A stretch of 64,000 nt of DNA from Sphingomonas sp. 67-36. Its GTDB lineage: Bacteria; Pseudomonadota; Alphaproteobacteria; Sphingomonadales; Sphingomonadaceae. The stretch is taken from contig MKSU01000015.1 in assembly GCA_001897375.1 (NCBI GenBank), positions 84,680 to 148,679 on the forward strand, read 5' to 3'. The position numbers and the translations under genes are program-made. The notes beneath the pieces were generated by a model. It was not told the DNA's origin. It saw nothing but the letters and a program-made list of their open reading frames with translations, and did not search any database. Shown here one piece after another: positions 1 to 64,000 of this stretch (positions are counted from its first letter, which is position 1; every line of letters begins with the position of its first letter).

Positions 1-165
1 GGTGGTGCGCAACGGTGGGAGTGCGCCGTCGATCAGGTCGCGATCGTCGAGCCAGTCGCCGTCCGCCTCGGTCTGCGGCAGGTTGAAGCGGCGGCTCTCG
101 TCGTTCCGTGTCGCGCCGCGCACCGCTCGGGGCTTTTGACGAGACTGGGGCCGGGCCTGATCCAT
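1..165 (-). CDS. PA0069-family radical SAM protein, N-terminal fragment (truncated by window edge)
   Basis: Only the first 55 codons are inside the window; the rest lies beyond base 1. The visible residues are basic and end in LDDRDLIDGALPPLRTT. From memory this resembles the N-terminal lead-in of PA0069-family (SplB-like) radical SAM proteins, which comes just before their conserved SIITRN and CxxxCxYC segments. The radical SAM cysteines themselves are not visible, so the family call is an inference. The start is the ATG at 165. An SOS-type box lies 15 bases upstream, which suggests control by LexA. Confidence 0.5.
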   Translation of the reverse strand, partial: MDQARPQSRQKPRAVRGATRNDESRRFNLPQTEADGDWLDDRDLIDGALPPLRTT

Positions 166-180
166 CGCCCGAGGGTATCA

Positions 181-195
181 GAACAAAATAAGAAC
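181..195 (-). promoter_or_regulatory. LexA (SOS) box, GTTC-N7-GTTC
   Basis: On the minus strand the sequence is GTTCTTATTTTGTTC, an exact match to the alphaproteobacterial LexA operator GTTC-N7-GTTC. It sits 1 base after the DUF2842 stop and 15 bases before the ATG of the radical SAM gene, where it would overlap the promoter. LexA binding is inferred from the consensus and placement. Confidence 0.7.
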
Positions 196-196
196 A

Positions 197-403
197 TCAA
201 CGCCGGCGGCCGGTCTCCATCCAGCGCAGCAGCGGCTTGAGCGGCGCGATCCAGACGATCCCCGTGACGACGTAGAAGGGCAGTTGCAGCGCCCAATGCC
301 ACTGGCCGACGACGCCCGACAGGCTGACGACGGCCACGCACCAGATCGCGATGATCGCGAGGATGATGAGCATTCCGGCGGGTTTGCGCCAGCTTGGCGT
401 CAT
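197..403 (-). CDS. DUF2842-like small membrane protein
   Basis: This 68-residue protein starts MTPSWRKPAG and has two hydrophobic segments, about residues 10-32 and 40-56, joined by a short Gly/Gln/Trp loop, with a basic C-terminus (METGRRR). Size and pattern fit DUF2842, a small inner-membrane family common in alphaproteobacteria with no known function. Its ATG overlaps the stop of the upstream cyclo-ligase gene by 4 bases (ATGA), so the two are probably translationally coupled. A longer open frame upstream is antisense or out-of-frame noise over the cyclo-ligase gene. Confidence 0.72.
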   Translation of the reverse strand: MTPSWRKPAGMLIILAIIAIWCVAVVSLSGVVGQWHWALQLPFYVVTGIVWIAPLKPLLRWMETGRRR

Positions 404-951
404 GGCGTGATCCATTCCTTCTCGGTCGCGATCGCGTGGAGCGGCATGTCCCACGGATCGACCGGCAGCGCCTCCACCTCCTGCGCCGAAAGCGCAACCC
501 CGATCCGTCGCGCATCGGGAAATTGCGCGAAGGCGCGGTCGTAATGCCCCGCGCCCTGACCGAGCCGCTCGAGCCGGCGCGTGAAGGCGACGAGCGGGGT
601 GAGGATGATGTCGGGCGCAAGCTCCGCCCAATGATCGTGCGGCTGGGAGAGGCCGAACGGCCCGGCGGCCAGCGCCGCCTCCGTGTCCCAGGCGAGGAAG
701 CGCAGCGGCGTCGCGCGGTCCACGACATGCGGCAGCGCGATCGCGCACCCGGCCTCCACCGCCGCGCGGGCAAGCAATGCGGGATCGGCCTCGCTGCCCA
801 GCGGAACGTAGCTGGCGACCGTCAGGCCGTGCGACAGCAGAGCGCGGAACGGCGCGGGGCAGGGGACGCCGGCGCCATGCGCCGCGACGAAGCGCGCACG
901 GGCGGCGCGGGCGGCGGCGCGGATCGCGGTCTTGGAAAGCGCGTCGGTCAT
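400..951 (-). CDS. ygfA: 5-formyltetrahydrofolate cyclo-ligase
   Basis: The 183-residue product fits the cytosolic enzyme that converts 5-formyl-THF to 5,10-methenyl-THF using ATP and so recycles one-carbon folate. The signature GQGAGHYDRAF, near residue 140, is the conserved glycine-rich nucleotide-binding loop of this family, and the N-terminal basic helix (KTAIRAAARAARARF) matches the usual RxxxRxxR region. It lies directly downstream of 6S RNA and zapA, the classic bacterial arrangement (ygfA next to ssrS in enterobacteria). It overlaps the downstream DUF2842 gene by 4 bases. Confidence 0.9.
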   Translation of the reverse strand: MTDALSKTAIRAAARAARARFVAAHGAGVPCPAPFRALLSHGLTVASYVPLGSEADPALLARAAVEAGCAIALPHVVDRATPLRFLAWDTEAALAAGPFGLSQPHDHWAELAPDIILTPLVAFTRRLERLGQGAGHYDRAFAQFPDARRIGVALSAQEVEALPVDPWDMPLHAIATEKEWITP

Positions 952-966
952 TGGAACGGGAGAGCG

Positions 967-988
967 AAAAAAGCGGTGGCGGGACCGC
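967..988 (-). terminator. Rho-independent terminator after 6S RNA
   Basis: Read on the minus strand, the 5-bp stem GCGGT/ACCGC with loop CCCGCC is followed by six T residues. The loop bases CCCGCC also form the 3' side of the predicted 6S RNA closing stem, so the two structures may compete. It lies 16 bases before the cyclo-ligase ATG, so transcription into that gene would need read-through. Confidence 0.6.
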
Positions 989-1134
989 CGTGGCCGTTTG
1001 CCGGAGTATCCACCGACGCCGAGTACGTCAGGTGGGGACCATGTACGTCAGACCAGGATCTGCGCAGGGACAGCCCCCATGGATGATGAATAGCCTCAGG
1101 GATAGTTCAAGGCTCGCACCGGGCAGAACCCGCC
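978..1134 (-). ncRNA. ssrS: 6S RNA
   Basis: The roughly 190-base gap between zapA and the 5-formyl-THF cyclo-ligase gene is the conserved position of 6S RNA, the regulator that binds the sigma-70 RNA polymerase holoenzyme. On the minus strand the ends can pair as GGCGGG (1129-1134) with CCCGCC (978-983), giving about 157 nt, the usual 6S size. The interior has G/C-rich helices interrupted by loops, as expected for the open-promoter mimic. No open frame covers the stretch. Exact ends are estimates; a covariance-model search (Rfam RF00013) would settle them. Confidence 0.78.
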
Positions 1135-1144
1135 GTGAAGGGAT

Positions 1145-1447
1145 TTAGGCGCTCGCCGCGCTTTTCTCAAGGCTGGTCGCGAGCGATTCCAGCCGGCCGG
1201 CGATCGCGGCGAGCGCGTCGGTCTCGCCCGGCGCGCGGGCGCTGGCCTTCGCATCGGCGAGATCGTCCGCCAGCATCAGCGCGGCGAGCAGCAGCGCCTG
1301 CAACGTGCCGGTATTGCCGGACGCGCGCTGCGCATCGCCCCAGCGCTCGTCGATCATCGCGCCGAGCTGCTCGAGTCGCGCCTCCTCGCCGTCGCGGCAG
1401 GCGACCGGCCAGCGATTGTCGCCGATCACCAGCGTCACCGTCGCCAT
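1145..1447 (-). CDS. zapA: Cell division protein ZapA
   Basis: This 100-residue protein has the ZapA layout: an N-terminal beta segment (MATVTLVIGDNRWPVACRDG), then a helical region beginning EEARLEQLGAMIDERW, then a C-terminal coiled-coil helix rich in Ala/Leu/Glu. ZapA bundles FtsZ filaments at midcell. The start codon overlaps by one base (TGATG) the stop of a small coiled-coil gene upstream, so the pair should be co-translated. 6S RNA follows directly downstream. Confidence 0.88.
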   Translation of the reverse strand: MATVTLVIGDNRWPVACRDGEEARLEQLGAMIDERWGDAQRASGNTGTLQALLLAALMLADDLADAKASARAPGETDALAAIAGRLESLATSLEKSAASA

Positions 1448-1623
1448 CAGCCGTCCTCCCGCGCGATGATCTCGTCCAGCGCGCCGACGGCCTTCGCCAT
1501 CGCCTCGCGCAATTTCTCATGGCGACGCGCGAGCGAATCGCTTTCCTTGCGCTGGGCGACGACGGCGGCCTCGATCCGCGCGACCGCCGCCTCGATCCGT
1601 TGCAACGGCGAGGTGTCTGTCAT
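1447..1623 (-). CDS. Small coiled-coil protein coupled to zapA
   Basis: The 58-residue product starts MTDTSPLQRIEAAVARIEAA and is almost wholly helical with heptad-like Ile/Val/Leu spacing and many charged residues, so it is likely a short coiled coil. It ends one base into the zapA ATG (TGATG). Position and size recall a ZapB-like or DUF4164-like division accessory protein, but I recognise no family signature. The tight coupling to zapA argues that it is a real gene working with ZapA at the Z ring; this role is an inference. Confidence 0.68.
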   Translation of the reverse strand: MTDTSPLQRIEAAVARIEAAVVAQRKESDSLARRHEKLREAMAKAVGALDEIIAREDG

Positions 1624-1658
1624 CGCTTCACGATAGGAACCCGCCGGTTTCGGGACAA

Positions 1659-1730
1659 GCCCGCTCGCGGCGGCCCGTTGCGCGGTTGACGCGCGACGCT
1701 TCCCTCGCGCAAAGGCTCCCGCGAGCGGGC
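1659..1730. promoter_or_regulatory. Inverted repeat flanking the probable gap promoter
   Basis: GCCCGCTCGCGG (1659-1670) and its exact reverse complement CCGCGAGCGGGC (1719-1730) are separated by 48 bases. Between them lies a TTGACG -35-like hexamer (1686-1691), but no convincing -10 follows at 17 bases. The arrangement could be an operator pair or a leader stem upstream of gap. The only observed facts are the 12-bp arms and their placement; function is unknown. Confidence 0.4.
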
Positions 1731-1782
1731 AAGCGGCAGCCGCCGCCCCGGACCGACGCTATCGGGAGGCTATGAGGGTTTT

Positions 1783-2787
1783 ATGACCAAGGTTGCGATC
1801 AATGGTTTCGGGCGCATCGGCCGCCTGGTGGCGCGCGCGATGCTGGAGCGGGGCGGAGACCTGGAACTGGTCGCGATCAACGATCTCGCCGATGCCAAGT
1901 CGAACGCGTGGCTGTTCGCGCGTGACAGCGTGCATGGCCGCTGGCCCGGCACCGTCACCGCCGAGGGCAACGACCTGGTGGTGGACGGCAAGCGCATCCG
2001 CGTCACCGCCGAGCGCGATCCGGCCAACCTGCCCCACAAGGAACTGGGCGTCGAGCTGGTGCTGGAATGCACCGGCTTCTTCACCGACCGCGCCTCGTGC
2101 CAGAAGCATATCGATGCGGGCGCGAAGAAGGTGCTGATCTCCGCGCCGGGCAAGGGCGTGGACCTCACCGTGGTGTTCGGTGTCAACGAGGACAAGCTGG
2201 AGGCGGGGCACACGATCGTCTCGAACGCGTCGTGCACCACCAACTGCCTCGCCCCGGTGGCGAAGGTGCTGAACGACACGGTCGGCATCGAGCGCGGGCT
2301 GATGACCACCGTCCACGCCTATACCAACGATCAGAAGATCCTCGACCAGATCCACCCGGACCTGCGCCGCGCCCGCGCCGCCGCGATGTCGATGATCCCC
2401 ACCACCACCGGCGCCGCGCGCGCGGTGGGCGAAGTGCTGCCGGAGCTGAAGGGCAAGCTGGACGGCTCCGCGATCCGCGTGCCGACGCCGGACGTCAGCC
2501 TCGTCGACCTCACCTTCACGCCGAAGCGCGACACCAGCGTCGAGGAGATCAACCAGATCCTCAAGGCCGCGTCGGAAACCGCCCGGCTCAAGGGCGTGCT
2601 CGATTTCTCGGACGAGCCGCTCGTCTCGATCGACCTGCAGCACACGCCGGCTTCCTCGACCGTCGACAGCCTCGAGACGGCGGTGATCGACGGCAAGCTG
2701 GTGCGCGTCGTGAGCTGGTATGACAACGAATGGGGCTTCTCGAACCGCATGGTCGACACCGCGACGCGGATGGCGAAGCTGGGTTGA
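1783..2787 (+). CDS. gap: Glyceraldehyde-3-phosphate dehydrogenase, type I
   Basis: The 334-residue cytosolic enzyme of glycolysis/gluconeogenesis converts glyceraldehyde-3-phosphate to 1,3-bisphosphoglycerate with NAD(P). Visible marks are the N-terminal Rossmann motif INGFGRIGR, the active-site SNASCTTNC with catalytic Cys151, and the C-terminal [12 protein letters not shown]. Length is standard. pgk follows 64 bases later on the same strand, the usual next step of the pathway, so the two are probably one transcript. The start is supported by GGGAGG further upstream and a G-rich stretch before the ATG. Confidence 0.97.
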
Positions 2788-2798
2788 TCCGATGGGCA

Positions 2799-2822
2799 CC
2801 GCCCCGGTGAAGGCCGGGGCGG
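2799..2822 (+). other. GC hairpin in the gap-pgk intercistronic gap
   Basis: A perfect 9-bp stem CCGCCCCGG/CCGGGGCGG with loop TGAAGG lies 11 bases after the gap stop. It has no T-tract, so it is more likely an mRNA stabiliser or processing stem between gap and pgk than a terminator. Confidence 0.5.
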
Positions 2823-2851
2823 CGGCCGGCTAACATATCACGCGAGGAACC

Positions 2852-4042
2852 ATGTCCAGGCCCTTTCGAACGCTCGACGATATCGGCGATGTCCGTGGCA
2901 AAAGGGTGCTCGTCCGCGAGGACCTGAACGTGCCGCTGGCCGATGGCCGCGTCACCGACGACACCCGGCTGCGCGCGACCGTCGCGACCGTCGCGGAACT
3001 CGCTGACAAGGGCGCGATGGTGCTGGTTCTCGCGCATTTCGGGCGGCCGAAAGGGCAGCCCAACCCGGAAATGTCGCTGGCGCGGATCGTCCAGCCTTAC
3101 TCGGCAGTCCTCGGTCGTCCGGTGCGCTTCGTCGACTGGGACGGCGCGGAGGCGGCGATCGCCACGCTCCAGCCCGGCGATATCGCGGTGCTGGAGAACA
3201 CGCGTTTCTTCGCGGGCGAGGAGAAGAATGCGGCGGAAGTGATTGAACGGATTGCCGCTCTCGGCGACCTCTATATCAACGACGCCTTCTCCGCCGCGCA
3301 CCGCGCCCATGCCTCGACCGAGGGAGTGGCGCATATCCTCCCGGCCTTTGCCGGCCGGGCGATGGAGGCGGAACTCGAGGCGCTGGAAAAGGCGCTCGGC
3401 AACCCCGAGCATCCGGTCGCAGCGGTGGTCGGCGGGGCGAAGGTCTCGACCAAGCTCGATGTGCTCAAGCATCTGGTGGCGAAGGTCGATCACCTTATCA
3501 TCGGCGGCGGCATGGCCAACACCTTCCTCGCCGCGCGCGGGGTGAATGTCGGCAAAAGCCTGTGCGAACATGATCTTACCGGCACCGCCGACGAAATCCT
3601 CGAAGCCGCCGACCGCGCCGGCTGCACCGTCCATCTGCCCTATGACGTGGTGGTGGCGAAGGAATTCCGCGCCAACCCGCCGACGCGCACCGTCAACGTG
3701 CATGAAGTGGCGGCTGATGAGATGATCCTCGATGTCGGCCCGGCGGCGGTGGAGGCGCTCGGCGACGTGCTCAAGACGTGTCGGACGCTGGTGTGGAACG
3801 GGCCGCTGGGCGCGTTCGAGACGCCGCCGTTCGATGCGGCAACGGTGGCCCTTGCGCGGACGGCGGCGGCGCTGACACAGGACGGCAGCCTCGTTTCGGT
3901 CGCCGGTGGCGGCGATACGGTGGCCGCGCTCAACCACGCGGGCGTGGCGGACAAGTTCACCTTCGTCTCGACTGCCGGCGGCGCCTTCCTCGAATGGATG
4001 GAAGGCAAGGAACTACCCGGCGTGAAGGCGTTGGCGCGCTAG
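2852..4042 (+). CDS. pgk: Phosphoglycerate kinase
   Basis: The 396-residue enzyme transfers phosphate from 1,3-bisphosphoglycerate to ADP. Conserved segments include [13 protein letters not shown] near the N-terminus (substrate loop), LAHFGRPKG, the nucleotide-binding [10 protein letters not shown], and the C-terminal [12 protein letters not shown] and [13 protein letters not shown]. Length is normal for bacterial Pgk. It follows gap on the same strand. Its TAG stop falls inside the first stem of a palindromic repeat that fills the space to the next, convergent gene. Confidence 0.97.
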
Positions 4043-4164
4043 AGCGGTTGTCGATCCGATTGCATCGGATCACCGCTCTATTCTCCTTGTTTGCCGCGAT
4101 TTCCGAGCCGGCAGGTGATTAGCTGCGCTGAACTGCGTTTCCACCTGCCTCGAAATCGCGCTAG
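4039..4164. repeat. Bipartite palindromic intergenic repeat bounded by CTAG
   Basis: The element fills the space between the convergent stop codons of pgk and the XpaC-like gene. Stem 1 pairs TAGAGCGGT (4040-4048) with ACCGCTCTA (4072-4080) and, inside it, GATCCGAT (4053-4060) with ATCGGATC (4064-4071). Stem 2 pairs the arm at 4095-4117 with the arm at 4142-4160 (outer CGCGATTTC/GAAATCGCG, inner GGCAGGTG/CACCTGCC). Both ends carry CTAG. The two-stem layout is like dispersed intergenic repeats of alphaproteobacterial genomes, and it probably also acts as a two-way transcription end. No second copy is seen in this window. Confidence 0.65.
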
Positions 4165-4812
4165 CTACGCAGCCCCGCCGTCGCCGCGATATTTGATTTC
4201 GAGGTAGCGCCCGCGCGTCGCGAGCGAATCGAGATCGCCCTGCGCCAGTTCCTCGGACATCTGGCCGATCTCCCGCTCGATCAGCTCCAGCCCCTCGACA
4301 AGCTGGCGATCCGGCGTCTTGCCGTTGCGCGGGGTGGCGCGCAGCTCGCGCGGCACGCGCTGATAATCGCGCACGAATTCGGGAAGCTGCTCCCCGACCA
4401 GCCGGCGGATTTCGGCCGTCGCGGGCGTCTCCTCATGGATCGCGGCAAGCTGCGCCCCGAGCGTGTCGAGCCGCACCCCGATCCGGTCGGCGATCGACAC
4501 CGCGGGCGCCGGCAGCGCGAGCCGCTGCGCATCGAGCCAGCGCGCCGTTTGCGTGGGGAGGGCGCGGATGTCCGCCTGCCGCAGCCGCTCCGGTGCGACC
4601 GGTGCATCGGGCGGCCATACCGCCAGCGTCACCGTCGCGGCGATCAGGATCGCCGCATCGGCGATCGCGATCCGCGCCAGCCGCCGGCCGAGCCGCTTCG
4701 CGCCCGCGCTGCGCCGGCGGCGGAGCATGTAGCCGGCGTCGTAATGCGCGCCGGTGATCCGCTCATAGGCCGCGCGGGCGGCGGCGATCGTCTGGTCCGA
4801 CGTTTCGCTCAC
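4165..4812 (-). CDS. XpaC-like protein, telA partner
   Basis: The 215-residue protein has a basic stretch (LRRRRSAGAKRLGRRLARI) followed by one hydrophobic segment at about residues 47-67 (membrane anchor), then a long helical, charged cytoplasmic or periplasmic domain. It starts 4 bases inside the end of the telA-family gene (ATGA overlap), so the two are one operon. In Bacillus the xpaC gene sits beside the TelA-family gene yaaN, and that pairing is the main basis for the name. I see no catalytic motif, and the function is unproven. Confidence 0.6.
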   Translation of the reverse strand: MSETSDQTIAAARAAYERITGAHYDAGYMLRRRRSAGAKRLGRRLARIAIADAAILIAATVTLAVWPPDAPVAPERLRQADIRALPTQTARWLDAQRLALPAPAVSIADRIGVRLDTLGAQLAAIHEETPATAEIRRLVGEQLPEFVRDYQRVPRELRATPRNGKTPDRQLVEGLELIEREIGQMSEELAQGDLDSLATRGRYLEIKYRGDGGAA

Positions 4813-6017
4813 ATCGACTCCAGCTTGAAATTATCCTGCGGCGCGGCGATCTGGTTCTGCGCGGCGCCCTCGGCGCGGGCGATATAGCCGCGCGATTTCT
4901 CCACCTCTCGGCCCAAAGTGTCGACGGTGGCCTTCATCGAATCGAGCGCCTTCATCTTGAAGGTGTCGATCGCGTCCATCGTGTCGTAGATGTTCTGGAA
5001 GGCGCGTTGCAGCGTCTCCAGCGGGATCGCGGACGATGCGGCCTGCTCATGGATGCGCGCGGTGTTCGAGCGCAGCAGCTTGCCGGTCGAATCGATGATG
5101 TTGGCGGTGGTGGTGTTGAGCTGGGTGATCTGCTCCAGCACCAGCTTCTGGTTGGTCATCGCCTGCGCCACGGTGACGGCGGTGCGCAGCGCCGAGACGG
5201 TGGTGGTGGAGGCACGATCGACGCCCTTGATCAGCTCGACATTGTTCTTCTTGACCAGATCGAGCGCGAGATAGCCCTGCACCGTCACCGCCATCTGCGT
5301 CAGCAGGTCCTGCGTGCGCTGGCGGGCGTAGAACAGCGCGCTCTCGCGGATCGCCTTGGCCTTGGCCGGATCGGTCGCGTCCAGCTCGTTCGCCTTGTCC
5401 TCCAGCTTGCCGTCCATCAGCCGCGAGAGGTGGATCATCTGCTCCAGCCGGCCCATCGCCGACCACAGGTTCGCGCGCTCGGTATCGATCGCGGCATTGT
5501 CCATCAGCAGCTCGTCCTTGCCGGAGGCGAGGCTGCGCAGGATCGAGGCGATGTGCGTCTGGCTGGATTTGTAGCTGTCGAAATAATTCCGCATCTTGTT
5601 GCCGAACGGAATGATCCCGAACAGCTTCTGCGGCGCGGTGAGATTGCCCTTCCGGCCCGGATCGAGATCCTCCACCACGCGGCGGAGCTGGGCGAGGTCC
5701 TTCCCCACGCCGGTTTCCTGATCCATCGCGCGCACCGGGCGATCGAGGAAGCGGTTGGACTGGCCGGCGGCGTCGCGGATCTCCTTCGCGCCCATCGCGG
5801 TGATCGCATCGACGCGCTTGCCGAATTCGGGCGAGTTGGCGTCCTGCGCCACGAGCTGCGCGACGAAATGGTCGACCCGCTCCTCCAGCTTGCTTTTGGT
5901 GCCGTCGTCGACGGGGACCAGCCCGGCGGCTTTCTCCGCGGGGACGGTCGGCACCGGATCGGGCGGCGTCAGCTTCAGCGCGAACTCGTCGGTGGTCGTC
6001 TCGGGGGTGGTCGCCAT
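4809..6017 (-). CDS. TelA/KlaA-family toxic anion resistance protein
   Basis: The 402-residue protein is soluble and mostly helical, with no signal peptide. The central part (SNRFLDRPVRAMDQ, LDPGRKGNL, LFGIIPFGNKMRNYFDSYKSSQTHI) carries the hallmarks of the TelA family (PF05816). The C-terminal half is rich in Ala/Thr/Gln helices. Members were first linked to tellurite resistance and to envelope-stress operons; the molecular action is unclear. It leads an operon with the XpaC-like gene. An 18-bp near-palindrome lies about 55 bases upstream of the ATG and may be its operator. Confidence 0.88.
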   Translation of the reverse strand: MATTPETTTDEFALKLTPPDPVPTVPAEKAAGLVPVDDGTKSKLEERVDHFVAQLVAQDANSPEFGKRVDAITAMGAKEIRDAAGQSNRFLDRPVRAMDQETGVGKDLAQLRRVVEDLDPGRKGNLTAPQKLFGIIPFGNKMRNYFDSYKSSQTHIASILRSLASGKDELLMDNAAIDTERANLWSAMGRLEQMIHLSRLMDGKLEDKANELDATDPAKAKAIRESALFYARQRTQDLLTQMAVTVQGYLALDLVKKNNVELIKGVDRASTTTVSALRTAVTVAQAMTNQKLVLEQITQLNTTTANIIDSTGKLLRSNTARIHEQAASSAIPLETLQRAFQNIYDTMDAIDTFKMKALDSMKATVDTLGREVEKSRGYIARAEGAAQNQIAAPQDNFKLESM

Positions 6018-6069
6018 GTTTTCCTCCAGCGATGCGCGAGCATGACCCGCCCGCGCCGCGCGTTCAACT

Positions 6070-6087
6070 GTGTTGCATATGTAACAC
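6070..6087. promoter_or_regulatory. Near-perfect palindrome upstream of telA
   Basis: GTGTTGCATATGTAACAC is self-complementary except for one base pair on each side of centre. It lies 52-70 bases before the telA ATG in a locally AT-rich patch, a typical place for a dimeric repressor operator. No regulator gene lies beside it, and the binding protein is unknown. Confidence 0.45.
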
Positions 6088-6127
6088 GCTGGCGGGCCGG
6101 TTCAACAGCCATGAACTGGGCGCGCGC

Positions 6128-6643
6128 TCATTTCGGCACGGCGGATACCATCACCCCGGTCGAGAGCGGCTCGGTGCCCGCGATCTGAAGCAGGTAACGG
6201 CCGGGCTGGAGATCGAAATCGACCATCTTGCGGATGCCGCTGCACACCGGCCCGTGACCGTGCGCGACCGAGGGGAGCGACCGGCCGTTCCGCACCACGT
6301 CGATCCACGCGGCGCTGCCCAGCGCGACGCGATAGCGCCCGGGGGTAGTGACGGCGAAGCCGAACAGGCCGCCGCCGCTTTCCGCCGCCGGCGTTCTGGC
6401 TGGAGGCACCGCGAAATCGATCTGGCCGATCGGAAGCAACGTGGCGCGGGCGCTCGACCCGATCGGGAGCAGGGCCTTGCCCACCTCGCCGGCGCGAACG
6501 GCCGCTGCGACCGGGGCCATTTTCGACCAGCCCCCCATGCCGCCGGGCGGGGCCACGGGAGCCGCGCAGGCAGGAGGCCCGGCGGGGGCCATCGGCGCGG
6601 CCTGCGCCAGCGCGAGCATGAGAGGGACAAGGGGGCTGGGCAT
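6128..6643 (-). CDS. Exported protein of unknown function
   Basis: This 171-residue protein begins with a short Sec-type signal (MPSPLVPLMLALAQAAPMAP, cleavage near residue 25), then a proline/alanine-rich linker and a beta-rich domain. Segments such as FAVTTPGRYRVALG and VDFDLQPGRYLLQIAGTE recall pre-peptidase C-terminal (PPC)-type beta sandwiches that bind to the cell surface or to ligands. Two cysteines (residues 25 and 134) are visible. It is transcribed away from typA. I do not recognise the family. The longer same-frame extension over typA is not coding. Confidence 0.65.
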   Translation of the reverse strand: MPSPLVPLMLALAQAAPMAPAGPPACAAPVAPPGGMGGWSKMAPVAAAVRAGEVGKALLPIGSSARATLLPIGQIDFAVPPARTPAAESGGGLFGFAVTTPGRYRVALGSAAWIDVVRNGRSLPSVAHGHGPVCSGIRKMVDFDLQPGRYLLQIAGTEPLSTGVMVSAVPK

Positions 6644-6751
6644 CGTCTGGCGCTCCGCGTATCGGTTTTGCGCAAGCTCTAGCCGCAATGCAGCAAATAG
6701 GCTATCGGCGCGCGCAACGCGCCGCGTTCTGCGGCCATTCCAGGAATTCAG

Positions 6752-8572
6752 ATGAATCTGCGCAATATCGCCATCATCGCGCACGTCGATCATGGCAAGA
6801 CCACCCTTGTGGACCAGCTCTTCCGCCAGTCCGGCACGTTCCGCGACAATCAGCGCGTCGAGGAGCGCGCGATGGACTCGAACGATCTGGAGCGCGAGCG
6901 CGGCATCACCATCCTCGCCAAGCCGACCTCGATCGAGTGGGAAGGCACGCGCATCAACATCGTCGACACGCCCGGCCACGCCGATTTCGGCGGCGAGGTG
7001 GAGCGCATACTGTCGATGGTCGACGGCGTGATCCTGCTGGTCGATTCGGCCGAAGGCGCGATGCCGCAGACCAAGTTCGTCACCGGCAAGGCGCTGGCGC
7101 TGGGCCTGCGCCCGATCGTCGTGGTCAACAAGATCGACCGTGCCGACGCCCGCGCGCAGGAAGTGCTGGACGAGGTGTTCGACCTGTTCGTCACGCTCGA
7201 CGCGAGCGACGAGCAGCTCGATTTCCCGGTGCTGTTCGCCTCCGGCCGCAACGGCTATGCCGGCGACAACCCCGATGTGCGCGAGGGCACGCTGCGCCCG
7301 CTGTTCGAGAAGATCGTCGGCCATGTCCCGCCGCCCGCGCTGGATCAGGACGCGCCGTTCTCGTTCCTCGTCACCTTGCTCGATCGCGACAATTTCCTCG
7401 GCCGCATCCTCACCGGGCGCGTGCAGTCGGGCGTGGTGAAGCTCAACCAGCCGATCCATGCGCTCGATCAGGAGGGCAAGGTGATCGAGACGGGCCGCGC
7501 CTCGAAGCTGATGAGCTTCCGTGGCCTTGAGCGCGTGCCGGTGGAGGAAGCGCGGGCGGGCGACATCATCAGCCTCGCCGGCCTGACGGTGGCGACGGTG
7601 GCGAACACGATCGCGGACACCAGCATCGAGACGCCGATCCGCGCGCAGCCGATCGACCCGCCGACGCTCTCGATGCGCTTCGCGGTGAACGACAGCCCGA
7701 TGGCCGGGCGCGAGGGCAGCAAGGTCACGTCGCGCATGATCCGCGATCGCCTGATGCGCGAGGCGGAGTCGAACGTCGCGATCAAGATCACCGAGGCGGC
7801 GGACAAGGATTCGTTCGAGGTCGCCGGGCGCGGCGAGCTTCAGCTCGGCGTGCTGATCGAGACGATGCGCCGCGAGGGCTTCGAGCTGGGCATCAGCCGC
7901 CCGCGCGTGCTGTTCCGCGACGGCGAGAACGGCCGCGAGGAGCCGTATGAGACGGTCGTCATCGACGTGGACGAGGAGTTCAGCGGCACGGTCGTCGACA
8001 AGATGAACCAGCGCAAGGCGGAGATGACCGACATGCGCCCGTCCGGCGGCGGCAAGACGCGCATCACCTTCTCCGCGCCCAGCCGTGGCCTGATCGGCTA
8101 TCACGGCGAATTCCTGTCCGACACGCGCGGCACCGGCATCATGAACCGGCTGTTCGAGAAATACGGCCCGTACAAGGGCCAGATCGACGGCCGGAAGAAC
8201 GGCGTGCTGATCTCGAACGGCTCGGGCGAGGCCAATGCCTATGCGCTGAACGCGCTGGAGGATCGCGGCATCCTGATGGTCGCGCCAGGCGATCCGCTCT
8301 ACGAGGGCATGATCATCGGCGAGAATGCCAAGACGGACGACCTCGAGGTCAATCCGATGAAGGCGAAGCAACTCACCAACTTCCGCGCCTCGGGCGGCAA
8401 GGACGATGCGATCCGCCTGACCCCGCCGAAGAAGATGACGCTGGAGCAGGCGATCGCGTACATCGACGACGACGAAATGGTGGAGGTGACGCCCAAGTCG
8501 ATCCGCCTGCGCAAGCGCTTCCTCGATCCGCACGAGCGCAAGCGCGCGGCGCGCTCGAAGGAAGCGGCCTGA
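6752..8572 (+). CDS. typA: Translational GTPase TypA/BipA
   Basis: The 606-residue GTPase binds the ribosome and supports 50S assembly and growth under stress or cold. The N-terminal G domain shows G1 AHVDHGKTT, the EF-type switch [10 protein letters not shown]3 [12 protein letters not shown] and G4 NKID. It is followed by the EF-Tu-like domain 2, two EF-G-like alpha/beta domains, and the BipA-specific C-terminus ([17 protein letters not shown]). Length is standard. The gene is monocistronic, with a strong stem-loop terminator downstream shared with the convergent receptor gene. Confidence 0.96.
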
Positions 8573-8583
8573 CCGGAGCCGTG

Positions 8584-8660
8584 CGTCGCCCCGGCGAAAG
8601 TCCGGGGCGCGTGCGGCGGTCGCGCTTGCGGCCCGAGATCCGGGCTTTCGCCGGGTGACG
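8584..8660. repeat. Imperfect inverted repeat (REP-like, CCCGGCGAAAG type)
   Basis: CGTCGCCCCGGCGAAAGTCC near 8584-8603 is matched in inverse by GATCCGGGCTTTCGCCGGGT and the bases after it (about 8638-8660). The arms can pair into one long hairpin. Palindromes built on CCCGGCGAAAGCCGGG are common between genes in sphingomonads. It lies between the typA stop and the terminator. Confidence 0.5.
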
Positions 8661-8663
8661 TGA

Positions 8664-8701
8664 CAAAAAGGGCGGCGTGGTATCGACCACGCCGCCCTTT
8701 T
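8664..8701. terminator. Bidirectional intrinsic terminator between typA and a TonB receptor
   Basis: A perfect 12-bp stem GGGCGGCGTGGT/ACCACGCCGCCC with loop ATCG is flanked by an A-run on the left and a T-run on the right, so it can end transcription of both convergent genes. Confidence 0.88.
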
Positions 8702-8747
8702 ACTTTGCCGGTACGGCCGGGGCGGATCGCGCCGCCCCGGCTCCCGA

Positions 8748-11078
8748 TCAGTTGAACTTGCCGGACACCGAAACGCCGATGACGCGCGGCTCGTTGTAAA
8801 CCGCCGCCATATAGTTCTCGATCACGCCCTTGAGGTTCTGCTCGTTGGTGAGGTTGCGGGCGAACGCCGCGATCTCATACTTCTTGTCCGGCGTGGTGTA
8901 GCCGACCTTGAGACCCAGTTCGAGGTTGCCGTCCGCGTAGAACTCCTTCGTCCGGTAGAGCACGAAGTTGGTGTAGCCCTGCACGTTCACGTCGGTGTTG
9001 ACGAAGAACGCGCCGCCGTTGCCCAGCGGGATGTCGTAGCGCACCGCCGCGTCGACGTTGAAGGTCGGCGCGTTGGGCAGCGGGTTGCCGTTGACCGACA
9101 CGAAATAGGCCTTGCCGGTGCCCGATCCAGTGGTGAACGCGATTGGGTTGAGCACGGTGCAGACCATCACGCCGTTCAGGCTGCACACCTGTGCATAGGC
9201 GTTGGGGTCCTTGATCTTGGTGTGCAGCGCGCTAGCGCCCAGCGTGAAGGTGATGTTGCGGATCGGCCGCCACTCCGCTTCCGCCTCGATGCCGTAGGCG
9301 TTGGCGTGATCGGCGTTGAACAGAACGCCGTTGCCGTTCGAGTCGTTGCCGTTGAGCTGGATGTTCTTCACCGTATAGGCGAAGGCCGTGGCGTTGAAGC
9401 GCAGGTTCGAGGTCGGCTGCGACTTGAAGCCCGCCTCATACGACATGATCGTTTCCGAATCCGCCGTGGTGAACGGCGCGCCGAACACCGCCGAACGACC
9501 CTGGATGGTCGGGCCGCGGAAGCCGCGCGCGACTCGGGCGTAGAGATTCAGGTCCGGATTCACCGTATAGAGCGCGGACACGTCCCAGCTCGGCTCCTTG
9601 CCGACGAGGCGCACGTCGCTCGGCGCGTTCGCGGGGAAGTTGACCGAACCGTCGGCGCGCAGCGCCGGCTGCAGCAAGGTGGTGCGCTTGCGATCCTCGG
9701 TATAGCGCGCGCCGCCCGTCAGGGTCAGCTTGCCGATCGTGTAGCTCGCCTGGCCGAACGCCGCCCAGGAGGTGTTCACGTCATGCAGGCGCACCCAGTT
9801 GTTGGGGTTGTAGCCCGGCGAGGTCGGCAGCAGGAAATAACCGCGCTGGTAGAAGTCCGTGATGTCGCGGCTGTCGAAATAGAAGCCGCCGAACTGCCAC
9901 TTGAACGGGCCGTCGCCGTTCGAGGCGAGGCGCAGTTCCTGCGTCCACTGGTCCAGCCCGCGCAGATAGCCCTCGCTCTGGCCGTAGCCGTTCGGGTTGC
10001 CGAGATACGGGAAGTTGACCGCCGCGCCGCCGTCCGTGTCGCCACGGCTGTAGCCCGAGGAATGCTCATAGGCGGTGATCGAGGTGAGCGTCGCGCCGCC
10101 GAAATTCCACGCCGCGCGCAGCGAAGCGCCCTGCGTCTTATAGGCCTGCACGTTATTGTCGGCCTCGTCATAGGAGACGATATCGCGCGCCGTCGTCTGG
10201 GCGTTGTTCGAGCCCTTTTGCAGCGCGCCGCGATGGAACAGCGTCGAGGTGCCGTCATAGTCGCGGACATGGCCCGACAGGTCGATCGAGAAATTGTCGG
10301 TCGGGGTGAACAGCAGCTGGAGGCGGGCGTTGCGGTCATTGAAGCCGCCCATCACGTCCTTGCCGCCCCTGGTGCCGTCGAAGCTCGGGCCGGTGTAATT
10401 GTTGCTGACCCAGTTGTCGCGGTGCTGCCACAGGCCGGAGATGCGGAACGCCAGCTTGTCGGCGACGATCGGGCCGCCGAGGCCAACGTCCGCCGACACC
10501 GTGTTGTAGCTGCCCCATGAGGCGGAGCCGCGGCCTTCCCAGTCCATCGTCGGCTTGTTGGTGTCGAACTTGATGATGCCGGCGGTGGTGTTGCGGCCGA
10601 ACAGCGAGCCCTGCGGGCCGCGCAGCACTTCCACCTGCGCCACGTCATAGACCGGGTTCGACTTCAGCACGACATGTTCGAGCACGACGTCGTCCTGGAT
10701 GATCGACACCGGCTGCGACGCGCCGAGATAGAAGTCCACGTTGCCGAGGCCGCGGATGTAGAAGCGCGGGAAGATGCGGCCGGTTGTCGTCTCGACGTAA
10801 AGGCTCGGCACGCGACCGGAGAGCGCGAGGATGTCCTCGCCCGCCGCCTGGAAGTTGCGCAGGTCGGCGCCGCCGACCGCCGCGACCGACACCGGCACGC
10901 GCTGCAAATTCTCGCTGCGGCGCTCGGCGGTGACGACGATATCGCCCAGCCCCGCGCTGTCGGAGGCGGCGGCGGGAGCGGCGGTGTCCACGTTCTGGGC
11001 CTGCGCGGGGATTGCGGAGACGGCGAGGCCGGCGGCCACGCCCGCGAGCAGCGCGGGGCGGATGCGATTGATCGACAC
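8748..11078 (-). CDS. TonB-dependent outer-membrane receptor
   Basis: The 776-residue protein has a signal peptide (about residues 1-27, ending SAIPAQA), an N-terminal plug beginning GDIVVTAERRSENLQRVPVS, the plug hallmark VEVLRGPQGSLFGRNTTAG, and a long beta-barrel ending VIGVSVSGKFN. This is the general architecture of iron-siderophore, vitamin or carbohydrate receptors driven by TonB-ExbBD. The substrate cannot be read from sequence; no siderophore or sugar genes sit beside it. An EVE-domain gene lies upstream on the same strand with a 189-base gap that shows no clear motif. Confidence 0.92.
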   Translation of the reverse strand: MSINRIRPALLAGVAAGLAVSAIPAQAQNVDTAAPAAASDSAGLGDIVVTAERRSENLQRVPVSVAAVGGADLRNFQAAGEDILALSGRVPSLYVETTTGRIFPRFYIRGLGNVDFYLGASQPVSIIQDDVVLEHVVLKSNPVYDVAQVEVLRGPQGSLFGRNTTAGIIKFDTNKPTMDWEGRGSASWGSYNTVSADVGLGGPIVADKLAFRISGLWQHRDNWVSNNYTGPSFDGTRGGKDVMGGFNDRNARLQLLFTPTDNFSIDLSGHVRDYDGTSTLFHRGALQKGSNNAQTTARDIVSYDEADNNVQAYKTQGASLRAAWNFGGATLTSITAYEHSSGYSRGDTDGGAAVNFPYLGNPNGYGQSEGYLRGLDQWTQELRLASNGDGPFKWQFGGFYFDSRDITDFYQRGYFLLPTSPGYNPNNWVRLHDVNTSWAAFGQASYTIGKLTLTGGARYTEDRKRTTLLQPALRADGSVNFPANAPSDVRLVGKEPSWDVSALYTVNPDLNLYARVARGFRGPTIQGRSAVFGAPFTTADSETIMSYEAGFKSQPTSNLRFNATAFAYTVKNIQLNGNDSNGNGVLFNADHANAYGIEAEAEWRPIRNITFTLGASALHTKIKDPNAYAQVCSLNGVMVCTVLNPIAFTTGSGTGKAYFVSVNGNPLPNAPTFNVDAAVRYDIPLGNGGAFFVNTDVNVQGYTNFVLYRTKEFYADGNLELGLKVGYTTPDKKYEIAAFARNLTNEQNLKGVIENYMAAVYNEPRVIGVSVSGKFN

Positions 11079-11267
11079 GATGATACCCTCTTTTGGCTTA
11101 TGTTCGACGGGGAGGACGCTCAGTCACGAGGTCTGCGAGCGCGCGACGCCAAAAGCGCCGAAAGGCCCGCATTCTCCCGACTCGTGCTGGTGCTCCACCC
11201 GCTGCCGATGGCCGCTAGGGGCAATTTGTGTCCGAATAATGAAATATCCGGTCCCGGCGTGAGGCCG

Positions 11268-11669
11268 TCAGCGCGCGGCCATCCGCTCGATCGCCGCCCA
11301 TTCCGCATCCCCGACCGGGGAGACCGAAAGCCGCGATTGCCGCAGCATCGGCAGCGCGGCGAGCGCCGGTTCCGCCTTCATCGCGGCAAGCGTGACGGGG
11401 TGAGGCAATGGCGCGACCGGCCTGATCGCCACCGACACCCAATTGCCCTCGTCGCCATCCTTGCGCGGGCCGCGTGTCACCTCGGCGACGCCCACGGCGG
11501 CCTTCTCCTTGCCGCTGTGATAGATCAGCGCGCGGTCGCCGGGCCGCATCGCGCGGAGATGCGCGGCGGCGGCATTGTTGCGCACGCCATCCCACTCGGT
11601 GCCGCCGTCGCGCACCAGATCGTCCCACGAATAGCTTTCAGGCTCGGATTTCAGCAGCCAATGTGACAT
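11268..11669 (-). CDS. EVE domain-containing protein
   Basis: The 133-residue cytosolic protein starts MSHWLLKSEPESYSWDDL, the typical opening of EVE-domain proteins (thymocyte nuclear protein 1 family), followed by WDGVRNNAAAAHLRAMRPGD and IYHSGKEKAAVGVAEV. The fold is a PUA-like barrel that binds modified bases in nucleic acids. The whole protein is a single EVE domain of standard length. Its cellular target is unknown. It stands alone, 189 bases upstream of the TonB receptor gene. Confidence 0.9.
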   Translation of the reverse strand: MSHWLLKSEPESYSWDDLVRDGGTEWDGVRNNAAAAHLRAMRPGDRALIYHSGKEKAAVGVAEVTRGPRKDGDEGNWVSVAIRPVAPLPHPVTLAAMKAEPALAALPMLRQSRLSVSPVGDAEWAAIERMAAR

Positions 11670-11802
11670 GATGTATCACCTAAACAGAGGGTGAATGCCG
11701 TATTCCGGCCTCATTCAGCCCGACTCGGCTAGCAAAGGCAACACGGTCGCACCATCGTGCGTTGGTCATGCGAACCGGTGTTGAGAGTTCTGGAGGTTCG
11801 AG

Positions 11803-12147
11803 ATGAATGGCTTTCTGAAAAAGGCGGGCCTTGGCGCGGCGCTGGCGGCGACCGCGCTTGTCGCGGCGGCTCCGGCCGATGCGCAGCGGTGGGGCGGCTA
11901 TCGTCACTATGGCCATGGCTATCGTGGCGGTGACGCGGGCGCGGCGGCGCTGGTCGGCGGGATCGTCGGCCTCGGCATCGGCGCGGCGATCGCGTCGAAC
12001 AACCGCCCCTATGGCTATTATGATCGCGGCTATTACGGGCCGCCGCCGGCTTATTATTACGAGCGGCCCTATTATCCGCGCTGCTGGACGAGCTGGCGCT
12101 GGGATCCCTATTGGGGCCGCGACGTGCCGGTGCGCGTCTGCCGCTGA
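11803..12147 (+). CDS. Small exported Gly/Tyr-rich protein with glycine-zipper segment
   Basis: The 114-residue protein has a signal peptide (about 1-27, ending APADA), then a Gly/His/Tyr-rich region, a glycine-zipper segment (AALVGGIVGLGIGAAIAS, residues 48-65), then a Tyr/Pro-rich tail ending with two cysteines (CWTSWRWDPYWGRDV and VCR). It resembles BA14K or RcnB-like small envelope proteins of alphaproteobacteria. It is preceded by a clear GGAGG ribosome site and followed by an intrinsic terminator, so it is monocistronic. Function is unknown. Confidence 0.75.
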   Translation: MNGFLKKAGLGAALAATALVAAAPADAQRWGGYRHYGHGYRGGDAGAAALVGGIVGLGIGAAIASNNRPYGYYDRGYYGPPPAYYYERPYYPRCWTSWRWDPYWGRDVPVRVCR

Positions 12148-12180
12148 TCGCGGCCGGCTTCTACGAGGTCACGCAGGAGC

Positions 12181-12207
12181 GGCGCGGGTATCCCCCGCGC
12201 CGTTTTT
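12181..12207 (+). terminator. Intrinsic terminator of the small exported gene
   Basis: The 8-bp stem GGCGCGGG/CCCGCGCC with loop TATCC is followed by GTTTTT, 33 bases after the stop codon. Confidence 0.75.
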
Positions 12208-12246
12208 GCGTTGGTTCGGCGGCGATGATCCGCTAAGCGCGCCGCC

Positions 12247-12522
12247 ATGAGCGATACTCCTCCAGACCATCTGTCGATCGACCCCCGCAGCCCGCATTTC
12301 GCCCGCGAGGCGCTGGAACGCGGCGTCGGCATCCGCTTCAAGGGCGCGGAGCGCAAGGACGTCGAGGAATATTCGATCAGCGAAGGCTGGATCCGCGTCG
12401 CGCTGGGCAAGAAGGTCGATCGCCACGGCCGCCCGCTGACGATCAAGCTCTCCGGCCCGGTCGAGGCGTGGTTCGAGCGCCCGGCGGAAGGCGAGGACGA
12501 AGGCGAGGGCGAGGAGGCTTAA
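12247..12522 (+). CDS. DUF3297 family protein
   Basis: The 91-residue protein reads MSDTPPDHLSIDPRSPHF at the start and has a central KGAERKDVEEYSISEGWIRV followed by KVDRHGRPLTIKLSGPVEAW, which is the DUF3297 pattern, ending in an acidic Glu-rich tail. No function is known for the family. Its TAA stop overlaps the stop codon of the convergent ABC-F gene (shared TTAA), so the two transcripts must overlap at their 3' ends. Confidence 0.82.
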   Translation: MSDTPPDHLSIDPRSPHFAREALERGVGIRFKGAERKDVEEYSISEGWIRVALGKKVDRHGRPLTIKLSGPVEAWFERPAEGEDEGEGEEA

Positions 12523-14375
12523 GCCTCCTCCAGCGCCTCGCTCGCCTCCAGCCAGCGCGCCTCGGCCGCCTCGATGCGGTCGGTGAGATCGGCGCGGCGC
12601 TTCATCAATTCGGTCATCGTCAGTTTGGCGAGCGCCTGATCCGCGCCGGCGGGATCGAACATCGCATGATCGATCGCGGAACGCTGGGCGGTGAGCTTCG
12701 CCAGTTCCGTCTCCGCCTCGCGCGCGGTCTTGCGCCATTCCTTCGCCGCCTCGCGCCGTTCGGCGGCGGCGCGGCGCTCGTCCTTGCGATTGGCCTTCGC
12801 GCCCTCCGCCTTCGGCTCCTTCGCCAGCACCAGCGCGACATAATCGTCGAGGCTGCCGTCGAACTCGTGCGCCGTGCCGCCGTCGACCAGCACCAGCCGG
12901 TCGGCGGTCAGCTCCACCATATGCCGGTCGTGGCTGACGATCAGCACCGCGCCCTTGTAGCCCGCCAGCGCCTGCACCAGCGCCTCGCGCGCATCGACGT
13001 CGAGGTGGTTGGTCGGCTCGTCGAGGATGAGGAGGTGCGGCGCGTCGCGGGTGATGAGCGCCAGCGCGAGCCGCGCCTTCTCACCGCCGGACATCTTGCC
13101 GACCTGCCCTGTCGCGCGGTCACCCGAAAAGCCGAAGCGGCCGAGCTGCGCACGCACCGCCGCCGGGGTCGCGCCCGGCATCACGCGCGTCATATGCGCG
13201 AGCGGCGTGTCGTCCGCGTCCAGCTCCTCGACCTGATATTGCGTGAAATAGCCGACCTTCATCCGGTTGGAGGCGGCCATCTCCCCCTCCATCGGCGCGA
13301 GCTGCGCGGCGATCAGGCGGGCGAGGGTGGTCTTGCCGTTGCCGTTGCGGCCGAGCAGCGCGATGCGATCGTCCGGATCGAGCCGCAGGTTGAGGCGCTT
13401 GAGCACCGGCGTCTCGCCATAGCCGACCGCCGCATGGTCGAGCGTGATGAGCGGTGGGCGCAGCGGATCGGGATCGGGGAAATCGAACGACAGGCTCGGA
13501 TCGTCCGCCAGTTCGGCGATCGGCTGGAGTTTCGCCAGCATCTTCGCACGGCTCTGCGCCTGCTTGGCGGTGGAGGCGCGGGCGGAGTTGCGGGCGATAT
13601 AATCTTGCAATTTCGCGCGCTGCGCATCCTGGCTGGCGCGCGCGGCGGCGAGCTGCGCCATGCGCTCGGCGCGCTGGCGCTCGAACGAATCGTAGCCGCC
13701 GGCGTAGAGCGTGGTCTTGCCGCCCTGCAGGTGCAGGATGTGATCGACCACGTTGTTGAGGAAATCGCGCTCGTGGCTGACCACCACGATCGTCGCGCGA
13801 TAGGATTTGAGGAAATCCTCCAGCCACATCACCGCCTCCAGATCGAGGTGGTTCGACGGCTCGTCGAGCAGCAGCAGATCGGGCTGCGAGAACAGCAGCG
13901 CGGCGAGCGCCACACGCATCCGCCAGCCGCCGGAGAAGCTGTCGAGCGGGCGCTGCTGCGCCTCCTCGTCAAAGCCGAGCCCGACGAGGATGCGCGCGGC
14001 ACGGGCCGGGGCGGCATGGGCATCGATCGCGATCAGCCGCTCATGGATGTCGCTGATCCGGTGGGGATCGGTGGCGGTTTCGGCCTCCGCCGTCAGCCGC
14101 GCGCGCTCCACGTCCGCCGCCAGAACCGCCTCGAACGGCGTGGTCTCGCCGGCGGGCGCCTCCTGCGCGATATAGCCGATGCGCGCGCCGCGCGGCATCT
14201 CGATCGCGCCGGCGTCCGGCTCGATCATCCCGGCGATCGCCTTCACGAGCGTCGACTTGCCCGCGCCATTACGGCCGATCAGCCCGACGCGGCTCCCCGG
14301 CGGCAGCGAGGCGCTCGCGCCGTCGAGGATCGCGCGCCCGCCGAGACGGACGGTGATGGCATTGAGGGTAAGCAT
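12519..14375 (-). CDS. ABC-F family ATPase (Uup/YheS type)
   Basis: The 618-residue protein has two tandem ABC ATPase domains and no membrane segments. Domain 1 shows Walker A GRNGAGKSTL, signature SGGWRMRVALA and Walker B LLLLDEPSNHLDLE; domain 2 shows GRNGNGKTTLAR, SGGEKARLALAL and LLILDEPTNHLDVD. A charged helical linker joins them, and a C-terminal coiled coil (NRKDERRAAAERREAAKEWR onward) closes the protein. ABC-F proteins act on the ribosome E site or in DNA/RNA transactions. Length and tail fit the housekeeping Uup/YheS branch rather than antibiotic-resistance ABC-Fs. Confidence 0.93.
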   Translation of the reverse strand: MLTLNAITVRLGGRAILDGASASLPPGSRVGLIGRNGAGKSTLVKAIAGMIEPDAGAIEMPRGARIGYIAQEAPAGETTPFEAVLAADVERARLTAEAETATDPHRISDIHERLIAIDAHAAPARAARILVGLGFDEEAQQRPLDSFSGGWRMRVALAALLFSQPDLLLLDEPSNHLDLEAVMWLEDFLKSYRATIVVVSHERDFLNNVVDHILHLQGGKTTLYAGGYDSFERQRAERMAQLAAARASQDAQRAKLQDYIARNSARASTAKQAQSRAKMLAKLQPIAELADDPSLSFDFPDPDPLRPPLITLDHAAVGYGETPVLKRLNLRLDPDDRIALLGRNGNGKTTLARLIAAQLAPMEGEMAASNRMKVGYFTQYQVEELDADDTPLAHMTRVMPGATPAAVRAQLGRFGFSGDRATGQVGKMSGGEKARLALALITRDAPHLLILDEPTNHLDVDAREALVQALAGYKGAVLIVSHDRHMVELTADRLVLVDGGTAHEFDGSLDDYVALVLAKEPKAEGAKANRKDERRAAAERREAAKEWRKTAREAETELAKLTAQRSAIDHAMFDPAGADQALAKLTMTELMKRRADLTDRIEAAEARWLEASEALEEA

Positions 14376-14440
14376 GGCGCGCGCCTAGCAGAGCGAAGCG
14401 CGCGCCGCCAGCGAGGCGACGCGGCTCCCTCCGCCGCGCG

Positions 14441-15244
14441 TCAATGCACGAAGCGCGCCACCACGTCGCGATAGGAGCGGCTGACCTTCACCTGCGCGCC
14501 CGAATCGAGCACCAGGAAGCATTCGCCGTTGGTGTGCGGCTTCACCTGCTTGACGAGATCGAGGTTGACGATCGTCGAGCGGTGGACGCGCTGGAAGCGG
14601 CGCGGGTCGAGGCGCTTCTCCAGGTCCTTCATCGTTTCGCGCAGGACGAGCGAATTGTCGGCGGTCTTGATGACCATATAGTCGCCCGCCGCCTCGATCA
14701 GCTCGATCGTGTCGACATCGACGCGGAAGATCTGGCCGCGATCCTTGATGTTGATGAGCTTCTCGAAGCGATTGGCGTTGACATGATCGCCATCGCCGCC
14801 GGCCATTTCCGCCGCCGCTTCGGGCGCATGTTCGGCCAGCGCCTCCTTGAGCTTCTCGGTCTCCTCGGCGCCCTTGCGCTCCGCGAGACGCTGGCGCACG
14901 CGGTCCAGCGTATCGGCGAGACGCGCTTCCTCGACCGGCTTCATCAGATAATCGACCGCCTGCGCCTCGAAGGCGCGCAGGGCATGGTCGGAATAAGCGG
15001 TCACGAATACGAACAGCGGCGGTTCCACCTCCATCAGCCCCTGCACGACGGAAAAACCGTCGAAGCCGGGCATCTGGATATCGAGGAACACGAGATCGGG
15101 TTTATGCGTCTTGATCGCGCTGATCGCCTCGCGCCCGTTCTGGCACTTGGCGATGATCTCGACATCCTCATGGGTCTGGAGCCGCAGTTCGAGGCCCTGG
15201 ATCGCCAACGGTTCATCGTCGACCAGAATGGTGCGGATGGTCAT
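14441..15244 (-). CDS. LytTR-family response regulator
   Basis: The 267-residue regulator starts at MTIRTILVDDEPLA; an ATG six codons earlier is possible but lacks support. The N-terminal receiver domain has acidic residues DDE, the phospho-acceptor Asp in LVFLDIQMPG, and the conserved KP (DYLMKPVEE). A Glu/Ala-rich linker leads to a C-terminal LytTR DNA-binding domain (IEAAGDYMVIKT, RVHRSTIVNLDLVKQVKPHT). It is encoded 83 bases downstream of its probable partner kinase on the same strand. Confidence 0.93.
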   Translation of the reverse strand: MTIRTILVDDEPLAIQGLELRLQTHEDVEIIAKCQNGREAISAIKTHKPDLVFLDIQMPGFDGFSVVQGLMEVEPPLFVFVTAYSDHALRAFEAQAVDYLMKPVEEARLADTLDRVRQRLAERKGAEETEKLKEALAEHAPEAAAEMAGGDGDHVNANRFEKLINIKDRGQIFRVDVDTIELIEAAGDYMVIKTADNSLVLRETMKDLEKRLDPRRFQRVHRSTIVNLDLVKQVKPHTNGECFLVLDSGAQVKVSRSYRDVVARFVH

Positions 15245-15327
15245 TGCCTGGGTATTCTCCAATAATCCGCCGCGCCCAATTCATCCGTCCGGCGCGACGG
15301 TTTCATTTACTCCACACCCCTGTTGAC

Positions 15328-16488
15328 TCACTCGAGCTGGAACGGGATCTCTATCTCGACCCCGAACCCGCCCGCCGGCATGGCCTGGATCTCGAAACGA
15401 TGATCCGCCCCGTAGGCCTGCGCCAGACGCTCCCTGATATTGGCGATGCCTACGCCGGTTGAAAGACTCGGCCGGTTTTTCGTTCCCTGCAAGCCCGGTC
15501 CGGTATCGGATACGGCGATCTGCACGCGATCCCCGGCGAGCCGCGCGCCGATGCGGATTTCGGCCCCTTCCTCCTGCGGCGTGACGGCATATTTGATCGC
15601 GTTCTCGACCAGGGGCTGGAGCAGCAGCGACGGCAGGTGCGCCTTCTCCACCGCCGGATCGATATCGAATTGCGGGCGCAGCCGCTCCTCGAAGCGCATC
15701 TTCTCGATCTCGAGATAGAGCTTCAGCGTCTCGATCTCCTGCGCCATCGTGACATGCGCGGTCGGCTCGTTGATCAGCGTGTAGCGCAGGAAAGAGGCGA
15801 GGCGGGAGAGCATCGCATTGGCGCGCTCCGTCTGCTTCAGCAGCACCAGCGTCGAGATCGAGTTCAGCGTGTTGAACAGGAAATGCGGATTGAGCTGGTA
15901 GCGCAGCATCGCGAGCTGTGCGGAGGAAGCCTGCGTCTCCAGATGCTGCATCTGGTCGATCTGCTCCTCGATGATCAGATAGAAGTTGATCCCGAAATAG
16001 AGCGCCGACCAGCCCGCCAGCACGGTGAAATTGAGGAACAGCGCGCCGATCAGCAGCTTCACGTCGATGCCGGGTGCGGCGAACTTGATGAAGCTGAACG
16101 AAAAGGTGTCGAGCAGCGCATAGAGAAAGGTCGCCGCGCCGAGCGTCAGCAGCGTCAGCATGATCCCGGCGATGCGCGGGAAGCTGCGGTAATAGCCGTA
16201 GAGCGTCGAGAGCAGCAGGGTGATGCAATAGCCGACGATCGTCTCGATGATGTTGGTGGTGATGCCTTGCAGCGTGAAGCCGTTCGAGATGCTCGATACG
16301 GTGCGCAGGATCAGATAGCCCGACCAGCCCGCCGCCTGGAGGAACCAGAAGGCGCGCGCCTTGTCCTCGAAGAAGGGGCGGGCGAACATCGTGGGCGCGC
16401 GGATCGGCGTCGCCGGAAAGGGCGGCGGCGCGGCGGTGTCCGCCGCCGGTGTCGGGCTGGTGCTGGGGGCCGGGAACGAGGTCGCCAT
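15328..16488 (-). CDS. LytS-type sensor histidine kinase
   Basis: The 386-residue kinase has a Pro/Ala-rich N-terminus, about five hydrophobic segments between residues 40 and 180, then a His_kinase domain (PF06580) with phospho-acceptor His in the conserved motif YQLNPHFLFNTLNSIS and an ATPase domain with LVENAIKYAV and DTGPGL. Start MATSFPAPS is chosen because an AAGGCGGCGG stretch precedes it; an upstream ATG is less likely. It pairs with the adjacent LytTR regulator. The stimulus is unknown. A large Oar-like receptor lies just upstream, separated by a terminator. Confidence 0.92.
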   Translation of the reverse strand: MATSFPAPSTSPTPAADTAAPPPFPATPIRAPTMFARPFFEDKARAFWFLQAAGWSGYLILRTVSSISNGFTLQGITTNIIETIVGYCITLLLSTLYGYYRSFPRIAGIMLTLLTLGAATFLYALLDTFSFSFIKFAAPGIDVKLLIGALFLNFTVLAGWSALYFGINFYLIIEEQIDQMQHLETQASSAQLAMLRYQLNPHFLFNTLNSISTLVLLKQTERANAMLSRLASFLRYTLINEPTAHVTMAQEIETLKLYLEIEKMRFEERLRPQFDIDPAVEKAHLPSLLLQPLVENAIKYAVTPQEEGAEIRIGARLAGDRVQIAVSDTGPGLQGTKNRPSLSTGVGIANIRERLAQAYGADHRFEIQAMPAGGFGVEIEIPFQLE

Positions 16489-16521
16489 CGCCGCCGCCTT
16501 ACACGCCCCGGCGCGACGGTG

Positions 16522-16567
16522 CAAAAACAAGCGGGCCGCCGCTCCCGGGAAAGGAGCGACGGCCCGC
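16522..16567 (-). terminator. Intrinsic terminator of the Oar-like receptor gene
   Basis: On the minus strand a roughly 15-bp GC stem (one mismatch) with a 7-base loop is followed by TTGTTTTTG. It separates the receptor gene from the downstream kinase gene. Confidence 0.75.
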
Positions 16568-16591
16568 GAGGGTGTGCCGGAGCGGCGGCGC

Positions 16592-19500
16592 TCAGAAGCT
16601 GAAGCGCGCGCCGATGCGGATCGTGTAGAGCGACTGGCGCGCGTAGATCGTGTCGGTCGGCGCCGTGTTCGGCGAGAGGTAACGATACTGGACGCACTTG
16701 TCGGTCGATGTGCCGGCCACGAAGCCGGTGGTCGAGGCGCCGGTGGCGACCGGCGCGGTCAGGCACTGCACCCGCACCGCCGGGATGGTGTACGGGAAGG
16801 CATATTCGCGGATCTGGCCCCAATTCTTGTTGATCAGGTTCGTCACGTTCTCGATGTCCGCGAAGACCTCGATGCGCGACTTGCCCACGAACGCCGGGAT
16901 TTCCTGCGCCAGGTGCAGGTCGAAACGAGTGAACCACTTCGAGTTGAACGCATTGCGCGGCGCGATCTGGCCGCGATACTTCGATAGGCCGCTCGACTTG
17001 ATCAGCGCCTCGAACGTGTCCTGCGTCGCCTTCGAATCATAGGAGACCAGCGGATCGTTCTCGGTCGGGACGTACAGCAGATAACGGCTGGACGATTGCA
17101 CCGTGCCGAACACCGGGCTGCGAGCGCTCGACGCATCCTGCATCGTGAAGCTGTACGGCCGGCCGATGCGGGTTTCGCCGAACAGGGCGAAGGTGGTCTT
17201 GTAATCGCCGAACAGTGCCGGGTTCACCGTCAGATTATACTTCAGGCTGTGCCGCACCTCGTCGTTCGACGTGCCGTAAGCGGCGCCGTTCGCGTCGAGG
17301 AAGGCTCCGTTCGCATAGTTGGACGTGGCGGTCGACGAAGTTGCCGGCGCCTGATCCGTCACGCGCTGGTAGGTGTAGCTGACACCCGCGTCGAGACCCC
17401 AGTCGAACGTCTTGTTGACGCGCAACACGCCGATCAGGCTGTGGCCGCGATTGGTGTTGGTGAGAATGATGTCGTAGTTGGTATCGGCGAAGCTGGTGAC
17501 CGGGCTGTAGCGGGTGCGGCCGTCCGGCGTCAGGAGACCGTTCGGGCGCACGCGGGCGTCCGTGAAGAATACCTGGTTGCGCACCTTCGACCAGAAGAAG
17601 TCCGCACCGAAGTTCCATCCCGTGCCGAACCCGGATTCACCAAAGCGCGGTGACCAGTCAGCCGACAAGGTGCCCCGCCACTGCGACGGCAGCTTGAACT
17701 TCGGATCGAGCGCGTTGGTGGGAGCCGGGGTGGCCGGGTTGGTCGTGACGCTCTTGAGATAGTCATTGACCGCGCCCGGAATGGTCGTGCCGTTCACATT
17801 GACCAAGCCGACGCTGCCGGCGGGATTGGTATATGAGCCGTCGTTATTCTGGCGGATGTCGATCGAGTTTGACAGGAAGCCGGTGTTCGAGAAGCTGTTC
17901 GAGACATAAACGTCCGGCGAACCGCCCGAGAAGACGCCGATGCCGCCGCGCAGGCTGATCGTGGGCGTGGGCTTGAAATCGAAGCCGACGCGCGGCTGAA
18001 GGATCGAGCGGCCGCTGATGTACGCGGTGTTGGCATAGCCGATCCGGCCCACGAAGCTCTGGTTGAGCGCAGGGCGCGAGTGGCCGCCATACATGTCGAA
18101 GCGGACGCCGTAGTTCAGCGTCAGGACGTCGTTGACGGTCCAGGTGTCCTGAAGGCCGAAAGCATAGGACTGATAGCGGAAATTCGCTGCCGCGTCGTTC
18201 GGGTCAAGCGACGGCACCGCATTCTGATAACGAAGGCGCTGTGCGTTGCCGTCGATGAAATCCTGCATCGAATCGAAGTAATAATCGCCGGCGCTACGCT
18301 GCAGGAAGGCGTTGAAGATCTTCGTGTCCTGGAAATCGAAGAACAGACGCACATTGTGGTTGTCGCGATTCAATCGCGCCTGGATGAGACCGCCGTAGGT
18401 GCGGCTCGTCAGAGCATTGGTCTGGCGCGAGATGTCGGGACCGAACGTGATCGTGCCATAGCCGGGCTGGCAGTTCGTCGACGCGCTTGCGCCGGCGCTG
18501 CCCGGATTGGTGCGGTCCGAGGTCGGCGCCGCGCAAACCGTCATCTGCGCGAAGCCGCGGCCCATCACCGGATCCTGGCCGCGCTTGTAATCCTTGTAGA
18601 AGGCGCGAACCTCGGTCGAGAATTCGTCGGTCCAGTCCGAATTGAGCTGGAACACCCCGGTATGCAGCCGGTTCGAGGCGATATAGCCGTCAGATGCGAG
18701 ACCCAGCCCCGGCGTGCCGGTGGTGAAGGTATTCTGATTATACTGGATCGAATCCTTGGTATAAAGATAGGTCAACGACGCGCGCTGACGATCCGAGAAG
18801 TTCGCGTCGATACGCGCGACGAGCCGATCGTCGCTGTCCTGCGAGTTGTTCAGGATGCCGCCAGTGTCGTAACCATATTTGCTTTTGGCGATCTGGGTGA
18901 CCTGATCGACCTGCGCCTGGGTGATGCTCGGGATCACCGTGCCGGCGTTGTTCTCCGCCGTGCCTTCGGGGATCGGAGTGCCGGCGCGGATGCGCTCGCC
19001 GGCAACCATGAAGAACAGCTTGTCCTTGATGATCGGGCCTGACAATTCGGCGCCGTAATTCTCGAACTTGAAGCTCGGCAGCGTCACATGGCCGGTCGGC
19101 ACGCCCGGACCTGCCTTGGTGTTCTTGCCCGTCAGTCCATCGCCGGAATAGGCATAGAAGCCGGTGCCGTGGAACTGGTTGGTGCCCGACTTCAGGATCG
19201 CGTTGATCGCGCCGCCCTGGAAATTGCCTTCGCGCACGTCATAAGGCGCGACCTTCGTCTGGAACTGGCCGATCGCGTCGAGCGGGACCGGTGAGCGACG
19301 GGTAGGCAGGCCATCGGGGTTGAGGCCGAAGTTATCGGTGACGGGAACGCCGTCCACCGAGAAGCGGTTGTAGCGCGCGTTCTGGCCCGCGAAGCTTACG
19401 GCGCGGCCGCCTGAGGGCGTGTCGTCGAGGCGCGCGAGCGGGTCGCGGCGCATCAGGTCGCGCACGTCGCGGTTCAGCGTCGCGACATTCTTGATCTGCG

Positions 19501-19936
19501 CGGCCGTGAGAACGGTGGCAGGACCCTGGCTCACGGTGCGCGCGTTGACGATCCGCGAAGCGGTGACGACCACCTCGCCGCCGGCGGTTCCGGTGGCGGC
19601 CTCCGCGGGCTTCAACTCGACCGGCAGGTCATACGCCTGCGCGACGACGGTGAAGATATCGGTGACGGTGGTCTGGGGGTAGCCGGTGGCGGTTACGCTC
19701 ACGGAGAAGGGGCCTCCAACGCGAAGGCCCGATGCGTTGAAGCTGCCGTTCGCGCCGGTGACGGTGTTGACGGCGGTACCCGACGGAACGTGGGTGATCG
19801 TCACCGTCGCGCCCGCGACCGGGGCGCCGCCCGACGTCACCGAGCCGCGAATGGTGGAGGTGGTTTCCTGCGCCGTGGCCGCGACAGGCGCGATGAGCGC
19901 AGCCGCAGCCACGCCCAGAAATAGGCTAGTACGCAT
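16592..19936 (-). CDS. Oar-like TonB-dependent receptor with N-terminal carboxypeptidase-regulatory-like domain
   Basis: The protein is about 1,114 residues. A signal peptide (residues 1-22, ending ATAQ) precedes a beta-sandwich of the CarboxypepD_reg type (TTSTIRGSVTSGGAPVAGAT to about residue 105), then a TonB plug (GGEVVVTASRIVNA, and RFSVDGVPVTDNFG) and a large barrel ending in IRIGARFSF with a terminal Phe. This layout is that of Oar-type receptors associated with uptake of peptides or proteins and with surface adhesion. The start is MRTSLFLG; the 26 residues before it in the open frame do not look like a signal peptide. Confidence 0.9.
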   Translation of the reverse strand: MRTSLFLGVAAAALIAPVAATAQETTSTIRGSVTSGGAPVAGATVTITHVPSGTAVNTVTGANGSFNASGLRVGGPFSVSVTATGYPQTTVTDIFTVVAQAYDLPVELKPAEAATGTAGGEVVVTASRIVNARTVSQGPATVLTAAQIKNVATLNRDVRDLMRRDPLARLDDTPSGGRAVSFAGQNARYNRFSVDGVPVTDNFGLNPDGLPTRRSPVPLDAIGQFQTKVAPYDVREGNFQGGAINAILKSGTNQFHGTGFYAYSGDGLTGKNTKAGPGVPTGHVTLPSFKFENYGAELSGPIIKDKLFFMVAGERIRAGTPIPEGTAENNAGTVIPSITQAQVDQVTQIAKSKYGYDTGGILNNSQDSDDRLVARIDANFSDRQRASLTYLYTKDSIQYNQNTFTTGTPGLGLASDGYIASNRLHTGVFQLNSDWTDEFSTEVRAFYKDYKRGQDPVMGRGFAQMTVCAAPTSDRTNPGSAGASASTNCQPGYGTITFGPDISRQTNALTSRTYGGLIQARLNRDNHNVRLFFDFQDTKIFNAFLQRSAGDYYFDSMQDFIDGNAQRLRYQNAVPSLDPNDAAANFRYQSYAFGLQDTWTVNDVLTLNYGVRFDMYGGHSRPALNQSFVGRIGYANTAYISGRSILQPRVGFDFKPTPTISLRGGIGVFSGGSPDVYVSNSFSNTGFLSNSIDIRQNNDGSYTNPAGSVGLVNVNGTTIPGAVNDYLKSVTTNPATPAPTNALDPKFKLPSQWRGTLSADWSPRFGESGFGTGWNFGADFFWSKVRNQVFFTDARVRPNGLLTPDGRTRYSPVTSFADTNYDIILTNTNRGHSLIGVLRVNKTFDWGLDAGVSYTYQRVTDQAPATSSTATSNYANGAFLDANGAAYGTSNDEVRHSLKYNLTVNPALFGDYKTTFALFGETRIGRPYSFTMQDASSARSPVFGTVQSSSRYLLYVPTENDPLVSYDSKATQDTFEALIKSSGLSKYRGQIAPRNAFNSKWFTRFDLHLAQEIPAFVGKSRIEVFADIENVTNLINKNWGQIREYAFPYTIPAVRVQCLTAPVATGASTTGFVAGTSTDKCVQYRYLSPNTAPTDTIYARQSLYTIRIGARFSF

Positions 19937-20082
19937 CGTTCGTGTTCCCCTTGCGAGCTTCTGCTCAGGTTCCCGGCGGTTCCCTGACCGTCCGCCGAGC
20001 CCGTGCCCTTGCATTATTAAGCTACGATGACAGCCGCGAGTCGATTCCGCCGCTGCTTCAGACTCGGCTCATGATGCGTTGC

Positions 20083-20104
20083 AAAAAAGCGACACTTTAG
20101 CCGC
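20083..20104 (-). terminator. Probable intrinsic terminator of ligA
   Basis: Just after the ligA stop the minus strand forms GCGGC/GTCGC (one G-T pair) with loop TAAAGT, followed by six T residues. The stem is short, so moderate support only. Confidence 0.5.
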
Positions 20105-20108
20105 GAAA

Positions 20109-22244
<2,136 letters not shown>

Positions 22245-22296
22245 CTAGCCCGTCCGCCCCCGCGTTGCGAAGGGGCGAACGGGCGGAGGCGTTCGA

Positions 22297-23865
22297 TCAG
22301 GGCTGCTCGCCCACGGGCGCGACATATTCGCCCATGTCCTTGCCCTCGATCTCGTCGAGGCCCTTGTAGAGCCGCGAATTGTGCATCCCGTAGACGAAAT
22401 ACAGCACGATCGCGCCGATCGAATACCACAGGAAGAACATCAGCACCCGCGTCTCGATCGAGAAGATCAGGCCGAAGCAGAACAGGATGCCGAGGATCGG
22501 CAGCACCGGATAGAGCGGCACCCTGAAGCCGCGCGGCAGATCGGGGTGCGTGCGGCGCAGCCATACCACCGTGAGGCAGACGATGCCGAACGCCGCCAGC
22601 GTGCCGACCGAGGTCATGTCGCCGAGCGTGTTGATGTCGAAGAAGCCCGCCGCCGCCGCGACGATCATGGCGACGAGGATCGTGTTGACCCACGGCGTCT
22701 TGAAGCGCGGATGCACGGTGGCGAACACGCGCGGCAGCAGCCCGTCGCGCGCCATCGTGTAGAAGATGCGCGTCTGGCCGTACATCAGCACCAGCACCAC
22801 CGAGGTGAGGCCGACGATCGCGCCGATCTTGATGATCTTGGCGAACCAGCTCCATTGCGGGCCGAGCGCGTCCACCGCGACCGCGACCGGATCGGGCACG
22901 TTGAGCAGCTTGTAGTTCACGATCAGCGTCATCGTCACCGACACGAGCATGTAGATGACGGTGCAGACGATCAGGCTGCCGATGATGCCGATCGGCATGT
23001 CGCGCGCCGGGTTCTTCGCTTCCTGCCCGGCGGTGGAGACCGCCTCGAAGCCGATATAGGCGAAGAACACGATCGAGGCGGCGCGCATGATGCCGCTCCA
23101 GCCGAACTCGCCCTTCTCGCCGGAGGGCGGCGGGATGAACGGGTCCCAATTGGCCTTCAGCGTGCCGAAATTCTGGATCACGAACCAGCCGACGATCAGG
23201 ATGAAGGCGATGATGACGCCCATCTTGACCACCACGATCGCGTTGTTGACCTTCGCGCTCTCGCTCACGCCGACGACCAGCAGCGCGCCGAGCAGCGCGC
23301 AGATCAGGAAGGCGGGGAGGTTGAACAGATAGGTCAGCGGCGCGCCGTTCGCGCCCAGCACGGCCGCGCCGTTCTGCATGATCGCATGGCCGCTCGGCCC
23401 GGTGAGCTCGATCGGGATGATGATGCCGTAGTCGCGCAGCAGCGACACGACATAGCCCGACCAGCCGACCGCGACGACCGACGCCGCCAGCCCGTATTCG
23501 AGCAGCAGCAGCGCGCCCATCACCCAGGCGGCGAACTCGCCGATCGTGGTGTATGAATAGGTATAGGCCGAGCCAGACACCGGCAGGGTCGAGGAAAGCT
23601 CGGCATAGCACAGGCCGGCAAGCCCGCAGATCACGCCGGCGACGACGAACGAGATCAGCACCGCCGGCCCGGCGTGGAGCGCGGCGGCGTTGCCGGTGCG
23701 CACGAAGATGCCCGCGCCGATGATGCAGCCGATGCCAAGAAAAACGAGATTGGCCGCGCTGAGCGTTCGTTTCAGCTCGCTGGCCTGCGTCTCGCGCTGG
23801 ATCTGCTCCACCGTCTTGCGGAGCGTCATCCGCGCGAGAAGACCTTCTGCGGGTCTGGTTGCCAT
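22297..23865 (-). CDS. APC-family amino acid permease
   Basis: The 522-residue inner-membrane transporter has about 12 predicted transmembrane segments. The first shows the APC hallmark GIGCIIGAGIFVRTG, and FFAYIGFEAVSTAGQEAKNPARDMP marks the conserved segment between TM6 and TM7. It resembles cationic amino-acid/polyamine type permeases (CAT-like, YfnA). The substrate is not determinable from sequence. It lies 61 bases upstream of ligA on the same strand but has no obvious functional link. Confidence 0.9.
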   Translation of the reverse strand: MATRPAEGLLARMTLRKTVEQIQRETQASELKRTLSAANLVFLGIGCIIGAGIFVRTGNAAALHAGPAVLISFVVAGVICGLAGLCYAELSSTLPVSGSAYTYSYTTIGEFAAWVMGALLLLEYGLAASVVAVGWSGYVVSLLRDYGIIIPIELTGPSGHAIMQNGAAVLGANGAPLTYLFNLPAFLICALLGALLVVGVSESAKVNNAIVVVKMGVIIAFILIVGWFVIQNFGTLKANWDPFIPPPSGEKGEFGWSGIMRAASIVFFAYIGFEAVSTAGQEAKNPARDMPIGIIGSLIVCTVIYMLVSVTMTLIVNYKLLNVPDPVAVAVDALGPQWSWFAKIIKIGAIVGLTSVVLVLMYGQTRIFYTMARDGLLPRVFATVHPRFKTPWVNTILVAMIVAAAAGFFDINTLGDMTSVGTLAAFGIVCLTVVWLRRTHPDLPRGFRVPLYPVLPILGILFCFGLIFSIETRVLMFFLWYSIGAIVLYFVYGMHNSRLYKGLDEIEGKDMGEYVAPVGEQP

Positions 23866-23976
23866 AATCCTCCCTCGGCCGCCCCCCGGACGGCCCGAAT
23901 ACGTTAAGCGACGGAACCTAGCGGCGAATGCGCCGCTCGCCTAGCCCGGAACGGGGCAGGTTGAGGGACGGAAGGA

Positions 23977-24369
23977 TCAGCGGTTGCTGTCGTTCCGCAC
24001 CAGCATCGGGCCGAGCGGCCGCCCGGCGAGGATATGGACGTGGAGGTGCGGCACCTCGGCATGGGAATCCAGCCCGGTGTTGGCGATCAGGCGATAGCCG
24101 CTCTCGACCAGCCCGGCCTCGCGCGCGACCTTGCCGGTGGCGCGGACGAAGCTGGCGATTTCCGCATCGGACGCCCGTTCGGAAAAATCGTCCCAGCTGA
24201 CATAGGCACCCTTCGGGATCACCAGCAGGTGCGTCGGCGCCCAGGGCGCGATATCGTGGAACACCAATGTGTGTTCGTCCTCGAACACGGTTCGCGACGG
24301 GATCTCGCCGCGCAGGATCTTCGCGAAGATGTTCTGATCGTCATAGGGCTGGGTGGCGTCGACGGCCAT
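23977..24369 (-). CDS. HIT-family (histidine triad) protein
   Basis: The 130-residue cytosolic protein carries the triad HLHVHI (His108, His110, His112) of nucleotide phosphoramidases/hydrolases (Hint/HinT branch), with the upstream FAKILRGEIPSRTVFED typical of the family. It lies 10 bases after hisE on the same strand. hisE-HIT adjacency is a recurring alphaproteobacterial arrangement, usually at the end of the his operon; here the other his genes are absent. Confidence 0.92.
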   Translation of the reverse strand: MAVDATQPYDDQNIFAKILRGEIPSRTVFEDEHTLVFHDIAPWAPTHLLVIPKGAYVSWDDFSERASDAEIASFVRATGKVAREAGLVESGYRLIANTGLDSHAEVPHLHVHILAGRPLGPMLVRNDSNR

Positions 24370-24379
24370 GATGCGGCTC

Positions 24380-24715
24380 CTATTCGGGGCGGAAGGAAAG
24401 CGGGCGGCCGGCTTTCTCGTCGTGGCCGGACTGGCCCTCGCGCCGTTCCAGCTCGCGGCGCACGTCGTCGAGCGTCAGGTCCGCGTCGGCGAGCAGGACG
24501 AGCAGGTGGAAGATCAGGTCCGCCGCTTCGGGCACGATCTTGGCGTCGTCGCCGGAGCAGGCGGCGATCACGGTTTCCACCGCTTCCTCGCCCAGCTTCT
24601 GCGCGATGCGCCTGCGCCCCTGGAAGAACAGGCTGGCGGTATAGGATTTCATTGCCGCCGCGTCCTTGCGCGCGCGGATCGTCGCCTCGAGGCGATCGAG
24701 CGTATCGTCGGCCAT
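24380..24715 (-). CDS. hisE: Phosphoribosyl-ATP diphosphatase
   Basis: The 111-residue enzyme hydrolyses phosphoribosyl-ATP to phosphoribosyl-AMP in histidine synthesis. It shows the all-alpha NTP-pyrophosphohydrolase pattern: KLGEEAVETVIAA and AADLIFHLLVLLADADLTLDDV (Mg-binding Glu/Asp residues). The chosen start is MADDTLDRLEATI, because the residues upstream in the same frame look unstructured and basic. The neighbours are a HIT protein downstream and a small membrane protein upstream, not the rest of the histidine pathway. Confidence 0.92.
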   Translation of the reverse strand: MADDTLDRLEATIRARKDAAAMKSYTASLFFQGRRRIAQKLGEEAVETVIAACSGDDAKIVPEAADLIFHLLVLLADADLTLDDVRRELERREGQSGHDEKAGRPLSFRPE

Positions 24716-24747
24716 GCCGGCAGCGGTGCCGCGTGGCGCGCGCGCGG

Positions 24748-24951
24748 TCAACCGTCCGGCCGCCCTTTTCGCATCCGCCGCCTGAGCGCGCGGCGCGTCA
24801 GCCACACGGCGAGCACCGCGACGACGAACAGTGCGACATCGGAAAGCTCGGGGATCTTGCGTTCGCGGACGGTGCCGCTGTGCGGGGCGCCCGGCGTCGA
24901 TGCGGAAGCTTTTATGTCATCCGGGCCGAACGCCAGCCTCGGGACAATCAT
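24748..24951 (-). CDS. Small single-pass membrane protein, hypothetical
   Basis: This 67-residue frame opens at an ATG overlapping the stop of the upstream PLP enzyme gene (ATGA) and ends 32 bases before hisE. It has a hydrophilic N-terminus, one hydrophobic segment ([14 protein letters not shown], about residues 38-51) and a strongly basic tail ([12 protein letters not shown]), which would orient the C-terminus inward. The coupling and the clear membrane topology favour a real gene. I recognise no family, and the exact start is uncertain. Confidence 0.48.
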
Positions 24952-26021
24952 TCCCACAGCGCCGCGACCCGCGCCGCCGCGCTCCGCCAGTCGATCCGGC
25001 GTTCGGCGAGCCACGCATCGTCGTAATAGGTGCAGCCGTAGCGGTCGCCGCCGTCGCACAGCAGGGTGACGATGCTGCCGTGCTCGCCCGCCGCCGCCAT
25101 CTCCTCCACCAATTGCGCGCAGGCCCACAGGTTCGTGCCGGTCGAGCCGCCGACACGCCGGCCGAGCCGCGCCGACAGCGCGCGCATCGCGCCGATGCTC
25201 TCGGCGTCGTCCACCGCCACCATCCGGTCGATCACGCCGGGCACGAAGCTCGGCTCGACGCGCGGGCGGCCGATCCCCTCGATGCACGAGGCGCAGCCCT
25301 CCGGCAGCGCGTCGACGCCGCGGTCGGCGTAGTGGCGGTGGAACACCGAATGGAGCGGATCGGCGACCAGCAGCCGCGTCGCGTGGCGCTGGTAGCGGAT
25401 GAAGCGCCCGATCGTCGCGGAGGTGCCGCCGGTCCCCGCGCCGCACACGATCCAGGCCGGGATCGGGTGTTCCTCCCGCGCCATCTGGGAGAAGATGCTC
25501 TCGGCGATATTGTTGTTGCCGCGCCAGTCGGTCGCGCGCTCGGCATAGGTGAACTGGTCGATGTAATGGCCGCGCGTTTCCGCCGCGAGCCGCTGCGCCA
25601 CGTCATAGACGGTGCGCGGATCGTCGACGGTGTGAATCTCGCCGCCCTGGAAGCGGATCGCATCGAGCTTGGGCGCGGCGGTCGTCGCCGGCACCACGGC
25701 GATGAAGCGCAGCCCCAGCATCCGCGCGAAATAGGCCTCGCTCACCGCCGTCGAGCCGGACGATGCCTCGATCACGCAGGTATCCGGCCCGATCCACTCG
25801 TTGCACAGGGCATAGAGGAACAGCGAGCGGGCGAGGCGGTGCTTCAGGCTGCCGGTGGGATGCGAGCTTTCGTCCTTCAGATACAGCGTGATGCCGGGAT
25901 GGCGCGGCAGATCGACGCGGATCAGGTGGGTATCCGCCGAGCGGTTGAAATCCGCCTCGATCCGCTGGATCGCATCGGTCAGCCACGCGCGGTGGGAGGC
26001 GATCGGGGAGGGGGCGTTCAT
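24948..26021 (-). CDS. PLP-dependent cysteine synthase-family enzyme (Cds1-like cysteine desulfhydrase)
   Basis: The 357-residue fold-type II PLP enzyme binds its cofactor at Lys60 in HPTGSLKHR; the phosphate-binding loop is [13 protein letters not shown]. The opening motif [18 protein letters not shown] and C-terminal [19 protein letters not shown] place it in the branch that includes mycobacterial Cds1, an L-cysteine desulfhydrase releasing H2S, rather than canonical CysK/CysM. The real reaction is unproven. It is the first gene of a short run with the small membrane protein, hisE and the HIT gene. Confidence 0.85.
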
Positions 26022-26140
26022 CGGGCGGTGTTCCTGTCGTTATGGCGTCCCCGCGCGGTTTGGCCCAGCAGGATGCGTTTTCCAACGGATAAAAGACGGT
26101 CGAGCGCTCACGGTCGGAGGACGAACCTGGGACGCGGCGA

Positions 26141-26173
26141 AATCCGCCGACATATCGCGCAATCCGCCGACAT
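26141..26173. repeat. Tandem 13-bp direct repeat upstream of a small secreted gene
   Basis: AATCCGCCGACAT occurs at 26141-26153 and again at 26161-26173, a 20-base period (about two helical turns), ending 7 bases before a good -35 box. The spacing suggests a cooperative activator or repressor site; no binding protein is known. Confidence 0.5.
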
Positions 26174-26180
26174 TCAGTAG

Positions 26181-26208
26181 TTTACAACTGTAGTCATTTT
26201 CCTAAACT
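26181..26208 (+). promoter_or_regulatory. Sigma-70-like promoter for the small secreted gene
   Basis: TTTACA (-35, five of six consensus) and TAAACT (-10, four of six) are 16 bases apart inside the most AT-rich patch of the region. The transcript would have a leader of about 90 bases before the ATG at 26304. Confidence 0.55.
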
Positions 26209-26303
26209 ATTGAAAAATAACGATTCAAGTGTTTGGCATGACTAATGCACTTCGATGGGCGCAGCGCTCCCCCAGGCTGCAAAATTTTCGGAGGAGGAAA
26301 GCC

Positions 26304-26543
26304 ATGAACACCCGGTCCCTGATTGCCGCCGCCACGATCGCCCTCACCGCCGCGATCGCCGTTCCCGCCGCCGCGCGCACCGTGGCGCCGCCCGCGCCGG
26401 TTCCCACTTCGACAGACACGCCGTCGCCCACGCAGCGCATCTGCGTGGTGGACACGCCGACCGGCTCGCTGGTCACGCGGAAAGTGTGCCGCACCCGCGC
26501 GGAATGGAACAACATGGGCATGGACCCGCTCGCCAAGAAGTGA
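26304..26543 (+). CDS. Small secreted protein with two-cysteine C-terminal motif
   Basis: The 79-residue protein has a signal peptide (residues 1-23, ending VPAAA), a Pro/Thr-rich linker and a short domain RICVVDTPTGSLVTRKVCRT followed by RAEWNNMG. Small exported proteins with this C-x(14)-C pattern and a following EW are frequent in sphingomonads; their role is unknown. A strong GGAGGAGGAAA ribosome site 5 bases before the ATG fixes the start. It is flanked by its own promoter and a 14-bp stem-loop, so it is a single-gene unit. Confidence 0.78.
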   Translation: MNTRSLIAAATIALTAAIAVPAAARTVAPPAPVPTSTDTPSPTQRICVVDTPTGSLVTRKVCRTRAEWNNMGMDPLAKK

Positions 26544-26553
26544 CGGCGGGCGC

Positions 26554-26591
26554 GGGCGGCTCGCGGCCATCCCTCATGCCGCGAGCCGCCC
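26554..26591. terminator. Long GC stem-loop between convergent genes
   Basis: A perfect 14-bp stem GGGCGGCTCGCGGC/GCCGCGAGCCGCCC with a 10-base loop lies 10 bases after the small secreted gene and 9 bases before the end of the convergent GNAT-like gene. The T-tract (GTCTT) is weak. Confidence 0.6.
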
Positions 26592-26600
26592 GTCTTGCCG

Positions 26601-27755
26601 CTACAGATCGCGCGCGTAGATCTGATAGACCTTGTTGACCTTGCTATCGATCGCGGCGGCGATCGAGTTCATGCCCTGATTGTCGTCGAGCACCCAGCCG
26701 ATCTCCGCGCGGCTCGCGCCGTAGCGCCCCACCGCGTCCCGGCGGATGAACTCGATCATCATGAAAGCGAGCTGGCTCGCCAGCCGCGACGACTGAAGCT
26801 CCTTCAGCACGCCCATCAGCGGCACGCGCATCGTCCGCACCTTCGGCCGCCGCAGCCACAGCAGCAGCTTCGCCCAGCCGAACGGCAGCAGGTTGCCGTT
26901 GAGCGGCTTGATCGCCTCGTTGAGATCGGGAAGCGTGATCATGAAGGCGACCGGCCGGCCGTCGAGTTCGGCGATACGGATCAGGTCGTTGAACACGATC
27001 GGCTTCAGCTTCACGCCGATATCGTCGATCTCCGGCTGGGTCAGCGGGATGAAGCCCCAATTGTCCGACCAGGCATCGTTGAGGATGCCCAGGATGATCG
27101 CAGCCTCCTGCTGGAATTTCGACTTGTCGACGTGCCGGATGCGGATGCGCGGATTCTTCTCGCCGGACGCGACGATGCGGTTGACGATCGGCGGAAAGCC
27201 GTCCGAGATCGGCAGGTCGTAGGTGAAGAGCCTCTTCACCGGCAGATAGCCCGCGCGCTCCACCCAGCCGCGATATTCGGGCCTGGCATGGCCCATCATC
27301 ACCGTCGGCGGATGATCGAAGCCCTCGATCAGCAGCCCCGGCTCCTCCCACACCGATTGCGAGACGGGGCCGATCGCCCGCGTCATGCCCTGATCGCGCA
27401 GCCAGCCTTCCGCCGCCGCCATCAGCGCGGTGAACTGCTCCTCGTTCTCCGCGTCCATCAGGCCCCAGAAGCCGGTGCCGGGGCCGAAGCCGCGCTCGGG
27501 CGGCATCTCCAGCGCCAGCGTGTCGATATGCGCGGAAATGCGCCCGACCACGCGGCCATCCTGCTCGGCGAGGAAAAGCTGCGCCTTCGCATGGCTGTAC
27601 CAGCCGTTCTTCTCCGGCGTGATGAGGCCCAGGGCCTCGCCCTTCAGCGGCGGCACCCAGTTCGGATCGTCGCGATAGAGGCGGAAGGGGAAATCGACGA
27701 AGGTCTTGCGGTCGCGCTTCGTCAGGACGGGGCGGATGGTGATCGGTGATGCCAT
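26601..27755 (-). CDS. YghO-like GNAT-superfamily protein
   Basis: The 384-residue protein starts MASPITIRPVLTKRDRKTF and contains FPFRLYRDDPNWVPPL, AKAQLFLAEQDGRVVGRISA (acetyltransferase core) and the mid-region GPVSQSVWEEPGLLIEGFDHPPTVMM, a set of motifs typical of the large GNAT-like family that includes E. coli YghO. The acceptor substrate is unknown. A longer same-frame extension upstream overlaps the divergent desaturase and is rejected. The gene is divergent from the desaturase with a 108-base shared promoter gap. Confidence 0.78.
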   Translation of the reverse strand: MASPITIRPVLTKRDRKTFVDFPFRLYRDDPNWVPPLKGEALGLITPEKNGWYSHAKAQLFLAEQDGRVVGRISAHIDTLALEMPPERGFGPGTGFWGLMDAENEEQFTALMAAAEGWLRDQGMTRAIGPVSQSVWEEPGLLIEGFDHPPTVMMGHARPEYRGWVERAGYLPVKRLFTYDLPISDGFPPIVNRIVASGEKNPRIRIRHVDKSKFQQEAAIILGILNDAWSDNWGFIPLTQPEIDDIGVKLKPIVFNDLIRIAELDGRPVAFMITLPDLNEAIKPLNGNLLPFGWAKLLLWLRRPKVRTMRVPLMGVLKELQSSRLASQLAFMMIEFIRRDAVGRYGASRAEIGWVLDDNQGMNSIAAAIDSKVNKVYQIYARDL

Positions 27756-27863
27756 GAGACAGGCGCAATAATCGCACGAAGCGATCATGGCGAGTGACCT
27801 TTCCGTCATCATCGCGCCGCCGGCGGCCTGTAAACGCCACCGTCTCGCCACTATCTTCGGCCA

Positions 27864-28949
27864 ATGGACCACGCCATGACGACCATCACCCTCGATCGCG
27901 CGTCCGCCGCGCCCGCGCGCCTGCCGATCGCCGACGATCGCGAGATGCTGAAGGCCGCCGCCGAGCTGACGCGCGACATCAATGCGCCGCGTCCTGGCAT
28001 CTACTGGGCGGATTTCCTCGGCTCGGCCGTGCTCGGCTATGCCGCGCTGGCGGCGGCGGTCCTGTCGCATTCGGCCGCCGTGACGATCGCGGCGGGAGTG
28101 GTGTCGGTGCTGGCGCTCTATCGCGCCCTGCTGTTCATCCACGAGCTGACCCATGTGCGCCACGCCGCGCTGCCGGGGTTCCGCTTCGCCTATAATCTGG
28201 TGATCGGCGTGCCGATGCTGGTGCCGTCGTTCATGTACGAGGGCGTTCACAACCTGCACCACGCGCGCACGCGCTACGGCACGGTCGACGATCCGGAATA
28301 TCTGCCGCTCGCGCTGATGAAGCCGTGGACCTTGCCCGTGTTCATCATCGTCGCGGCGCTGGCGCCGGTGGGGCTGATCATCCGCTACGCCGTGCTGACG
28401 CCGCTGTCGCTGCTCATCCCGCCGCTGCGCCGCGCGGTGGTGGCGCGTTATTCGTCGCTGTCGATCAATCCCGCCTTCCGCCGCCGGATGCCGGAGGGCG
28501 AGTTCCGCGCGCAGTGGAACCGGATCGAGGCCGCGTGCATGGCCTGGGCGATCGCGCTGGTCGCACTGGCGGCGACGGGCGTGCTGCCGCTGCGCGCGTT
28601 CGGCATCATGGTGGCGGTCGCCTCGGGCGTGGCGGTGCTCAACCAGGTCCGCACCCTCGTCGCGCACCTGTGGGAGAACGAGGGCGAGACGATGACCGTC
28701 ACCGCGCAATATCTCGATTCGGTCAACGTGCCGCCGCCGGGCCTGCTGCCGGGCCTGTGGGCGCCGGTCGGGCTGCGCTACCACGCGCTGCACCATCTGC
28801 TGCCGGGGCTGCCCTATCATTCGCTGGGCGAGGCGCACCGGCGGCTGTCGAAGGCGCTGGACGCATCCTCGCCCTATCACGACGCCAATTACCGCAGCCT
28901 GCCCTATCTGGTCGGCAAGATCGCGCGGAGCACGATGCTGCCGCGCTGA
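27864..28949 (+). CDS. Membrane fatty acid desaturase family protein
   Basis: The 361-residue di-iron membrane enzyme shows three histidine boxes: HELTHVRH (near residue 93), HNLHHAR (near 130) and HALHH (near 307), with hydrophobic segments between them. It probably introduces a double bond or hydroxyl into an acyl chain of membrane lipid. The second box is followed by TRYGTVDDPEYLPLA as in desaturases. The start may be the ATG at 27864 or one at 27876; neither has a strong ribosome site. No electron-transfer partner is adjacent. Confidence 0.85.
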   Translation: MDHAMTTITLDRASAAPARLPIADDREMLKAAAELTRDINAPRPGIYWADFLGSAVLGYAALAAAVLSHSAAVTIAAGVVSVLALYRALLFIHELTHVRHAALPGFRFAYNLVIGVPMLVPSFMYEGVHNLHHARTRYGTVDDPEYLPLALMKPWTLPVFIIVAALAPVGLIIRYAVLTPLSLLIPPLRRAVVARYSSLSINPAFRRRMPEGEFRAQWNRIEAACMAWAIALVALAATGVLPLRAFGIMVAVASGVAVLNQVRTLVAHLWENEGETMTVTAQYLDSVNVPPPGLLPGLWAPVGLRYHALHHLLPGLPYHSLGEAHRRLSKALDASSPYHDANYRSLPYLVGKIARSTMLPR

Positions 28950-28954
28950 CGTAG

Positions 28955-30046
28955 TTATTCCTCGGTGCGCAGCAGCACCGTCTCGCCGATGAACAGGAAC
29001 AGCAGGAACGGCGCCCAGGCCGCGAGGAACGGGGGGTAGGCGCCGAGATTGCCCATCGCCAGCGCGAAATTGTCAGCGACGAAATAGGCGAAGCCCAGCG
29101 CCATGCCGATCACGGCGCGGACGAACAGCTTGCCCGAGCGCGCGATGCCGAACGCCGCCACCGCGCCGAGCAGCGGCATCAGCACCGACGAGAGTGGCCC
29201 CGACAATTTGTGCCACAGCGAGCCTTCGAGCGCCTTGGTCGGCCGCCCCGCCGCCTTGAGGTCGCCGATCGCCTCCCTGAGCGCGCCGAACGACAGCTCG
29301 TCCGCATCGACCGAGGCGAGGGTGAACTGGTCGGGCGTCACGCCGCGCGCGATCACCGTCTCGCCGAGCTGCGACACCTTGCCGCTCGCGACGTCGAAGC
29401 GCTGCGTCGGCGCCACCACCCAGCCGTCGCCGGCGCGGCGGCCGCGCGGCGCGGTGACGATCGCGCGCAGCGCGCCGCCCTGCCGGTCATAGACGGTGAT
29501 GCCGCCCAGTTCCGCCGCATTCCCGCGCCCCCTGATCGTGTCCACCTCGATCAGATCGGGGCCGGATCGCACCCACACGTTCGTCCGGTCGCCGCGGTCG
29601 ACCGGCATCGGCCCGTAATCGACCTTCTGCCAGCGGTTGAGCGTGGCGGTGGCGCGCGGCACGATGCGGTCGTTGAAGGCGAAGCTCAGCACCGCGACGC
29701 CCATGCTGGCGACGATCAGCGGCGCCAGCACCTGATGCGCGGACATGCCCGCGCCCTTCAGCGCGACAACCTCGCTGTTCTGGTTCATCGTGATGAGCGT
29801 GAGGATCGTGCCGAGCAGCACCGAGAAGGGCAGGAAGCGCGCGATGATCTGCGGCGCGCGCAGCGTGACGTAATACCACACCTGCGCGTCGCCATTGCCC
29901 TGCGCCGCGAGGATCTTGCCGGATTCGCCCAGCAGGTCGAGCGCCTGGAGCACCAGCACCAGCCCGGCGAGGATGCCGAACGTCCGCACCAGGAACATCC
30001 GCCCCATGTAGAGGGAGACGGTGCGCGAGGGGAAGAAGGAGGTCAT
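28955..30046 (-). CDS. lptG: LPS export permease LptG
   Basis: This 363-residue inner-membrane protein has the LptF/LptG topology: one or two N-terminal TM segments, a periplasmic beta-jellyroll region (about residues 125-265) and C-terminal TM segments (MPLLGAVAAFGIARSG, AVIGMALGFAYFVADNFALA). With LptF and the LptB ATPase it extracts LPS from the inner membrane. Its ATG overlaps the lptF stop by 4 bases. The start chosen is MTSFFPSRTVSLYMGRMF; a longer same-frame extension lies inside lptF. Confidence 0.93.
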   Translation of the reverse strand: MTSFFPSRTVSLYMGRMFLVRTFGILAGLVLVLQALDLLGESGKILAAQGNGDAQVWYYVTLRAPQIIARFLPFSVLLGTILTLITMNQNSEVVALKGAGMSAHQVLAPLIVASMGVAVLSFAFNDRIVPRATATLNRWQKVDYGPMPVDRGDRTNVWVRSGPDLIEVDTIRGRGNAAELGGITVYDRQGGALRAIVTAPRGRRAGDGWVVAPTQRFDVASGKVSQLGETVIARGVTPDQFTLASVDADELSFGALREAIGDLKAAGRPTKALEGSLWHKLSGPLSSVLMPLLGAVAAFGIARSGKLFVRAVIGMALGFAYFVADNFALAMGNLGAYPPFLAAWAPFLLFLFIGETVLLRTEE

Positions 30047-31242
30047 GCGGGGGTCTCCGCGCGCTTGCGCCGGCCCGGCAGGCGGCTGGCGACGGCCTTC
30101 CACGCCTTGCCCGCCACGCGCTCCAGCGCGCCGATCGGCTGGCCGCCGGGAACGAAGGCGATCGTGCGATACATCCACAGCACCAGCGCGGCGAAGACGA
30201 GGAAGGGTATCCACAGCGCGAAGAACGGGTCGATCCGGCCGAGATGCCCCACCGAGGCGGCATATTGGTTGATCTTGTGATAGGTCACGATCATCACGAT
30301 CGACAGGAACACGCCCAGCGCCGAGGTGGAGCGCTTCGGCGGCACGCCCAGCGCCACCGCGAGCAGCGGCAGGAGGAACATCGAGGCGACTTCCGCGAGG
30401 CGGAAGTGGAATTCCGATCGGCTGCTGTCGCGCTCCTCGACGGTCTGCCCGGTGCGGCCGGTGCGCGCCAGCTCGGGCAGCGTCGCCTCGAGGCTCTCGC
30501 CGCTGCGCACGCGGAATTGCTCGAACTTCGGCAGGTTGATCGGCAGGTCGTGGCTGTTGAAGGTCAGCACGCGCGGGGTGCTGAAATCCTTGCGGTTGTG
30601 GACGAGGGTGCCGTTGGTCAGGCGCAGGATGATGACGTCCGGGTCGTCGGTCGCGAGGAACTGGCCGCGCTGCGCCGTCACGCCCACCCAGTCGCCCTTC
30701 TGGGTCTCGGTATGAACGAAGATGCCCGAAAGCTGGCGCCCGTCGTCGCGGCTCTGCTCGATGCGCAGCGTGGTGCGGTCCCCGAGATGGGTGAACTCGC
30801 CGACCTTGATCGAGGCGCCCAGCGCGCCCGTGCGCAGCTCGAAGCCGAGCTGTTCATAGGCGTAGCGCGCCTTGGGCTGGACATAGCCGACGATCGCGAG
30901 GTTCAGCAGCGCGAGCGCGATCGCATACATATAGGGCACGCGCAGCAACCGCCCGTAGCTCATCCCCACGCCGCGCATCACGTCCAGCTCCGACGAGGTG
31001 GCGAGGCGGCGGAAGGCGAGCAGGATGCCCAGCATCAGCCCGATCGGGATGCCGAGGCCGAGATATTCCGGCAGCAGATTCGCCAGCATCCGCCACACCA
31101 CCGAAACCGGCCCGCCCTCGGTCGCGACGAAGTCGAACAGGCGCAGCATGCGGTCCAGCACCAGCAGCATCGCTGCGAGCACGAGGGTGGAGAACAGCGG
31201 CAGCGCGATCAGCCGTGCCATGTAGCGGTCGATCGATTTCAT
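30043..31242 (-). CDS. lptF: LPS export permease LptF
   Basis: The 399-residue partner of LptG starts MKSIDRYMARLIALPLFSTL and shows the same layout: N-terminal TM segments, a periplasmic domain, and C-terminal TM segments around LPLLAVALGVPPKRSTSALG and YHKINQYAASVGHLG. The 100 bases upstream separate it from the hybrid kinase gene and probably hold the operon promoter, though no clear box is visible. A basic Arg/Lys-rich C-terminal tail (residues 375-399) is an unusual extension. Confidence 0.93.
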   Translation of the reverse strand: MKSIDRYMARLIALPLFSTLVLAAMLLVLDRMLRLFDFVATEGGPVSVVWRMLANLLPEYLGLGIPIGLMLGILLAFRRLATSSELDVMRGVGMSYGRLLRVPYMYAIALALLNLAIVGYVQPKARYAYEQLGFELRTGALGASIKVGEFTHLGDRTTLRIEQSRDDGRQLSGIFVHTETQKGDWVGVTAQRGQFLATDDPDVIILRLTNGTLVHNRKDFSTPRVLTFNSHDLPINLPKFEQFRVRSGESLEATLPELARTGRTGQTVEERDSSRSEFHFRLAEVASMFLLPLLAVALGVPPKRSTSALGVFLSIVMIVTYHKINQYAASVGHLGRIDPFFALWIPFLVFAALVLWMYRTIAFVPGGQPIGALERVAGKAWKAVASRLPGRRKRAETPA

Positions 31243-31343
31243 GGGCGGGAAACGGTCACTCGGCGCTGCTGGTCGATCGGGGCGGTATAGGCGGGGGAAA
31301 GCCGGGCGTCAGCCGAAATATCCGCGCGGCGCGTTTCCGCCCG

Positions 31344-33302
31344 TCATTCCGCCGCGATGCCGGGGCGCGCAGCCGCGCGATCGGCGCCGGTCGCGGCGGC
31401 GATCGCGCGATCGAGCGCATTGAGCGTGAACGGCTTGCGCAGGACGTGATGGCCGGCGAACGCATCGCCCTCGCTCGCCTCGCCGGCGAAGCCGGTGACG
31501 AACAGCACCGGGATGTGCGCGTATCGCCGGTCGAGCGCGGCGATCATCTCCGGCCCGGTCTGCGTGGGCATCAGCACGTCGGAAAGGATCAACCGGATCG
31601 CATCGTGCGCGGCGAGCATCGCCGGCGCGGCGAGCGGGTCGTTGCAGGGGATCGGGCGATGGCCCAGTTCGCGAAGCGCGCCGCTCGTCGCGGCCAGCAC
31701 GCGCGGATCGTCCTCCACCACCAGCACGTCGAGCGCGGCGGGGGAGGCATGGAATGCCTCCTCGTCGCTCGTGGCGGGAGGCGCGGGCGCCTCCTCGTGC
31801 TCGCGCGGCAGATATAGCGTGATCGTCGTGCCCGCGCCCGGCGCGGTGTCGACCGCGATCGCGCCGCTTTGCTGCCGGACGAAGGCGAAGATCTGGCTCA
31901 GCCCCAGCCCGGTGCCCTTGCCGACCGGCTTGGTGGTGAAGAACGGCTCGAACACGCGCTCGGCGACTTCCGGCGCCATGCCGCAGCCGGTGTCCGTCAC
32001 CGCGATGGTGAGATAGTCGCCGGCGGCGCATTCGCGCTCGTTCTCCGCCAGCGTCGCGGTGCCGGCGGTGACGGTCAGCGTGCCGCGCCCGTCCATCGCG
32101 TCGCGCGCATTGACCGCGAGGTTGAGGATGCTGTTCTCGATCTGGACGCGATCCGCGCGCAGCCGCCAGCCCGCGCTCTCGTCGCGGATCACGACGGTGA
32201 TCGCGTCGCCCAACGTCCGGTCGAGCAGGTCCGACATGCCGCGCAGCAGGTCCGCCGCGCGCATCGCCTCGGGATTGATCGCGGCCTCGCGGGTGAAGGA
32301 AAGCAGGCGGCCGGTCAGCGCGGCGGCGCGCTTCGCCCCCTCCATCGCGCTGTCGACATGGCGGCCGATCTCCTTGCGCGCCGTCGTGCCGGCCAGCCCA
32401 CGCTGGGCAAGCTCCAGCCCGCCCATCACGACCGCCAGCATATTGTTGAAATCATGCGCGATGCCGCCGGTGAGCTGGCCCACCGCCTCCATCTTCTGCA
32501 CCTGCCGCAGCCGCGTTTCCTGCTGGCGCAACTCGGCGGTGGCGACCGCCACGGCGGCGGCGAACTGGTCGGCGCGCTCGCGTTCGGCGGCGGCCTCTGC
32601 GCGGGCGACGCCGCGCTCGGTCAGCGCGCGCACGGTGAGCGCCCCCAGCGCGATCGCGCCGACCAGGATCAGGATGCCGAAGGCGGAGAAAATTCGCGCC
32701 AGCCGCGTCGCGCGCTCGATCGCGGCGCGTGTCTCCCGCGTGCGCTGGTCGAGCAGGTTGCGCTCGCTGCGAATCACCTCCTCGAGGATGCGGTCGATCG
32801 CCGTCAGCGAGGGCGCCTCGCGCGCGCGGTAGTAGAGCGACAGCGCCTGGTCGTTCTTGCCGTAATTGGTGCTGAGCGCGATCAGCGACAATTCCTTGCC
32901 GCGCTGCTGATAGGCGAGCCGCAACTGGGCGAGGCGCGGAATCTGGCTGTCGTTCTGGCTGGCGAGGTCGGCGAGCCGGTCGATCTGCTTCCCCGCGAGC
33001 TGCCATTTGTCGTAATAGAGCTGGCCGAGCTGCTTGTCGCCGGAGATGACGAAACGGCCGAGCGACGCTTCGGATTCCGCGATCGTCCCGTCCAGCGTGC
33101 GCGCCAGCACCATGATGTCATAGCTGTGCGACTGGAGCTGGATCGCGCGGTCGCGCTGGCGGTTGGCCTCGCCGAGCGTCACGATCAGCGCGAACAGCAC
33201 GGCGACGCCGAGCACGCCCATCAGCGCCAGCGCGATGGTGCGGAGCTTCGAAATCGCCCGCTCCCGCGTATTTCCCCCGTCGATCGCGCTCACGACCGAC
33301 AT
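31344..33302 (-). CDS. CHASE3-type hybrid histidine kinase with C-terminal receiver
   Basis: The 652-residue membrane kinase has TM1 (about 25-45), a periplasmic four-helix CHASE3-like sensor (about 46-205), TM2 (about 210-230), a coiled coil, a DHp domain with GGIAHDFNNMLAVVMGG (phospho-acceptor His), a HATPase domain with NLAVNARDAMDG and DTGCGM, and a C-terminal receiver domain with Asp in LILSDVLMP and RKPF. The output partner is not adjacent. It is 42 bases after the serine palmitoyltransferase gene on the same strand, so co-transcription with sphingolipid genes is possible. Confidence 0.92.
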   Translation of the reverse strand: MSVVSAIDGGNTRERAISKLRTIALALMGVLGVAVLFALIVTLGEANRQRDRAIQLQSHSYDIMVLARTLDGTIAESEASLGRFVISGDKQLGQLYYDKWQLAGKQIDRLADLASQNDSQIPRLAQLRLAYQQRGKELSLIALSTNYGKNDQALSLYYRAREAPSLTAIDRILEEVIRSERNLLDQRTRETRAAIERATRLARIFSAFGILILVGAIALGALTVRALTERGVARAEAAAERERADQFAAAVAVATAELRQQETRLRQVQKMEAVGQLTGGIAHDFNNMLAVVMGGLELAQRGLAGTTARKEIGRHVDSAMEGAKRAAALTGRLLSFTREAAINPEAMRAADLLRGMSDLLDRTLGDAITVVIRDESAGWRLRADRVQIENSILNLAVNARDAMDGRGTLTVTAGTATLAENERECAAGDYLTIAVTDTGCGMAPEVAERVFEPFFTTKPVGKGTGLGLSQIFAFVRQQSGAIAVDTAPGAGTTITLYLPREHEEAPAPPATSDEEAFHASPAALDVLVVEDDPRVLAATSGALRELGHRPIPCNDPLAAPAMLAAHDAIRLILSDVLMPTQTGPEMIAALDRRYAHIPVLFVTGFAGEASEGDAFAGHHVLRKPFTLNALDRAIAAATGADRAAARPGIAAE

Positions 33303-33344
33303 AGTATCAGACCAGGCGATGCGCGAAAAGCGCGGGCCGGTTGT

Positions 33345-34604
33345 TCAGGCGATCGCGCCGGTCGCGCGGCCCGCCGCCTCGAACATCGCGATCACGCGGG
33401 CGATCTGTTCGCTCGTATGCTCGGCGCAGACCGAGCAGCGCAGCAGGAAGGTGCCGGCGGGGGTGGCCGGCGGTCGCGCGACGTTGACGTACAGCCCCGC
33501 CTCCAGCAGCGCGTGCCACATCGCCACCGCCTGATCCTGATCGTCGAGCAGCACCGCGACGACCGCCGATTGCGGCTCGTCGGTCGGCAGGCGGAAACCC
33601 AGCGCCTTGAGGCCGCCGTGCAATGCCCTGGTGTTTTCCCACAGATGCGCGCGCTTGTTGTGGGCGTGCATCAGCTTGCGGATCGAGACGGCGGCGCTCG
33701 CCATCACGGCGGGGGGCAGGCTGGCGGTGAAGATATAGGGGCGGCAGACGAAGCGCAGGATCTCGAACTTCGGATGGTTCGACACGCAGAAGCCGCCGAC
33801 CGTGCCGACCGATTTGGAGAAGGTGCCGATCACGAAATCGACCTGATCCTCCAGCCCCTGCTCCTCATAGACGCCGCGCCCGTTGGGGCCGAAGAAGCCC
33901 ATCGAATGCGCCTCGTCCACCAGCACCATCGCGCCATGCTTTTTGGCGACGGCCACCATTTCCCTTAGCGGGGCGACGTCGCCAAGCATCGAATAGACGC
34001 CCTCCAGGACGACGAGCTTGCCCGGCTCCCTCGGCAGGCGGCCGAGCCTCTTGTCGAGGTCCTCGACCGAATTGTGGCGGAAGCGGACCACCTCGGCATT
34101 GCCCATCGCGCAGCCGTCGTAGATCGAGGCGTGGCTGTCGGCGTCGAGGATGATATATTCGCCCTTGCCGGCGATCGCCGAGATCACGCCGAGATTGGCC
34201 TGATAGCCGGTCGAGAAGACGATCGCGCCCGACATGCCGTAGAATTCGCGCAGCGCCTGCTCCACCTCCATATGGTCGTGGAACGTGCCGTTGAGCGCGC
34301 GGCTGCCGTTGGTGCCGGTGCCGAAACGGTCGAACGCCTGCTTGCCGGCGGCGATCACGTCCGGGTCGAACGTCATCCCCATGTAATTATAGGTGCCGAG
34401 GAGGATCGTCTCCCTGCCCTTGATGACCGCGACGGTGGGGGATTTCACCTCCTCCATCACGATGCCGAACGGATCGCGCAGCCCGCTCGACAGCAGCGCC
34501 TCGCGCTCGGCGATCAGGGGAGCGAACTTGTCGAACAGGTCGCGTTCGGCCGGCGCCGGGGTGGCCGCCGGCGGAAGATCGGACTGCTGGCCGCTGTCGC
34601 TCAT
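33345..34604 (-). CDS. spt: Serine palmitoyltransferase
   Basis: The 419-residue PLP enzyme condenses L-serine with palmitoyl-CoA or acyl-ACP to 3-ketodihydrosphingosine, the first step of sphingolipid synthesis. Key residues match the characterised Sphingomonas enzyme with an offset of one: His158 (DADSHASIYDG), Asp230 and His233 (VDEAHSMGFFG), and the PLP lysine Lys264 (GTFSKSVG). It belongs to the alpha-oxoamine synthase family, but the DNA context with a dedicated ACP argues for Spt rather than BioF or Kbl. It is soluble, with no membrane anchor. Confidence 0.94.
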   Translation of the reverse strand: MSDSGQQSDLPPAATPAPAERDLFDKFAPLIAEREALLSSGLRDPFGIVMEEVKSPTVAVIKGRETILLGTYNYMGMTFDPDVIAAGKQAFDRFGTGTNGSRALNGTFHDHMEVEQALREFYGMSGAIVFSTGYQANLGVISAIAGKGEYIILDADSHASIYDGCAMGNAEVVRFRHNSVEDLDKRLGRLPREPGKLVVLEGVYSMLGDVAPLREMVAVAKKHGAMVLVDEAHSMGFFGPNGRGVYEEQGLEDQVDFVIGTFSKSVGTVGGFCVSNHPKFEILRFVCRPYIFTASLPPAVMASAAVSIRKLMHAHNKRAHLWENTRALHGGLKALGFRLPTDEPQSAVVAVLLDDQDQAVAMWHALLEAGLYVNVARPPATPAGTFLLRCSVCAEHTSEQIARVIAMFEAAGRATGAIA

Positions 34605-34605
34605 C

Positions 34606-34848
34606 TCACGCCTTCAGTCTGGCGACGGCGTCGGCGAGCTGGCCGACGGTCTCGATTTCCGCCTGCATGTTCATCGTGATGATGATGTCGAACTCGTCCT
34701 CGATCGCGGCGACGAAATCCATCACCGTCAGGCTGTCCCACTCCAGGTCGCCCTGGAAGGTGGTGGCGTCGGTGACGGCGACGCCCTTCTTGTTGAAAGG
34801 TTCGATCTGCGCCTTGATGGCGGTGAGGATGGTGTCGCGGTCGCTCAT
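34606..34848 (-). CDS. Acyl carrier protein linked to sphingolipid synthesis
   Basis: The 80-residue carrier has the phosphopantetheine site DSL at Ser39 (LEWDSLTVMDF) and the four-helix acidic pattern of ACPs. It is not the fatty-acid synthase AcpP: no fab genes are adjacent, and it directly precedes spt with a 1-base gap. Similar spt-linked ACPs in Caulobacter and sphingomonads supply acyl chains for sphingolipids, so that role is inferred. Confidence 0.87.
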   Translation of the reverse strand: MSDRDTILTAIKAQIEPFNKKGVAVTDATTFQGDLEWDSLTVMDFVAAIEDEFDIIITMNMQAEIETVGQLADAVARLKA

Positions 34849-34918
34849 GTCCCGGCCTTAATCGCTGGACCTTGGCCTTGCCAAGCGATTGCGGCCGAAG
34901 CTTGACCCAAAGGCGGCG

Positions 34919-35218
34919 TCAGCCGTTCGTTCCGATATGGTCGACGTCCGGCGGATAATCGCCCTCGTTGGCGCGATGCGCGTTGGGCGCGATCGTCGCG
35001 GCGGTGACGGGCGCGGCGCGGCCGAGCCGGGCATTCTCCGCCTCAAGCTCGCGAATGCGCGCGTCCGCCTCGTTGCGGGTGGCGGCGTGGGCGTCGCGCT
35101 CCGCTATGTAGCGGTCGCGCCACTTGCGGCCGCCGGGATGGCTGGCGAGGCCGAGCAGCCAGCCCGCGATCAGGGCGAGCGCTAGCGCGAGATATTGCGT
35201 CGGCGTGGTGAACGGCAT
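34919..35218 (-). CDS. Small membrane-anchored coiled-coil protein, hypothetical
   Basis: The 99-residue protein has one N-terminal hydrophobic segment (YLALALALIAGWLLGLA, residues 9-25), then a charged helical stretch with heptad character (KWRDRYIAERDAHAATRNEA, about residues 32-65) and a loose tail. GGAGG sits 8 bases before the ATG. It is 70 bases upstream of the ACP gene on the same strand, so it may share a transcript with acp-spt. No family is recognised. Confidence 0.62.
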   Translation of the reverse strand: MPFTTPTQYLALALALIAGWLLGLASHPGGRKWRDRYIAERDAHAATRNEADARIRELEAENARLGRAAPVTAATIAPNAHRANEGDYPPDVDHIGTNG

Positions 35219-35305
35219 GGCGGCGGACCTCCTCGTGCACAGGTTCAACGATCCACCGCGCCGCGTCGTTCCGGCCGCTCACGCACGGCCGGAACGGCGG
35301 GCCGG

Positions 35306-36307
35306 TCAGGGGGTGCCGTGGATGAAGGCGTCGTTGATCGAGCAGGCCGCCGGGCCGAGGATGACGATGAACAGCACCGGCAGGATGAACAGGATCAGCG
35401 GCACCGTCATGATCGCCGGCAGGCGGGCGGCCTTCTCCTCCGCGCGCATCATGCGCTCGTTGCGGAACTCGGCCGACAGCACGCGCAGCGCGGAGGCGAG
35501 GGGGGTGCCGTATTTCTCGGTCTGGATCATCGTGGTGACGATCCCCTTCACCTCGTCCAGCGCGATGCGGCTGGAGAAATTCTCGAACGCCTGGCGGCGA
35601 TCGGTGAGGAAGCCCAGTTCGATCGCGGTGAGCGCGAATTCGTCGCCCAGCTCGGGATAGGCCTTGCCAAGCTCCTTCGCGACGCGATGGAACGCGGCGT
35701 CCACGGTCAGGCCGGCCTCGGCGCAGATCACCAGCAGGTCGAGCGCGTCGGGCAGGCCCTTGCGGATCGCCTGCGAGCGCTTGGTGATCTGGTTCTTCAG
35801 GAAGATGTCCGGCGCCTTGTAGCAGGCGATGAAGGTGAAGGCGACCAGCCCGTAACGCTTAATCGCCGACCAGTCGGCGAAGCTGTTCGTGCCATAGACG
35901 ACGAACACCATGATGCCGCCGATCACCACCGGCAGCACCAGCCGGCCGAAGATCACGCCGACCGCCCATTCCTTCGAGCGGATGCCGGCCTGAAGCAGCT
36001 TGACCTGCGCGTCCTTGAGCTGGCTGTCCTGCAACACCTTCAGCGAGGCGAGGAAGGCACGGATGCGGTCGGCGCCCTCGCTGCGGCGCACCAGCTTCGC
36101 GCGGCGCTTGCCGCTGGAGGCGGTGATGCCGGCCTTGAGCTGTTCGCGGCGCTCGTTCAGCGCCTTGACGCGACGCGCCATCGGGTTGCGCACGCTGAGC
36201 GCGGCGTAGATCGCCACCAGCACGGCCATCGCCGCCACCCCGGACAGGACCGTTGCGGCCAGATAGACGTCGATGCCCAGAAGCGTCGGATTGGATGCCG
36301 TTTCCAT
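35306..36307 (-). CDS. tadC: Tad pilus inner-membrane protein TadC
   Basis: The 333-residue type II/IV secretion F-domain protein has TM segments near residues 15-33, 113-140 and the C-terminal 300-325, with a cytoplasmic T2SSF domain (LPDALDLLVICAEAGLTVDAAFHRVAKEL). It forms the inner-membrane platform with TadB. The last gene of the Tad operon, it starts 4 bases after the tadB stop. The family call is firm from LPDALDLL and EVKGIVTTMIQTEKYGTPL-type motifs. Confidence 0.9.
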   Translation of the reverse strand: METASNPTLLGIDVYLAATVLSGVAAMAVLVAIYAALSVRNPMARRVKALNERREQLKAGITASSGKRRAKLVRRSEGADRIRAFLASLKVLQDSQLKDAQVKLLQAGIRSKEWAVGVIFGRLVLPVVIGGIMVFVVYGTNSFADWSAIKRYGLVAFTFIACYKAPDIFLKNQITKRSQAIRKGLPDALDLLVICAEAGLTVDAAFHRVAKELGKAYPELGDEFALTAIELGFLTDRRQAFENFSSRIALDEVKGIVTTMIQTEKYGTPLASALRVLSAEFRNERMMRAEEKAARLPAIMTVPLILFILPVLFIVILGPAACSINDAFIHGTP

Positions 36308-36311
36308 CGCG

Positions 36312-37286
36312 TCAGATCTCGAAGTTTATCATCTTGGCCATGATGAAGGCGCCGATCGCCATCCATACCAGCCCGCCGCCGCCCACCATGATGAGCCGCT
36401 CGTCGACGAAGAATTTCTGCATGTAGCTGCCGTTGATGAACCAGATCAGCCCGAAGACGATGAACGGCAGCGCGCCGATGATATAGGCCGACGCCTTCGA
36501 TTCCGACGACATCGCCTTGATCTTCAGCTTCATCTGCCCGCGCTGGCGCAGCACGGTGGCGAGGTTCTGCAGCGTTTCCGCCAGATTGCCGCCGGTCTCG
36601 CGCTGGATCGCGATGGTGATGCAGAAGAACTGGAACTCGGGAGTCGGAATCCGCTCGGCAGTTTCCTGGAGCGCGACGTCCATCGAGCGGCCGATCTTCA
36701 TCTTGTCCGAGACGATGCGGAATTCCTCGCCCACCGGCCCCGGCACCTCGCTGGCGACGACCGACATGGTTTCGGTGATCGGCAGGCCCGAGCGCAGGCC
36801 GCGCACGAGCAATTCGATCGCGTCGGGGAATTTCGCGTTGAACTTCGCGATGCGGCGCTTGATGAAGAAGCCGACGACATAGTGCGGAATGCCCGCACCC
36901 ACGCCCAGCCCGACCATCAGTGCCAGCAGCAGCGGCAGGCCCTGCAGCATCAGCAGCAGGGTGACGATCGTCAGCAGACCCACCGTCGCCATGCCGTATT
37001 GACCGACCGTCCAGTTCTTGCCGGTACGCGTCAGCCGCTTCTTCAGCTCGGCCGGCTTCGGCAGGAAGCGCATCGCCGCCTGATCCGCCCTGGTGGCGTT
37101 CTTGCCGGTGATGCGGCGCATCTGCGCCTCCACCGCCATTGCCGGCGAGGCGGAATGACGTTCGCGCAACGCGCCGAGCCGGCGGCTGCCGGCGCGCGCC
37201 GCGGACGGGCCGGCGAAGGCGAACGCGATCATCGCGATCACGGTCAGCGCGCCCAGCGCAAGCATGGCAATCGGCATCAGGGGCAT
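36312..37286 (-). CDS. tadB: Tad pilus inner-membrane protein TadB
   Basis: The 324-residue protein is the TadC partner, with an N-terminal TM, a central pair of TM segments (about 110-145), a T2SSF domain (KFPDAIELLVRGLRSGLPITETM) and a C-terminal TM. The GNLAETLQNLATVLRQRGQM segment is characteristic of the F-domain. It follows the cpaE gene by 55 bases, where cpaF (the TadA ATPase) would normally be found. Confidence 0.92.
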   Translation of the reverse strand: MPLMPIAMLALGALTVIAMIAFAFAGPSAARAGSRRLGALRERHSASPAMAVEAQMRRITGKNATRADQAAMRFLPKPAELKKRLTRTGKNWTVGQYGMATVGLLTIVTLLLMLQGLPLLLALMVGLGVGAGIPHYVVGFFIKRRIAKFNAKFPDAIELLVRGLRSGLPITETMSVVASEVPGPVGEEFRIVSDKMKIGRSMDVALQETAERIPTPEFQFFCITIAIQRETGGNLAETLQNLATVLRQRGQMKLKIKAMSSESKASAYIIGALPFIVFGLIWFINGSYMQKFFVDERLIMVGGGGLVWMAIGAFIMAKMINFEI

Positions 37287-37341
37287 CGCGGCCTCACACC
37301 TCCTTGGGCGCTGCCCCGCGCGGAAAGGCGCGGGCGCGCGA

Positions 37342-38640
37342 TCACTTCGCCTTCGCTCCGGCCGGCTTTCTCGGCAGGAGCGATTTCAGATCGGTGAATC
37401 GCTCGATCAGCGAGCCGCTCTTTGCCTTTGATTTTGCCTTCGCCTCGTCGGTCGATCCGCTCTCGTCGCCGGCTTCGCACAGCCGGCTCGCGAGCTGCGC
37501 GATCGGCGCGACCGTCTTGGAGCCCTTGCCGGCTTCCGCGAGCGGCTTGCCGAGCTTCGCGGCCTGCGCGGCGAGCTTCTGGTCGAACGGGACGATGAAA
37601 TCGACCTTGCGCTCGATCGAATTCTCGAAATCCTTCCGCGTGATCTCGAGTTGCTGCCCCGGATGGACGCGGTTGGCCAGCACGAGCACCATCAGGTGCG
37701 GCGCATTGGCCTTGATCCACGAGAGGATGCGGATCGTGTCGCGCGCCGCCGCCAGCGTCAGCTCGGTGACGATCAGCGCGCACTGCATGTCGCTCACCAG
37801 ATGCGGATGCGCGACCAGCATGTTGCGCGGCAGATCGACCACGGTGCATTCGAACGCCGCCCGCATCTCCTCCTGCAACTGGAAGAAGGCGCTGCCGTCG
37901 GTGACGATCGGCGAGTTGATCGGCGCCTCGGCCGACAGGATCGAGAGCTTGTCGGAGGCGCGGACCATGGCGCGCTCGATGAACAGGCCGTCGATGCGGC
38001 TGGGGTTCTCGATCGCGTCGGTGAGGCCGCGCCCCGGCTCCAGATCGAGCGCCAGCGCGCCGGTGCCGAAATGCACGTCGAGATCGAGCATCGCGGTGGT
38101 GCGCTGCTGCTTCTCGCTCATCAGCCACGCCAGCGACGCTGCGATGGTGGAGGCGCCCGTGCCGCCGCGCGTGCCGATCACCGCCACCGCATAATGCGGC
38201 CGGTCCACGGCGCCCTCGACCACCTTGGGCGCGTTCAGCACCGCCTGAGCGTGCGAGAAGGCCTCGCGCAGCATGTCCGGCGACAAGGGCTTCAGGAGAT
38301 AATCCTGGATCCCGCTCGCGACGAGATCGCGGTACAGCCGCACGTCGTTGACCTGACCGGAGGCGATCACCACCGTGCCCGGCTCGCATACCTCGGCCAG
38401 CGAATTGATATCGCCGAGCGGATCGCCCGATTCGGCGAGATCGACGAACAGGATCTGCGGGCTGGCCGAGACCGACAGCGACTGCACCGCATTGCGCAGG
38501 CCGCCCTTGTTCACCTTCTCGGGCGACCAGCCCATCTCGGTTGCGATGGGGCGGATCGCCTCGGCGGTCGTCTCGTCGCAGACATAGGCGACGAAGGGTT
38601 CGCGATGGGCTACGCCGCCCGGTTTCCACGGAGCGTTCAT
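37342..38640 (-). CDS. cpaE: Tad pilus localisation ATPase CpaE/TadZ
   Basis: The 432-residue protein combines an N-terminal receiver-like domain (residues about 16-130, with Asp68 in LFVDLAE and YLLKPLS) and a MinD/ParA-like ATPase domain. The Walker A region reads GTRGGTGASTIA: the signature lysines of MinD-type P-loops are replaced by Arg and Ala, as in TadZ proteins with weak or lost ATP hydrolysis. TadZ marks the cell pole for pilus assembly. It ends 1 base before the cpaD start region, within the same operon. Confidence 0.9.
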   Translation of the reverse strand: MNAPWKPGGVAHREPFVAYVCDETTAEAIRPIATEMGWSPEKVNKGGLRNAVQSLSVSASPQILFVDLAESGDPLGDINSLAEVCEPGTVVIASGQVNDVRLYRDLVASGIQDYLLKPLSPDMLREAFSHAQAVLNAPKVVEGAVDRPHYAVAVIGTRGGTGASTIAASLAWLMSEKQQRTTAMLDLDVHFGTGALALDLEPGRGLTDAIENPSRIDGLFIERAMVRASDKLSILSAEAPINSPIVTDGSAFFQLQEEMRAAFECTVVDLPRNMLVAHPHLVSDMQCALIVTELTLAAARDTIRILSWIKANAPHLMVLVLANRVHPGQQLEITRKDFENSIERKVDFIVPFDQKLAAQAAKLGKPLAEAGKGSKTVAPIAQLASRLCEAGDESGSTDEAKAKSKAKSGSLIERFTDLKSLLPRKPAGAKAK

Positions 38641-38641
38641 C

Positions 38642-39292
38642 TTACTTGTTCCCCGACGTCGTCATCTTTTCGATCTTGATTGCGGTGCCGCCGTTTCCGG
38701 TCGGCTTCGCCTTGCGATATTCGTCGATCGCGCGCGTGCCCGTCGCCGCGTCATAGACCTGCGCGCCCGGCTCGCCGCGCACCAGATCGAGCGGATTGGC
38801 GACCATCGCGGCGAGGTTCGAATTGACCGCGCAGCCCTGGTTCGACCAGGTGTTGCCCTCGAAATCGGGCTGGCGATCACGCGAGAAATCGGGGCAGTTC
38901 GGGACGCGCGCCCGCGCCCGGCTGACCACCACGCGCATCGTGCCGGGCGTGACCGGCGCCCCCGTCACCGGCGCGTCGCCGGAGACGAGCAGGCCGAAGC
39001 GGGCCGCCGCGCGCGACACCGCGCCGCGCGCCGCCGGGCTGGCGCCGGCCGGATCGTCGATCGCGATGCTGTCGCCATAGCCGAGGCGGAGCGAGCCCAT
39101 CCAGCCGGCGAGCCGCTGCTCCTCGCCCGGCGCCAGCCCGGCGGGGCCGGTGCCGACGTCGAAGCTGTAGGCGGTGCGGCTGACGACCGGCTGGTGGACG
39201 GATTCGAGCCCGCGGTTCTTCGTGCCGCTGCATCCGCCGAGCAATATGGCGGGTAGGGCGGCGAGGAGCAGGGTGCGCTTGACCATGTTCAT
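38642..39292 (-). CDS. cpaD: Tad pilus lipoprotein CpaD
   Basis: The 216-residue protein has a lipoprotein signal with lipobox ILLGGCSG (Cys21) and a body typical of CpaD, including CPDFSRDRQPDFEGN near residue 145 and NSNLAAMVANPLDLVRGEPG. It is thought to help secretin assembly in the outer membrane. It lies 14 bases after cpaC. Confidence 0.9.
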   Translation of the reverse strand: MNMVKRTLLLAALPAILLGGCSGTKNRGLESVHQPVVSRTAYSFDVGTGPAGLAPGEEQRLAGWMGSLRLGYGDSIAIDDPAGASPAARGAVSRAAARFGLLVSGDAPVTGAPVTPGTMRVVVSRARARVPNCPDFSRDRQPDFEGNTWSNQGCAVNSNLAAMVANPLDLVRGEPGAQVYDAATGTRAIDEYRKAKPTGNGGTAIKIEKMTTSGNK

Positions 39293-39306
39293 GTCCTCGA
39301 TGCGGG

Positions 39307-40965
39307 TCAGTTGAACGAGAAGCCGGGAGCCGGCGTGGCTGCGGGGGCGGCCGAAGCCTTGTCCTTCGGTTTCGCGGCCGCCTTGCGATCGGCGTCGTCG
39401 CGGCGCGGCTCGGGCGCGGGGACCGGGGTGACCGGCGCGGCCGCGCCGACCGCCGGCTGCGCGGGCGGACCGGCCTCCATCGTCGGCTTGGGCCGCTGGG
39501 CGCCGCTGGTGCCGCCGCCGAGCTGGCCGAGCAGGATGCGATCGAGATCGGTCGGCGCCTTGTAGCCGTCGGTCGGCAGGACGATGTCGTTGGCGTTGAC
39601 CGGCTTCACCAGATACGGGGTGATGACGATCACCAGTTCGGTCTCGTTGCGCTGGAAACCGTTGGAGCGGAACAGCGCGCCCAGCACCGGCAGGTCGCCG
39701 ATGCCCGGCGTCTTGTCGATCGAGTTGTTGTGCGAGTTCTGCAGCAATCCGGCGATCATGAAGCTCTGGCCGGAGCCAAGCTCCACCGTCGTTTCGGCGC
39801 GCCGCGTGGTGATGGCGGGGATCGTCGTGCCCTGGAAGGTGACCGCGCCGTCCGACGAAAGCTGCGACACCTCGGGGCGGACGCGCAGGCTGATCCGGCC
39901 GTCCGCCAGCACCGTCGGCGTATAGGCGAGGCTGACGCCGTACTGCTTGTATTCGATCGACACCGCGCCGAGGCCCTGAGCCACCGGGATCGGGATCTCG
40001 CCGCCCGCCAGGAACGTGCCGGTCTCGCCCGACAGCGCCGTCAGGTTCGGGTTGGCGAGGCTCGTCACCTGCCCGATGCGCTCGCCGAGGTCGAGTGCCT
40101 GGAGCACGTCGAGACCGAACAACTTGCCCGCGAGGCCGAGCGTGGTGCGCTCGGTGGTGCTCTGCGTGAATCCGTACTGGCTGCCCGAATTGGGATAGAC
40201 GAACGTGCCGGTCGCCGGATTGAACGGCAGCGAGATCGAGCCGGCCGGCAGCCCGAATTTCGACGAGGCGTCGAGCACCGGCAGGTTGCTGGTGTTGAAG
40301 CTGCCGATCGTCCCGCCCGCGCGGCCCGAGAGCACGCCGAAGTTGAAGCCGTTCGTCGTGTCCCGCGTCATGATGTTCGAGCCGACGTTCTTGAGGAAGC
40401 TGCGGCTCACCTCGGCGAACTTCACCTGCAGGTTCACCTGCAATGGCGTGGCGGTGCGCAGGCGGCTGATGACCTTCGTGCCCTCGCCGACGAAGGCGGT
40501 GGCGAGGCGTTCCGCCTCCGCGCCGTCATCGGGCTGCGCGACGGTGCCGGTCAGCAGCACCACGCCGTTCATCGTCGTGGCGGTGATCTGCGCCTCGGGC
40601 ATTGCCAGCTTGAGCATCTGGCCGATCGAGTCGAAGTTGTTGCCGACGCGGATCGTCGCGGAATAGACGACCTGCCCGCTCTTGGACGTGGCGGAGACGG
40701 TCGTCTCGCCGGTCTTCTTGCCGAAGATGTAGAGCTGGGTCGGCGAGCGGACCTGGACGTCGGCGATTTCCGAATTGGCGACGAACAGGTCGCTCATCGG
40801 CCGCGCCAGCGTCACCAGCCGGCCGCGATTGGTGGCGAGCTGGACGACCGGTCCGCCGGCTCCCGGCGCGGACTGCGCCGGCGCCGCGGCGGGCGTTGCG
40901 GCGACTGCGGCCGCTGCGAGCGCGACTGCCAGCGGCAGCCCGATCGATGTCGAACGAATACGCAT
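39307..40965 (-). CDS. cpaC: Tad pilus secretin CpaC
   Basis: The protein is about 552 residues: signal peptide (ending AAAPAQ), N-terminal pilus/secretin and BON-like domains (residues 45-190), then the secretin barrel with the VPVPVAQGLGAVSIEYKQYG-like core (IPIPVAQGLG) and ETELVIVITPYLVKPV. It forms the outer-membrane channel through which the Flp pilus passes. The C-terminus is extended by a Pro/Ala-rich tail (about residues 495-552) that is not part of the secretin domain. It overlaps nothing but starts 1 base after cpaB ends. Confidence 0.93.
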   Translation of the reverse strand: MRIRSTSIGLPLAVALAAAAVAATPAAAPAQSAPGAGGPVVQLATNRGRLVTLARPMSDLFVANSEIADVQVRSPTQLYIFGKKTGETTVSATSKSGQVVYSATIRVGNNFDSIGQMLKLAMPEAQITATTMNGVVLLTGTVAQPDDGAEAERLATAFVGEGTKVISRLRTATPLQVNLQVKFAEVSRSFLKNVGSNIMTRDTTNGFNFGVLSGRAGGTIGSFNTSNLPVLDASSKFGLPAGSISLPFNPATGTFVYPNSGSQYGFTQSTTERTTLGLAGKLFGLDVLQALDLGERIGQVTSLANPNLTALSGETGTFLAGGEIPIPVAQGLGAVSIEYKQYGVSLAYTPTVLADGRISLRVRPEVSQLSSDGAVTFQGTTIPAITTRRAETTVELGSGQSFMIAGLLQNSHNNSIDKTPGIGDLPVLGALFRSNGFQRNETELVIVITPYLVKPVNANDIVLPTDGYKAPTDLDRILLGQLGGGTSGAQRPKPTMEAGPPAQPAVGAAAPVTPVPAPEPRRDDADRKAAAKPKDKASAAPAATPAPGFSFN

Positions 40966-40966
40966 C

Positions 40967-41995
40967 TCAGTGCTTCCCCCCGACCGGAACATCGGTCACA
41001 GTATTGCCCCGCGCCACCCGCACCACGGGACCGAACACCGGCGCCCCTCCCGGGAAATTGCCGCCCGCGCCCTGCGCGCCCTGCGGCGCGCCGTCGGACG
41101 CCTTGCCCGGCACGGTGCGGCGCTGGAAGCGCGACACGTCGGCCCCGACGGTGACGCTCGAATCGCCGGCTTGCGGCTGGCTGGCGACCTGCAGCATCAG
41201 CGCGCGCTCGGCCTTGGGGTCGCCGTTGGCGGGCGCCTTCACCGCACCGGCGGCGATCGCCTGCTCGAACTCGGCCTGATTGTCGGCGATCGAGCGCAGC
41301 GACAGCGAGAGCGTGCCGGCCGATTCCGCGACAGCGATCTGTTCGGCGATCTTCGGCGTCGTCTCCAGCGTGACCGTGGAGAAGGTGTGGACGACGGTGT
41401 TGCCCTTTTCGTCCTTCTCGTCGGCGGTGCGCTGGTCGGTGGCGAGCACGCGCAGGTTGCGCAGGATCGTCTCGGCGGTCTTGAGCGGCGGGCCGTCGCC
41501 GCCGCCCGTGACCGACTGGCTCAGCAGCAGGTCGACGCGATCGCCCGGAAAGATGAAGCCCGCGACCGAGGTCTGGGCGGAGACCGGCACCGTCACGGCG
41601 CGCATCCCCGGCCCGAGCGCGGCGGCGAGGAAGCCGCGGTCGCCCGGCTTGACCAGCGCGCCCTGCGTGATCGGCTGCCCGGCGGTGATCGCGTTGCGCA
41701 CCACCGTGCCGACGACGTTCTTCATGTCGAAGCCCGCGCCCTCCTGGAAATAGGCGCCTTCGACCAGTTCCTTCGGCCACGGCTGGAACTTCACCGCCGT
41801 CGGATCGATGATCGTGCCGACGGGCAGCGCGCGGATCGCGACCAGCACCTTGGGTCCATCGACCGGCGCTGGCGCGCCGGCCATCGCGGTCGCCTGAGGC
41901 GCGGCGCTTCCTGTTATCAGGGTGCGCGCGAAGAATGCGGTGATGGCAGCGACGAACAGCGCGCCGACCAGCAATACAACCTTGCGAGTGTCCAT
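40967..41995 (-). CDS. cpaB: Tad pilus assembly protein CpaB
   Basis: The 342-residue protein has an N-terminal hydrophobic segment (KVVLLVGALFVAAITAFFAR) and a SAF domain (about 50-130: VLVAIRALPVGTIIDPTAVK, GTVVRNAITAGQPI) followed by the RcpC/CpaB domain. It supports secretin function in the periplasm. It is the second Tad gene, 52 bases after cpaA; that gap may hold a weak promoter. Confidence 0.9.
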   Translation of the reverse strand: MDTRKVVLLVGALFVAAITAFFARTLITGSAAPQATAMAGAPAPVDGPKVLVAIRALPVGTIIDPTAVKFQPWPKELVEGAYFQEGAGFDMKNVVGTVVRNAITAGQPITQGALVKPGDRGFLAAALGPGMRAVTVPVSAQTSVAGFIFPGDRVDLLLSQSVTGGGDGPPLKTAETILRNLRVLATDQRTADEKDEKGNTVVHTFSTVTLETTPKIAEQIAVAESAGTLSLSLRSIADNQAEFEQAIAAGAVKAPANGDPKAERALMLQVASQPQAGDSSVTVGADVSRFQRRTVPGKASDGAPQGAQGAGGNFPGGAPVFGPVVRVARGNTVTDVPVGGKH

Positions 41996-42047
41996 GACTC
42001 AACGTGCCTTTCAAGCGTCCGCCACGCCGGGGTAATTCCGGTCATGA

Positions 42048-42521
42048 TTACGCAAACTGGTTAAGAAGAAGTTCGTGAAGAACCGCGAGGCCGCCGAAGA
42101 CGATCGCGACTCCATAGGGAACCTCAAGAATTCGTTGGCTTTTTCTGATGCGATGATCGGCCAGCATGACCAATGTCAGCACGCCGCCGGCAAGCGACAT
42201 CACCAGCAGCATCTGGAGCAGCGGCGTCAGCGGCAGCCACAAGGCGAGCGCGCCGATCAGCTTCACGTCGCCGCCGCCCATCTGGCCGAAGTGGAACGCC
42301 ACGCAGAACAGCGCGAACACGATCAGCGCCATGCCGAACTGGATCGCCATGTCCGGCCACGGCGCCAGCCCGCTCGTCACCCACCACAGCGGCGCGAGCA
42401 GCGCGATGGCGGCGTTCTTCCAGTTGGCGATCTCACGCGTGCGCGCATCCTCGATCCCCGCCGACAGCAACAGCAGCAGGAGGATCGCGGGGAGCAGCCA
42501 GTGGAGTACGGACCATGCCAT
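42048..42521 (-). CDS. cpaA: Prepilin peptidase CpaA (A24 family)
   Basis: The 157-residue inner-membrane aspartic peptidase would process Flp prepilins. Both catalytic aspartates are visible: one in IEDARTREIANW (near residue 25) and one in the GxGD motif MGGGDVKLIGAL (near residue 85). Six hydrophobic segments are predicted. It is the first gene of the leftward Tad operon and is divergent from the hydrolase gene. No flp pilin gene lies next to it. Confidence 0.92.
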   Translation of the reverse strand: MAWSVLHWLLPAILLLLLLSAGIEDARTREIANWKNAAIALLAPLWWVTSGLAPWPDMAIQFGMALIVFALFCVAFHFGQMGGGDVKLIGALALWLPLTPLLQMLLVMSLAGGVLTLVMLADHRIRKSQRILEVPYGVAIVFGGLAVLHELLLNQFA

Positions 42522-42568
42522 TCCCGACGCACTAGACGGAATGGCTTTCTAAACCGTAACCATGCCCG

Positions 42569-43501
42569 ATGACCATCGCATCGCCCATCCGCCGCGCGAT
42601 TCCGGCCGGCGCGTCGATCTCGCAATGGGCGGCGCCCGACGGATGGCCGATCCGTCGCTTCGACTGGCCGGCGGAAGACGAGGCGCGCGGCGCGATCCTG
42701 TTCCAGGGCGGGCGCGGCGATGTGTTCGAGAAGTATCTGGAAACGTTCGGGCATTGGCATGATGCCGGCTGGACGATCGCCTCGTTCGACTGGCGCGGGC
42801 AGGGCGGATCGGGGCGGCTCTCCGCCAACCCGCGCGTCGGCCATGCGGCGGATTTCGCGCCGTGGATCGCCGATCTCGCCGCCTTCTGGCGATCATGGGA
42901 GGCGCCCGGCCCGCGTGTCATCATGGGACATTCGATGGGCGGCTACCTCGTGCTCCGCGCGCTGGTGGAGCGGGCGGTGGACCCGGCCGCCGCCGTGCTG
43001 GTCGCGCCGATGCTGGGGCTGAAGGCGCCGGTCGGGCCGTGGCTGGGGGAGAAGGCGGCGCGGCTGATGTGCCGGCTCGGCGATCCCGCGCGCGCCGCGT
43101 GGCAGGGGCATGAGCGCCCCGGCGCGCGGCTCGACCGGCAGAAGCTGCTGACCCACGATGCCACGCGCTACGCGGACGAGGGCTTCTGGTATGTGGAGAA
43201 GCCCGAGATACAGCTCGGCCCGCCGAGCTGGGCATGGCTGGCGCAGGCGTTCGCGGGCACGCGCGCGCTGGAGGCCGATCCGCGCCTCGCGGCGATGACG
43301 ACGCCGGTGATGCTGCTGGTCGCGGAGGCGGACGGGCTGGTCGATCCGCGCGCGGCGCTGCGCGTCGCGGGAAAGCTGCCGGCGGCTCAGGTGGTGCGCT
43401 TCGGCCCAGAATCCGCGCATGAGATTCTGCGCGAGGCCGATCCGGTGCGCGATCGCGCGCTTGCGGCGATCGACGCTTTCCTCGAAACGCACGCACGATG
43501 A
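42569..43501 (+). CDS. Alpha/beta hydrolase, lysophospholipase/serine aminopeptidase type
   Basis: The 310-residue soluble hydrolase carries the nucleophile elbow GHSMGGY (Ser122), an acidic residue in LLVAEADGLVDPR and a late His in ESAHEILRE. The FDWRGQGGSGR oxyanion-hole segment matches Hydrolase_4 (PldB-like) enzymes. Its stop overlaps the next gene's ATG by 4 bases (ATGA), so the two are an operon. Substrate is unknown. Confidence 0.88.
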   Translation: MTIASPIRRAIPAGASISQWAAPDGWPIRRFDWPAEDEARGAILFQGGRGDVFEKYLETFGHWHDAGWTIASFDWRGQGGSGRLSANPRVGHAADFAPWIADLAAFWRSWEAPGPRVIMGHSMGGYLVLRALVERAVDPAAAVLVAPMLGLKAPVGPWLGEKAARLMCRLGDPARAAWQGHERPGARLDRQKLLTHDATRYADEGFWYVEKPEIQLGPPSWAWLAQAFAGTRALEADPRLAAMTTPVMLLVAEADGLVDPRAALRVAGKLPAAQVVRFGPESAHEILREADPVRDRALAAIDAFLETHAR

Positions 43502-44595
43502 CCTACGATATCGCGATCGTCGGCGCCGGGATCGCCGGCGCCACCCTTGCCGCCGCGATCGGTGATCGCGCGCGGGTGCTGATGCTGGAGGCGGAGGATG
43601 TCGCCGGCTATCACGCGACCGGCCGCTCCGCCGCTTTCTGGTCCGAAACCTATGGCGGGCCGGCGATCCAGCCGCTGACCACGCTTTCGGGCGATGTGCT
43701 GCGGGAGGGGGGGTATCTCCAGCCGCTCGGCTCGCTGCATATCGGCAAGGCGGGGGACGAGGCGGTGGCCGATGCCTTCATCGCGGGCTTCGACGGATCG
43801 GGGGTGGAACTGGCGCGGGTCGATCCCGCGCGCTTCGTCCCCGGCCTGCGCCCCGGCTGGACGGTGGGCGTGATCGAGCCGAGCTGCGCCTATATCGATG
43901 TCGCCGCGCTGCACGGAGACGCGCTGGCCGCCGCCAGGCGAGCGGGCGCGGTGATCGAGCTGGGCTGCGCATTGCGATCCGCGACGCGCGTGGATGGCCG
44001 CTGGCGGATCGAGACCAGCGACGGCGTGCGCGAGGCGGCCGTGTTGGTCAACGCCGCCGGCGCATGGGTGGATGAAGTAGCGCGCGCGGCGGGCGTGGCG
44101 CCGATCGGCATCCAGCCCTATCGCCGCACGTTGATCCAGCTCCGCGTCGATCCGCCGGTGCCGGCGGCGGTGCCGCATGTCGCGCATCTCGGCGGCAGCT
44201 TCTATTTCAAGCCGGAGGCGGGCGGGCGGCTGTGGCTGTCCCCGCACGACGAGACGCCGGTCGCGGCGGGCGACGTGCAGCCGGAGGAGTTGGACGTCGC
44301 GATCGCGATCGACCGGATGGAGCAGGCGGTCGACTGGCGGGTCGAGCAGGTCGAGCGGAAATGGGCGGGGTTGCGCAGCTTCGCGCCGGATCGCCTGCCG
44401 GTCTATGGCTTCGCCGCCGATGCGCCGGGCTTCTTCTGGTTCGCGGGGCAGGGCGGGTTCGGCATCCAGACCGCGCCGGCCGCCGCGCGGGTCGGCGCCG
44501 CGCTGCTACTGGGTGATTCGCCTCCCGCGGGCATCGACATCTCCCGCTATACGCCCGCGCGTTTCGTGGATAAGCTTGCCCCACCCATGGCTTAG
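43498..44595 (+). CDS. FAD-dependent oxidoreductase (DAO family)
   Basis: The 365-residue flavoenzyme has the dinucleotide motif AIVGAGIAGATLAAAI at residues 5-20 and the C-terminal GQGGFGIQTAPAAARVGAAL of the D-amino-acid oxidase (DAO) superfamily (glycine/sarcosine oxidase-like or D-amino-acid dehydrogenase-like). The substrate cannot be deduced. Translationally coupled to the upstream hydrolase. Confidence 0.87.
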   Translation: MTYDIAIVGAGIAGATLAAAIGDRARVLMLEAEDVAGYHATGRSAAFWSETYGGPAIQPLTTLSGDVLREGGYLQPLGSLHIGKAGDEAVADAFIAGFDGSGVELARVDPARFVPGLRPGWTVGVIEPSCAYIDVAALHGDALAAARRAGAVIELGCALRSATRVDGRWRIETSDGVREAAVLVNAAGAWVDEVARAAGVAPIGIQPYRRTLIQLRVDPPVPAAVPHVAHLGGSFYFKPEAGGRLWLSPHDETPVAAGDVQPEELDVAIAIDRMEQAVDWRVEQVERKWAGLRSFAPDRLPVYGFAADAPGFFWFAGQGGFGIQTAPAAARVGAALLLGDSPPAGIDISRYTPARFVDKLAPPMA

Positions 44596-44608
44596 CGGAG
44601 GGTTTTCG

Positions 44609-44782
44609 ATGGCGCACAAGTTCACGATCAAGAAGAACAAGGCCGGCGAGTTCGTGGCGTATTTCAAATACAATAGCGAAACGATCTTCTGGACCGAAGG
44701 CTATGCCAACAAGGCCAGCGCGGTGAACGCGATCGAATCGATCAAGAAGAACGGACCGGGCGCGCCTACCGAGGAAGAATAA
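44609..44782 (+). CDS. YegP-like DUF1508 protein
   Basis: The 57-residue protein MAHKFTIKKNKAGEFVAYFK with ETIFWTEGYANKASAVNAIE is a single DUF1508 repeat, where E. coli YegP has two. The family is small, soluble and of unknown function. A GGAGG site precedes the ATG, 13 bases after the oxidoreductase stop. Confidence 0.88.
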   Translation: MAHKFTIKKNKAGEFVAYFKYNSETIFWTEGYANKASAVNAIESIKKNGPGAPTEEE

Positions 44783-44841
44783 GCGGCAGCGCGGCGTTCC
44801 GCGCCGGGGCGCGATCGGGCGTTGCGGCCGCGACCGGCGGT

Positions 44842-46392
44842 TCAGCCTTGCCGTTCCGCCATTGCGCGTAGCTCGGGCTTCACCACCTTGCCGGAAGCGT
44901 TGAGCGGCAGCGCGTCGAGCAGGGTCACGCGGCGCGGGGCCTTGTAATTCGCCATATTCTCGCGCGACCAGCCGATCAGCGCCGCTTCGCCCACCCGTGG
45001 CGCGTCGGAGCGCAGCACGACGAAGGCGTGGCCGATCTCGCCCATCCGCTCGTCCGGCACGCCGATCACGGCGACGGCGGCGATGGCGGGATGGGCGGAG
45101 AGCAGCTTCTCGATCTCCGCCGGGTAGCAATTGAACCCGCCGGAGATGTACATGTCCTTCTTGCGATCGGTGATGCGCAGATAGCCCGCTGCGTCCATCA
45201 CCCCCACGTCGCCGGTATGGAGCCAGCCGTCGGCGTCGATCGCCTCGGCGGTGGCGGCGGGATCGTCGAGATAGCCGAGCATCACGCCATAGCCGCGCAC
45301 CAGCACCTCGCCCTCCTGCCCGCGCGGCACCTCATGGCCGGCGTCGTCGGCGCATTTCACCTCCAGCCCCGGCAGCGCCTTGCCGCAGCTTGACGCGACC
45401 AGCTCCACCGGATCGCCCTGGCGGCAGGAGGTGATCGCGCTGCACTCGGTCATGCCGTAAGCGGTGACGACGGCGCGGAAGCCGAGTTCGTCGCGCATCC
45501 GCTCGATCAGGATCGGCGGCACGGTCGCCGCGCCCGTCACCGCGCAGCGTAGCGCGGAGGAATCGAAACGCGGCTCCGCCAGCAGCGACTGGAAGATCGT
45601 CGGCGGGCCGGGGAGGAACGACACGCGGTCACGCTCGATATGCGTGATCGCCTTCGCCACGTCGAACGTCGCCATCGGCACGATCGTCGCGCCCTTGATG
45701 AGCGCCGCGACCCAGCCCGCCTTGAAGCCGAAGCTATGGAAGAAGGGATTGACGATCAGATACACGTCTCCCTCGCGCAGCCCCACCGCATCGCCCCACG
45801 CCTCGAACATCGGGATGATGCGGCCGTGCGTGGTCAGCACGCCCTTGGGCGCGCCGGTGGTGCCGGAGGTGAACATGATGTCGCTCAGCGCATCGGGGCC
45901 GAGCGCGGCGAGCGCATCGTCGACGCGGCGGTCGTCAGCGCCCGCGCCTTCGGCGAGGAAGGCATTCCAATCACTGTCGAACAGCAGCGTGCGTTCGAGT
46001 GTCGGGAGCGCCTCGTCCCTGAGCAGCGCGGGATAGTCCGTGCCGAGAAAATCGCCGACCGTGAACAGCATCCGCGCGTTCGTCCGCCGCAGGATATCGC
46101 CCGCCTCGCGCCCCTTCAGCCGGGTGTTGAGCGGCACGATCGCCGCGCCGGCCGCCTGCGCGCCAATGGTGGCGACGATCCACTCGGCGCGGTTGGGCGC
46201 CCAGATCGCGATGCGGTCGCCCGGTTCGATGCCATAAGCGAGGAAGGCGGAGGCCGCCTGACGCGCGCGCCGCCACAGTTCCGCGAAGCTCCACGTCTCG
46301 CCGTTCTCGATCAACGCGGGCCGCGCGCCGAAACGCGCGGCGGTCTCGGCGGCGAGGTGCGGGATCGTCGGGGGGAGCGCCACGGCCGTCAC
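44842..46392 (-). CDS. fadD3: HIP-CoA ligase (FadD3-type acyl-CoA synthetase)
   Basis: The 516-residue adenylating enzyme has the AMP-binding motif MFTSGTTGAPKG, the YGMTECSA motif and the hinge/C-terminal LRITDRKKDMYISGGFNCYP. FadD3 activates HIP, the C/D-ring remnant of steroids, to HIP-CoA. The GTG start overlaps the MaoC gene stop (GTGA). It is the last gene of the 17-gene leftward steroid operon and converges with the YegP-like gene. Assignment rests on length, motifs and its place beside ipdF and fadE30. Confidence 0.8.
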   Translation of the reverse strand: MTAVALPPTIPHLAAETAARFGARPALIENGETWSFAELWRRARQAASAFLAYGIEPGDRIAIWAPNRAEWIVATIGAQAAGAAIVPLNTRLKGREAGDILRRTNARMLFTVGDFLGTDYPALLRDEALPTLERTLLFDSDWNAFLAEGAGADDRRVDDALAALGPDALSDIMFTSGTTGAPKGVLTTHGRIIPMFEAWGDAVGLREGDVYLIVNPFFHSFGFKAGWVAALIKGATIVPMATFDVAKAITHIERDRVSFLPGPPTIFQSLLAEPRFDSSALRCAVTGAATVPPILIERMRDELGFRAVVTAYGMTECSAITSCRQGDPVELVASSCGKALPGLEVKCADDAGHEVPRGQEGEVLVRGYGVMLGYLDDPAATAEAIDADGWLHTGDVGVMDAAGYLRITDRKKDMYISGGFNCYPAEIEKLLSAHPAIAAVAVIGVPDERMGEIGHAFVVLRSDAPRVGEAALIGWSRENMANYKAPRRVTLLDALPLNASGKVVKPELRAMAERQG

Positions 46393-46850
46393 TCCGGGAA
46401 ATAGCGGCTGATCGTATCGACCACGCAGGCGGGTTTGTCGCCGCCCTCGATCTCGACGGTGACGCGCACGACGGACTGGATCGCGCCCTTCACCTCCTCG
46501 ACCGCGACGATCTCGCCGACGCCGCGGATGCGCGCGCCGACCTTCACCGGCGCGAGGAAGCGCAGCCGGTCCGCGCCGACGTTCACCGCATGGGTGAAGC
46601 CGCGCACCTCGATCAGGTCGGGGAGGAACAGGTTGACGAGGCTCATCGTCAGATAGCCGTGCGCGATCGTGCCGCCGAACGGCCCGGCCTTGGCACGCTC
46701 GACATCGACGTGGATCCACTGGTGGTCGCCCGTCACCCTGGCGAAGCCATCGACGCGATCCTGCTTGATCGCGAGCCAATCGGTCGGGCCGAGCGCGGTG
46801 CCTTCCTGCCCGATCAAGTCGCGCGGATGCCGGTAGACGCGCGCGCTCAC
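46389..46850 (-). CDS. MaoC-family dehydratase in the steroid operon
   Basis: The 153-residue single hot-dog-fold enzyme shows the (R)-hydratase motif FARVTGDHQWIHVD with the catalytic Asp/His and GPFGGTIAHGYLTMSL. It starts at a GTG that overlaps the ipdF stop (GTGA). It probably hydrates an enoyl-CoA intermediate during beta-oxidation of the HIP side chain or of the ring-opened products. Which of the steps it serves cannot be told from sequence. Confidence 0.82.
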   Translation of the reverse strand: MSARVYRHPRDLIGQEGTALGPTDWLAIKQDRVDGFARVTGDHQWIHVDVERAKAGPFGGTIAHGYLTMSLVNLFLPDLIEVRGFTHAVNVGADRLRFLAPVKVGARIRGVGEIVAVEEVKGAIQSVVRVTVEIEGGDKPACVVDTISRYFPE

Positions 46851-47626
46851 GCCCGCTGGCTCGATACCGAGACGATCTCGCCGGTCATGTACGACGACAG
46901 GTCGGAGGCGAGGAAGATCATCACGTTGGCGACTTCCCACACCTCGGCGGGGCGGCCGAACGCTTCCTGCGCGGAGAGCTTGGCGAGCAGGTCGTCGGTC
47001 GTCACCTTGGCGAGGAACGGGTGCATCGCGATCGACGGCGCGACGGCGTTGATCCGCACCCCATGCTCCGCCGCCTCCACCGCCGCGCAGCGGGTGAAGG
47101 CCATCACGCCCGCCTTGGCGGCGGCATAATGCGCCTGACCCTTCTGCGCCCGCCAGCCCAGCACGGAGGCGTTGTTGACGATCGCGCCGGCGGCGCGCGC
47201 GGTCATCGCGGGCAGGAAGGCGCGGGTCATGCGGAATACGCTGGTCAGCGTCACGTCGATCACGCGCGACCATTGCGCATCGGTCATCTCGACCACCGGC
47301 ACCTCGCCGCCCAGTCCGGCGTTGTTGATCAGCACATCGACATGGCCCAGCTTCGCCAGCGCCGTATCGCGCAGCGCCTGCACCTGCTCCTCGCTGGTCA
47401 CGTCGCACAGGCACGTCTCGGGGCGGGCGCCGACCGCCGCCGCGATGGCGTCCGCCGCTTCGCCCAGCCGGCGCTCGTGGAAGTCGCTGATGAGCACGCG
47501 CGCGCCTTCCTCGGCGGCGCGCTTGGCGACCGCGAAGCCGATGCCAGTGCCGGCGGCGGCGGTGACGACGACGGTGCGGTCCTTCAGCAGCCCGCGCGGG
47601 GCGGGATAGGCGGGGATGGCGGTCAT
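46847..47626 (-). CDS. ipdF: IpdF-like short-chain dehydrogenase
   Basis: The 259-residue SDR has the cofactor motif VVVTAAAGTGIGFAVA, the NNAGLGG motif and the catalytic YxxxK (HYAAAKAG). The TAAAGTGIG variant and adjacency to fadE30 and fadD3 match IpdF (Rv3559c), which oxidises the hydroxyl of a HIP-derived CoA ester. Starts and stops overlap both neighbours by 4 bases. Confidence 0.82.
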   Translation of the reverse strand: MTAIPAYPAPRGLLKDRTVVVTAAAGTGIGFAVAKRAAEEGARVLISDFHERRLGEAADAIAAAVGARPETCLCDVTSEEQVQALRDTALAKLGHVDVLINNAGLGGEVPVVEMTDAQWSRVIDVTLTSVFRMTRAFLPAMTARAAGAIVNNASVLGWRAQKGQAHYAAAKAGVMAFTRCAAVEAAEHGVRINAVAPSIAMHPFLAKVTTDDLLAKLSAQEAFGRPAEVWEVANVMIFLASDLSSYMTGEIVSVSSQRA

Positions 47627-48807
47627 GCGTTGCCTCGCGGTTCGCGCGGCAGGCCAAGCGCCCGCTCGGCGACTATGTTGCGCTGGATCTGGTTGGTGCC
47701 GCCGTAGATCGTGTCGGCGCGCGACGACAGGAACAGGCTCGGCAGCATCGGGAAGTCGTAGTCCGGCCCCGAAGTCACCTCGCCGGCCTGCCCGAGCACG
47801 TCCATCGCCAGCTCGCCGAGGTTGCGCCGCCATGTCGCCCATTGCAGCTTGTAGGTCAGCGCCGCGCCGTCCGGCCGCGCGTGATCGGTGTTGCTCAGCA
47901 CGCGCAGCGCGCCGTAGCGCATCAGCCTGAGGCCGATCTCGGCCTTCGCGATGCGCTGGCGGATCAGCGGGTTGCTCGCGGAACCGTTCGCCTTCGCCGC
48001 CGCGATGATCGCGTCCAGCTCGTGCCGGAAGCCCATCTGCTGCCCGAGCGTCGAGACGCCGCGCTCGAACGCGAGCAGCCCCATCGCCACCTGCCAGCCG
48101 TTGCCGGGCGTGGAGACGAGGTTCTCGGCGGCCGTGCGCGCGCCGTCGAAGAAGGTCTCGTTGAACTCGGCGTCGCCGTTGATCTGCCGGATCGGGCGGA
48201 TCGTGATTCCCGGCTGGTCGATCGGCATGAGGAGGAAGGTGAGGCCCTTCGGCCCCTTCGACCCTTCCTCGCTGCGCGTGACGACGAAGATCCAGTCGCA
48301 GATCTGCGCGAGGCTGGTCCAGATCTTCTGGCCGTCCACCACCCATTCGCCGGTCGCTTCATCGACCCGCGCGCGGGTGCGCACCGAGGCGAGGTCGGAC
48401 CCGGCGTTCGGCTCCGAATAGCCCTGGCACCAAAGGACTTCGCCGGATGCGATGCCGGGGAGGAAGCGCGCCTTCTGCTCCTCGGTGCCGAAGGCGAGGA
48501 TCGTCGGCCCGGCCAACTCGATCCCCATATGGCCGACGCGGCCGGGCGCGCCGGAGCGCGCATATTCCTCCGCGAAGATCACCTGTTGTTCGAGCGTCGC
48601 GTCGCGGCCGCCCCATTTGCTCGGCCAGCCGATGCAGCTCCAGCGATGGCGGCCGAGCTGCTGCTCCCATTCCTTGCGGCGTTCGGCCATCACCGTCAGG
48701 CCCAGCACGCCCCTGATGTCGCGGAACTCGCCGGACATCTGGTCGGCCAGCCAGTCCGCCGCCTCCGTGCGGAACGCCTCGTCCTCGGCCGAGAATCCGA
48801 GTCTCAT
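47623..48807 (-). CDS. fadE30: FadE30-like acyl-CoA dehydrogenase
   Basis: The 394-residue flavoenzyme has the ACAD signature GYSEPNAGSDLASVRT and the C-terminal IYGGTNQIQRNIVAERALG, in which the classical catalytic Glu of YEGT is replaced by Gly. Next to ipdF and fadD3 it matches FadE30, which desaturates a HIP-CoA derivative. Its 4-base overlap with the next, shorter ACAD suggests that the two form a heteromeric complex. Confidence 0.8.
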   Translation of the reverse strand: MRLGFSAEDEAFRTEAADWLADQMSGEFRDIRGVLGLTVMAERRKEWEQQLGRHRWSCIGWPSKWGGRDATLEQQVIFAEEYARSGAPGRVGHMGIELAGPTILAFGTEEQKARFLPGIASGEVLWCQGYSEPNAGSDLASVRTRARVDEATGEWVVDGQKIWTSLAQICDWIFVVTRSEEGSKGPKGLTFLLMPIDQPGITIRPIRQINGDAEFNETFFDGARTAAENLVSTPGNGWQVAMGLLAFERGVSTLGQQMGFRHELDAIIAAAKANGSASNPLIRQRIAKAEIGLRLMRYGALRVLSNTDHARPDGAALTYKLQWATWRRNLGELAMDVLGQAGEVTSGPDYDFPMLPSLFLSSRADTIYGGTNQIQRNIVAERALGLPREPRGNA

Positions 48808-49862
48808 GCCGCTTCTCCCAATCCGATGATTTGCGCGACCTGCTCGCGGTGCCAGTCGCTGTCGCCCAGCATCGCGCGGATCGCGCGGGCGCGCTTGAAG
48901 AACAGATGCGCGTCATGCTCCCAGGTGAAGCCGATCCCGCCGTGAAGCTGGATCATGTCCCCGGCGCAACGCATATAGGTGTCGCCCGCGAAACTCTTGG
49001 CGCTGTGCAGCGCGAGCGGGGCTTCGGGCGAACCCTCGTCCACCGCGCAGGCAGCCCAATAGACCGCCGAGCGCGCCTGCTCGATCTCCACCATCATGTC
49101 GGCGAGGCGATGCTTGTACGCCTGGAAGCTGCCGATCGGGCGGCCGAACTGCACGCGTTCCTGCGAATAGGAGACGGTGCGGTCGAGCGTCGCCTGCGCG
49201 CCGCCCAAGGCTTCCGCCGCGACGCAGATCCAGCCGCCGGCGCGCGCCGCCGCCAGCCCGGCCCGCCAGTCGGGCAGCGGATCGCCCGGCGTGTCGGCCA
49301 GCGTGAGGCGGGCGAGGGGGCGCGTCTGGTCCATCGTCACCGGGCGTTCGATCGAGAGGCCCGGCGCGTCGGCGCGGACGATCCATGCGCCGTCCGGGGA
49401 AGCGAGGACGAACATGTCCGCGACGCCGCCGTGCGGCACGAAATCGACCGTGCCGGTCAGCTTGCCATCCGTGACGCGCAGGTCATCGCTGCCGCCCGGC
49501 GCGGCGATCACCTCGCCCGAGGCGAGCTTGGGCAGCCATTCCCGCTTCTGCGCCTCGCTGCCCCCGGCGGCGATCGCGCGCGCGGGCATGGCGAGGCCGA
49601 GCAGGGGGAGGGCGGCGACCTGCGCGCCAGCCGCCTCGGCGATCGTCGCGAACTCGACCAGCCCAAGGCCGGAGCCGCCATGGGCCTCCGGCACCGCGAT
49701 CCCGGCGAGGCCAAGCTCGGTGCAGAAGCTCGTCCACAATGCGCGGTCGATCCCGTCGCCGTCCATTGCGCGGCGGGTGCGCTCGCTGGTGGCGTTCTCG
49801 GCGAAGAAGGCGCGGGCAGTGTCCGCGATCATCGCCTGTTCCTCGGTGAAGGCGAATTGCAT
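48804..49862 (-). CDS. Acyl-CoA dehydrogenase, short subunit
   Basis: The 352-residue ACAD-fold protein has the family start FAFTEEQAMIADTARAFF, a PEAHGGSGLGLVEFA loop and C-terminal HGGIGFTWEHDAHLFFKRA. The canonical substrate-side Glu motif is absent. It is translationally coupled to fadE30, which supports a two-subunit (alpha2beta2) dehydrogenase as described for steroid side-chain and ring ACADs. The specific substrate is not known. Confidence 0.75.
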   Translation of the reverse strand: MQFAFTEEQAMIADTARAFFAENATSERTRRAMDGDGIDRALWTSFCTELGLAGIAVPEAHGGSGLGLVEFATIAEAAGAQVAALPLLGLAMPARAIAAGGSEAQKREWLPKLASGEVIAAPGGSDDLRVTDGKLTGTVDFVPHGGVADMFVLASPDGAWIVRADAPGLSIERPVTMDQTRPLARLTLADTPGDPLPDWRAGLAAARAGGWICVAAEALGGAQATLDRTVSYSQERVQFGRPIGSFQAYKHRLADMMVEIEQARSAVYWAACAVDEGSPEAPLALHSAKSFAGDTYMRCAGDMIQLHGGIGFTWEHDAHLFFKRARAIRAMLGDSDWHREQVAQIIGLGEAA

Positions 49863-50767
49863 CAGGCGGTCCCCCACACCTTGCGCGGGGCGATCCGCTC
49901 GGCGAGCAGCCCGTCCACCGCCGCGCCGACATCCACCGGGTTCCAGCGCTTGCCGGCATCGACCATCGGGCCTTCGCGCCAGCCATCCTCCAGCATGATC
50001 TTGCCGCCTTCCAGCTCGAACACGCAGCCGGTGACATGCGCCGATTGCGCGCTGCCCAGCCACACCACCGTGGGGGCGATATTGGCCGGGTCCATCGTGT
50101 CGAACGCCTGTCCCCCGGTCGCCATTTTCTCCGCGAAGGCCTGCTCGGTCATGCGGGTGCGGGCCGAGGGGGCGAGCGCGTTGGCGGTGATGCCGTAGCG
50201 GCCAAGCTCCGCCGCCTGCACCAAGGTCAGCGCGGCGATCCCGCCCTTGGCGGTGGAATAGGCCGCCTGCGCGATCGAGCCTTGCAGGCCCGCACCGCTC
50301 GTCGTGTTGATGATCCGCGCGTCGACCGGCTCGCCCGCCTTCTGCCGCGCGCGCCAGTGATCGACCGCGTGGCGCGACAGGCAGAAATGGCCGCGCAGAT
50401 GGACGTGCATCGTCGCGTCCCATTCCTCCGGCGTCGCGGAGACGAACATGCGGTCGCGCACGATCCCGGCGTTGTTGACCACCACGTCCAGCCCGCCGAA
50501 CGCGGCGACGGCGGCGTCGACGATCCGCTTCGCCGCGTCCCAGTCCGTGATGTCCTCGTAATTGGCGATCGCGTTGCCGCCGGCCGCCTTGATCTCGGCC
50601 ACCACGTCGTCGGCCGCGCTGATGTCGCGTCCCTCGCCGCCGAGCGAGGCGCCGATATCGTTGACCACCACGTTCGCGCCCTCAATGGCGAAGGCGAGCG
50701 CATAGGCGCGCCCCAGCCCGCGCGCGGCGCCGGTGATGATGACGGTGCGTCCGTCGCAGATCCCCAT
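49862..50767 (-). CDS. Short-chain dehydrogenase (MFE-2-like 3-hydroxyacyl-CoA dehydrogenase)
   Basis: The 301-residue SDR shows VIITGAARGLGRAYALAFA, NNAGIVRDRMF and the catalytic YSTAK. The sequence looks like the dehydrogenase domain of peroxisomal multifunctional enzyme 2 and mycobacterial Rv3548c, which sits in the same kind of cluster. It could oxidise a 3-hydroxyacyl-CoA intermediate of ring degradation. It overlaps the downstream ACAD by one base. Confidence 0.78.
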   Translation of the reverse strand: MGICDGRTVIITGAARGLGRAYALAFAIEGANVVVNDIGASLGGEGRDISAADDVVAEIKAAGGNAIANYEDITDWDAAKRIVDAAVAAFGGLDVVVNNAGIVRDRMFVSATPEEWDATMHVHLRGHFCLSRHAVDHWRARQKAGEPVDARIINTTSGAGLQGSIAQAAYSTAKGGIAALTLVQAAELGRYGITANALAPSARTRMTEQAFAEKMATGGQAFDTMDPANIAPTVVWLGSAQSAHVTGCVFELEGGKIMLEDGWREGPMVDAGKRWNPVDVGAAVDGLLAERIAPRKVWGTA

Positions 50768-50769
50768 GG

Positions 50770-51222
50770 TCAGGCTTCCTTGCGTGCGATGGTGCGGAGG
50801 AGATGGGCGCTCATGTCGCCGACGAGTTCGGGGGCGAGATACTGGCGCTCGGTGTAGTGCCACTCGCCGTCGATGATCGCGAGCTTGTCGGCATAATGGC
50901 CGGCGGCGATCACCTGAAGCGGCAGGTCGTCGGTCGCCTGGAGGATGGTCCATTGCGAGCGGCAGGTCGCGCTCTGCCCATCCTCGGAAAGCTCGATCAC
51001 CGGATTGGTGATGATGTGGCGGGTGCGCGGCGTGCCGTCCGCATAGAGATGCACCCAGCTTTTCCACATCGCGACGATCGCATCCTCGCCGCGCAGTTCG
51101 CCCCCGCCGGTGACGAGGCAGCCGTGGCGGAACATCCGCGCCGCGCGGTGGAAATCGGCCGAATCGATCGCGTCGGCGTAGCGATAGAGGAGGTTGGGGA
51201 TATCGATGGCGGGGTTGGTCAT
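50770..51222 (-). CDS. NTF2-like (SnoaL/ketosteroid isomerase fold) protein
   Basis: The 150-residue protein has the cone-shaped NTF2-like fold signs: YADAIDSADFHRAARMF, TRHIITNPVIEL and YTERQYLAPELVG. Homologues with this fold include ketosteroid isomerases and SnoaL-type enzymes. The Asp/Tyr pair needed for ketosteroid isomerase activity cannot be confirmed here, so function is open. It sits inside the operon between fadA6 and an SDR. Confidence 0.72.
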   Translation of the reverse strand: MTNPAIDIPNLLYRYADAIDSADFHRAARMFRHGCLVTGGGELRGEDAIVAMWKSWVHLYADGTPRTRHIITNPVIELSEDGQSATCRSQWTILQATDDLPLQVIAAGHYADKLAIIDGEWHYTERQYLAPELVGDMSAHLLRTIARKEA

Positions 51223-51230
51223 GGCGCCGC

Positions 51231-52382
51231 TCACAGCCGCTCGATGATGGTGACGTTGGCCTGTCCGCCGCCCTCGCACATGGTCTGCAGGCCGTAGCGC
51301 CCGCCGGTGCGCTCCAGCGCGTTCAGCAGCGTGGTCATCAGCCGCGCGCCGGTCGCGCCGATCGGGTGGCCGAGCGCGATCGCGCCGCCAGCAACGTTGA
51401 CCTTCTCGTGCGGCACGCCGAGTTCCTTCATCCATGCCATCGGGACGGAGGCGAAGGCCTCGTTGCATTCGAACAGGTCGATATCGGCGATCGACATGCC
51501 CGCCTTGGCCAGCGCGTGCCGCGTCGCCGGGATCGGGCCGGTGAGCATCCACACCGGGTTGGCGGCGCGGACGGAGAGGTGATGGATGCGCGCGCGGGGC
51601 TTCAGGCCATGCGCCTTGACCGCCGCCTCGCTCGCGATCAGCAGCGCGGCAGCGCCGTCGCAATTCTGGCTGGCGACGCCGGCGGTGATGACGCCGCCCT
51701 CGCGCACCGGCTTCAGCGCGGCCAGGCCCGCCATATTGGTCGCGGGGCGGATCGTCTCGTCCGCCTCCAGCCCGGCGAGCGGGGCGATCTCGCCCCTGAA
51801 CCAGCCCTGTTCGGTGGCCCGTTGCGCGCGGGCGTGCGATTCGACCGCGAACGCCTCCATCGCCTCGCGGGTGATGCCCCATTTGTCGGCGATCATCTCG
51901 GCCGATTTGATCTGGTTGACTTCTTCGTCGCCGTAGCGCGCCTGCCACCCCACCGAACCGCGGAACGGATCGTCGAAGCCGTAAGGCTGGCCGGCGAACA
52001 TCGCGGCGGAAATGGGGATAGCGTTCATCGCCTGGCTGCCGCCCGCGACGACCAGATCCTGCGTGCCGCTCATCACGCCCTGCGCGGCGAAATGCACCGC
52101 CTGTTGCGAGGAGCCGCACTGGCGATCGATCGTCACCCCCGGCACTTCCTCCGGCAGCCCGGCGGCGAGCCACGCGGTGCGGCCGATGTCGCCCGCCTGC
52201 GGCCCGATCGTGTCGCAGCAGCCCCACACCACGTCATCGACCGCCTTGGGGTCGATGCCGGCGCGCGAGATCAGCGCCTTGATCGGATGCGCGCCAAGAT
52301 CGGCGGGGTGGACGCCCGCGAGCGTGCCCTTCTTGCGCCCGATCGGGGTGCGCACCGCATCGACGATATAGGCTTCAGCCAT
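51231..52382 (-). CDS. fadA6: FadA6-like thiolase
   Basis: The 383-residue thiolase has nucleophile Cys89 (DRQCGSSQQ), GGAIALGHPIGATGA and the second active Cys in TMCEGGGQANVTIIERL. It reads closely to the recalled sequence of actinobacterial FadA6 (MAEAYxxDAVRT start, same C-terminus), which cleaves the last ring-derived CoA ester in steroid catabolism. Start MAEAYIVDAV is preferred over an upstream ATG. It overlaps the ACAD gene by 8 bases. Confidence 0.8.
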   Translation of the reverse strand: MAEAYIVDAVRTPIGRKKGTLAGVHPADLGAHPIKALISRAGIDPKAVDDVVWGCCDTIGPQAGDIGRTAWLAAGLPEEVPGVTIDRQCGSSQQAVHFAAQGVMSGTQDLVVAGGSQAMNAIPISAAMFAGQPYGFDDPFRGSVGWQARYGDEEVNQIKSAEMIADKWGITREAMEAFAVESHARAQRATEQGWFRGEIAPLAGLEADETIRPATNMAGLAALKPVREGGVITAGVASQNCDGAAALLIASEAAVKAHGLKPRARIHHLSVRAANPVWMLTGPIPATRHALAKAGMSIADIDLFECNEAFASVPMAWMKELGVPHEKVNVAGGAIALGHPIGATGARLMTTLLNALERTGGRYGLQTMCEGGGQANVTIIERL

Positions 52383-53346
52383 GTTGCATTCCTGTCTCGA
52401 AAGTCTGGTCGGGGCCGATCGCCATCGCACCGCCGATCACGGCGTCGTCGAGGCGGCGGAGGTGGAAGGCGCGGTCGCCCCACGCGCCGGCCAGCGCCCA
52501 GGCGCGCTTCATCCAGTAATGGAGATCGACCTCGTAGGTGTAGCCCATCGCGCCGTGGACCTGGATCGCCGTCTCCGCCGCCAGCATCGCGGCGTCGGTC
52601 GCGGCGAGCTTGGCGTGGCTGACATGGATCGGCGCGCGGGCGTGGCCGTGATCGAGCGCATAAGCCGCGCGCCACAGTACCGGCCGGGCGAACTCCAGCG
52701 CCACCGCGACGCTGGCGAGGTGATGCTTGATCGCCTGGAACGCGCCGATCGGCTGGCCGAACTGCTCACGGTCCTTCGCATATTCGGTGGCGAGTGTGAG
52801 CATCCGCTCGCTCGCGCCGACAAGCTGCGCCGCCGCCATCAGCGCGGCGAGATCGAGCATTACCGCGTCGGCCTCGGCGCGCTCCACCGCGAACAGCCGC
52901 CGCAAGGGATCGGCGCTCTCCAGCCTTTCGCGAGTCGCCGCGCCGCCGAGCACCAGCCCGGCCTGATCGGCATCCGCCACCCACGGATTGACCGGATGCG
53001 CCAGCGCGACCTTCAACTTGCCCGACGCGATCGCCGCAAGCTGCGCCTCGTCCGCTATCAGGCGCGGCGCGATCAGGGCGGTATCGACGATCGGCTCCGA
53101 TACGTCGGCGCGGCCCAGTTCGACCGCGACCAGCGCCGCTTCGACCAGCCCCAGCCCGAGGCCGCCCTGCGCCTCCGGCACGATCAGCCCGGTCAGCCCC
53201 ATCTCGACCAGCCCGCGCCAGATCGCCGGGTCGCGCCCGCCTTCGGCATCGAGGCGCCGCAGCACCTCGGGGCCGTGCGTGCCCTCGAGGAAGGCGCGCA
53301 CGCCGTCGCGCAGCTCGATCTGGTCCTGGGTGAACGCGAAGTCCAT
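52375..53346 (-). CDS. Acyl-CoA dehydrogenase, short subunit
   Basis: This 323-residue ACAD-fold protein starts MDFAFTQDQIELRDGVRAFL and ends HGAMGYTYEVDLHYWMKRAW then a short tail. Like the other short ACAD of this operon it lacks the YEGT Glu motif and is paired with a longer ACAD gene (1-base overlap). It may be a FadE32/33-type partner in steroid ring oxidation. Confidence 0.75.
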   Translation of the reverse strand: MDFAFTQDQIELRDGVRAFLEGTHGPEVLRRLDAEGGRDPAIWRGLVEMGLTGLIVPEAQGGLGLGLVEAALVAVELGRADVSEPIVDTALIAPRLIADEAQLAAIASGKLKVALAHPVNPWVADADQAGLVLGGAATRERLESADPLRRLFAVERAEADAVMLDLAALMAAAQLVGASERMLTLATEYAKDREQFGQPIGAFQAIKHHLASVAVALEFARPVLWRAAYALDHGHARAPIHVSHAKLAATDAAMLAAETAIQVHGAMGYTYEVDLHYWMKRAWALAGAWGDRAFHLRRLDDAVIGGAMAIGPDQTFETGMQHG

Positions 53347-54506
53347 CAGCCCGCTCCCATGCGCGGCAGGCCGAGCAGCCGCTCGGCGATGATGTTGCGC
53401 TGGATCTCGTTCGATCCGGCGTAGATCGGGCCCGAGAGCGAGAAGATATAGCCCTCCAGCCATTGATTGACGCGGCCGCCGACCGCCTTCAGCTCGGCCG
53501 CCGCGCCCATCAGGCTCATCGCGGTGCGGTGCAGCGCGCGGTCCAGCTCGGACCAGAAGATCTTGTTGAGGCTTGCCTCCGCGCCGATCCTGCCGCCCGC
53601 CATCACGGTGGAGGCGACCTTGTAGGTGTTGAGCGCATAGGCCTCCGCCTCCGCCCACGCCTTGACCACCGCCTCGCGCGCGGCGGGGGAGGCGTCCGCC
53701 TGCCGCTCGCGGTACAATTCGACCAATCGCTTCGCCGCCGCCTGGAAGCGCGCCGGGCTGCGCAGCATCAACCCGCGCTCGAAGCCGGCGGTGGCCATCG
53801 CCACGTTCCAGCCCTCGCCCTCGCCGGCGATGCGGTTGGCGGCGGGGACGCGCACCTCGTCGAAGAAGATTTCCGCGAAGCCGGTCTCGCCGTGAAGCTG
53901 GCGGATCGGGCGGATCGTCACCCCCGGCGCATCGAGCGGCACGAGGATGAAGCTCAGCCCCTTGTGCCGTTTCGATTCCGCGTCGGTGCGGAACAGGCCG
54001 AAGCCCCAGTCGGCGAACGCCGCGCGGCTCGACCACGTCTTCTGCCCCGAGATGACGTAATCGTCGCCGTCGCGCACCGCGCGCGATCGGATCGCCGCCA
54101 TGTCGGACCCGGCGTTCGGCTCCGACCACGCTTGCGCCCACATCACCTCGCCCTTCGCCATCGGCGTCAGGAAGCGCGCCTTCTGCTGGTCGGTGCCGAA
54201 TTCCATGATCGTCGGGCCGAGCAGGAAGATGCCGTTCTGGTTGGCGCGCAGCGGCGCGCCGGCGCGATAATATTCCTCCTCGAAGATCAGCCAGCGGATC
54301 AGGTCCAGCCCGCGCCCGCCATAGGCTTCGGGCCACGTCACCATGCCCCAGTTGCCCGACGCCAATGTGCGCTCCCATGCGACATGCGCATCGAAGCCGG
54401 TGCGTCCTTCGAGCGTCGGCAGCGGCTCCTTCGGCACGTGCGCTTCCATCCACGCACGGACTTCGGCGCGGAACGCCTGCTGTTCGGGAGTATAGGCCAG
54501 CTCCAT
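53346..54506 (-). CDS. FadE31-like acyl-CoA dehydrogenase, long subunit
   Basis: The 386-residue ACAD starts MELAYTPEQQAFRAEVRAWM and has AWSEPNAGSDMAAIRSRA and the C-terminal IYAGSNEIQRNIIAERLLG. The catalytic Glu of the canonical YEGT motif is Ala here. It resembles FadE31 by gene context. One-base overlaps tie it to echA20 upstream and to the short ACAD downstream. Confidence 0.75.
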   Translation of the reverse strand: MELAYTPEQQAFRAEVRAWMEAHVPKEPLPTLEGRTGFDAHVAWERTLASGNWGMVTWPEAYGGRGLDLIRWLIFEEEYYRAGAPLRANQNGIFLLGPTIMEFGTDQQKARFLTPMAKGEVMWAQAWSEPNAGSDMAAIRSRAVRDGDDYVISGQKTWSSRAAFADWGFGLFRTDAESKRHKGLSFILVPLDAPGVTIRPIRQLHGETGFAEIFFDEVRVPAANRIAGEGEGWNVAMATAGFERGLMLRSPARFQAAAKRLVELYRERQADASPAAREAVVKAWAEAEAYALNTYKVASTVMAGGRIGAEASLNKIFWSELDRALHRTAMSLMGAAAELKAVGGRVNQWLEGYIFSLSGPIYAGSNEIQRNIIAERLLGLPRMGAG

Positions 54507-55255
54507 CAGAACTTCGCCGCCCCCTTGGTCTCGACGAAGGCGTCGCGCGATTTCTGGCTGTCCTCGTGCATGTACATTTCGAGCGTGAAGCCCTGCTCGA
54601 AGCGATAGCCGTGATCGACGTCGCGCGGCTCCAGCCCGTTGAGCGCCTCCTTGGCGATCACCAGCGCCTTGCGGCTCTTGGAGGCGATCACGGCGGCGAA
54701 GGCGCGCGCCTCCTCGTAAAGCTTCCCGGCCGGGACCAGCTTCTCGATCGCGCCGATGCGATACGCTTCCTCCGCCGGGATGCGCCCGCCGGTGAAGAAG
54801 GCGGCGCGGACCTTCTGGATCGGGAACATGCGCTGGAGGTGGCTAGCACCGCCCATCGCGCCGCGATCGACCTCGGGCAGCGAGAAGAACGCGCCCTCCG
54901 CCGCGATCACCACGTCGGACGCGCCGCAGATGCCGATGCCGCCGCCGATCACGAAATTGTGGACGGCGGTGACGACCGGCACCTCGCAGCCGCGCACCGC
55001 GCGGAAGGTGCGGTAATTGCCACGGTTGAGATCGACGATCCGCTCCGGGTGCGCCTGCATCTCCTTGATGTCGACGCCGCCGCAAAAGCCCTTGCCCTCG
55101 GCGCGGATCAGCACGCAGCGCACCTCGGGATCGCGCCCGAGCGCCTCGATGATGCCGGGCAGTTCGTTCCAGCCCGCGCTGTCGAGTGCGTTGACTGGCG
55201 GGTGATCGAGGATGACCTCGCCGATATGGTCGGCGATTTGGGTGCGGATCGGCAT
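54506..55255 (-). CDS. echA20: EchA20-like ring-opening hydrolase (crotonase family)
   Basis: The 249-residue crotonase-fold enzyme shows GKGFCGGVDIKEM (oxyanion loop) and FVIGGGIGICGASDVVI. In Mycobacterium, EchA20 hydrolyses the D ring of a HIP-derived CoA ester to COCHEA-CoA, the step before IpdAB. Name is given because of the fixed order ipdA-ipdB-...-ipdC-echA20 and the sequence pattern. It overlaps ipdC by one base. Confidence 0.82.
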   Translation of the reverse strand: MPIRTQIADHIGEVILDHPPVNALDSAGWNELPGIIEALGRDPEVRCVLIRAEGKGFCGGVDIKEMQAHPERIVDLNRGNYRTFRAVRGCEVPVVTAVHNFVIGGGIGICGASDVVIAAEGAFFSLPEVDRGAMGGASHLQRMFPIQKVRAAFFTGGRIPAEEAYRIGAIEKLVPAGKLYEEARAFAAVIASKSRKALVIAKEALNGLEPRDVDHGYRFEQGFTLEMYMHEDSQKSRDAFVETKGAAKF

Positions 55256-56346
55256 CAGGCTGCTCTTTCGTTGGCGGCGGTCGCGGTCGCGGTCAGCGCG
55301 GCGATGCGCGCGCGCGCCTCGCGCTCGATATCGGCGAGCAGATCGGCGCAGGTGGGGAGGGTGGTGATCCGCCCGCCGACGAGGCCGGTGGCCATCACGC
55401 CGTGCTCGACATCGCCGTCCACCACCGCCTTCTGGATCAGCGTCGGCGCGGCGGCGGCGAGCATCGCCTGCGTGAAGCTGAGGCCGCCGTGACTGGTCAT
55501 GCCGCGCGCGGCGGCGATCAGCTCGCCCCAGCTCGCGCCGGTGCGCTTCTTCATCGCCAGCCCGCCTTCGATCGCGCGCAGCCACATGCCGAGCGGACCG
55601 GATTTCTCGATGCGGTCGAACATCGCCGTGCGCACCATGCGCTGCGGCAGGCCATCGATTTTGGTGGTGACATGGATGTCGTCGGTGCCGGCCTTGAGAT
55701 AGACGTTCTTCGCGGCTTCCGGCGGCGCGCTTTCGGCGGTGAGCAGGAAGCGCGTGCCCATCGCGATCCCCACTGCGCCATAGGCAAGCGCCGCCGCCAG
55801 TCCCCGTCCATCGGCGAACCCGCCCGCCGCGATCACCGGCACCTTCACCGCGTCCAGCACCTGCGGCAGCAGCACGGTGGTGGCGACCGCGCCGGTATGC
55901 CCGCCGCCTTCGCCCCCCTGCACCGTCACCATGTCGCAGCCAAGCTCGACCATCTTCTTCGCGTGCTTCACCGCGCCGACGGTCGGCACGCACAGGATGC
56001 CCGCCTCCTTGAAGCGCCCGATCATCTTCGCGTCCGGCCCGCGCCCGAAGCTCACCGCGCGCACCTGGTCGCGATTGGCGAGGATCGTCTCGACGATCTC
56101 CCCCGCGCCGGGCTGGAACATGTGGAAGTTGACGCCGAACGGCTTCGCCGTGCGGCGTTTCACGTCGGCGATCTTCGCCGCCGCCTCGCCCGGCGTCATC
56201 ACCGCCGCGCCGAGGAAGCCGAACGCCCCCGCCTCGCACGAGGCGGCGACGAGCGGCGGCTCGGCGACCCAGCCCATCGCGGTCTGGATCATTGGCAGGC
56301 GGCAGCCGAGCCGCTCGGTCATGATCGTGGCAAGCGGATCGCCCAT
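55255..56346 (-). CDS. ipdC: IpdC (nitronate monooxygenase-like flavoenzyme)
   Basis: The 363-residue TIM-barrel FMN enzyme has MIQTAMGWVAEPPLVAAS, GGEGGGHTGAVAT and VIAAGGFADGRG, the pattern of 2-nitropropane dioxygenase/nitronate monooxygenase relatives. In the steroid pathway IpdC introduces the ring unsaturation needed before D-ring opening. The canonical nitronate-oxidising role is unlikely in this context. Confidence 0.85.
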   Translation of the reverse strand: MGDPLATIMTERLGCRLPMIQTAMGWVAEPPLVAASCEAGAFGFLGAAVMTPGEAAAKIADVKRRTAKPFGVNFHMFQPGAGEIVETILANRDQVRAVSFGRGPDAKMIGRFKEAGILCVPTVGAVKHAKKMVELGCDMVTVQGGEGGGHTGAVATTVLLPQVLDAVKVPVIAAGGFADGRGLAAALAYGAVGIAMGTRFLLTAESAPPEAAKNVYLKAGTDDIHVTTKIDGLPQRMVRTAMFDRIEKSGPLGMWLRAIEGGLAMKKRTGASWGELIAAARGMTSHGGLSFTQAMLAAAAPTLIQKAVVDGDVEHGVMATGLVGGRITTLPTCADLLADIEREARARIAALTATATAANERAA

Positions 56347-56349
56347 CGC

Positions 56350-57249
56350 TCAGCTCTCGCCGGCCTGCTTCTTGTTGGCGGCGGCCATGCCCTTGCCGTC
56401 CAGCCCGCCGAGCGAATTGCCGCTGACGAGATCGTTCTGGGCGTGCGCGAAATGGTGCATGTGGAACACCGCGTCCATCGCGGTGCGCTTCCCGCGAAGA
56501 TCCTCGACGTGGTTGAACGCCTGCTTGGTCAGCCAGTTGCCGAGGCGCGGGCGCTGCGCCAGCTCGTGCGCGATCTTCGCTGTCTCCGCGCGCAGTTCGT
56601 CGCGCGGCACCATGCGGTTGACCATGCCGAACTGATAGGCGCGCGCCGCCGGCAGCCGCTCGCCGAGCAGCAGGAATTCCTTGGCGACGCGCGGCGGCAA
56701 TTCGAAGCCGTGCGCGAAATATTCGACGCCGGGGATGCCCATGCGGTTCACCGGATCCTGGAAGAAGGCGTCCTCGCTGGCGACGATTAGGTCGCACACC
56801 CAGGCGAGCGTCAGCCCGCCGGCGATGCACGCGCCCTGCACCATCGCGATCGTCGGCTTGGGGATATCGCGCCAGCGGCGGCACATGCCGAGATACACCT
56901 CATGCTCGCGCGTATAGAGGAGCTCCGCCGCCGGGCGGGTGGTGTGGTCGCCGAACATCAATTTGCGGTCGAACGGCACCAGTTGGTCGCGGCCCGGCGT
57001 GCCGATGTCGTGGCCGGCGCTGAAATGCTTGCCCTCGCCCGCCAGCACGATCACCTTGATCGCATCGTCGTCGGTCGCGCGCCCGAAGGCGGCGTCCAGC
57101 GCATAGGTCATCTGGCTGTTCTGGGCGTTGTTGAACTGTGGCCGGTCCATCGTGATCCACGCGACGGGACCATCGGTTTCGTAGCGCACCGGCGTGTCGG
57201 TTTCATAGACCGGCGATTGCGGCCGGCGGGGGACGATCTCGTCGCTCAT
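56350..57249 (-). CDS. Enoyl-CoA hydratase/isomerase family protein
   Basis: This 299-residue crotonase-fold protein has a 25-residue N-terminal extension (MSDEIVPRRPQSPVYETD), the oxyanion loops GKHFSAGHDIG and GACIAGGLTLAWVCDLIVA, and a long C-terminal helical region. It differs from echA20 and adds a second crotonase to the operon. Possible role: hydration in the HIP side chain or post-ring-opening steps. The gap to ipdC is 3 bases, and it overlaps ipdB by 4. Confidence 0.8.
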   Translation of the reverse strand: MSDEIVPRRPQSPVYETDTPVRYETDGPVAWITMDRPQFNNAQNSQMTYALDAAFGRATDDDAIKVIVLAGEGKHFSAGHDIGTPGRDQLVPFDRKLMFGDHTTRPAAELLYTREHEVYLGMCRRWRDIPKPTIAMVQGACIAGGLTLAWVCDLIVASEDAFFQDPVNRMGIPGVEYFAHGFELPPRVAKEFLLLGERLPAARAYQFGMVNRMVPRDELRAETAKIAHELAQRPRLGNWLTKQAFNHVEDLRGKRTAMDAVFHMHHFAHAQNDLVSGNSLGGLDGKGMAAANKKQAGES

Positions 57250-58049
57250 GCTGTTTTCTCCTTCACCGCATCGGGATTGCCCGCGATGACGGTCGCGCGG
57301 ATGTTGTGCGGATCGAGCCGCGCGATGATCGCCAGTGCCTCCGCATCGGGGAGCGGCGTTTCGGTCAGCGCGCCTTTCTCCAGCGGGAAGCCGGTCGCCG
57401 CCTGCACCTCCTCGAAGGTCACGCCGGGATGCAGCGAGACGACACGGACCGCGTGATCCTTGCCGCCGAAGTCCATCACGCACAGGTTGGTGATGATGCG
57501 GCGCAGGTCGATGCCCGCATAGTTGCCGCCGGCCACGCGCTTCGCCGGATTATAGCCGGCGCTCGACACCATATCGACCTCGCCCGCCACGAACACGCGC
57601 GGCGAATGCGCGGGCACGAACATCGAATTGGGATGATAGACCGAATTGCCGGGGAAGCCGCGCACGCCCAGCATCTGCGTCTTCGGCTTGTGATAGGTGC
57701 CGCCGAGATAGGACAGGTTGGTCTGCCCGAAGCGGTCGATCTGCGTCGGCGTCACCATCGCGTGCCGCCGCCCGGTCCATACCGCCGCGTCGAAGAAGCG
57801 CGAGAAGGGCAGGTGGCCCGCCGATTTCGGCCGGTCGTCATAGCCGCGCGGGCCGATCGGCACCGGCTGCTCGACGAGGAACGCCTCGCCGTCGGTCATC
57901 ATCAGGCCGGGCGAATGGGTGAGCTTGGCGAGGCTCGCGCCGAGCCGGGGCACCGGGCCGACGCCGGTGGCGATGATCTCGCGCGTGTCGCGGAAAGCTT
58001 CCGACGCGGCGAAGATGCACAGTTCCGCAAGGGTGACGTTGCCGCTCAT
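57246..58049 (-). CDS. ipdB: IpdB, beta subunit of COCHEA-CoA hydrolase
   Basis: The 267-residue CoA-transferase-fold subunit pairs with IpdA. IpdAB, though built like a CoA transferase, is a hydrolase that opens the last steroid ring (ring C). Segments TGVGPVPRLGASLAKLTHSP and VTPTQIDRFGQTNLSYLGG are of the CoA_trans family. The overlap of one base with ipdA indicates stoichiometric synthesis. Confidence 0.88.
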   Translation of the reverse strand: MSGNVTLAELCIFAASEAFRDTREIIATGVGPVPRLGASLAKLTHSPGLMMTDGEAFLVEQPVPIGPRGYDDRPKSAGHLPFSRFFDAAVWTGRRHAMVTPTQIDRFGQTNLSYLGGTYHKPKTQMLGVRGFPGNSVYHPNSMFVPAHSPRVFVAGEVDMVSSAGYNPAKRVAGGNYAGIDLRRIITNLCVMDFGGKDHAVRVVSLHPGVTFEEVQAATGFPLEKGALTETPLPDAEALAIIARLDPHNIRATVIAGNPDAVKEKTA

Positions 58050-58927
58050 CAGAACACCGGCATCGGCAGCTTCGCCACCGACTCCATGCCGCCCACCGAG
58101 GCGATATAGCCCTGCTCGTCCGCGCCGACGAAGCGCTCCGCCACCTGCATCCAGTCGCCCGGGTCCTTCGCGGCGTCGGCATAGGCGCGGAACGCCTTCA
58201 TGTCCCAGCCATAGGCGGGGGGCATCGAGCTGGGATGCGCGCCGCCCTTCATCTCGACCACGCCGCTCACGAAGCAGCGCTCGAATTCGTTGAACCGCGC
58301 GTCATCGGGATAATGATCCTCCATCCGGTCGACCAGTTCCTCGCACGAGACGAAGCTGCGCGCCGCCGCGCGGGCGAACCATTGGTCGTAGTAGGTGTCC
58401 GGCCCGAAAAGCTGGACGTTGCCGCGCCAGTCCGCGCGGTTGACGTGGATCAGCGCCGCGTCGAGCTTCAGCGCGGGCATCGCGATCAGCGTCTCGCCGT
58501 CCTCATAGGGCGATCGCACCAGCTTCAGCCCGCCCAGCTCGGCGAGATCGGTGCCGAGGCCGACGCGGGTCGGCAGGAAGGGCAGGCCGAAGGCGGCGGT
58601 CTTCAGCCCCCATTGCAGCATCCCCTCGTCGAGCTCGAGCACCTCGATCGACCCGGATTCGCGCGCCTTGCGGAACCACGGCTCCAGCGGGATCGCATCG
58701 AGCGAGACGAAGGAGAAGACGAGCTTCCTCACCTTGCCCGCCGCGCACAGCATCCCGACGTCCGCGCCGCCATAGGCGACGATCGTCAGGTCCTTGAGCG
58801 GCGAGCGCAGGATCTCGCGCACCAGCGCCATCGGCTTGCGGCGCGGACCCCAGCCGCCGATGCCGAGCGTCATCCCGTCATGGAGGCTGGCGACGATCTG
58901 AGCCGCCGTCATGCGCTTGTCGAGCAT
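58049..58927 (-). CDS. ipdA: IpdA, alpha subunit of COCHEA-CoA hydrolase
   Basis: The 292-residue CoA-transferase-fold subunit has the glycine-rich loop LGIGGWGPRRKPMALVREI. Together with IpdB it hydrolyses the ring-C intermediate COCHEA-CoA in the HIP pathway. The upstream gene hsaC overlaps by one base and ipdB follows with one base overlap. Start MLDKRMTAAQIVASLHDG is chosen over an earlier ATG inside hsaC. Confidence 0.88.
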   Translation of the reverse strand: MLDKRMTAAQIVASLHDGMTLGIGGWGPRRKPMALVREILRSPLKDLTIVAYGGADVGMLCAAGKVRKLVFSFVSLDAIPLEPWFRKARESGSIEVLELDEGMLQWGLKTAAFGLPFLPTRVGLGTDLAELGGLKLVRSPYEDGETLIAMPALKLDAALIHVNRADWRGNVQLFGPDTYYDQWFARAAARSFVSCEELVDRMEDHYPDDARFNEFERCFVSGVVEMKGGAHPSSMPPAYGWDMKAFRAYADAAKDPGDWMQVAERFVGADEQGYIASVGGMESVAKLPMPVF

Positions 58928-59844
58928 CAGGCGGCTCCCTGCGCGGCTTCGGTCTGCCACGCCCAGACGTGGCCCCATTTGCTCACCTTGTCGTGCGCGG
59001 TGACTTCCCAGGTGGCGGGATCGATCACCAGGCCGTTGCACCCGATCTCCAGATCGAAGCCGCCCGGCGTCTGGACGTAGAAGCTGGTCATCTCGTCATT
59101 GACATGCTCGCCCAGCGTCGCGGATTCCTTGTAGCCGCCCGCGACCATCCGCGCGTGCGCCTTCTCCACTTCCTCCAGCGTCGGCAGTTCGAGCATCAGG
59201 TGGATGCTCTGCGACGGCGGCACCGGCATTTCCGCCAGCGCGACGCTGTGGTGGCGGCCGTTGTCCGCGTGCATGAAGGCGAAGCGCATCCCCGGATCGT
59301 GGTCGCCGCCCATCAGGAAGAATTGCGGCAGATCGGTATCGTGGAAGCCGATCACGTCGCGATAGAAGGCATGGCTCGCCGCGAAATCGGGCGCGGCAAG
59401 CACCGAATGGCCCATGCCGTAGATGCCGGTGACGAAATGCGGCACGCCGACCGGCGAGACGAACGGCGTCTCCGCGCGCTGGTCGCCATGGTAGAACTCA
59501 AGGCCGTTGCCCGCCGGATCGGTGGTGCGGAACAGTCCCGCGACGCAGCGCGACGCGGCCAGTTCCGGCGTGCCCATCTCGACCGGGCGGCCCGAGGCGC
59601 GGACCTTCTCCGCCAGCGCGAGGAGCGCGGCTTCGTCCTCCACCTCATAGCCCGACGCCGCGAGTCGATCGGCCGCGCCGTTCTCGATGCGGAAGCGGAA
59701 CGGGCGTTCGTCGACGCGATAGAGCGCCGCGCCGTCGCTCGCCGGCGCGCCGCGCATCGCGCCCGCCACCTGCGTCAGGAAATGGTCCCAGCGGTCCGGC
59801 TGCGTGGTCTCCACCACCGCATAGCCAAGCGATTTCACGCCCAT
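58927..59844 (-). CDS. hsaC: HsaC, extradiol dioxygenase for 3,4-DHSA
   Basis: The 305-residue two-domain type I extradiol dioxygenase cleaves the catechol 3,4-DHSA (A ring) to 4,9-DSHA. Iron ligands are His146 (GMGHSVLAAPD), His215 (SQSIHLMLE) and Glu266 (GGFDLEIGC); an acid/base His lies in NGRHHSVAL (199/200). Numbering matches the recalled HsaC/BphC family within one residue. It is oddly placed on the minus strand, apart from hsaA-hsaD on the plus strand. Confidence 0.9.
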   Translation of the reverse strand: MGVKSLGYAVVETTQPDRWDHFLTQVAGAMRGAPASDGAALYRVDERPFRFRIENGAADRLAASGYEVEDEAALLALAEKVRASGRPVEMGTPELAASRCVAGLFRTTDPAGNGLEFYHGDQRAETPFVSPVGVPHFVTGIYGMGHSVLAAPDFAASHAFYRDVIGFHDTDLPQFFLMGGDHDPGMRFAFMHADNGRHHSVALAEMPVPPSQSIHLMLELPTLEEVEKAHARMVAGGYKESATLGEHVNDEMTSFYVQTPGGFDLEIGCNGLVIDPATWEVTAHDKVSKWGHVWAWQTEAAQGAA

Positions 59845-59848
59845 GACA

Positions 59849-60616
59849 TCAGGCTCCCTTCACCAGATCGAGAAAATACGGGCGCTCGCCGCCGCCATCG
59901 ACTTCCAGCCGCGCGCCGCTCACCCAGCTCGCCAGCGGCGAGCAGAGGTAGAGCACCGCGCCCGCGATATCGTCGCCATTGCCCATCCGGCCGAGCGGCA
60001 TCGAGCGGCCGACCGCCGCCTGCGCCGCGGCGTCGCCATAGGTCGCCTCTGCGTTCTCGGTGTGCATCAGCCCGGCGATGATCGCGTTGACGCGGATGTT
60101 CGCCGCGCCCCATTCCTGCGCGAGGCTCTGCGTCAGGTTGAGCAGCCCCGCCTTGGCCGCGCCATAGATAGCGGTGCCAGGGGAGGGGCGGACGCCCGAG
60201 ACGCTGGCGATATTGACGATGCTGCCGCCGCCGGCCGCCGCCATGTGCGGATGCGCCGCCTGCGCCATGTAGAGCGGGGCGACGAGGTTGAGCTTCAGGA
60301 TCGCATCGACGAATCGCGGGGAGGCGGTCGCGGCGTCGGCCTGCGGCGATCCGCCGGCGTTGTTCACCAATATGTCGAGCCGTCCGTGCGCCGCCACCGC
60401 CGCCTCGACCAGCGCGCGCGCCTGATCGGGATCGCGCACGTCCGCCTGATGGAAAGAGATGCCGTCGGGAAGATCGTCCGGCGCGGCGCGGCCGCAGACG
60501 GTGACCGCGCAGCCGGCCTCCGCCAGCCGGGCGGCGATCGTCCGGCCCAGTCCGCGCGTGCCCCCGGTCACGATCGCGGCCTTGCCGGTCAGATCGAGAT
60601 GCGCGCCGCTCTCCAA
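59849..60616 (-). CDS. Short-chain dehydrogenase heading the steroid operon (TTG start)
   Basis: The roughly 255-residue SDR has the motif AIVTGGTRGLGRTIAARLA, NNAGGSPQ and the catalytic YGAAK. It resembles SDRs next to ipdAB clusters (Rv3549c type). No ATG is available near the fold start; a TTG at 60616 is preceded by GGGAGAGAAGG and gives MESGAHLDLTGKAAIVTGG. It is the first gene of the leftward operon and is separated from hsaC by 4 bases. The substrate is unproven. Confidence 0.72.
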   Translation of the reverse strand: MESGAHLDLTGKAAIVTGGTRGLGRTIAARLAEAGCAVTVCGRAAPDDLPDGISFHQADVRDPDQARALVEAAVAAHGRLDILVNNAGGSPQADAATASPRFVDAILKLNLVAPLYMAQAAHPHMAAAGGGSIVNIASVSGVRPSPGTAIYGAAKAGLLNLTQSLAQEWGAANIRVNAIIAGLMHTENAEATYGDAAAQAAVGRSMPLGRMGNGDDIAGAVLYLCSPLASWVSGARLEVDGGGERPYFLDLVKGA

Positions 60617-60704
60617 GCCTTCTCTCCCGTCTTCCCCGATAAAGGGCGTGAAATCGTTCTTGAACCATCGCCAAATCGCGTGGTCTCGCTTTTCTATTGA
60701 CGAT

Positions 60705-60722
60705 TTGCGTATCGTAGCGCAA
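60705..60722. promoter_or_regulatory. Inverted repeat in the divergent hsaA/operon control region
   Basis: TTGCGTATCGTAGCGCAA has 5-bp arms TTGCG/CGCAA around a CG centre and sits in the 171-base gap between the divergent hsaA gene and the leftward operon. A TTGACG hexamer (60697-60702) lies just upstream. It is a candidate operator for a TetR-type repressor; the regulator gene is not in the window. It does not match the known KstR2 motif as I recall it. Confidence 0.45.
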
Positions 60723-60787
60723 GAGAAATTACGAAGATTGTGATTTTGAGCCGGCGATGATCGCCGGCCGCATAAGGAGGGGCTGCA

Positions 60788-61996
60788 ATGGCTGCCACAG
60801 TTCCGCTCACGACTCAGGTCGAGCCGCCGGCCGCGGCCGAGCTGATCGAGCGCGCGCGTGCGATGATCCCGACGCTCAAGGAGCGCGCGAAGCGATGCGT
60901 CGCGGAGGGCAAGGTGCCCGACGAGACGATCGCGGAGATGCAGGCCGCCGGCTTCTTTCGTATCCTTCAGCCGGCGCGCTGGGGTGGCTATGAGATGCAT
61001 CCCAACACGTTCTTCGACGTGCAGAAGCTGCTGGCGGAAGGCTGCATGTCGACCGGCTGGGTCTTCGGCGTGGTCGGCTGCCATCCCTATGAGCTGGCGC
61101 TGTTCGACGATCGCGCGCAACAGGAGGTGTGGGGCGAGGATGACAGTGCGCTCGCCTCCTCTTCCTATCAGCCGGTCGGCAAGGTGGAGCATGCCGACGG
61201 CGGCTTTTACCTGACCGGGCGCTGGGGCTTCTCCAGCGGGTCGGAGCATTGCCAGTGGGTGCTGCTCGGTGCGCTGGTGCCGTCGAAGGAGCCGGGCGGG
61301 CCGCCGGACATGCGGACTTTCCTGCTGCCGCGCAGCGACTATCGCGTCGAGCGCAACTGGGACGTGTTCGGGCTTCAGGGCACGGGCAGCCAGGATATCG
61401 TGGTGGAGCGCGCCTTCGTCCCCGAATATCGCACGCACCGCGCGGTCGACGGCTTCAACTGCCGCAATCCGGGGCAGAAGGAGAATGACGGCATTCTCTA
61501 TACCCTGCCGTGGGCGCAGATCTTCGTCCGCTCGGTGTCGTCGGCGGCGCTGGGCGGCGCGCGGGCGGGGATCGAGGCGGCGCTGGCGATCGCCGCCGAT
61601 CGCGTCTCCACCAACACCGGCAAGGCATCCAGGACCGATCCGATCCTCCACGCCGCGATCGCGCGCGCCAGCGCGCAGGTCGGCGAGATGGAACTGACGC
61701 TGCGGGCGACCTTCGACGACCTGATGGGCTATGCCGGGCGGGGCGCGGCGATCCCGCTGGAGAAGAGGGCGGCCTATCGCTACCAGTCGTCCACCGTGGT
61801 GCGGCGCTGCGCGGAGCTGATCGGGGATATCCTGCCGCTGCTCGGCGGACGGGCGATCTACATGTCCAGCCCGATCGTCCAGCCGTGGCTAGACCTCAAC
61901 GCCGCGCGTGCCCATGTCGCCAACGATCCGAACAACTGGACGGCGGACATGATCGGCGGCCTGATGGGCCAGCCGCCCGCGATGATGTTCCTGTGA
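60788..61996 (+). CDS. hsaA: HsaA, flavin-dependent 3-HSA monooxygenase
   Basis: The 402-residue ACAD-fold oxygenase (group D) hydroxylates 3-HSA to the catechol 3,4-DHSA using reduced FMN from HsaB. Markers: FRILQPARWGGYEMHPNTFF and HAAIARASAQVGEMELTLRA. HsaB (flavin reductase) is not in the window. The start ATG has a GGAGG site 6 bases upstream (AAGGAGGGGCTGCA). It ends 1 base inside hsaD. Confidence 0.85.
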   Translation: MAATVPLTTQVEPPAAAELIERARAMIPTLKERAKRCVAEGKVPDETIAEMQAAGFFRILQPARWGGYEMHPNTFFDVQKLLAEGCMSTGWVFGVVGCHPYELALFDDRAQQEVWGEDDSALASSSYQPVGKVEHADGGFYLTGRWGFSSGSEHCQWVLLGALVPSKEPGGPPDMRTFLLPRSDYRVERNWDVFGLQGTGSQDIVVERAFVPEYRTHRAVDGFNCRNPGQKENDGILYTLPWAQIFVRSVSSAALGGARAGIEAALAIAADRVSTNTGKASRTDPILHAAIARASAQVGEMELTLRATFDDLMGYAGRGAAIPLEKRAAYRYQSSTVVRRCAELIGDILPLLGGRAIYMSSPIVQPWLDLNAARAHVANDPNNWTADMIGGLMGQPPAMMFL

Positions 61997-62814
61997 TGGA
62001 GGCGCTCGTGAGCAAGCGGCATGTCGTCGGCGACGGGCACGAGATCCATATCGCCGAGATGGGCAGCGGCCCGGCGGTGGTGTTCATCCACGGCAGCGGA
62101 CCGGGCGCGTCGGGCGCGTCGAACTTCCGGCAGAATGCGGAAGCGTTCGTCGCGGCGGGGTATCGCGTGATCCTGCCGGACATGATCGGCTATGGCGCGT
62201 CCTCCAAGCCGGAGGGGCTGGATTATACGCTCCAGCTCTTCACCGACACGCTCTACGATGCGCTGATCGCGCATGGCGTCACCCGCGCGGCGCTGGTCGG
62301 CAATTCGCTGGGCGGCGGCGTCGCCTTGCAGATGACGCTGGACCACCCGGAATTCGTCTCCAGCCTCGTGCTGATGGCGCCCGGCTGCATCGAGGAGCGC
62401 GAGACCTATTTCGCTATGCCGGGCATCGCGAAGATGGTGTCGAACTTCGGCGGCCCGGATTTCACGATCGAGGAGCAAAGGCGGCTGATCTGCAACCTCG
62501 TCTATGACGCCTCGGCCGTCACCGACGAACTGGTCGCGGAACGCTACGCCGTCGCGCGTACCCAGCCGAAGGACGTGCTGGTGCGAATGCGCACGCCGAA
62601 CCTCGCGCCGCGCCTGGGCGAGGTGAAGCAGCCGATCCTCGGCTTCTGGGGGTTGGAGGACGATTTCTGTCCCGCCAGCGGCGCGCGCTATTTCCTCGAA
62701 TCCTGCGACGACGTTCGGTTCATGAGCTTCACCCGCGTCGGCCATTGGGTGCAGGTGGAGCGCGCGGGAGAGTTCAACCGGTATTCGATCGGTTTCCTTG
62801 ATGAGCATCGCTGA
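61996..62814 (+). CDS. hsaD: HsaD, 4,9-DSHA carbon-carbon hydrolase
   Basis: The 272-residue alpha/beta hydrolase cleaves the meta-cleavage product 4,9-DSHA to HIP and 2-hydroxyhexa-2,4-dienoate. Visible triad: Ser104 in GNSLGGG, Asp222 or 223 in GLEDDFCP and His250 in VGHWVQVE; the oxyanion HGSGPGASG is typical of meta-cleavage hydrolases. It overlaps hsaA by one base and hsaE by 14. Confidence 0.88.
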   Translation: MEALVSKRHVVGDGHEIHIAEMGSGPAVVFIHGSGPGASGASNFRQNAEAFVAAGYRVILPDMIGYGASSKPEGLDYTLQLFTDTLYDALIAHGVTRAALVGNSLGGGVALQMTLDHPEFVSSLVLMAPGCIEERETYFAMPGIAKMVSNFGGPDFTIEEQRRLICNLVYDASAVTDELVAERYAVARTQPKDVLVRMRTPNLAPRLGEVKQPILGFWGLEDDFCPASGARYFLESCDDVRFMSFTRVGHWVQVERAGEFNRYSIGFLDEHR

Positions 62815-63577
62815 GCGTTACGGCGCCGAGCTGTTCGGCGCCCTGCGCGGTTGCCGCACCGTGCCGCCGTTGATCGCGCGCGATCCGGCGCTGACGGTGG
62901 ACGACGCCTACGCCATCTCGCTCGATTTCCTCGCACGCCGCACGCGGGACGGGGAACGGGTGATCGGCAAGAAGATCGGCGTCACGAGCAAGGCGGTGCA
63001 GGACATGCTGGGCGTCCACCAGCCCGACTTCGGTTTCCTCACCGACCGGATGTGGATCGAAGGCGATATCGACATTGCCGCCACCGGGCTGATCCAGCCG
63101 CGCGCGGAGGCGGAGATCGCCTTCATCCTGCGCGATGCGCTCAAAGGCCCCGGCGTGACGGCGGCCGACGTGATGGCCGCGACCGAGAGCATCGCGCCGT
63201 GCTTCGAGATCGTCGACAGCCGGATCGACGACTGGAAGATCGGCATCGTCGATACCGTGGCGGACAATGCCTCGTGCGGGGTGTTCGTGCTCGGCGAGGC
63301 GCGCGCCGATCCGCGCGCGCATGACCTCCCCGGCCTGCGCGTGACGGTGACGAAGAACGGCGCGCCGCTGTCCGAAGGCTATGGCCATGCGGTGCAGGGC
63401 GATCCGGCGGCGGCGGTGGCGTGGCTTGCCAACACACTGGGGCGTTACGGCGTGACGCTGGAGGCGGGCGACGTGATCCTCTCCGGCTCGCTGGTTCCGC
63501 TTGCTCCTGCTGCGGTGGGCGATCGGTTCGAGATGATGCTGGAGGGCGTGGGCGGTTGCGCCGCGCGTTTCGTATAG
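62801..63577 (+). CDS. hsaE: HsaE, 2-hydroxypenta/hexa-2,4-dienoate hydratase
   Basis: The 258-residue FAH-superfamily hydratase shows [30 protein letters not shown] and [14 protein letters not shown]. It hydrates the dienoate from HsaD to 4-hydroxy-2-oxohexanoate. The ATG at 62801 is used; a TTG just before it is possible. Then comes hsaG. Confidence 0.88.
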
Positions 63578-63588
63578 GAGTATCGACG

Positions 63589-64000
63589 TTGAGCAGAGTG
63601 AAGGCGGCGATCATCGGATCCGGGAACATTGGCACGGATCTGATGGTGAAGATGCTTCGGGGATCGGAGCATATGGAGCTTGCGGCGGTGGTTGGGATCG
63701 ACGCGGCGTCGGAGGGCCTGGCGATGGCGCGGGCGTGCGGGGTGGCGACCACGCACGAGGGGATCGAGGGGTTGCGGAAGCTCGCCTGCTATGGCGAGAT
63801 CGGCATCGCGTTCGACGCGACGTCTGCCTACGCGCACAAGGTGCACGACGCGGCATTGCGCGCGGACGGCATCCAGGTGGTGGACCTGACCCCGGCGGCG
63901 ATCGGTCCGTTCACGGTGCCGCCGGTCAACATGGAGGCGCATCTCGACCAGCCCAACGTCAACATGGTGACGTGCGGCGGGCAGGCGACGATCCCGATGG
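63589..64000 (+). CDS. hsaG: HsaG, acylating aldehyde dehydrogenase (partial, window end)
   Basis: The first 137 codons are visible. The N-terminal Rossmann motif [13 protein letters not shown] and the active-site Cys129 in [13 protein letters not shown] identify an acylating (propanal/acetaldehyde) dehydrogenase, which makes acyl-CoA from the aldehyde released by the aldolase HsaF. TTG at 63589 with GGAG 8 bases upstream is the likely start. HsaF is expected next, beyond the window. Confidence 0.85.

Follow-up and report, generated by a model that had tools for sequence, protein, structure and literature searches.

Steroid Degradation Clusters Described to Date

Actinobacterial KstR/KstR2 clusters encode the same ring C/D chemistry as the locus analyzed here, with IpdAB orthologs, but their gene order and palindrome differ from those found here. 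Among proteobacteria, the tes/scd genes of Comamonas testosteroni TA441 cover the same pathway steps, and the excerpted account of that strain describes SteC as an NTF2-family dehydratase acting on HIP derivatives (PMC13101464). In the excerpted description of Caenibius (Novosphingobium) tardaugens NBRC 16725, the SD cluster likewise consists of a pair of divergent runs; it has fadD3 at one end and tesD on the other side, and resembles our locus further in its NTF2 gene and in kstD and kshA lying at a distance (PMC6895838). Sphingobium sp. Chol11, also compared by partial description, carries the same enzyme set at Nov2c344-Nov2c367, where hsaA, hsaC, ipdA, ipdB, ScdN, ipdC, echA20, fadE31, and fadE32 have consecutive locus numbers, a run resembling ours (PMC8399759).

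Against this background, the best overall explanation of our locus, to which we assign a probability of roughly 0.85, is an SD cluster within a larger island, with a proposed regulon acting through an inverted repeat and a paired Lrp/AsnC regulator. That the cluster itself is a sphingomonad SD steroid cluster, an arrangement already known, is close to certain. It shows two divergent runs that set ring-A genes against HIP genes, has kshA- and kstD-like genes outside the cluster on contig C26, and keeps the HIP-run order, with 17/17 genes in the order of plasmid pNL2 and two pNL2 genes absent from the run. Profile scans found no lipid-transfer protein or benzoylsuccinyl-CoA thiolase genes, both known from C. 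tardaugens, among the 17 genes; we do not treat these as defining, since the pNL2 run is also without them.

Organization and Gene Content of the Cluster

Gene calling on the window (the whole 64,000-nucleotide stretch analyzed) placed 17 genes, g42 to g58, on the minus strand between 44842 and 60616. All 16 junctions lie within 8 bp (5, -4, -4, -4, -1, 2, 8, -8, -1, -1, -1, 3, -4, -1, -1, and 4 bp), compared with 8/32 same-strand junctions elsewhere in the window (Fisher p 6.5e-7). These gene calls bear out the tightly coupled 17-gene block proposed in the first-pass annotation, and the 171-bp divergent promoter probably drives the genes as a single transcript. The hsaA-hsaD-hsaE-hsaG run departs from the same region on the plus strand. 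The last base of the window is also the last base of contig C15, so that hsaG, previously listed as a member of the set, is present but truncated.

44842-46383, minus: g42, FadD3, HIP-CoA ligase (NF005801, 701.9 bits, cut-off 657)
46389-46850, minus: g43, MaoC-type hydratase, putative ScdD counterpart (PF01575; best structure Rv0130)
46847-47626, minus: g44, SDR, IpdF candidate (NF005880 over cut-off)
47623-48807, minus: g45, acyl-CoA dehydrogenase, FadE30/IpdE1 candidate (acyl-CoA dehydrogenase models below cut-off; position)
48804-49862, minus: g46, IpdE2-like acyl-CoA dehydrogenase (NF050027, 206 bits, below cut-off 450)
49862-50767, minus: g47, SDR (NF005861 over cut-off)
50770-51222, minus: g48, accessory NTF2/SnoaL_4 protein, possible hydroxysteroid dehydratase (PF13577)
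51231-52382, minus: g49, FadA6-type thiolase (NF005865, 651.4 bits, cut-off 591)
51231-56346, minus: ipdC-echA20-fadE31-fadE32-fadA6 block, proposed homologous replacement (identity steps, trees)
52375-53346, minus: g50, IpdE2-like acyl-CoA dehydrogenase in FadE32 position (NF050027, 146.6 bits, below cut-off 450)
53346-54506, minus: g51, acyl-CoA dehydrogenase in FadE31 position (models below cut-off; order as in excerpted Table 1 of PMC8399759)
54506-55255, minus: g52, EchA20-type crotonase (NF005925, 332.8 bits, cut-off 260)
55255-56346, minus: g53, IpdC candidate (PF03060; order)
56350-57249, minus: g54, crotonase, ScdN counterpart by order (NF006140, 419.3 bits, cut-off 280; excerpted Table 1 of PMC8399759)
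57246-58049, minus: g55, IpdB (best structures 6con_B, 6co6_B)
58049-58927, minus: g56, IpdA (best structures 6co6_A, 6coj_A, 6con_A)
58927-59844, minus: g57, extradiol dioxygenase, HsaC/TesB candidate (BphC and HsaC models, both below cut-off; aligned His, His, Glu)
59849-60616, minus: g58, SDR, first gene of the run, TTG start uncertain (NF005893 over cut-off)
60697-60702, plus: TTGACG, -35-like hexamer abutting the repeat, putative promoter element (conserved in 43/44 promoters)
60703-60733, plus: inverted repeat ATTTGCGTA-N18-TACG, 31 bp, predicted operator (in divergent promoter)
60788-61996, plus: g59, HsaA/TesA2 candidate (NF045629, 359.3 bits, below 450; best structure a 3-HSA hydroxylase)
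62008-62814, plus: g60, HsaD/TesD candidate (HsaD 170 and BphD 159.7 bits, both below cut-off; best structures BphD)
62801-63577, plus: g61, HsaE candidate (TIGR03220, 354.4 bits, below cut-off 408.8)
63589-64000, plus: hsaG, N-terminal part only, start uncertain (relatives at 79-88%; synteny places the remainder on C26)

The A-ring cleavage and HIP-degradation set that had been read from this Sphingomonas-type genome is supported by family and structure matches, although individual names fared unevenly. Curated NCBIfam cut-offs were exceeded by FadD3, the thiolase (NF005865), the crotonase (NF005925), and the SDR models NF005880, NF005861, and NF005893; the thiolase, crotonase, and SDR models presumably correspond to FadA6, EchA20, IpdF, and other Rv35xx proteins. 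The names HsaA, HsaC, HsaD, and HsaE fell short of theirs, with HsaA at 359.3 versus 450, g57 at 232.7 versus 450 for HsaC (249.5 versus 366.45 for the BphC model), and g60 at 170 versus 400 for HsaD. We therefore file HsaA, HsaC, and HsaD only as counterparts, by position, of the actinobacterial equivalogs. The HsaC and HsaD candidates scored at least as well against BphC and BphD as against actinobacterial steroid enzymes; it is their context that assigns them to steroid breakdown. Neither g46 (206) nor g50 (146.6) reached the IpdE2 equivalog cut-off of 450, the IpdC candidate g53 matched the general NMO family only, and no solved structure matched the EchA20-type g52 at 1e-30.

For IpdA and IpdB, no NCBIfam equivalog passed its cut-off, and IpdB had none at all. 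The best structures were actinobacterial in both cases (6co6/6coj/6con for IpdA and 6co6/6con for IpdB), scoring 153-165 and 110-122 bits, respectively, above glutaconate CoA-transferase. We take these entries to be IpdAB; the structure listing names them CoA-transferase subunits. The putative ring-hydrolase subunits g55 and g56 are nearer to solved IpdAB than to CoA-transferases, and the comparison argues strongly for IpdAB orthology. The generic best matches without IpdAB, FadA6, or EchA20 orthology that would have spoken against a steroid cluster were thus not what we found. The block also holds genes that the first-pass annotation had passed over, namely g43 (MaoC), g46 and g50 (IpdE2-like), g48 (NTF2-like), g51 and g54 (FadE31-like and ScdN-like by order), and the SDRs g47 and g58.

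The accessory gene g48, at the edge of the ipdC-fadA6 block, is present in 24/63 relatives. Y15 and H69 are invariant and D20 is conserved at 90% or more among the 24 sequences, and the AlphaFold model (pLDDT 92) has an NTF2/SnoaL fold with conserved Tyr, Asp, and His, as in the SteC/BaiE/Hsh2 dehydratase family. BaiE uses such Tyr, Asp, and His residues. It was absent from the best 60 of 74 profile matches and the best 50 of 1289 Foldseek matches of g48. Sequence and model together make a hydroxysteroid dehydratase a possible identity for this protein.

The Larger Island and Its Proposed Chemistry

Relatives share the gene order of the cluster, and synteny in the close relative genome G048 joins C15, C26, and C4. 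A larger steroid island, of which the cluster forms one end, continues on C26 (80 kb), which carries KstD-like, KshA-like, uptake, and CoA-ligase genes. The KstD-like and KshA_C Rieske proteins there are candidates for the upper pathway.

From homology, gene order, and the literature, we propose the following chemistry. HsaA, with a flavin reductase from elsewhere, would hydroxylate the aromatized A ring, which the extradiol enzyme g57 would then cleave. HsaD would release HIP and hexadienoate, the latter finished by HsaE, HsaF, and HsaG, and FadD3 would activate HIP to HIP-CoA. The side chain of HIP-CoA may be shortened by the SDRs, the dehydrogenase pairs, and the MaoC hydratase, the family to which the excerpted account of TA441 assigns ScdD (PMC13101464). 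Rings C and D would be opened by IpdC, IpdF, EchA20, and IpdAB, with the final steps falling to the ScdN-like, FadE31/32-like, and FadA6 proteins.

It is conceivable, if unlikely, that the main role of the cluster lies with a different ring compound (estrogens, bile acids, or plant steroids) or in general ring cleavage, and that the androgen-type names are borrowed. Consistent with this are the BphC- and BphD-like scores of HsaC and HsaD, the origin of the related loci L029 and L085 in species named estronivorans and estronivorus, and several genes on C26: a CasG-related CoA ligase (366.5 bits, below the cut-off of 750), an amidohydrolase, and a flavoenzyme related to BaiCD but scoring below cut-off. 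These C26 genes would suit steroids that bear a side chain, for instance bile salts. However, KshA-like and KstD-like genes are present, and because steroid routes have the HIP genes in common, this alternative would alter the growth substrate and leave the pathway as it is.

A Conserved Inverted Repeat as Predicted Operator

The 31-bp repeat of the divergent promoter recurs at five C26 promoters. Its arm ATTTGCGTA occurs 11 times in the genome, six of them on C15/C26 (reversed control, 0); a looser repeat pattern gave 10 versus 6 in the reversed control. On C26, TTTGCGTA is intergenic in 6/6 cases, a result reached by 0/600 letter permutations. A full site stands at the divergent promoter in 55 of 80 relatives; the 25 without one include some short contigs. 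All 59 full sites among relatives are intergenic, and ATTGACGATTTGCGTA is kept exactly in 43/44 promoters. Within the genus, 4/151 genomes, those with this cluster type, hold 6-7 copies, the others at most one. Both arms occur only at the SD promoter in pNL2, and neither of two plasmid regions beyond pNL2 has more than two sites.

We consider it likely that the repeat is an operator, and predict a steroid regulon controlled through ATTTGCGTA-N18-TACG. Were the repeat part of an extended promoter, or left by chance from a common ancestor, this would account for the TTGACG abutting it in the SD promoter and for the sites of related SD loci, which share descent. We regard this alternative as quite unlikely, given that the second inverted arm keeps a fixed distance of 18-19 bp, that the repeat also precedes unrelated genes and differs in the bases between its arms, and that it lies in either orientation to the next gene (C26 13433, 20282, and 26196 versus 4406 and 42159). 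In the excerpted study of C. tardaugens, basal expression of the SD cluster was high and its induction no more than slight, and loss of fadD3 or tesD did not abolish growth on testosterone (PMC6895838); together these observations do not favor tight control. A shared operator makes control of SD clusters directly testable. As a genome marker, the multicopy repeat could be useful for locating sphingomonads that degrade steroids, together with the complete gene sets they use; such bacteria are relevant to hormone pollution and bile-salt turnover.

Candidate Regulator

The chances are about even that paired Lrp/AsnC proteins encoded on the island read the repeat. In G049 and G116, sites lie on both sides of the AsnC pair, and pNL2 has half-sites beside an AsnC pair of the second type. 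An ortholog at 60% identity or more occurs in 15/15 motif-bearing and 6/15 motif-free genomes, counts that ignore kinship, and at least 17/18 plasmids with the ortholog also carry IpdA. Full sites occur in only 7/28 AsnC-pair neighborhoods.

A real operator with another reader, be it a LuxR-type protein like TesR, a TetR protein, or an unlinked factor, is somewhat less probable. The orthologs in motif-free genomes would agree with it, as would a LuxR-type gene just past the pNL2 cluster and several TetR genes in that region. The excerpted account of the C. tardaugens pdc cluster, 12.8 kb from SD, lists one TetR and one LuxR gene there and describes Comamonas TesR as LuxR-type (PMC12239570). 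By contrast, the regulators among the C26 proteins scanned, which cover part of its genes, were two AsnC pairs, one AraC, and one LysR, and the pair is flanked by sites in G049 and G116. The excerpted C. tardaugens SD study reports no regulator nearby and leaves control open (PMC6895838). In its broadest form, our reading, an even bet, is that the repeat acts as the operator for a steroid regulon, so far undescribed, that extends across the sphingomonad order. Uptake, CoA-ligase, 9-alpha-hydroxylation, ring A/B, and HIP genes would fall under the Lrp/AsnC pair, the relocated KSI-like and thiolase genes would have their own operator copy, and operon blocks would be exchanged between lineages as cassettes.

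Proposed Replacement of the ipdC-fadA6 Block

The five-gene stretch that runs from ipdC to fadA6 (51231-56346) appears to have arrived by homologous replacement, with a lineage resembling Sphingomonas lycopersici as the donor. It is 89-95% identical to L101, whose other genes reach 43-84%, and DNA identity steps at gene boundaries. Within the block, the grouping of the window with G048 and L101 receives 100/100 support; upstream, the same grouping is rejected (p 2.6e-8). Rate differences, or a replacement that took place in G049 rather than an import into the window lineage, are a decidedly unlikely source of these steps: the AU test against window+G048+G049 in the block is modest (p 0.029), the tested groups were chosen after identities had been seen, and G049 stands beside the Sphingomonas group in the block tree and may carry an older import, but the contrast with the other L101 genes, the rejection upstream, and the identity steps at gene boundaries speak for import into the window lineage. 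A swap of this kind points to piecemeal remodeling of an operon whose genes are tightly coupled.

Comparison With Known Systems

The enzymes themselves have already been described; what is new here is the conserved repeat that seems to tie the island together, along with the apparent five-gene block swap. TA441 differs in that its genes are spread over several clusters, with ScdH/ScdB beside side-chain genes, and in its control by the LuxR-type TesR, according to the excerpted account (PMC13101464). In Chol11, judged by locus number in the partial description, the order differs from ours, with FadE32 followed by a HIP thiolase and FadD3, and FadA6 located further on (PMC8399759). The C. tardaugens long run, likewise compared by partial description, spans 21 locus tags by number versus 17 genes here (PMC6895838). 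The pNL2 region of Novosphingobium aromaticivorans DSM 12444 (SARO_RS19620-RS19710) matches the 17-gene run gene for gene and in order (42-87% identity), and shares the divergent hsaA-like gene (67%), the repeat in the divergent promoter, the NTF2 gene after fadA6, and two Lrp/AsnC pairs in the region. It differs in that hsaD and hsaE do not follow hsaA, and in that maoC and fadD3 are separated by a KSI-like gene and a thiolase gene, whose relatives here (68% and 73%) lie on C26, about 60 kb away.

Gene content and coupling

The steroid genes in the window form two divergent runs, placed by gene calling that relied on codon preference:

44842-60616, minus strand: run of 17 genes
50770-51222, minus strand: g48, a gene of the NTF2-like family
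51231-56346, minus strand: five-gene block from ipdC to fadA6
60703-60733: 31-bp inverted repeat in the divergent promoter
60788 onward, plus strand: hsaA, hsaD and hsaE, then hsaG, whose open frame extends to the window's last base, where contig C15 ends

All 16 junctions of the minus-strand run lie within 8 bp, compared with 8 of the 32 other same-strand junctions in the window (Fisher p = 6.5e-7), so that the tightly coupled 17-gene run proposed in the first-pass annotation holds. The gene content given there was likewise borne out. Curated cut-offs were exceeded by FadD3, a FadA6-type thiolase, an EchA20-type crotonase, the crotonase in the ScdN position and three SDRs; we take the thiolase, crotonase and SDR models to correspond to the Rv35xx names. 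Matches to the HsaA, HsaC, HsaD, HsaE and IpdE2 models fell below cut-off. For IpdA and IpdB, CoA-transferases were far poorer matches than the solved IpdAB chains of actinobacteria; the top structure match of HsaA was a 3-HSA hydroxylase, and EchA20 had no match among solved structures at 1e-30. When the HsaC candidate (g57) was aligned with BphC, two His and one Glu coincided, residues that are presumably the iron ligands. The top structure matches of HsaD were BphD. Judged solely by the scores of HsaC and HsaD, the genes could form a biphenyl or PAH cluster; IpdAB, FadD3 and the HIP genes rule this out. Elsewhere in the window, at 33345-34848, a serine-palmitoyltransferase-like gene adjoins an acyl-carrier-like gene, as read by eye from the translation.

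A larger steroid island

The cluster is one end of a larger steroid island, the rest of which lies on contig C26 of the same genome (80,174 bases, of which 80,000 were read). C26 and a further contig, C4, both start within copies of hsaG that are near-identical (by eye, over 300 printed bases), so that the assembly breaks on this repeat. Acetaldehyde-dehydrogenase (hsaG-type) copies are found at the window end, at the starts of C26 and C4, and at position 100271 of contig C3. In the same-genus genome G048 (protein identity of 87-100% in this region), a single contig carries C4, hsaG, C26, hsaG and the cluster in that order.

Family scans covered about 54 proteins and regions of C26 or C15, including part of the C26 genes. 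They returned two Rieske proteins of the KshA_C family, an enzyme resembling KstD (534.5 bits, below the cut-off of 789), another FAD-binding enzyme, CoA ligases, a TonB receptor, an MFS carrier, a sulfotransferase-family protein and 14 adh_short matches. The final 20 kb of C26 looks like kynurenine breakdown. There, at 60-80 kb by the second hsaG copy, lie kynureninase-type, amidohydrolase, FAA-hydrolase and aldehyde-dehydrogenase genes, which probably serve tryptophan breakdown.

An inverted repeat as predicted operator

The divergent promoter carries ATTGACGATTTGCGTA, which is exact in 43 of 44 promoters of divergent arrangement (the window, G048 and the same-genus genome G049 included) and one base off in the 44th. 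The form ATTTGCGTA followed by WACG after 18-19 bases occurs at six island promoters, that of the window (60703-60733) and five on C26.

Repeat sites on C26 and the genes they precede
C26 4406: SDR/NTF2 pair
C26 13433: CoA-ligase run
C26 20282: TonB receptor
C26 26196: kshA
C26 42159: KSI-thiolase pair

Genome-wide, ATTTGCGTA has 11 copies, six of them on C15 or C26 (binomial p = 9e-7, base composition ignored), and the reversed control has none. A looser form, TTGCGTA-N18/19-WACG, gave 10 matches, seven on C15 or C26 (at the six sites), against six for the reversed control. On C26 all six copies of TTTGCGTA are intergenic, with an intergenic share of 5.8% of the sequence, a result that did not recur in 600 permutations of the letters; the second arm is missing from one of the six. 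Copies within genes do occur: one of two in the window, two of nine in the G048 stretch, two of ten in that of G049 and one of ten on pNL2, the Novosphingobium aromaticivorans plasmid. The other nine in 75 kb of pNL2 are intergenic (6.3% of sequence), and both arms are present there only at the cluster's promoter. Full sites number one in PP1Y and two in KACC 22771.

Among 80 IpdA relatives, 55 carry the site (51 one, four two) and 25 do not. All 59 sites in relatives are intergenic, even where a different gene stands in the position of hsaA; an intergenic count of 76 out of 76 includes near-identical loci and does not amount to 76 independent events. Across the 151 genomes of the window's genus, sites numbered six in the window's genome, six in G048, seven in G049 and six in G116. 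Six further genomes had one each, comparable to the reversed control's single matches in ten genomes, and 141 had none, among them seven other IpdA-bearing genomes. We regard the repeat as a predicted operator, with a probability of roughly three in four.

The EdcR palindrome given in PMC8700777 bears no resemblance to the repeat. A literature search over titles and abstract openings, with most subscription papers outside its scope, listed no paper reporting an operator for this cluster, and the letters TTTGCGTA in literature text gave no steroid-gene title among the matches listed.

Two Lrp/AsnC gene pairs lie on C26 (25202/25678 and 44740/45171; 25-36% identical among themselves). In G049 and G116 the first-type pair is flanked on both sides by full sites; the second-type pair on pNL2 has three half-sites no more than 120 bp away. 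Genomes with the motif all had an ortholog of C26_25202 (at least 60% identity; 15 of 15), against 6 of 15 genomes without the motif (Fisher p = 0.0007, ignoring kinship), for 30 of the 80 loci, chosen by us, and with the 60% line fixed after the values were seen. Eighteen plasmids among 72,556 carry this ortholog, at least 17 of them also in the IpdA list. However, a full site is found in just 7 of 28 neighbourhoods of the AsnC pair, and elsewhere other regulators stand close to the cluster, both of which count against the pair. On balance, the odds seem even that this candidate would be the regulator reading the repeat. For the Chol11 catabolic cluster, PMC12882949 names an Lrp/AsnC pair; the palindromes it gives are for a TetR and differ from the repeat. 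In genomes whose IpdA locus lacks the repeat, related half-sites (L178 3597, L179 3568) lie beside orthologs of the second pair (83-88%).

A five-gene block of probably different origin

The block from ipdC to fadA6 has a phylogenetic origin different from the rest of the operon. Window proteins are 87-95% identical to those of G049 except for ipdC, echA20, fadE31, fadE32 and fadA6 (66-85%); against S. lycopersici (L101) these five reach 89-95%, and the other genes found 43-84%. DNA identity changes stepwise near 56350 and 51230, which are gene boundaries. Trees were built from 34 of 76 candidate loci, with groups picked after the identities had been seen. Upstream (ipdA, ipdB, g54), the window, G048 and G049 group with support 100/100, and a grouping of the window and G048 with L101 is rejected (AU p = 2.6e-8). 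Within the block the latter grouping has support 100/100, and that with G049 is rejected only at AU p = 0.029. Downstream (g47, g46), the window, G048 and G049 are together again. Because L101 remains within its own Sphingomonas group upstream, we read the window lineage as the recipient. In G049 the block may stem from an older import.

The NTF2 gene g48 is found at the edge of the block. Among 63 relatives with both neighbours, the interval holds g48 in 24, at most 114 bp in 35 and another 586-671 bp in four. Proteins matched by its model (pLDDT 92) have the NTF2 fold and include Rv3472, a putative scytalone dehydratase and LinA. In an alignment of 24 sequences (23 relatives and the window; two of 25 were dropped, L060 for a wrong start and L065 for reading through a stop), Tyr15 and His69 do not vary and conservation of Asp20 is at least 90%. 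We infer a putative role in removing a ring hydroxyl from HIP derivatives. Of the 14 SnoaL_4 matches in the genome, half belong to the steroid island (six on C26, and g48). The steroid region of pNL2 is likewise rich in NTF2-family genes.

Comparison with known clusters

The cluster is a further case of the already described sphingomonad steroid-degradation (SD) cluster. A new gene order is ruled out: the arrangement is the published type, and SARO_RS19620 to RS19710 of pNL2 are colinear with all 17 window genes at 42-87% identity. Scanning our genome collection gave 558 IpdA relatives; the best 80 of 558, at 67-89% identity, are Sphingomonadales wherever the record title is informative, and the gene order is common to most relatives whose stretch covers the genes. 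Within the genus, an ortholog (E < 1e-90) was found in 11 of 151 genomes. Judged by locus number, the order of the Chol11 set in Table 1 of PMC8399759 differs in part.

According to PMC6895838, C. tardaugens has the same two divergent runs, with kstD and kshA distant, an NTF2 gene of unknown role and no regulator nearby. Basal expression is described there as high and induction as slight, and mutants in fadD3 or tesD retained growth on testosterone.

Unlike the window, pNL2 has hsaA without hsaD and hsaE after it. Inside its operon, maoC and fadD3 are also separated by a KSI-like gene and a thiolase, whereas in the window's genome their relatives (68% and 73%) sit about 60 kb off, at C26:42270-43842, behind a full repeat site of their own (C26:42159). 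The predicted operator with its regulon, the proposed block swap and these relocated genes go further than anything that we found in print.
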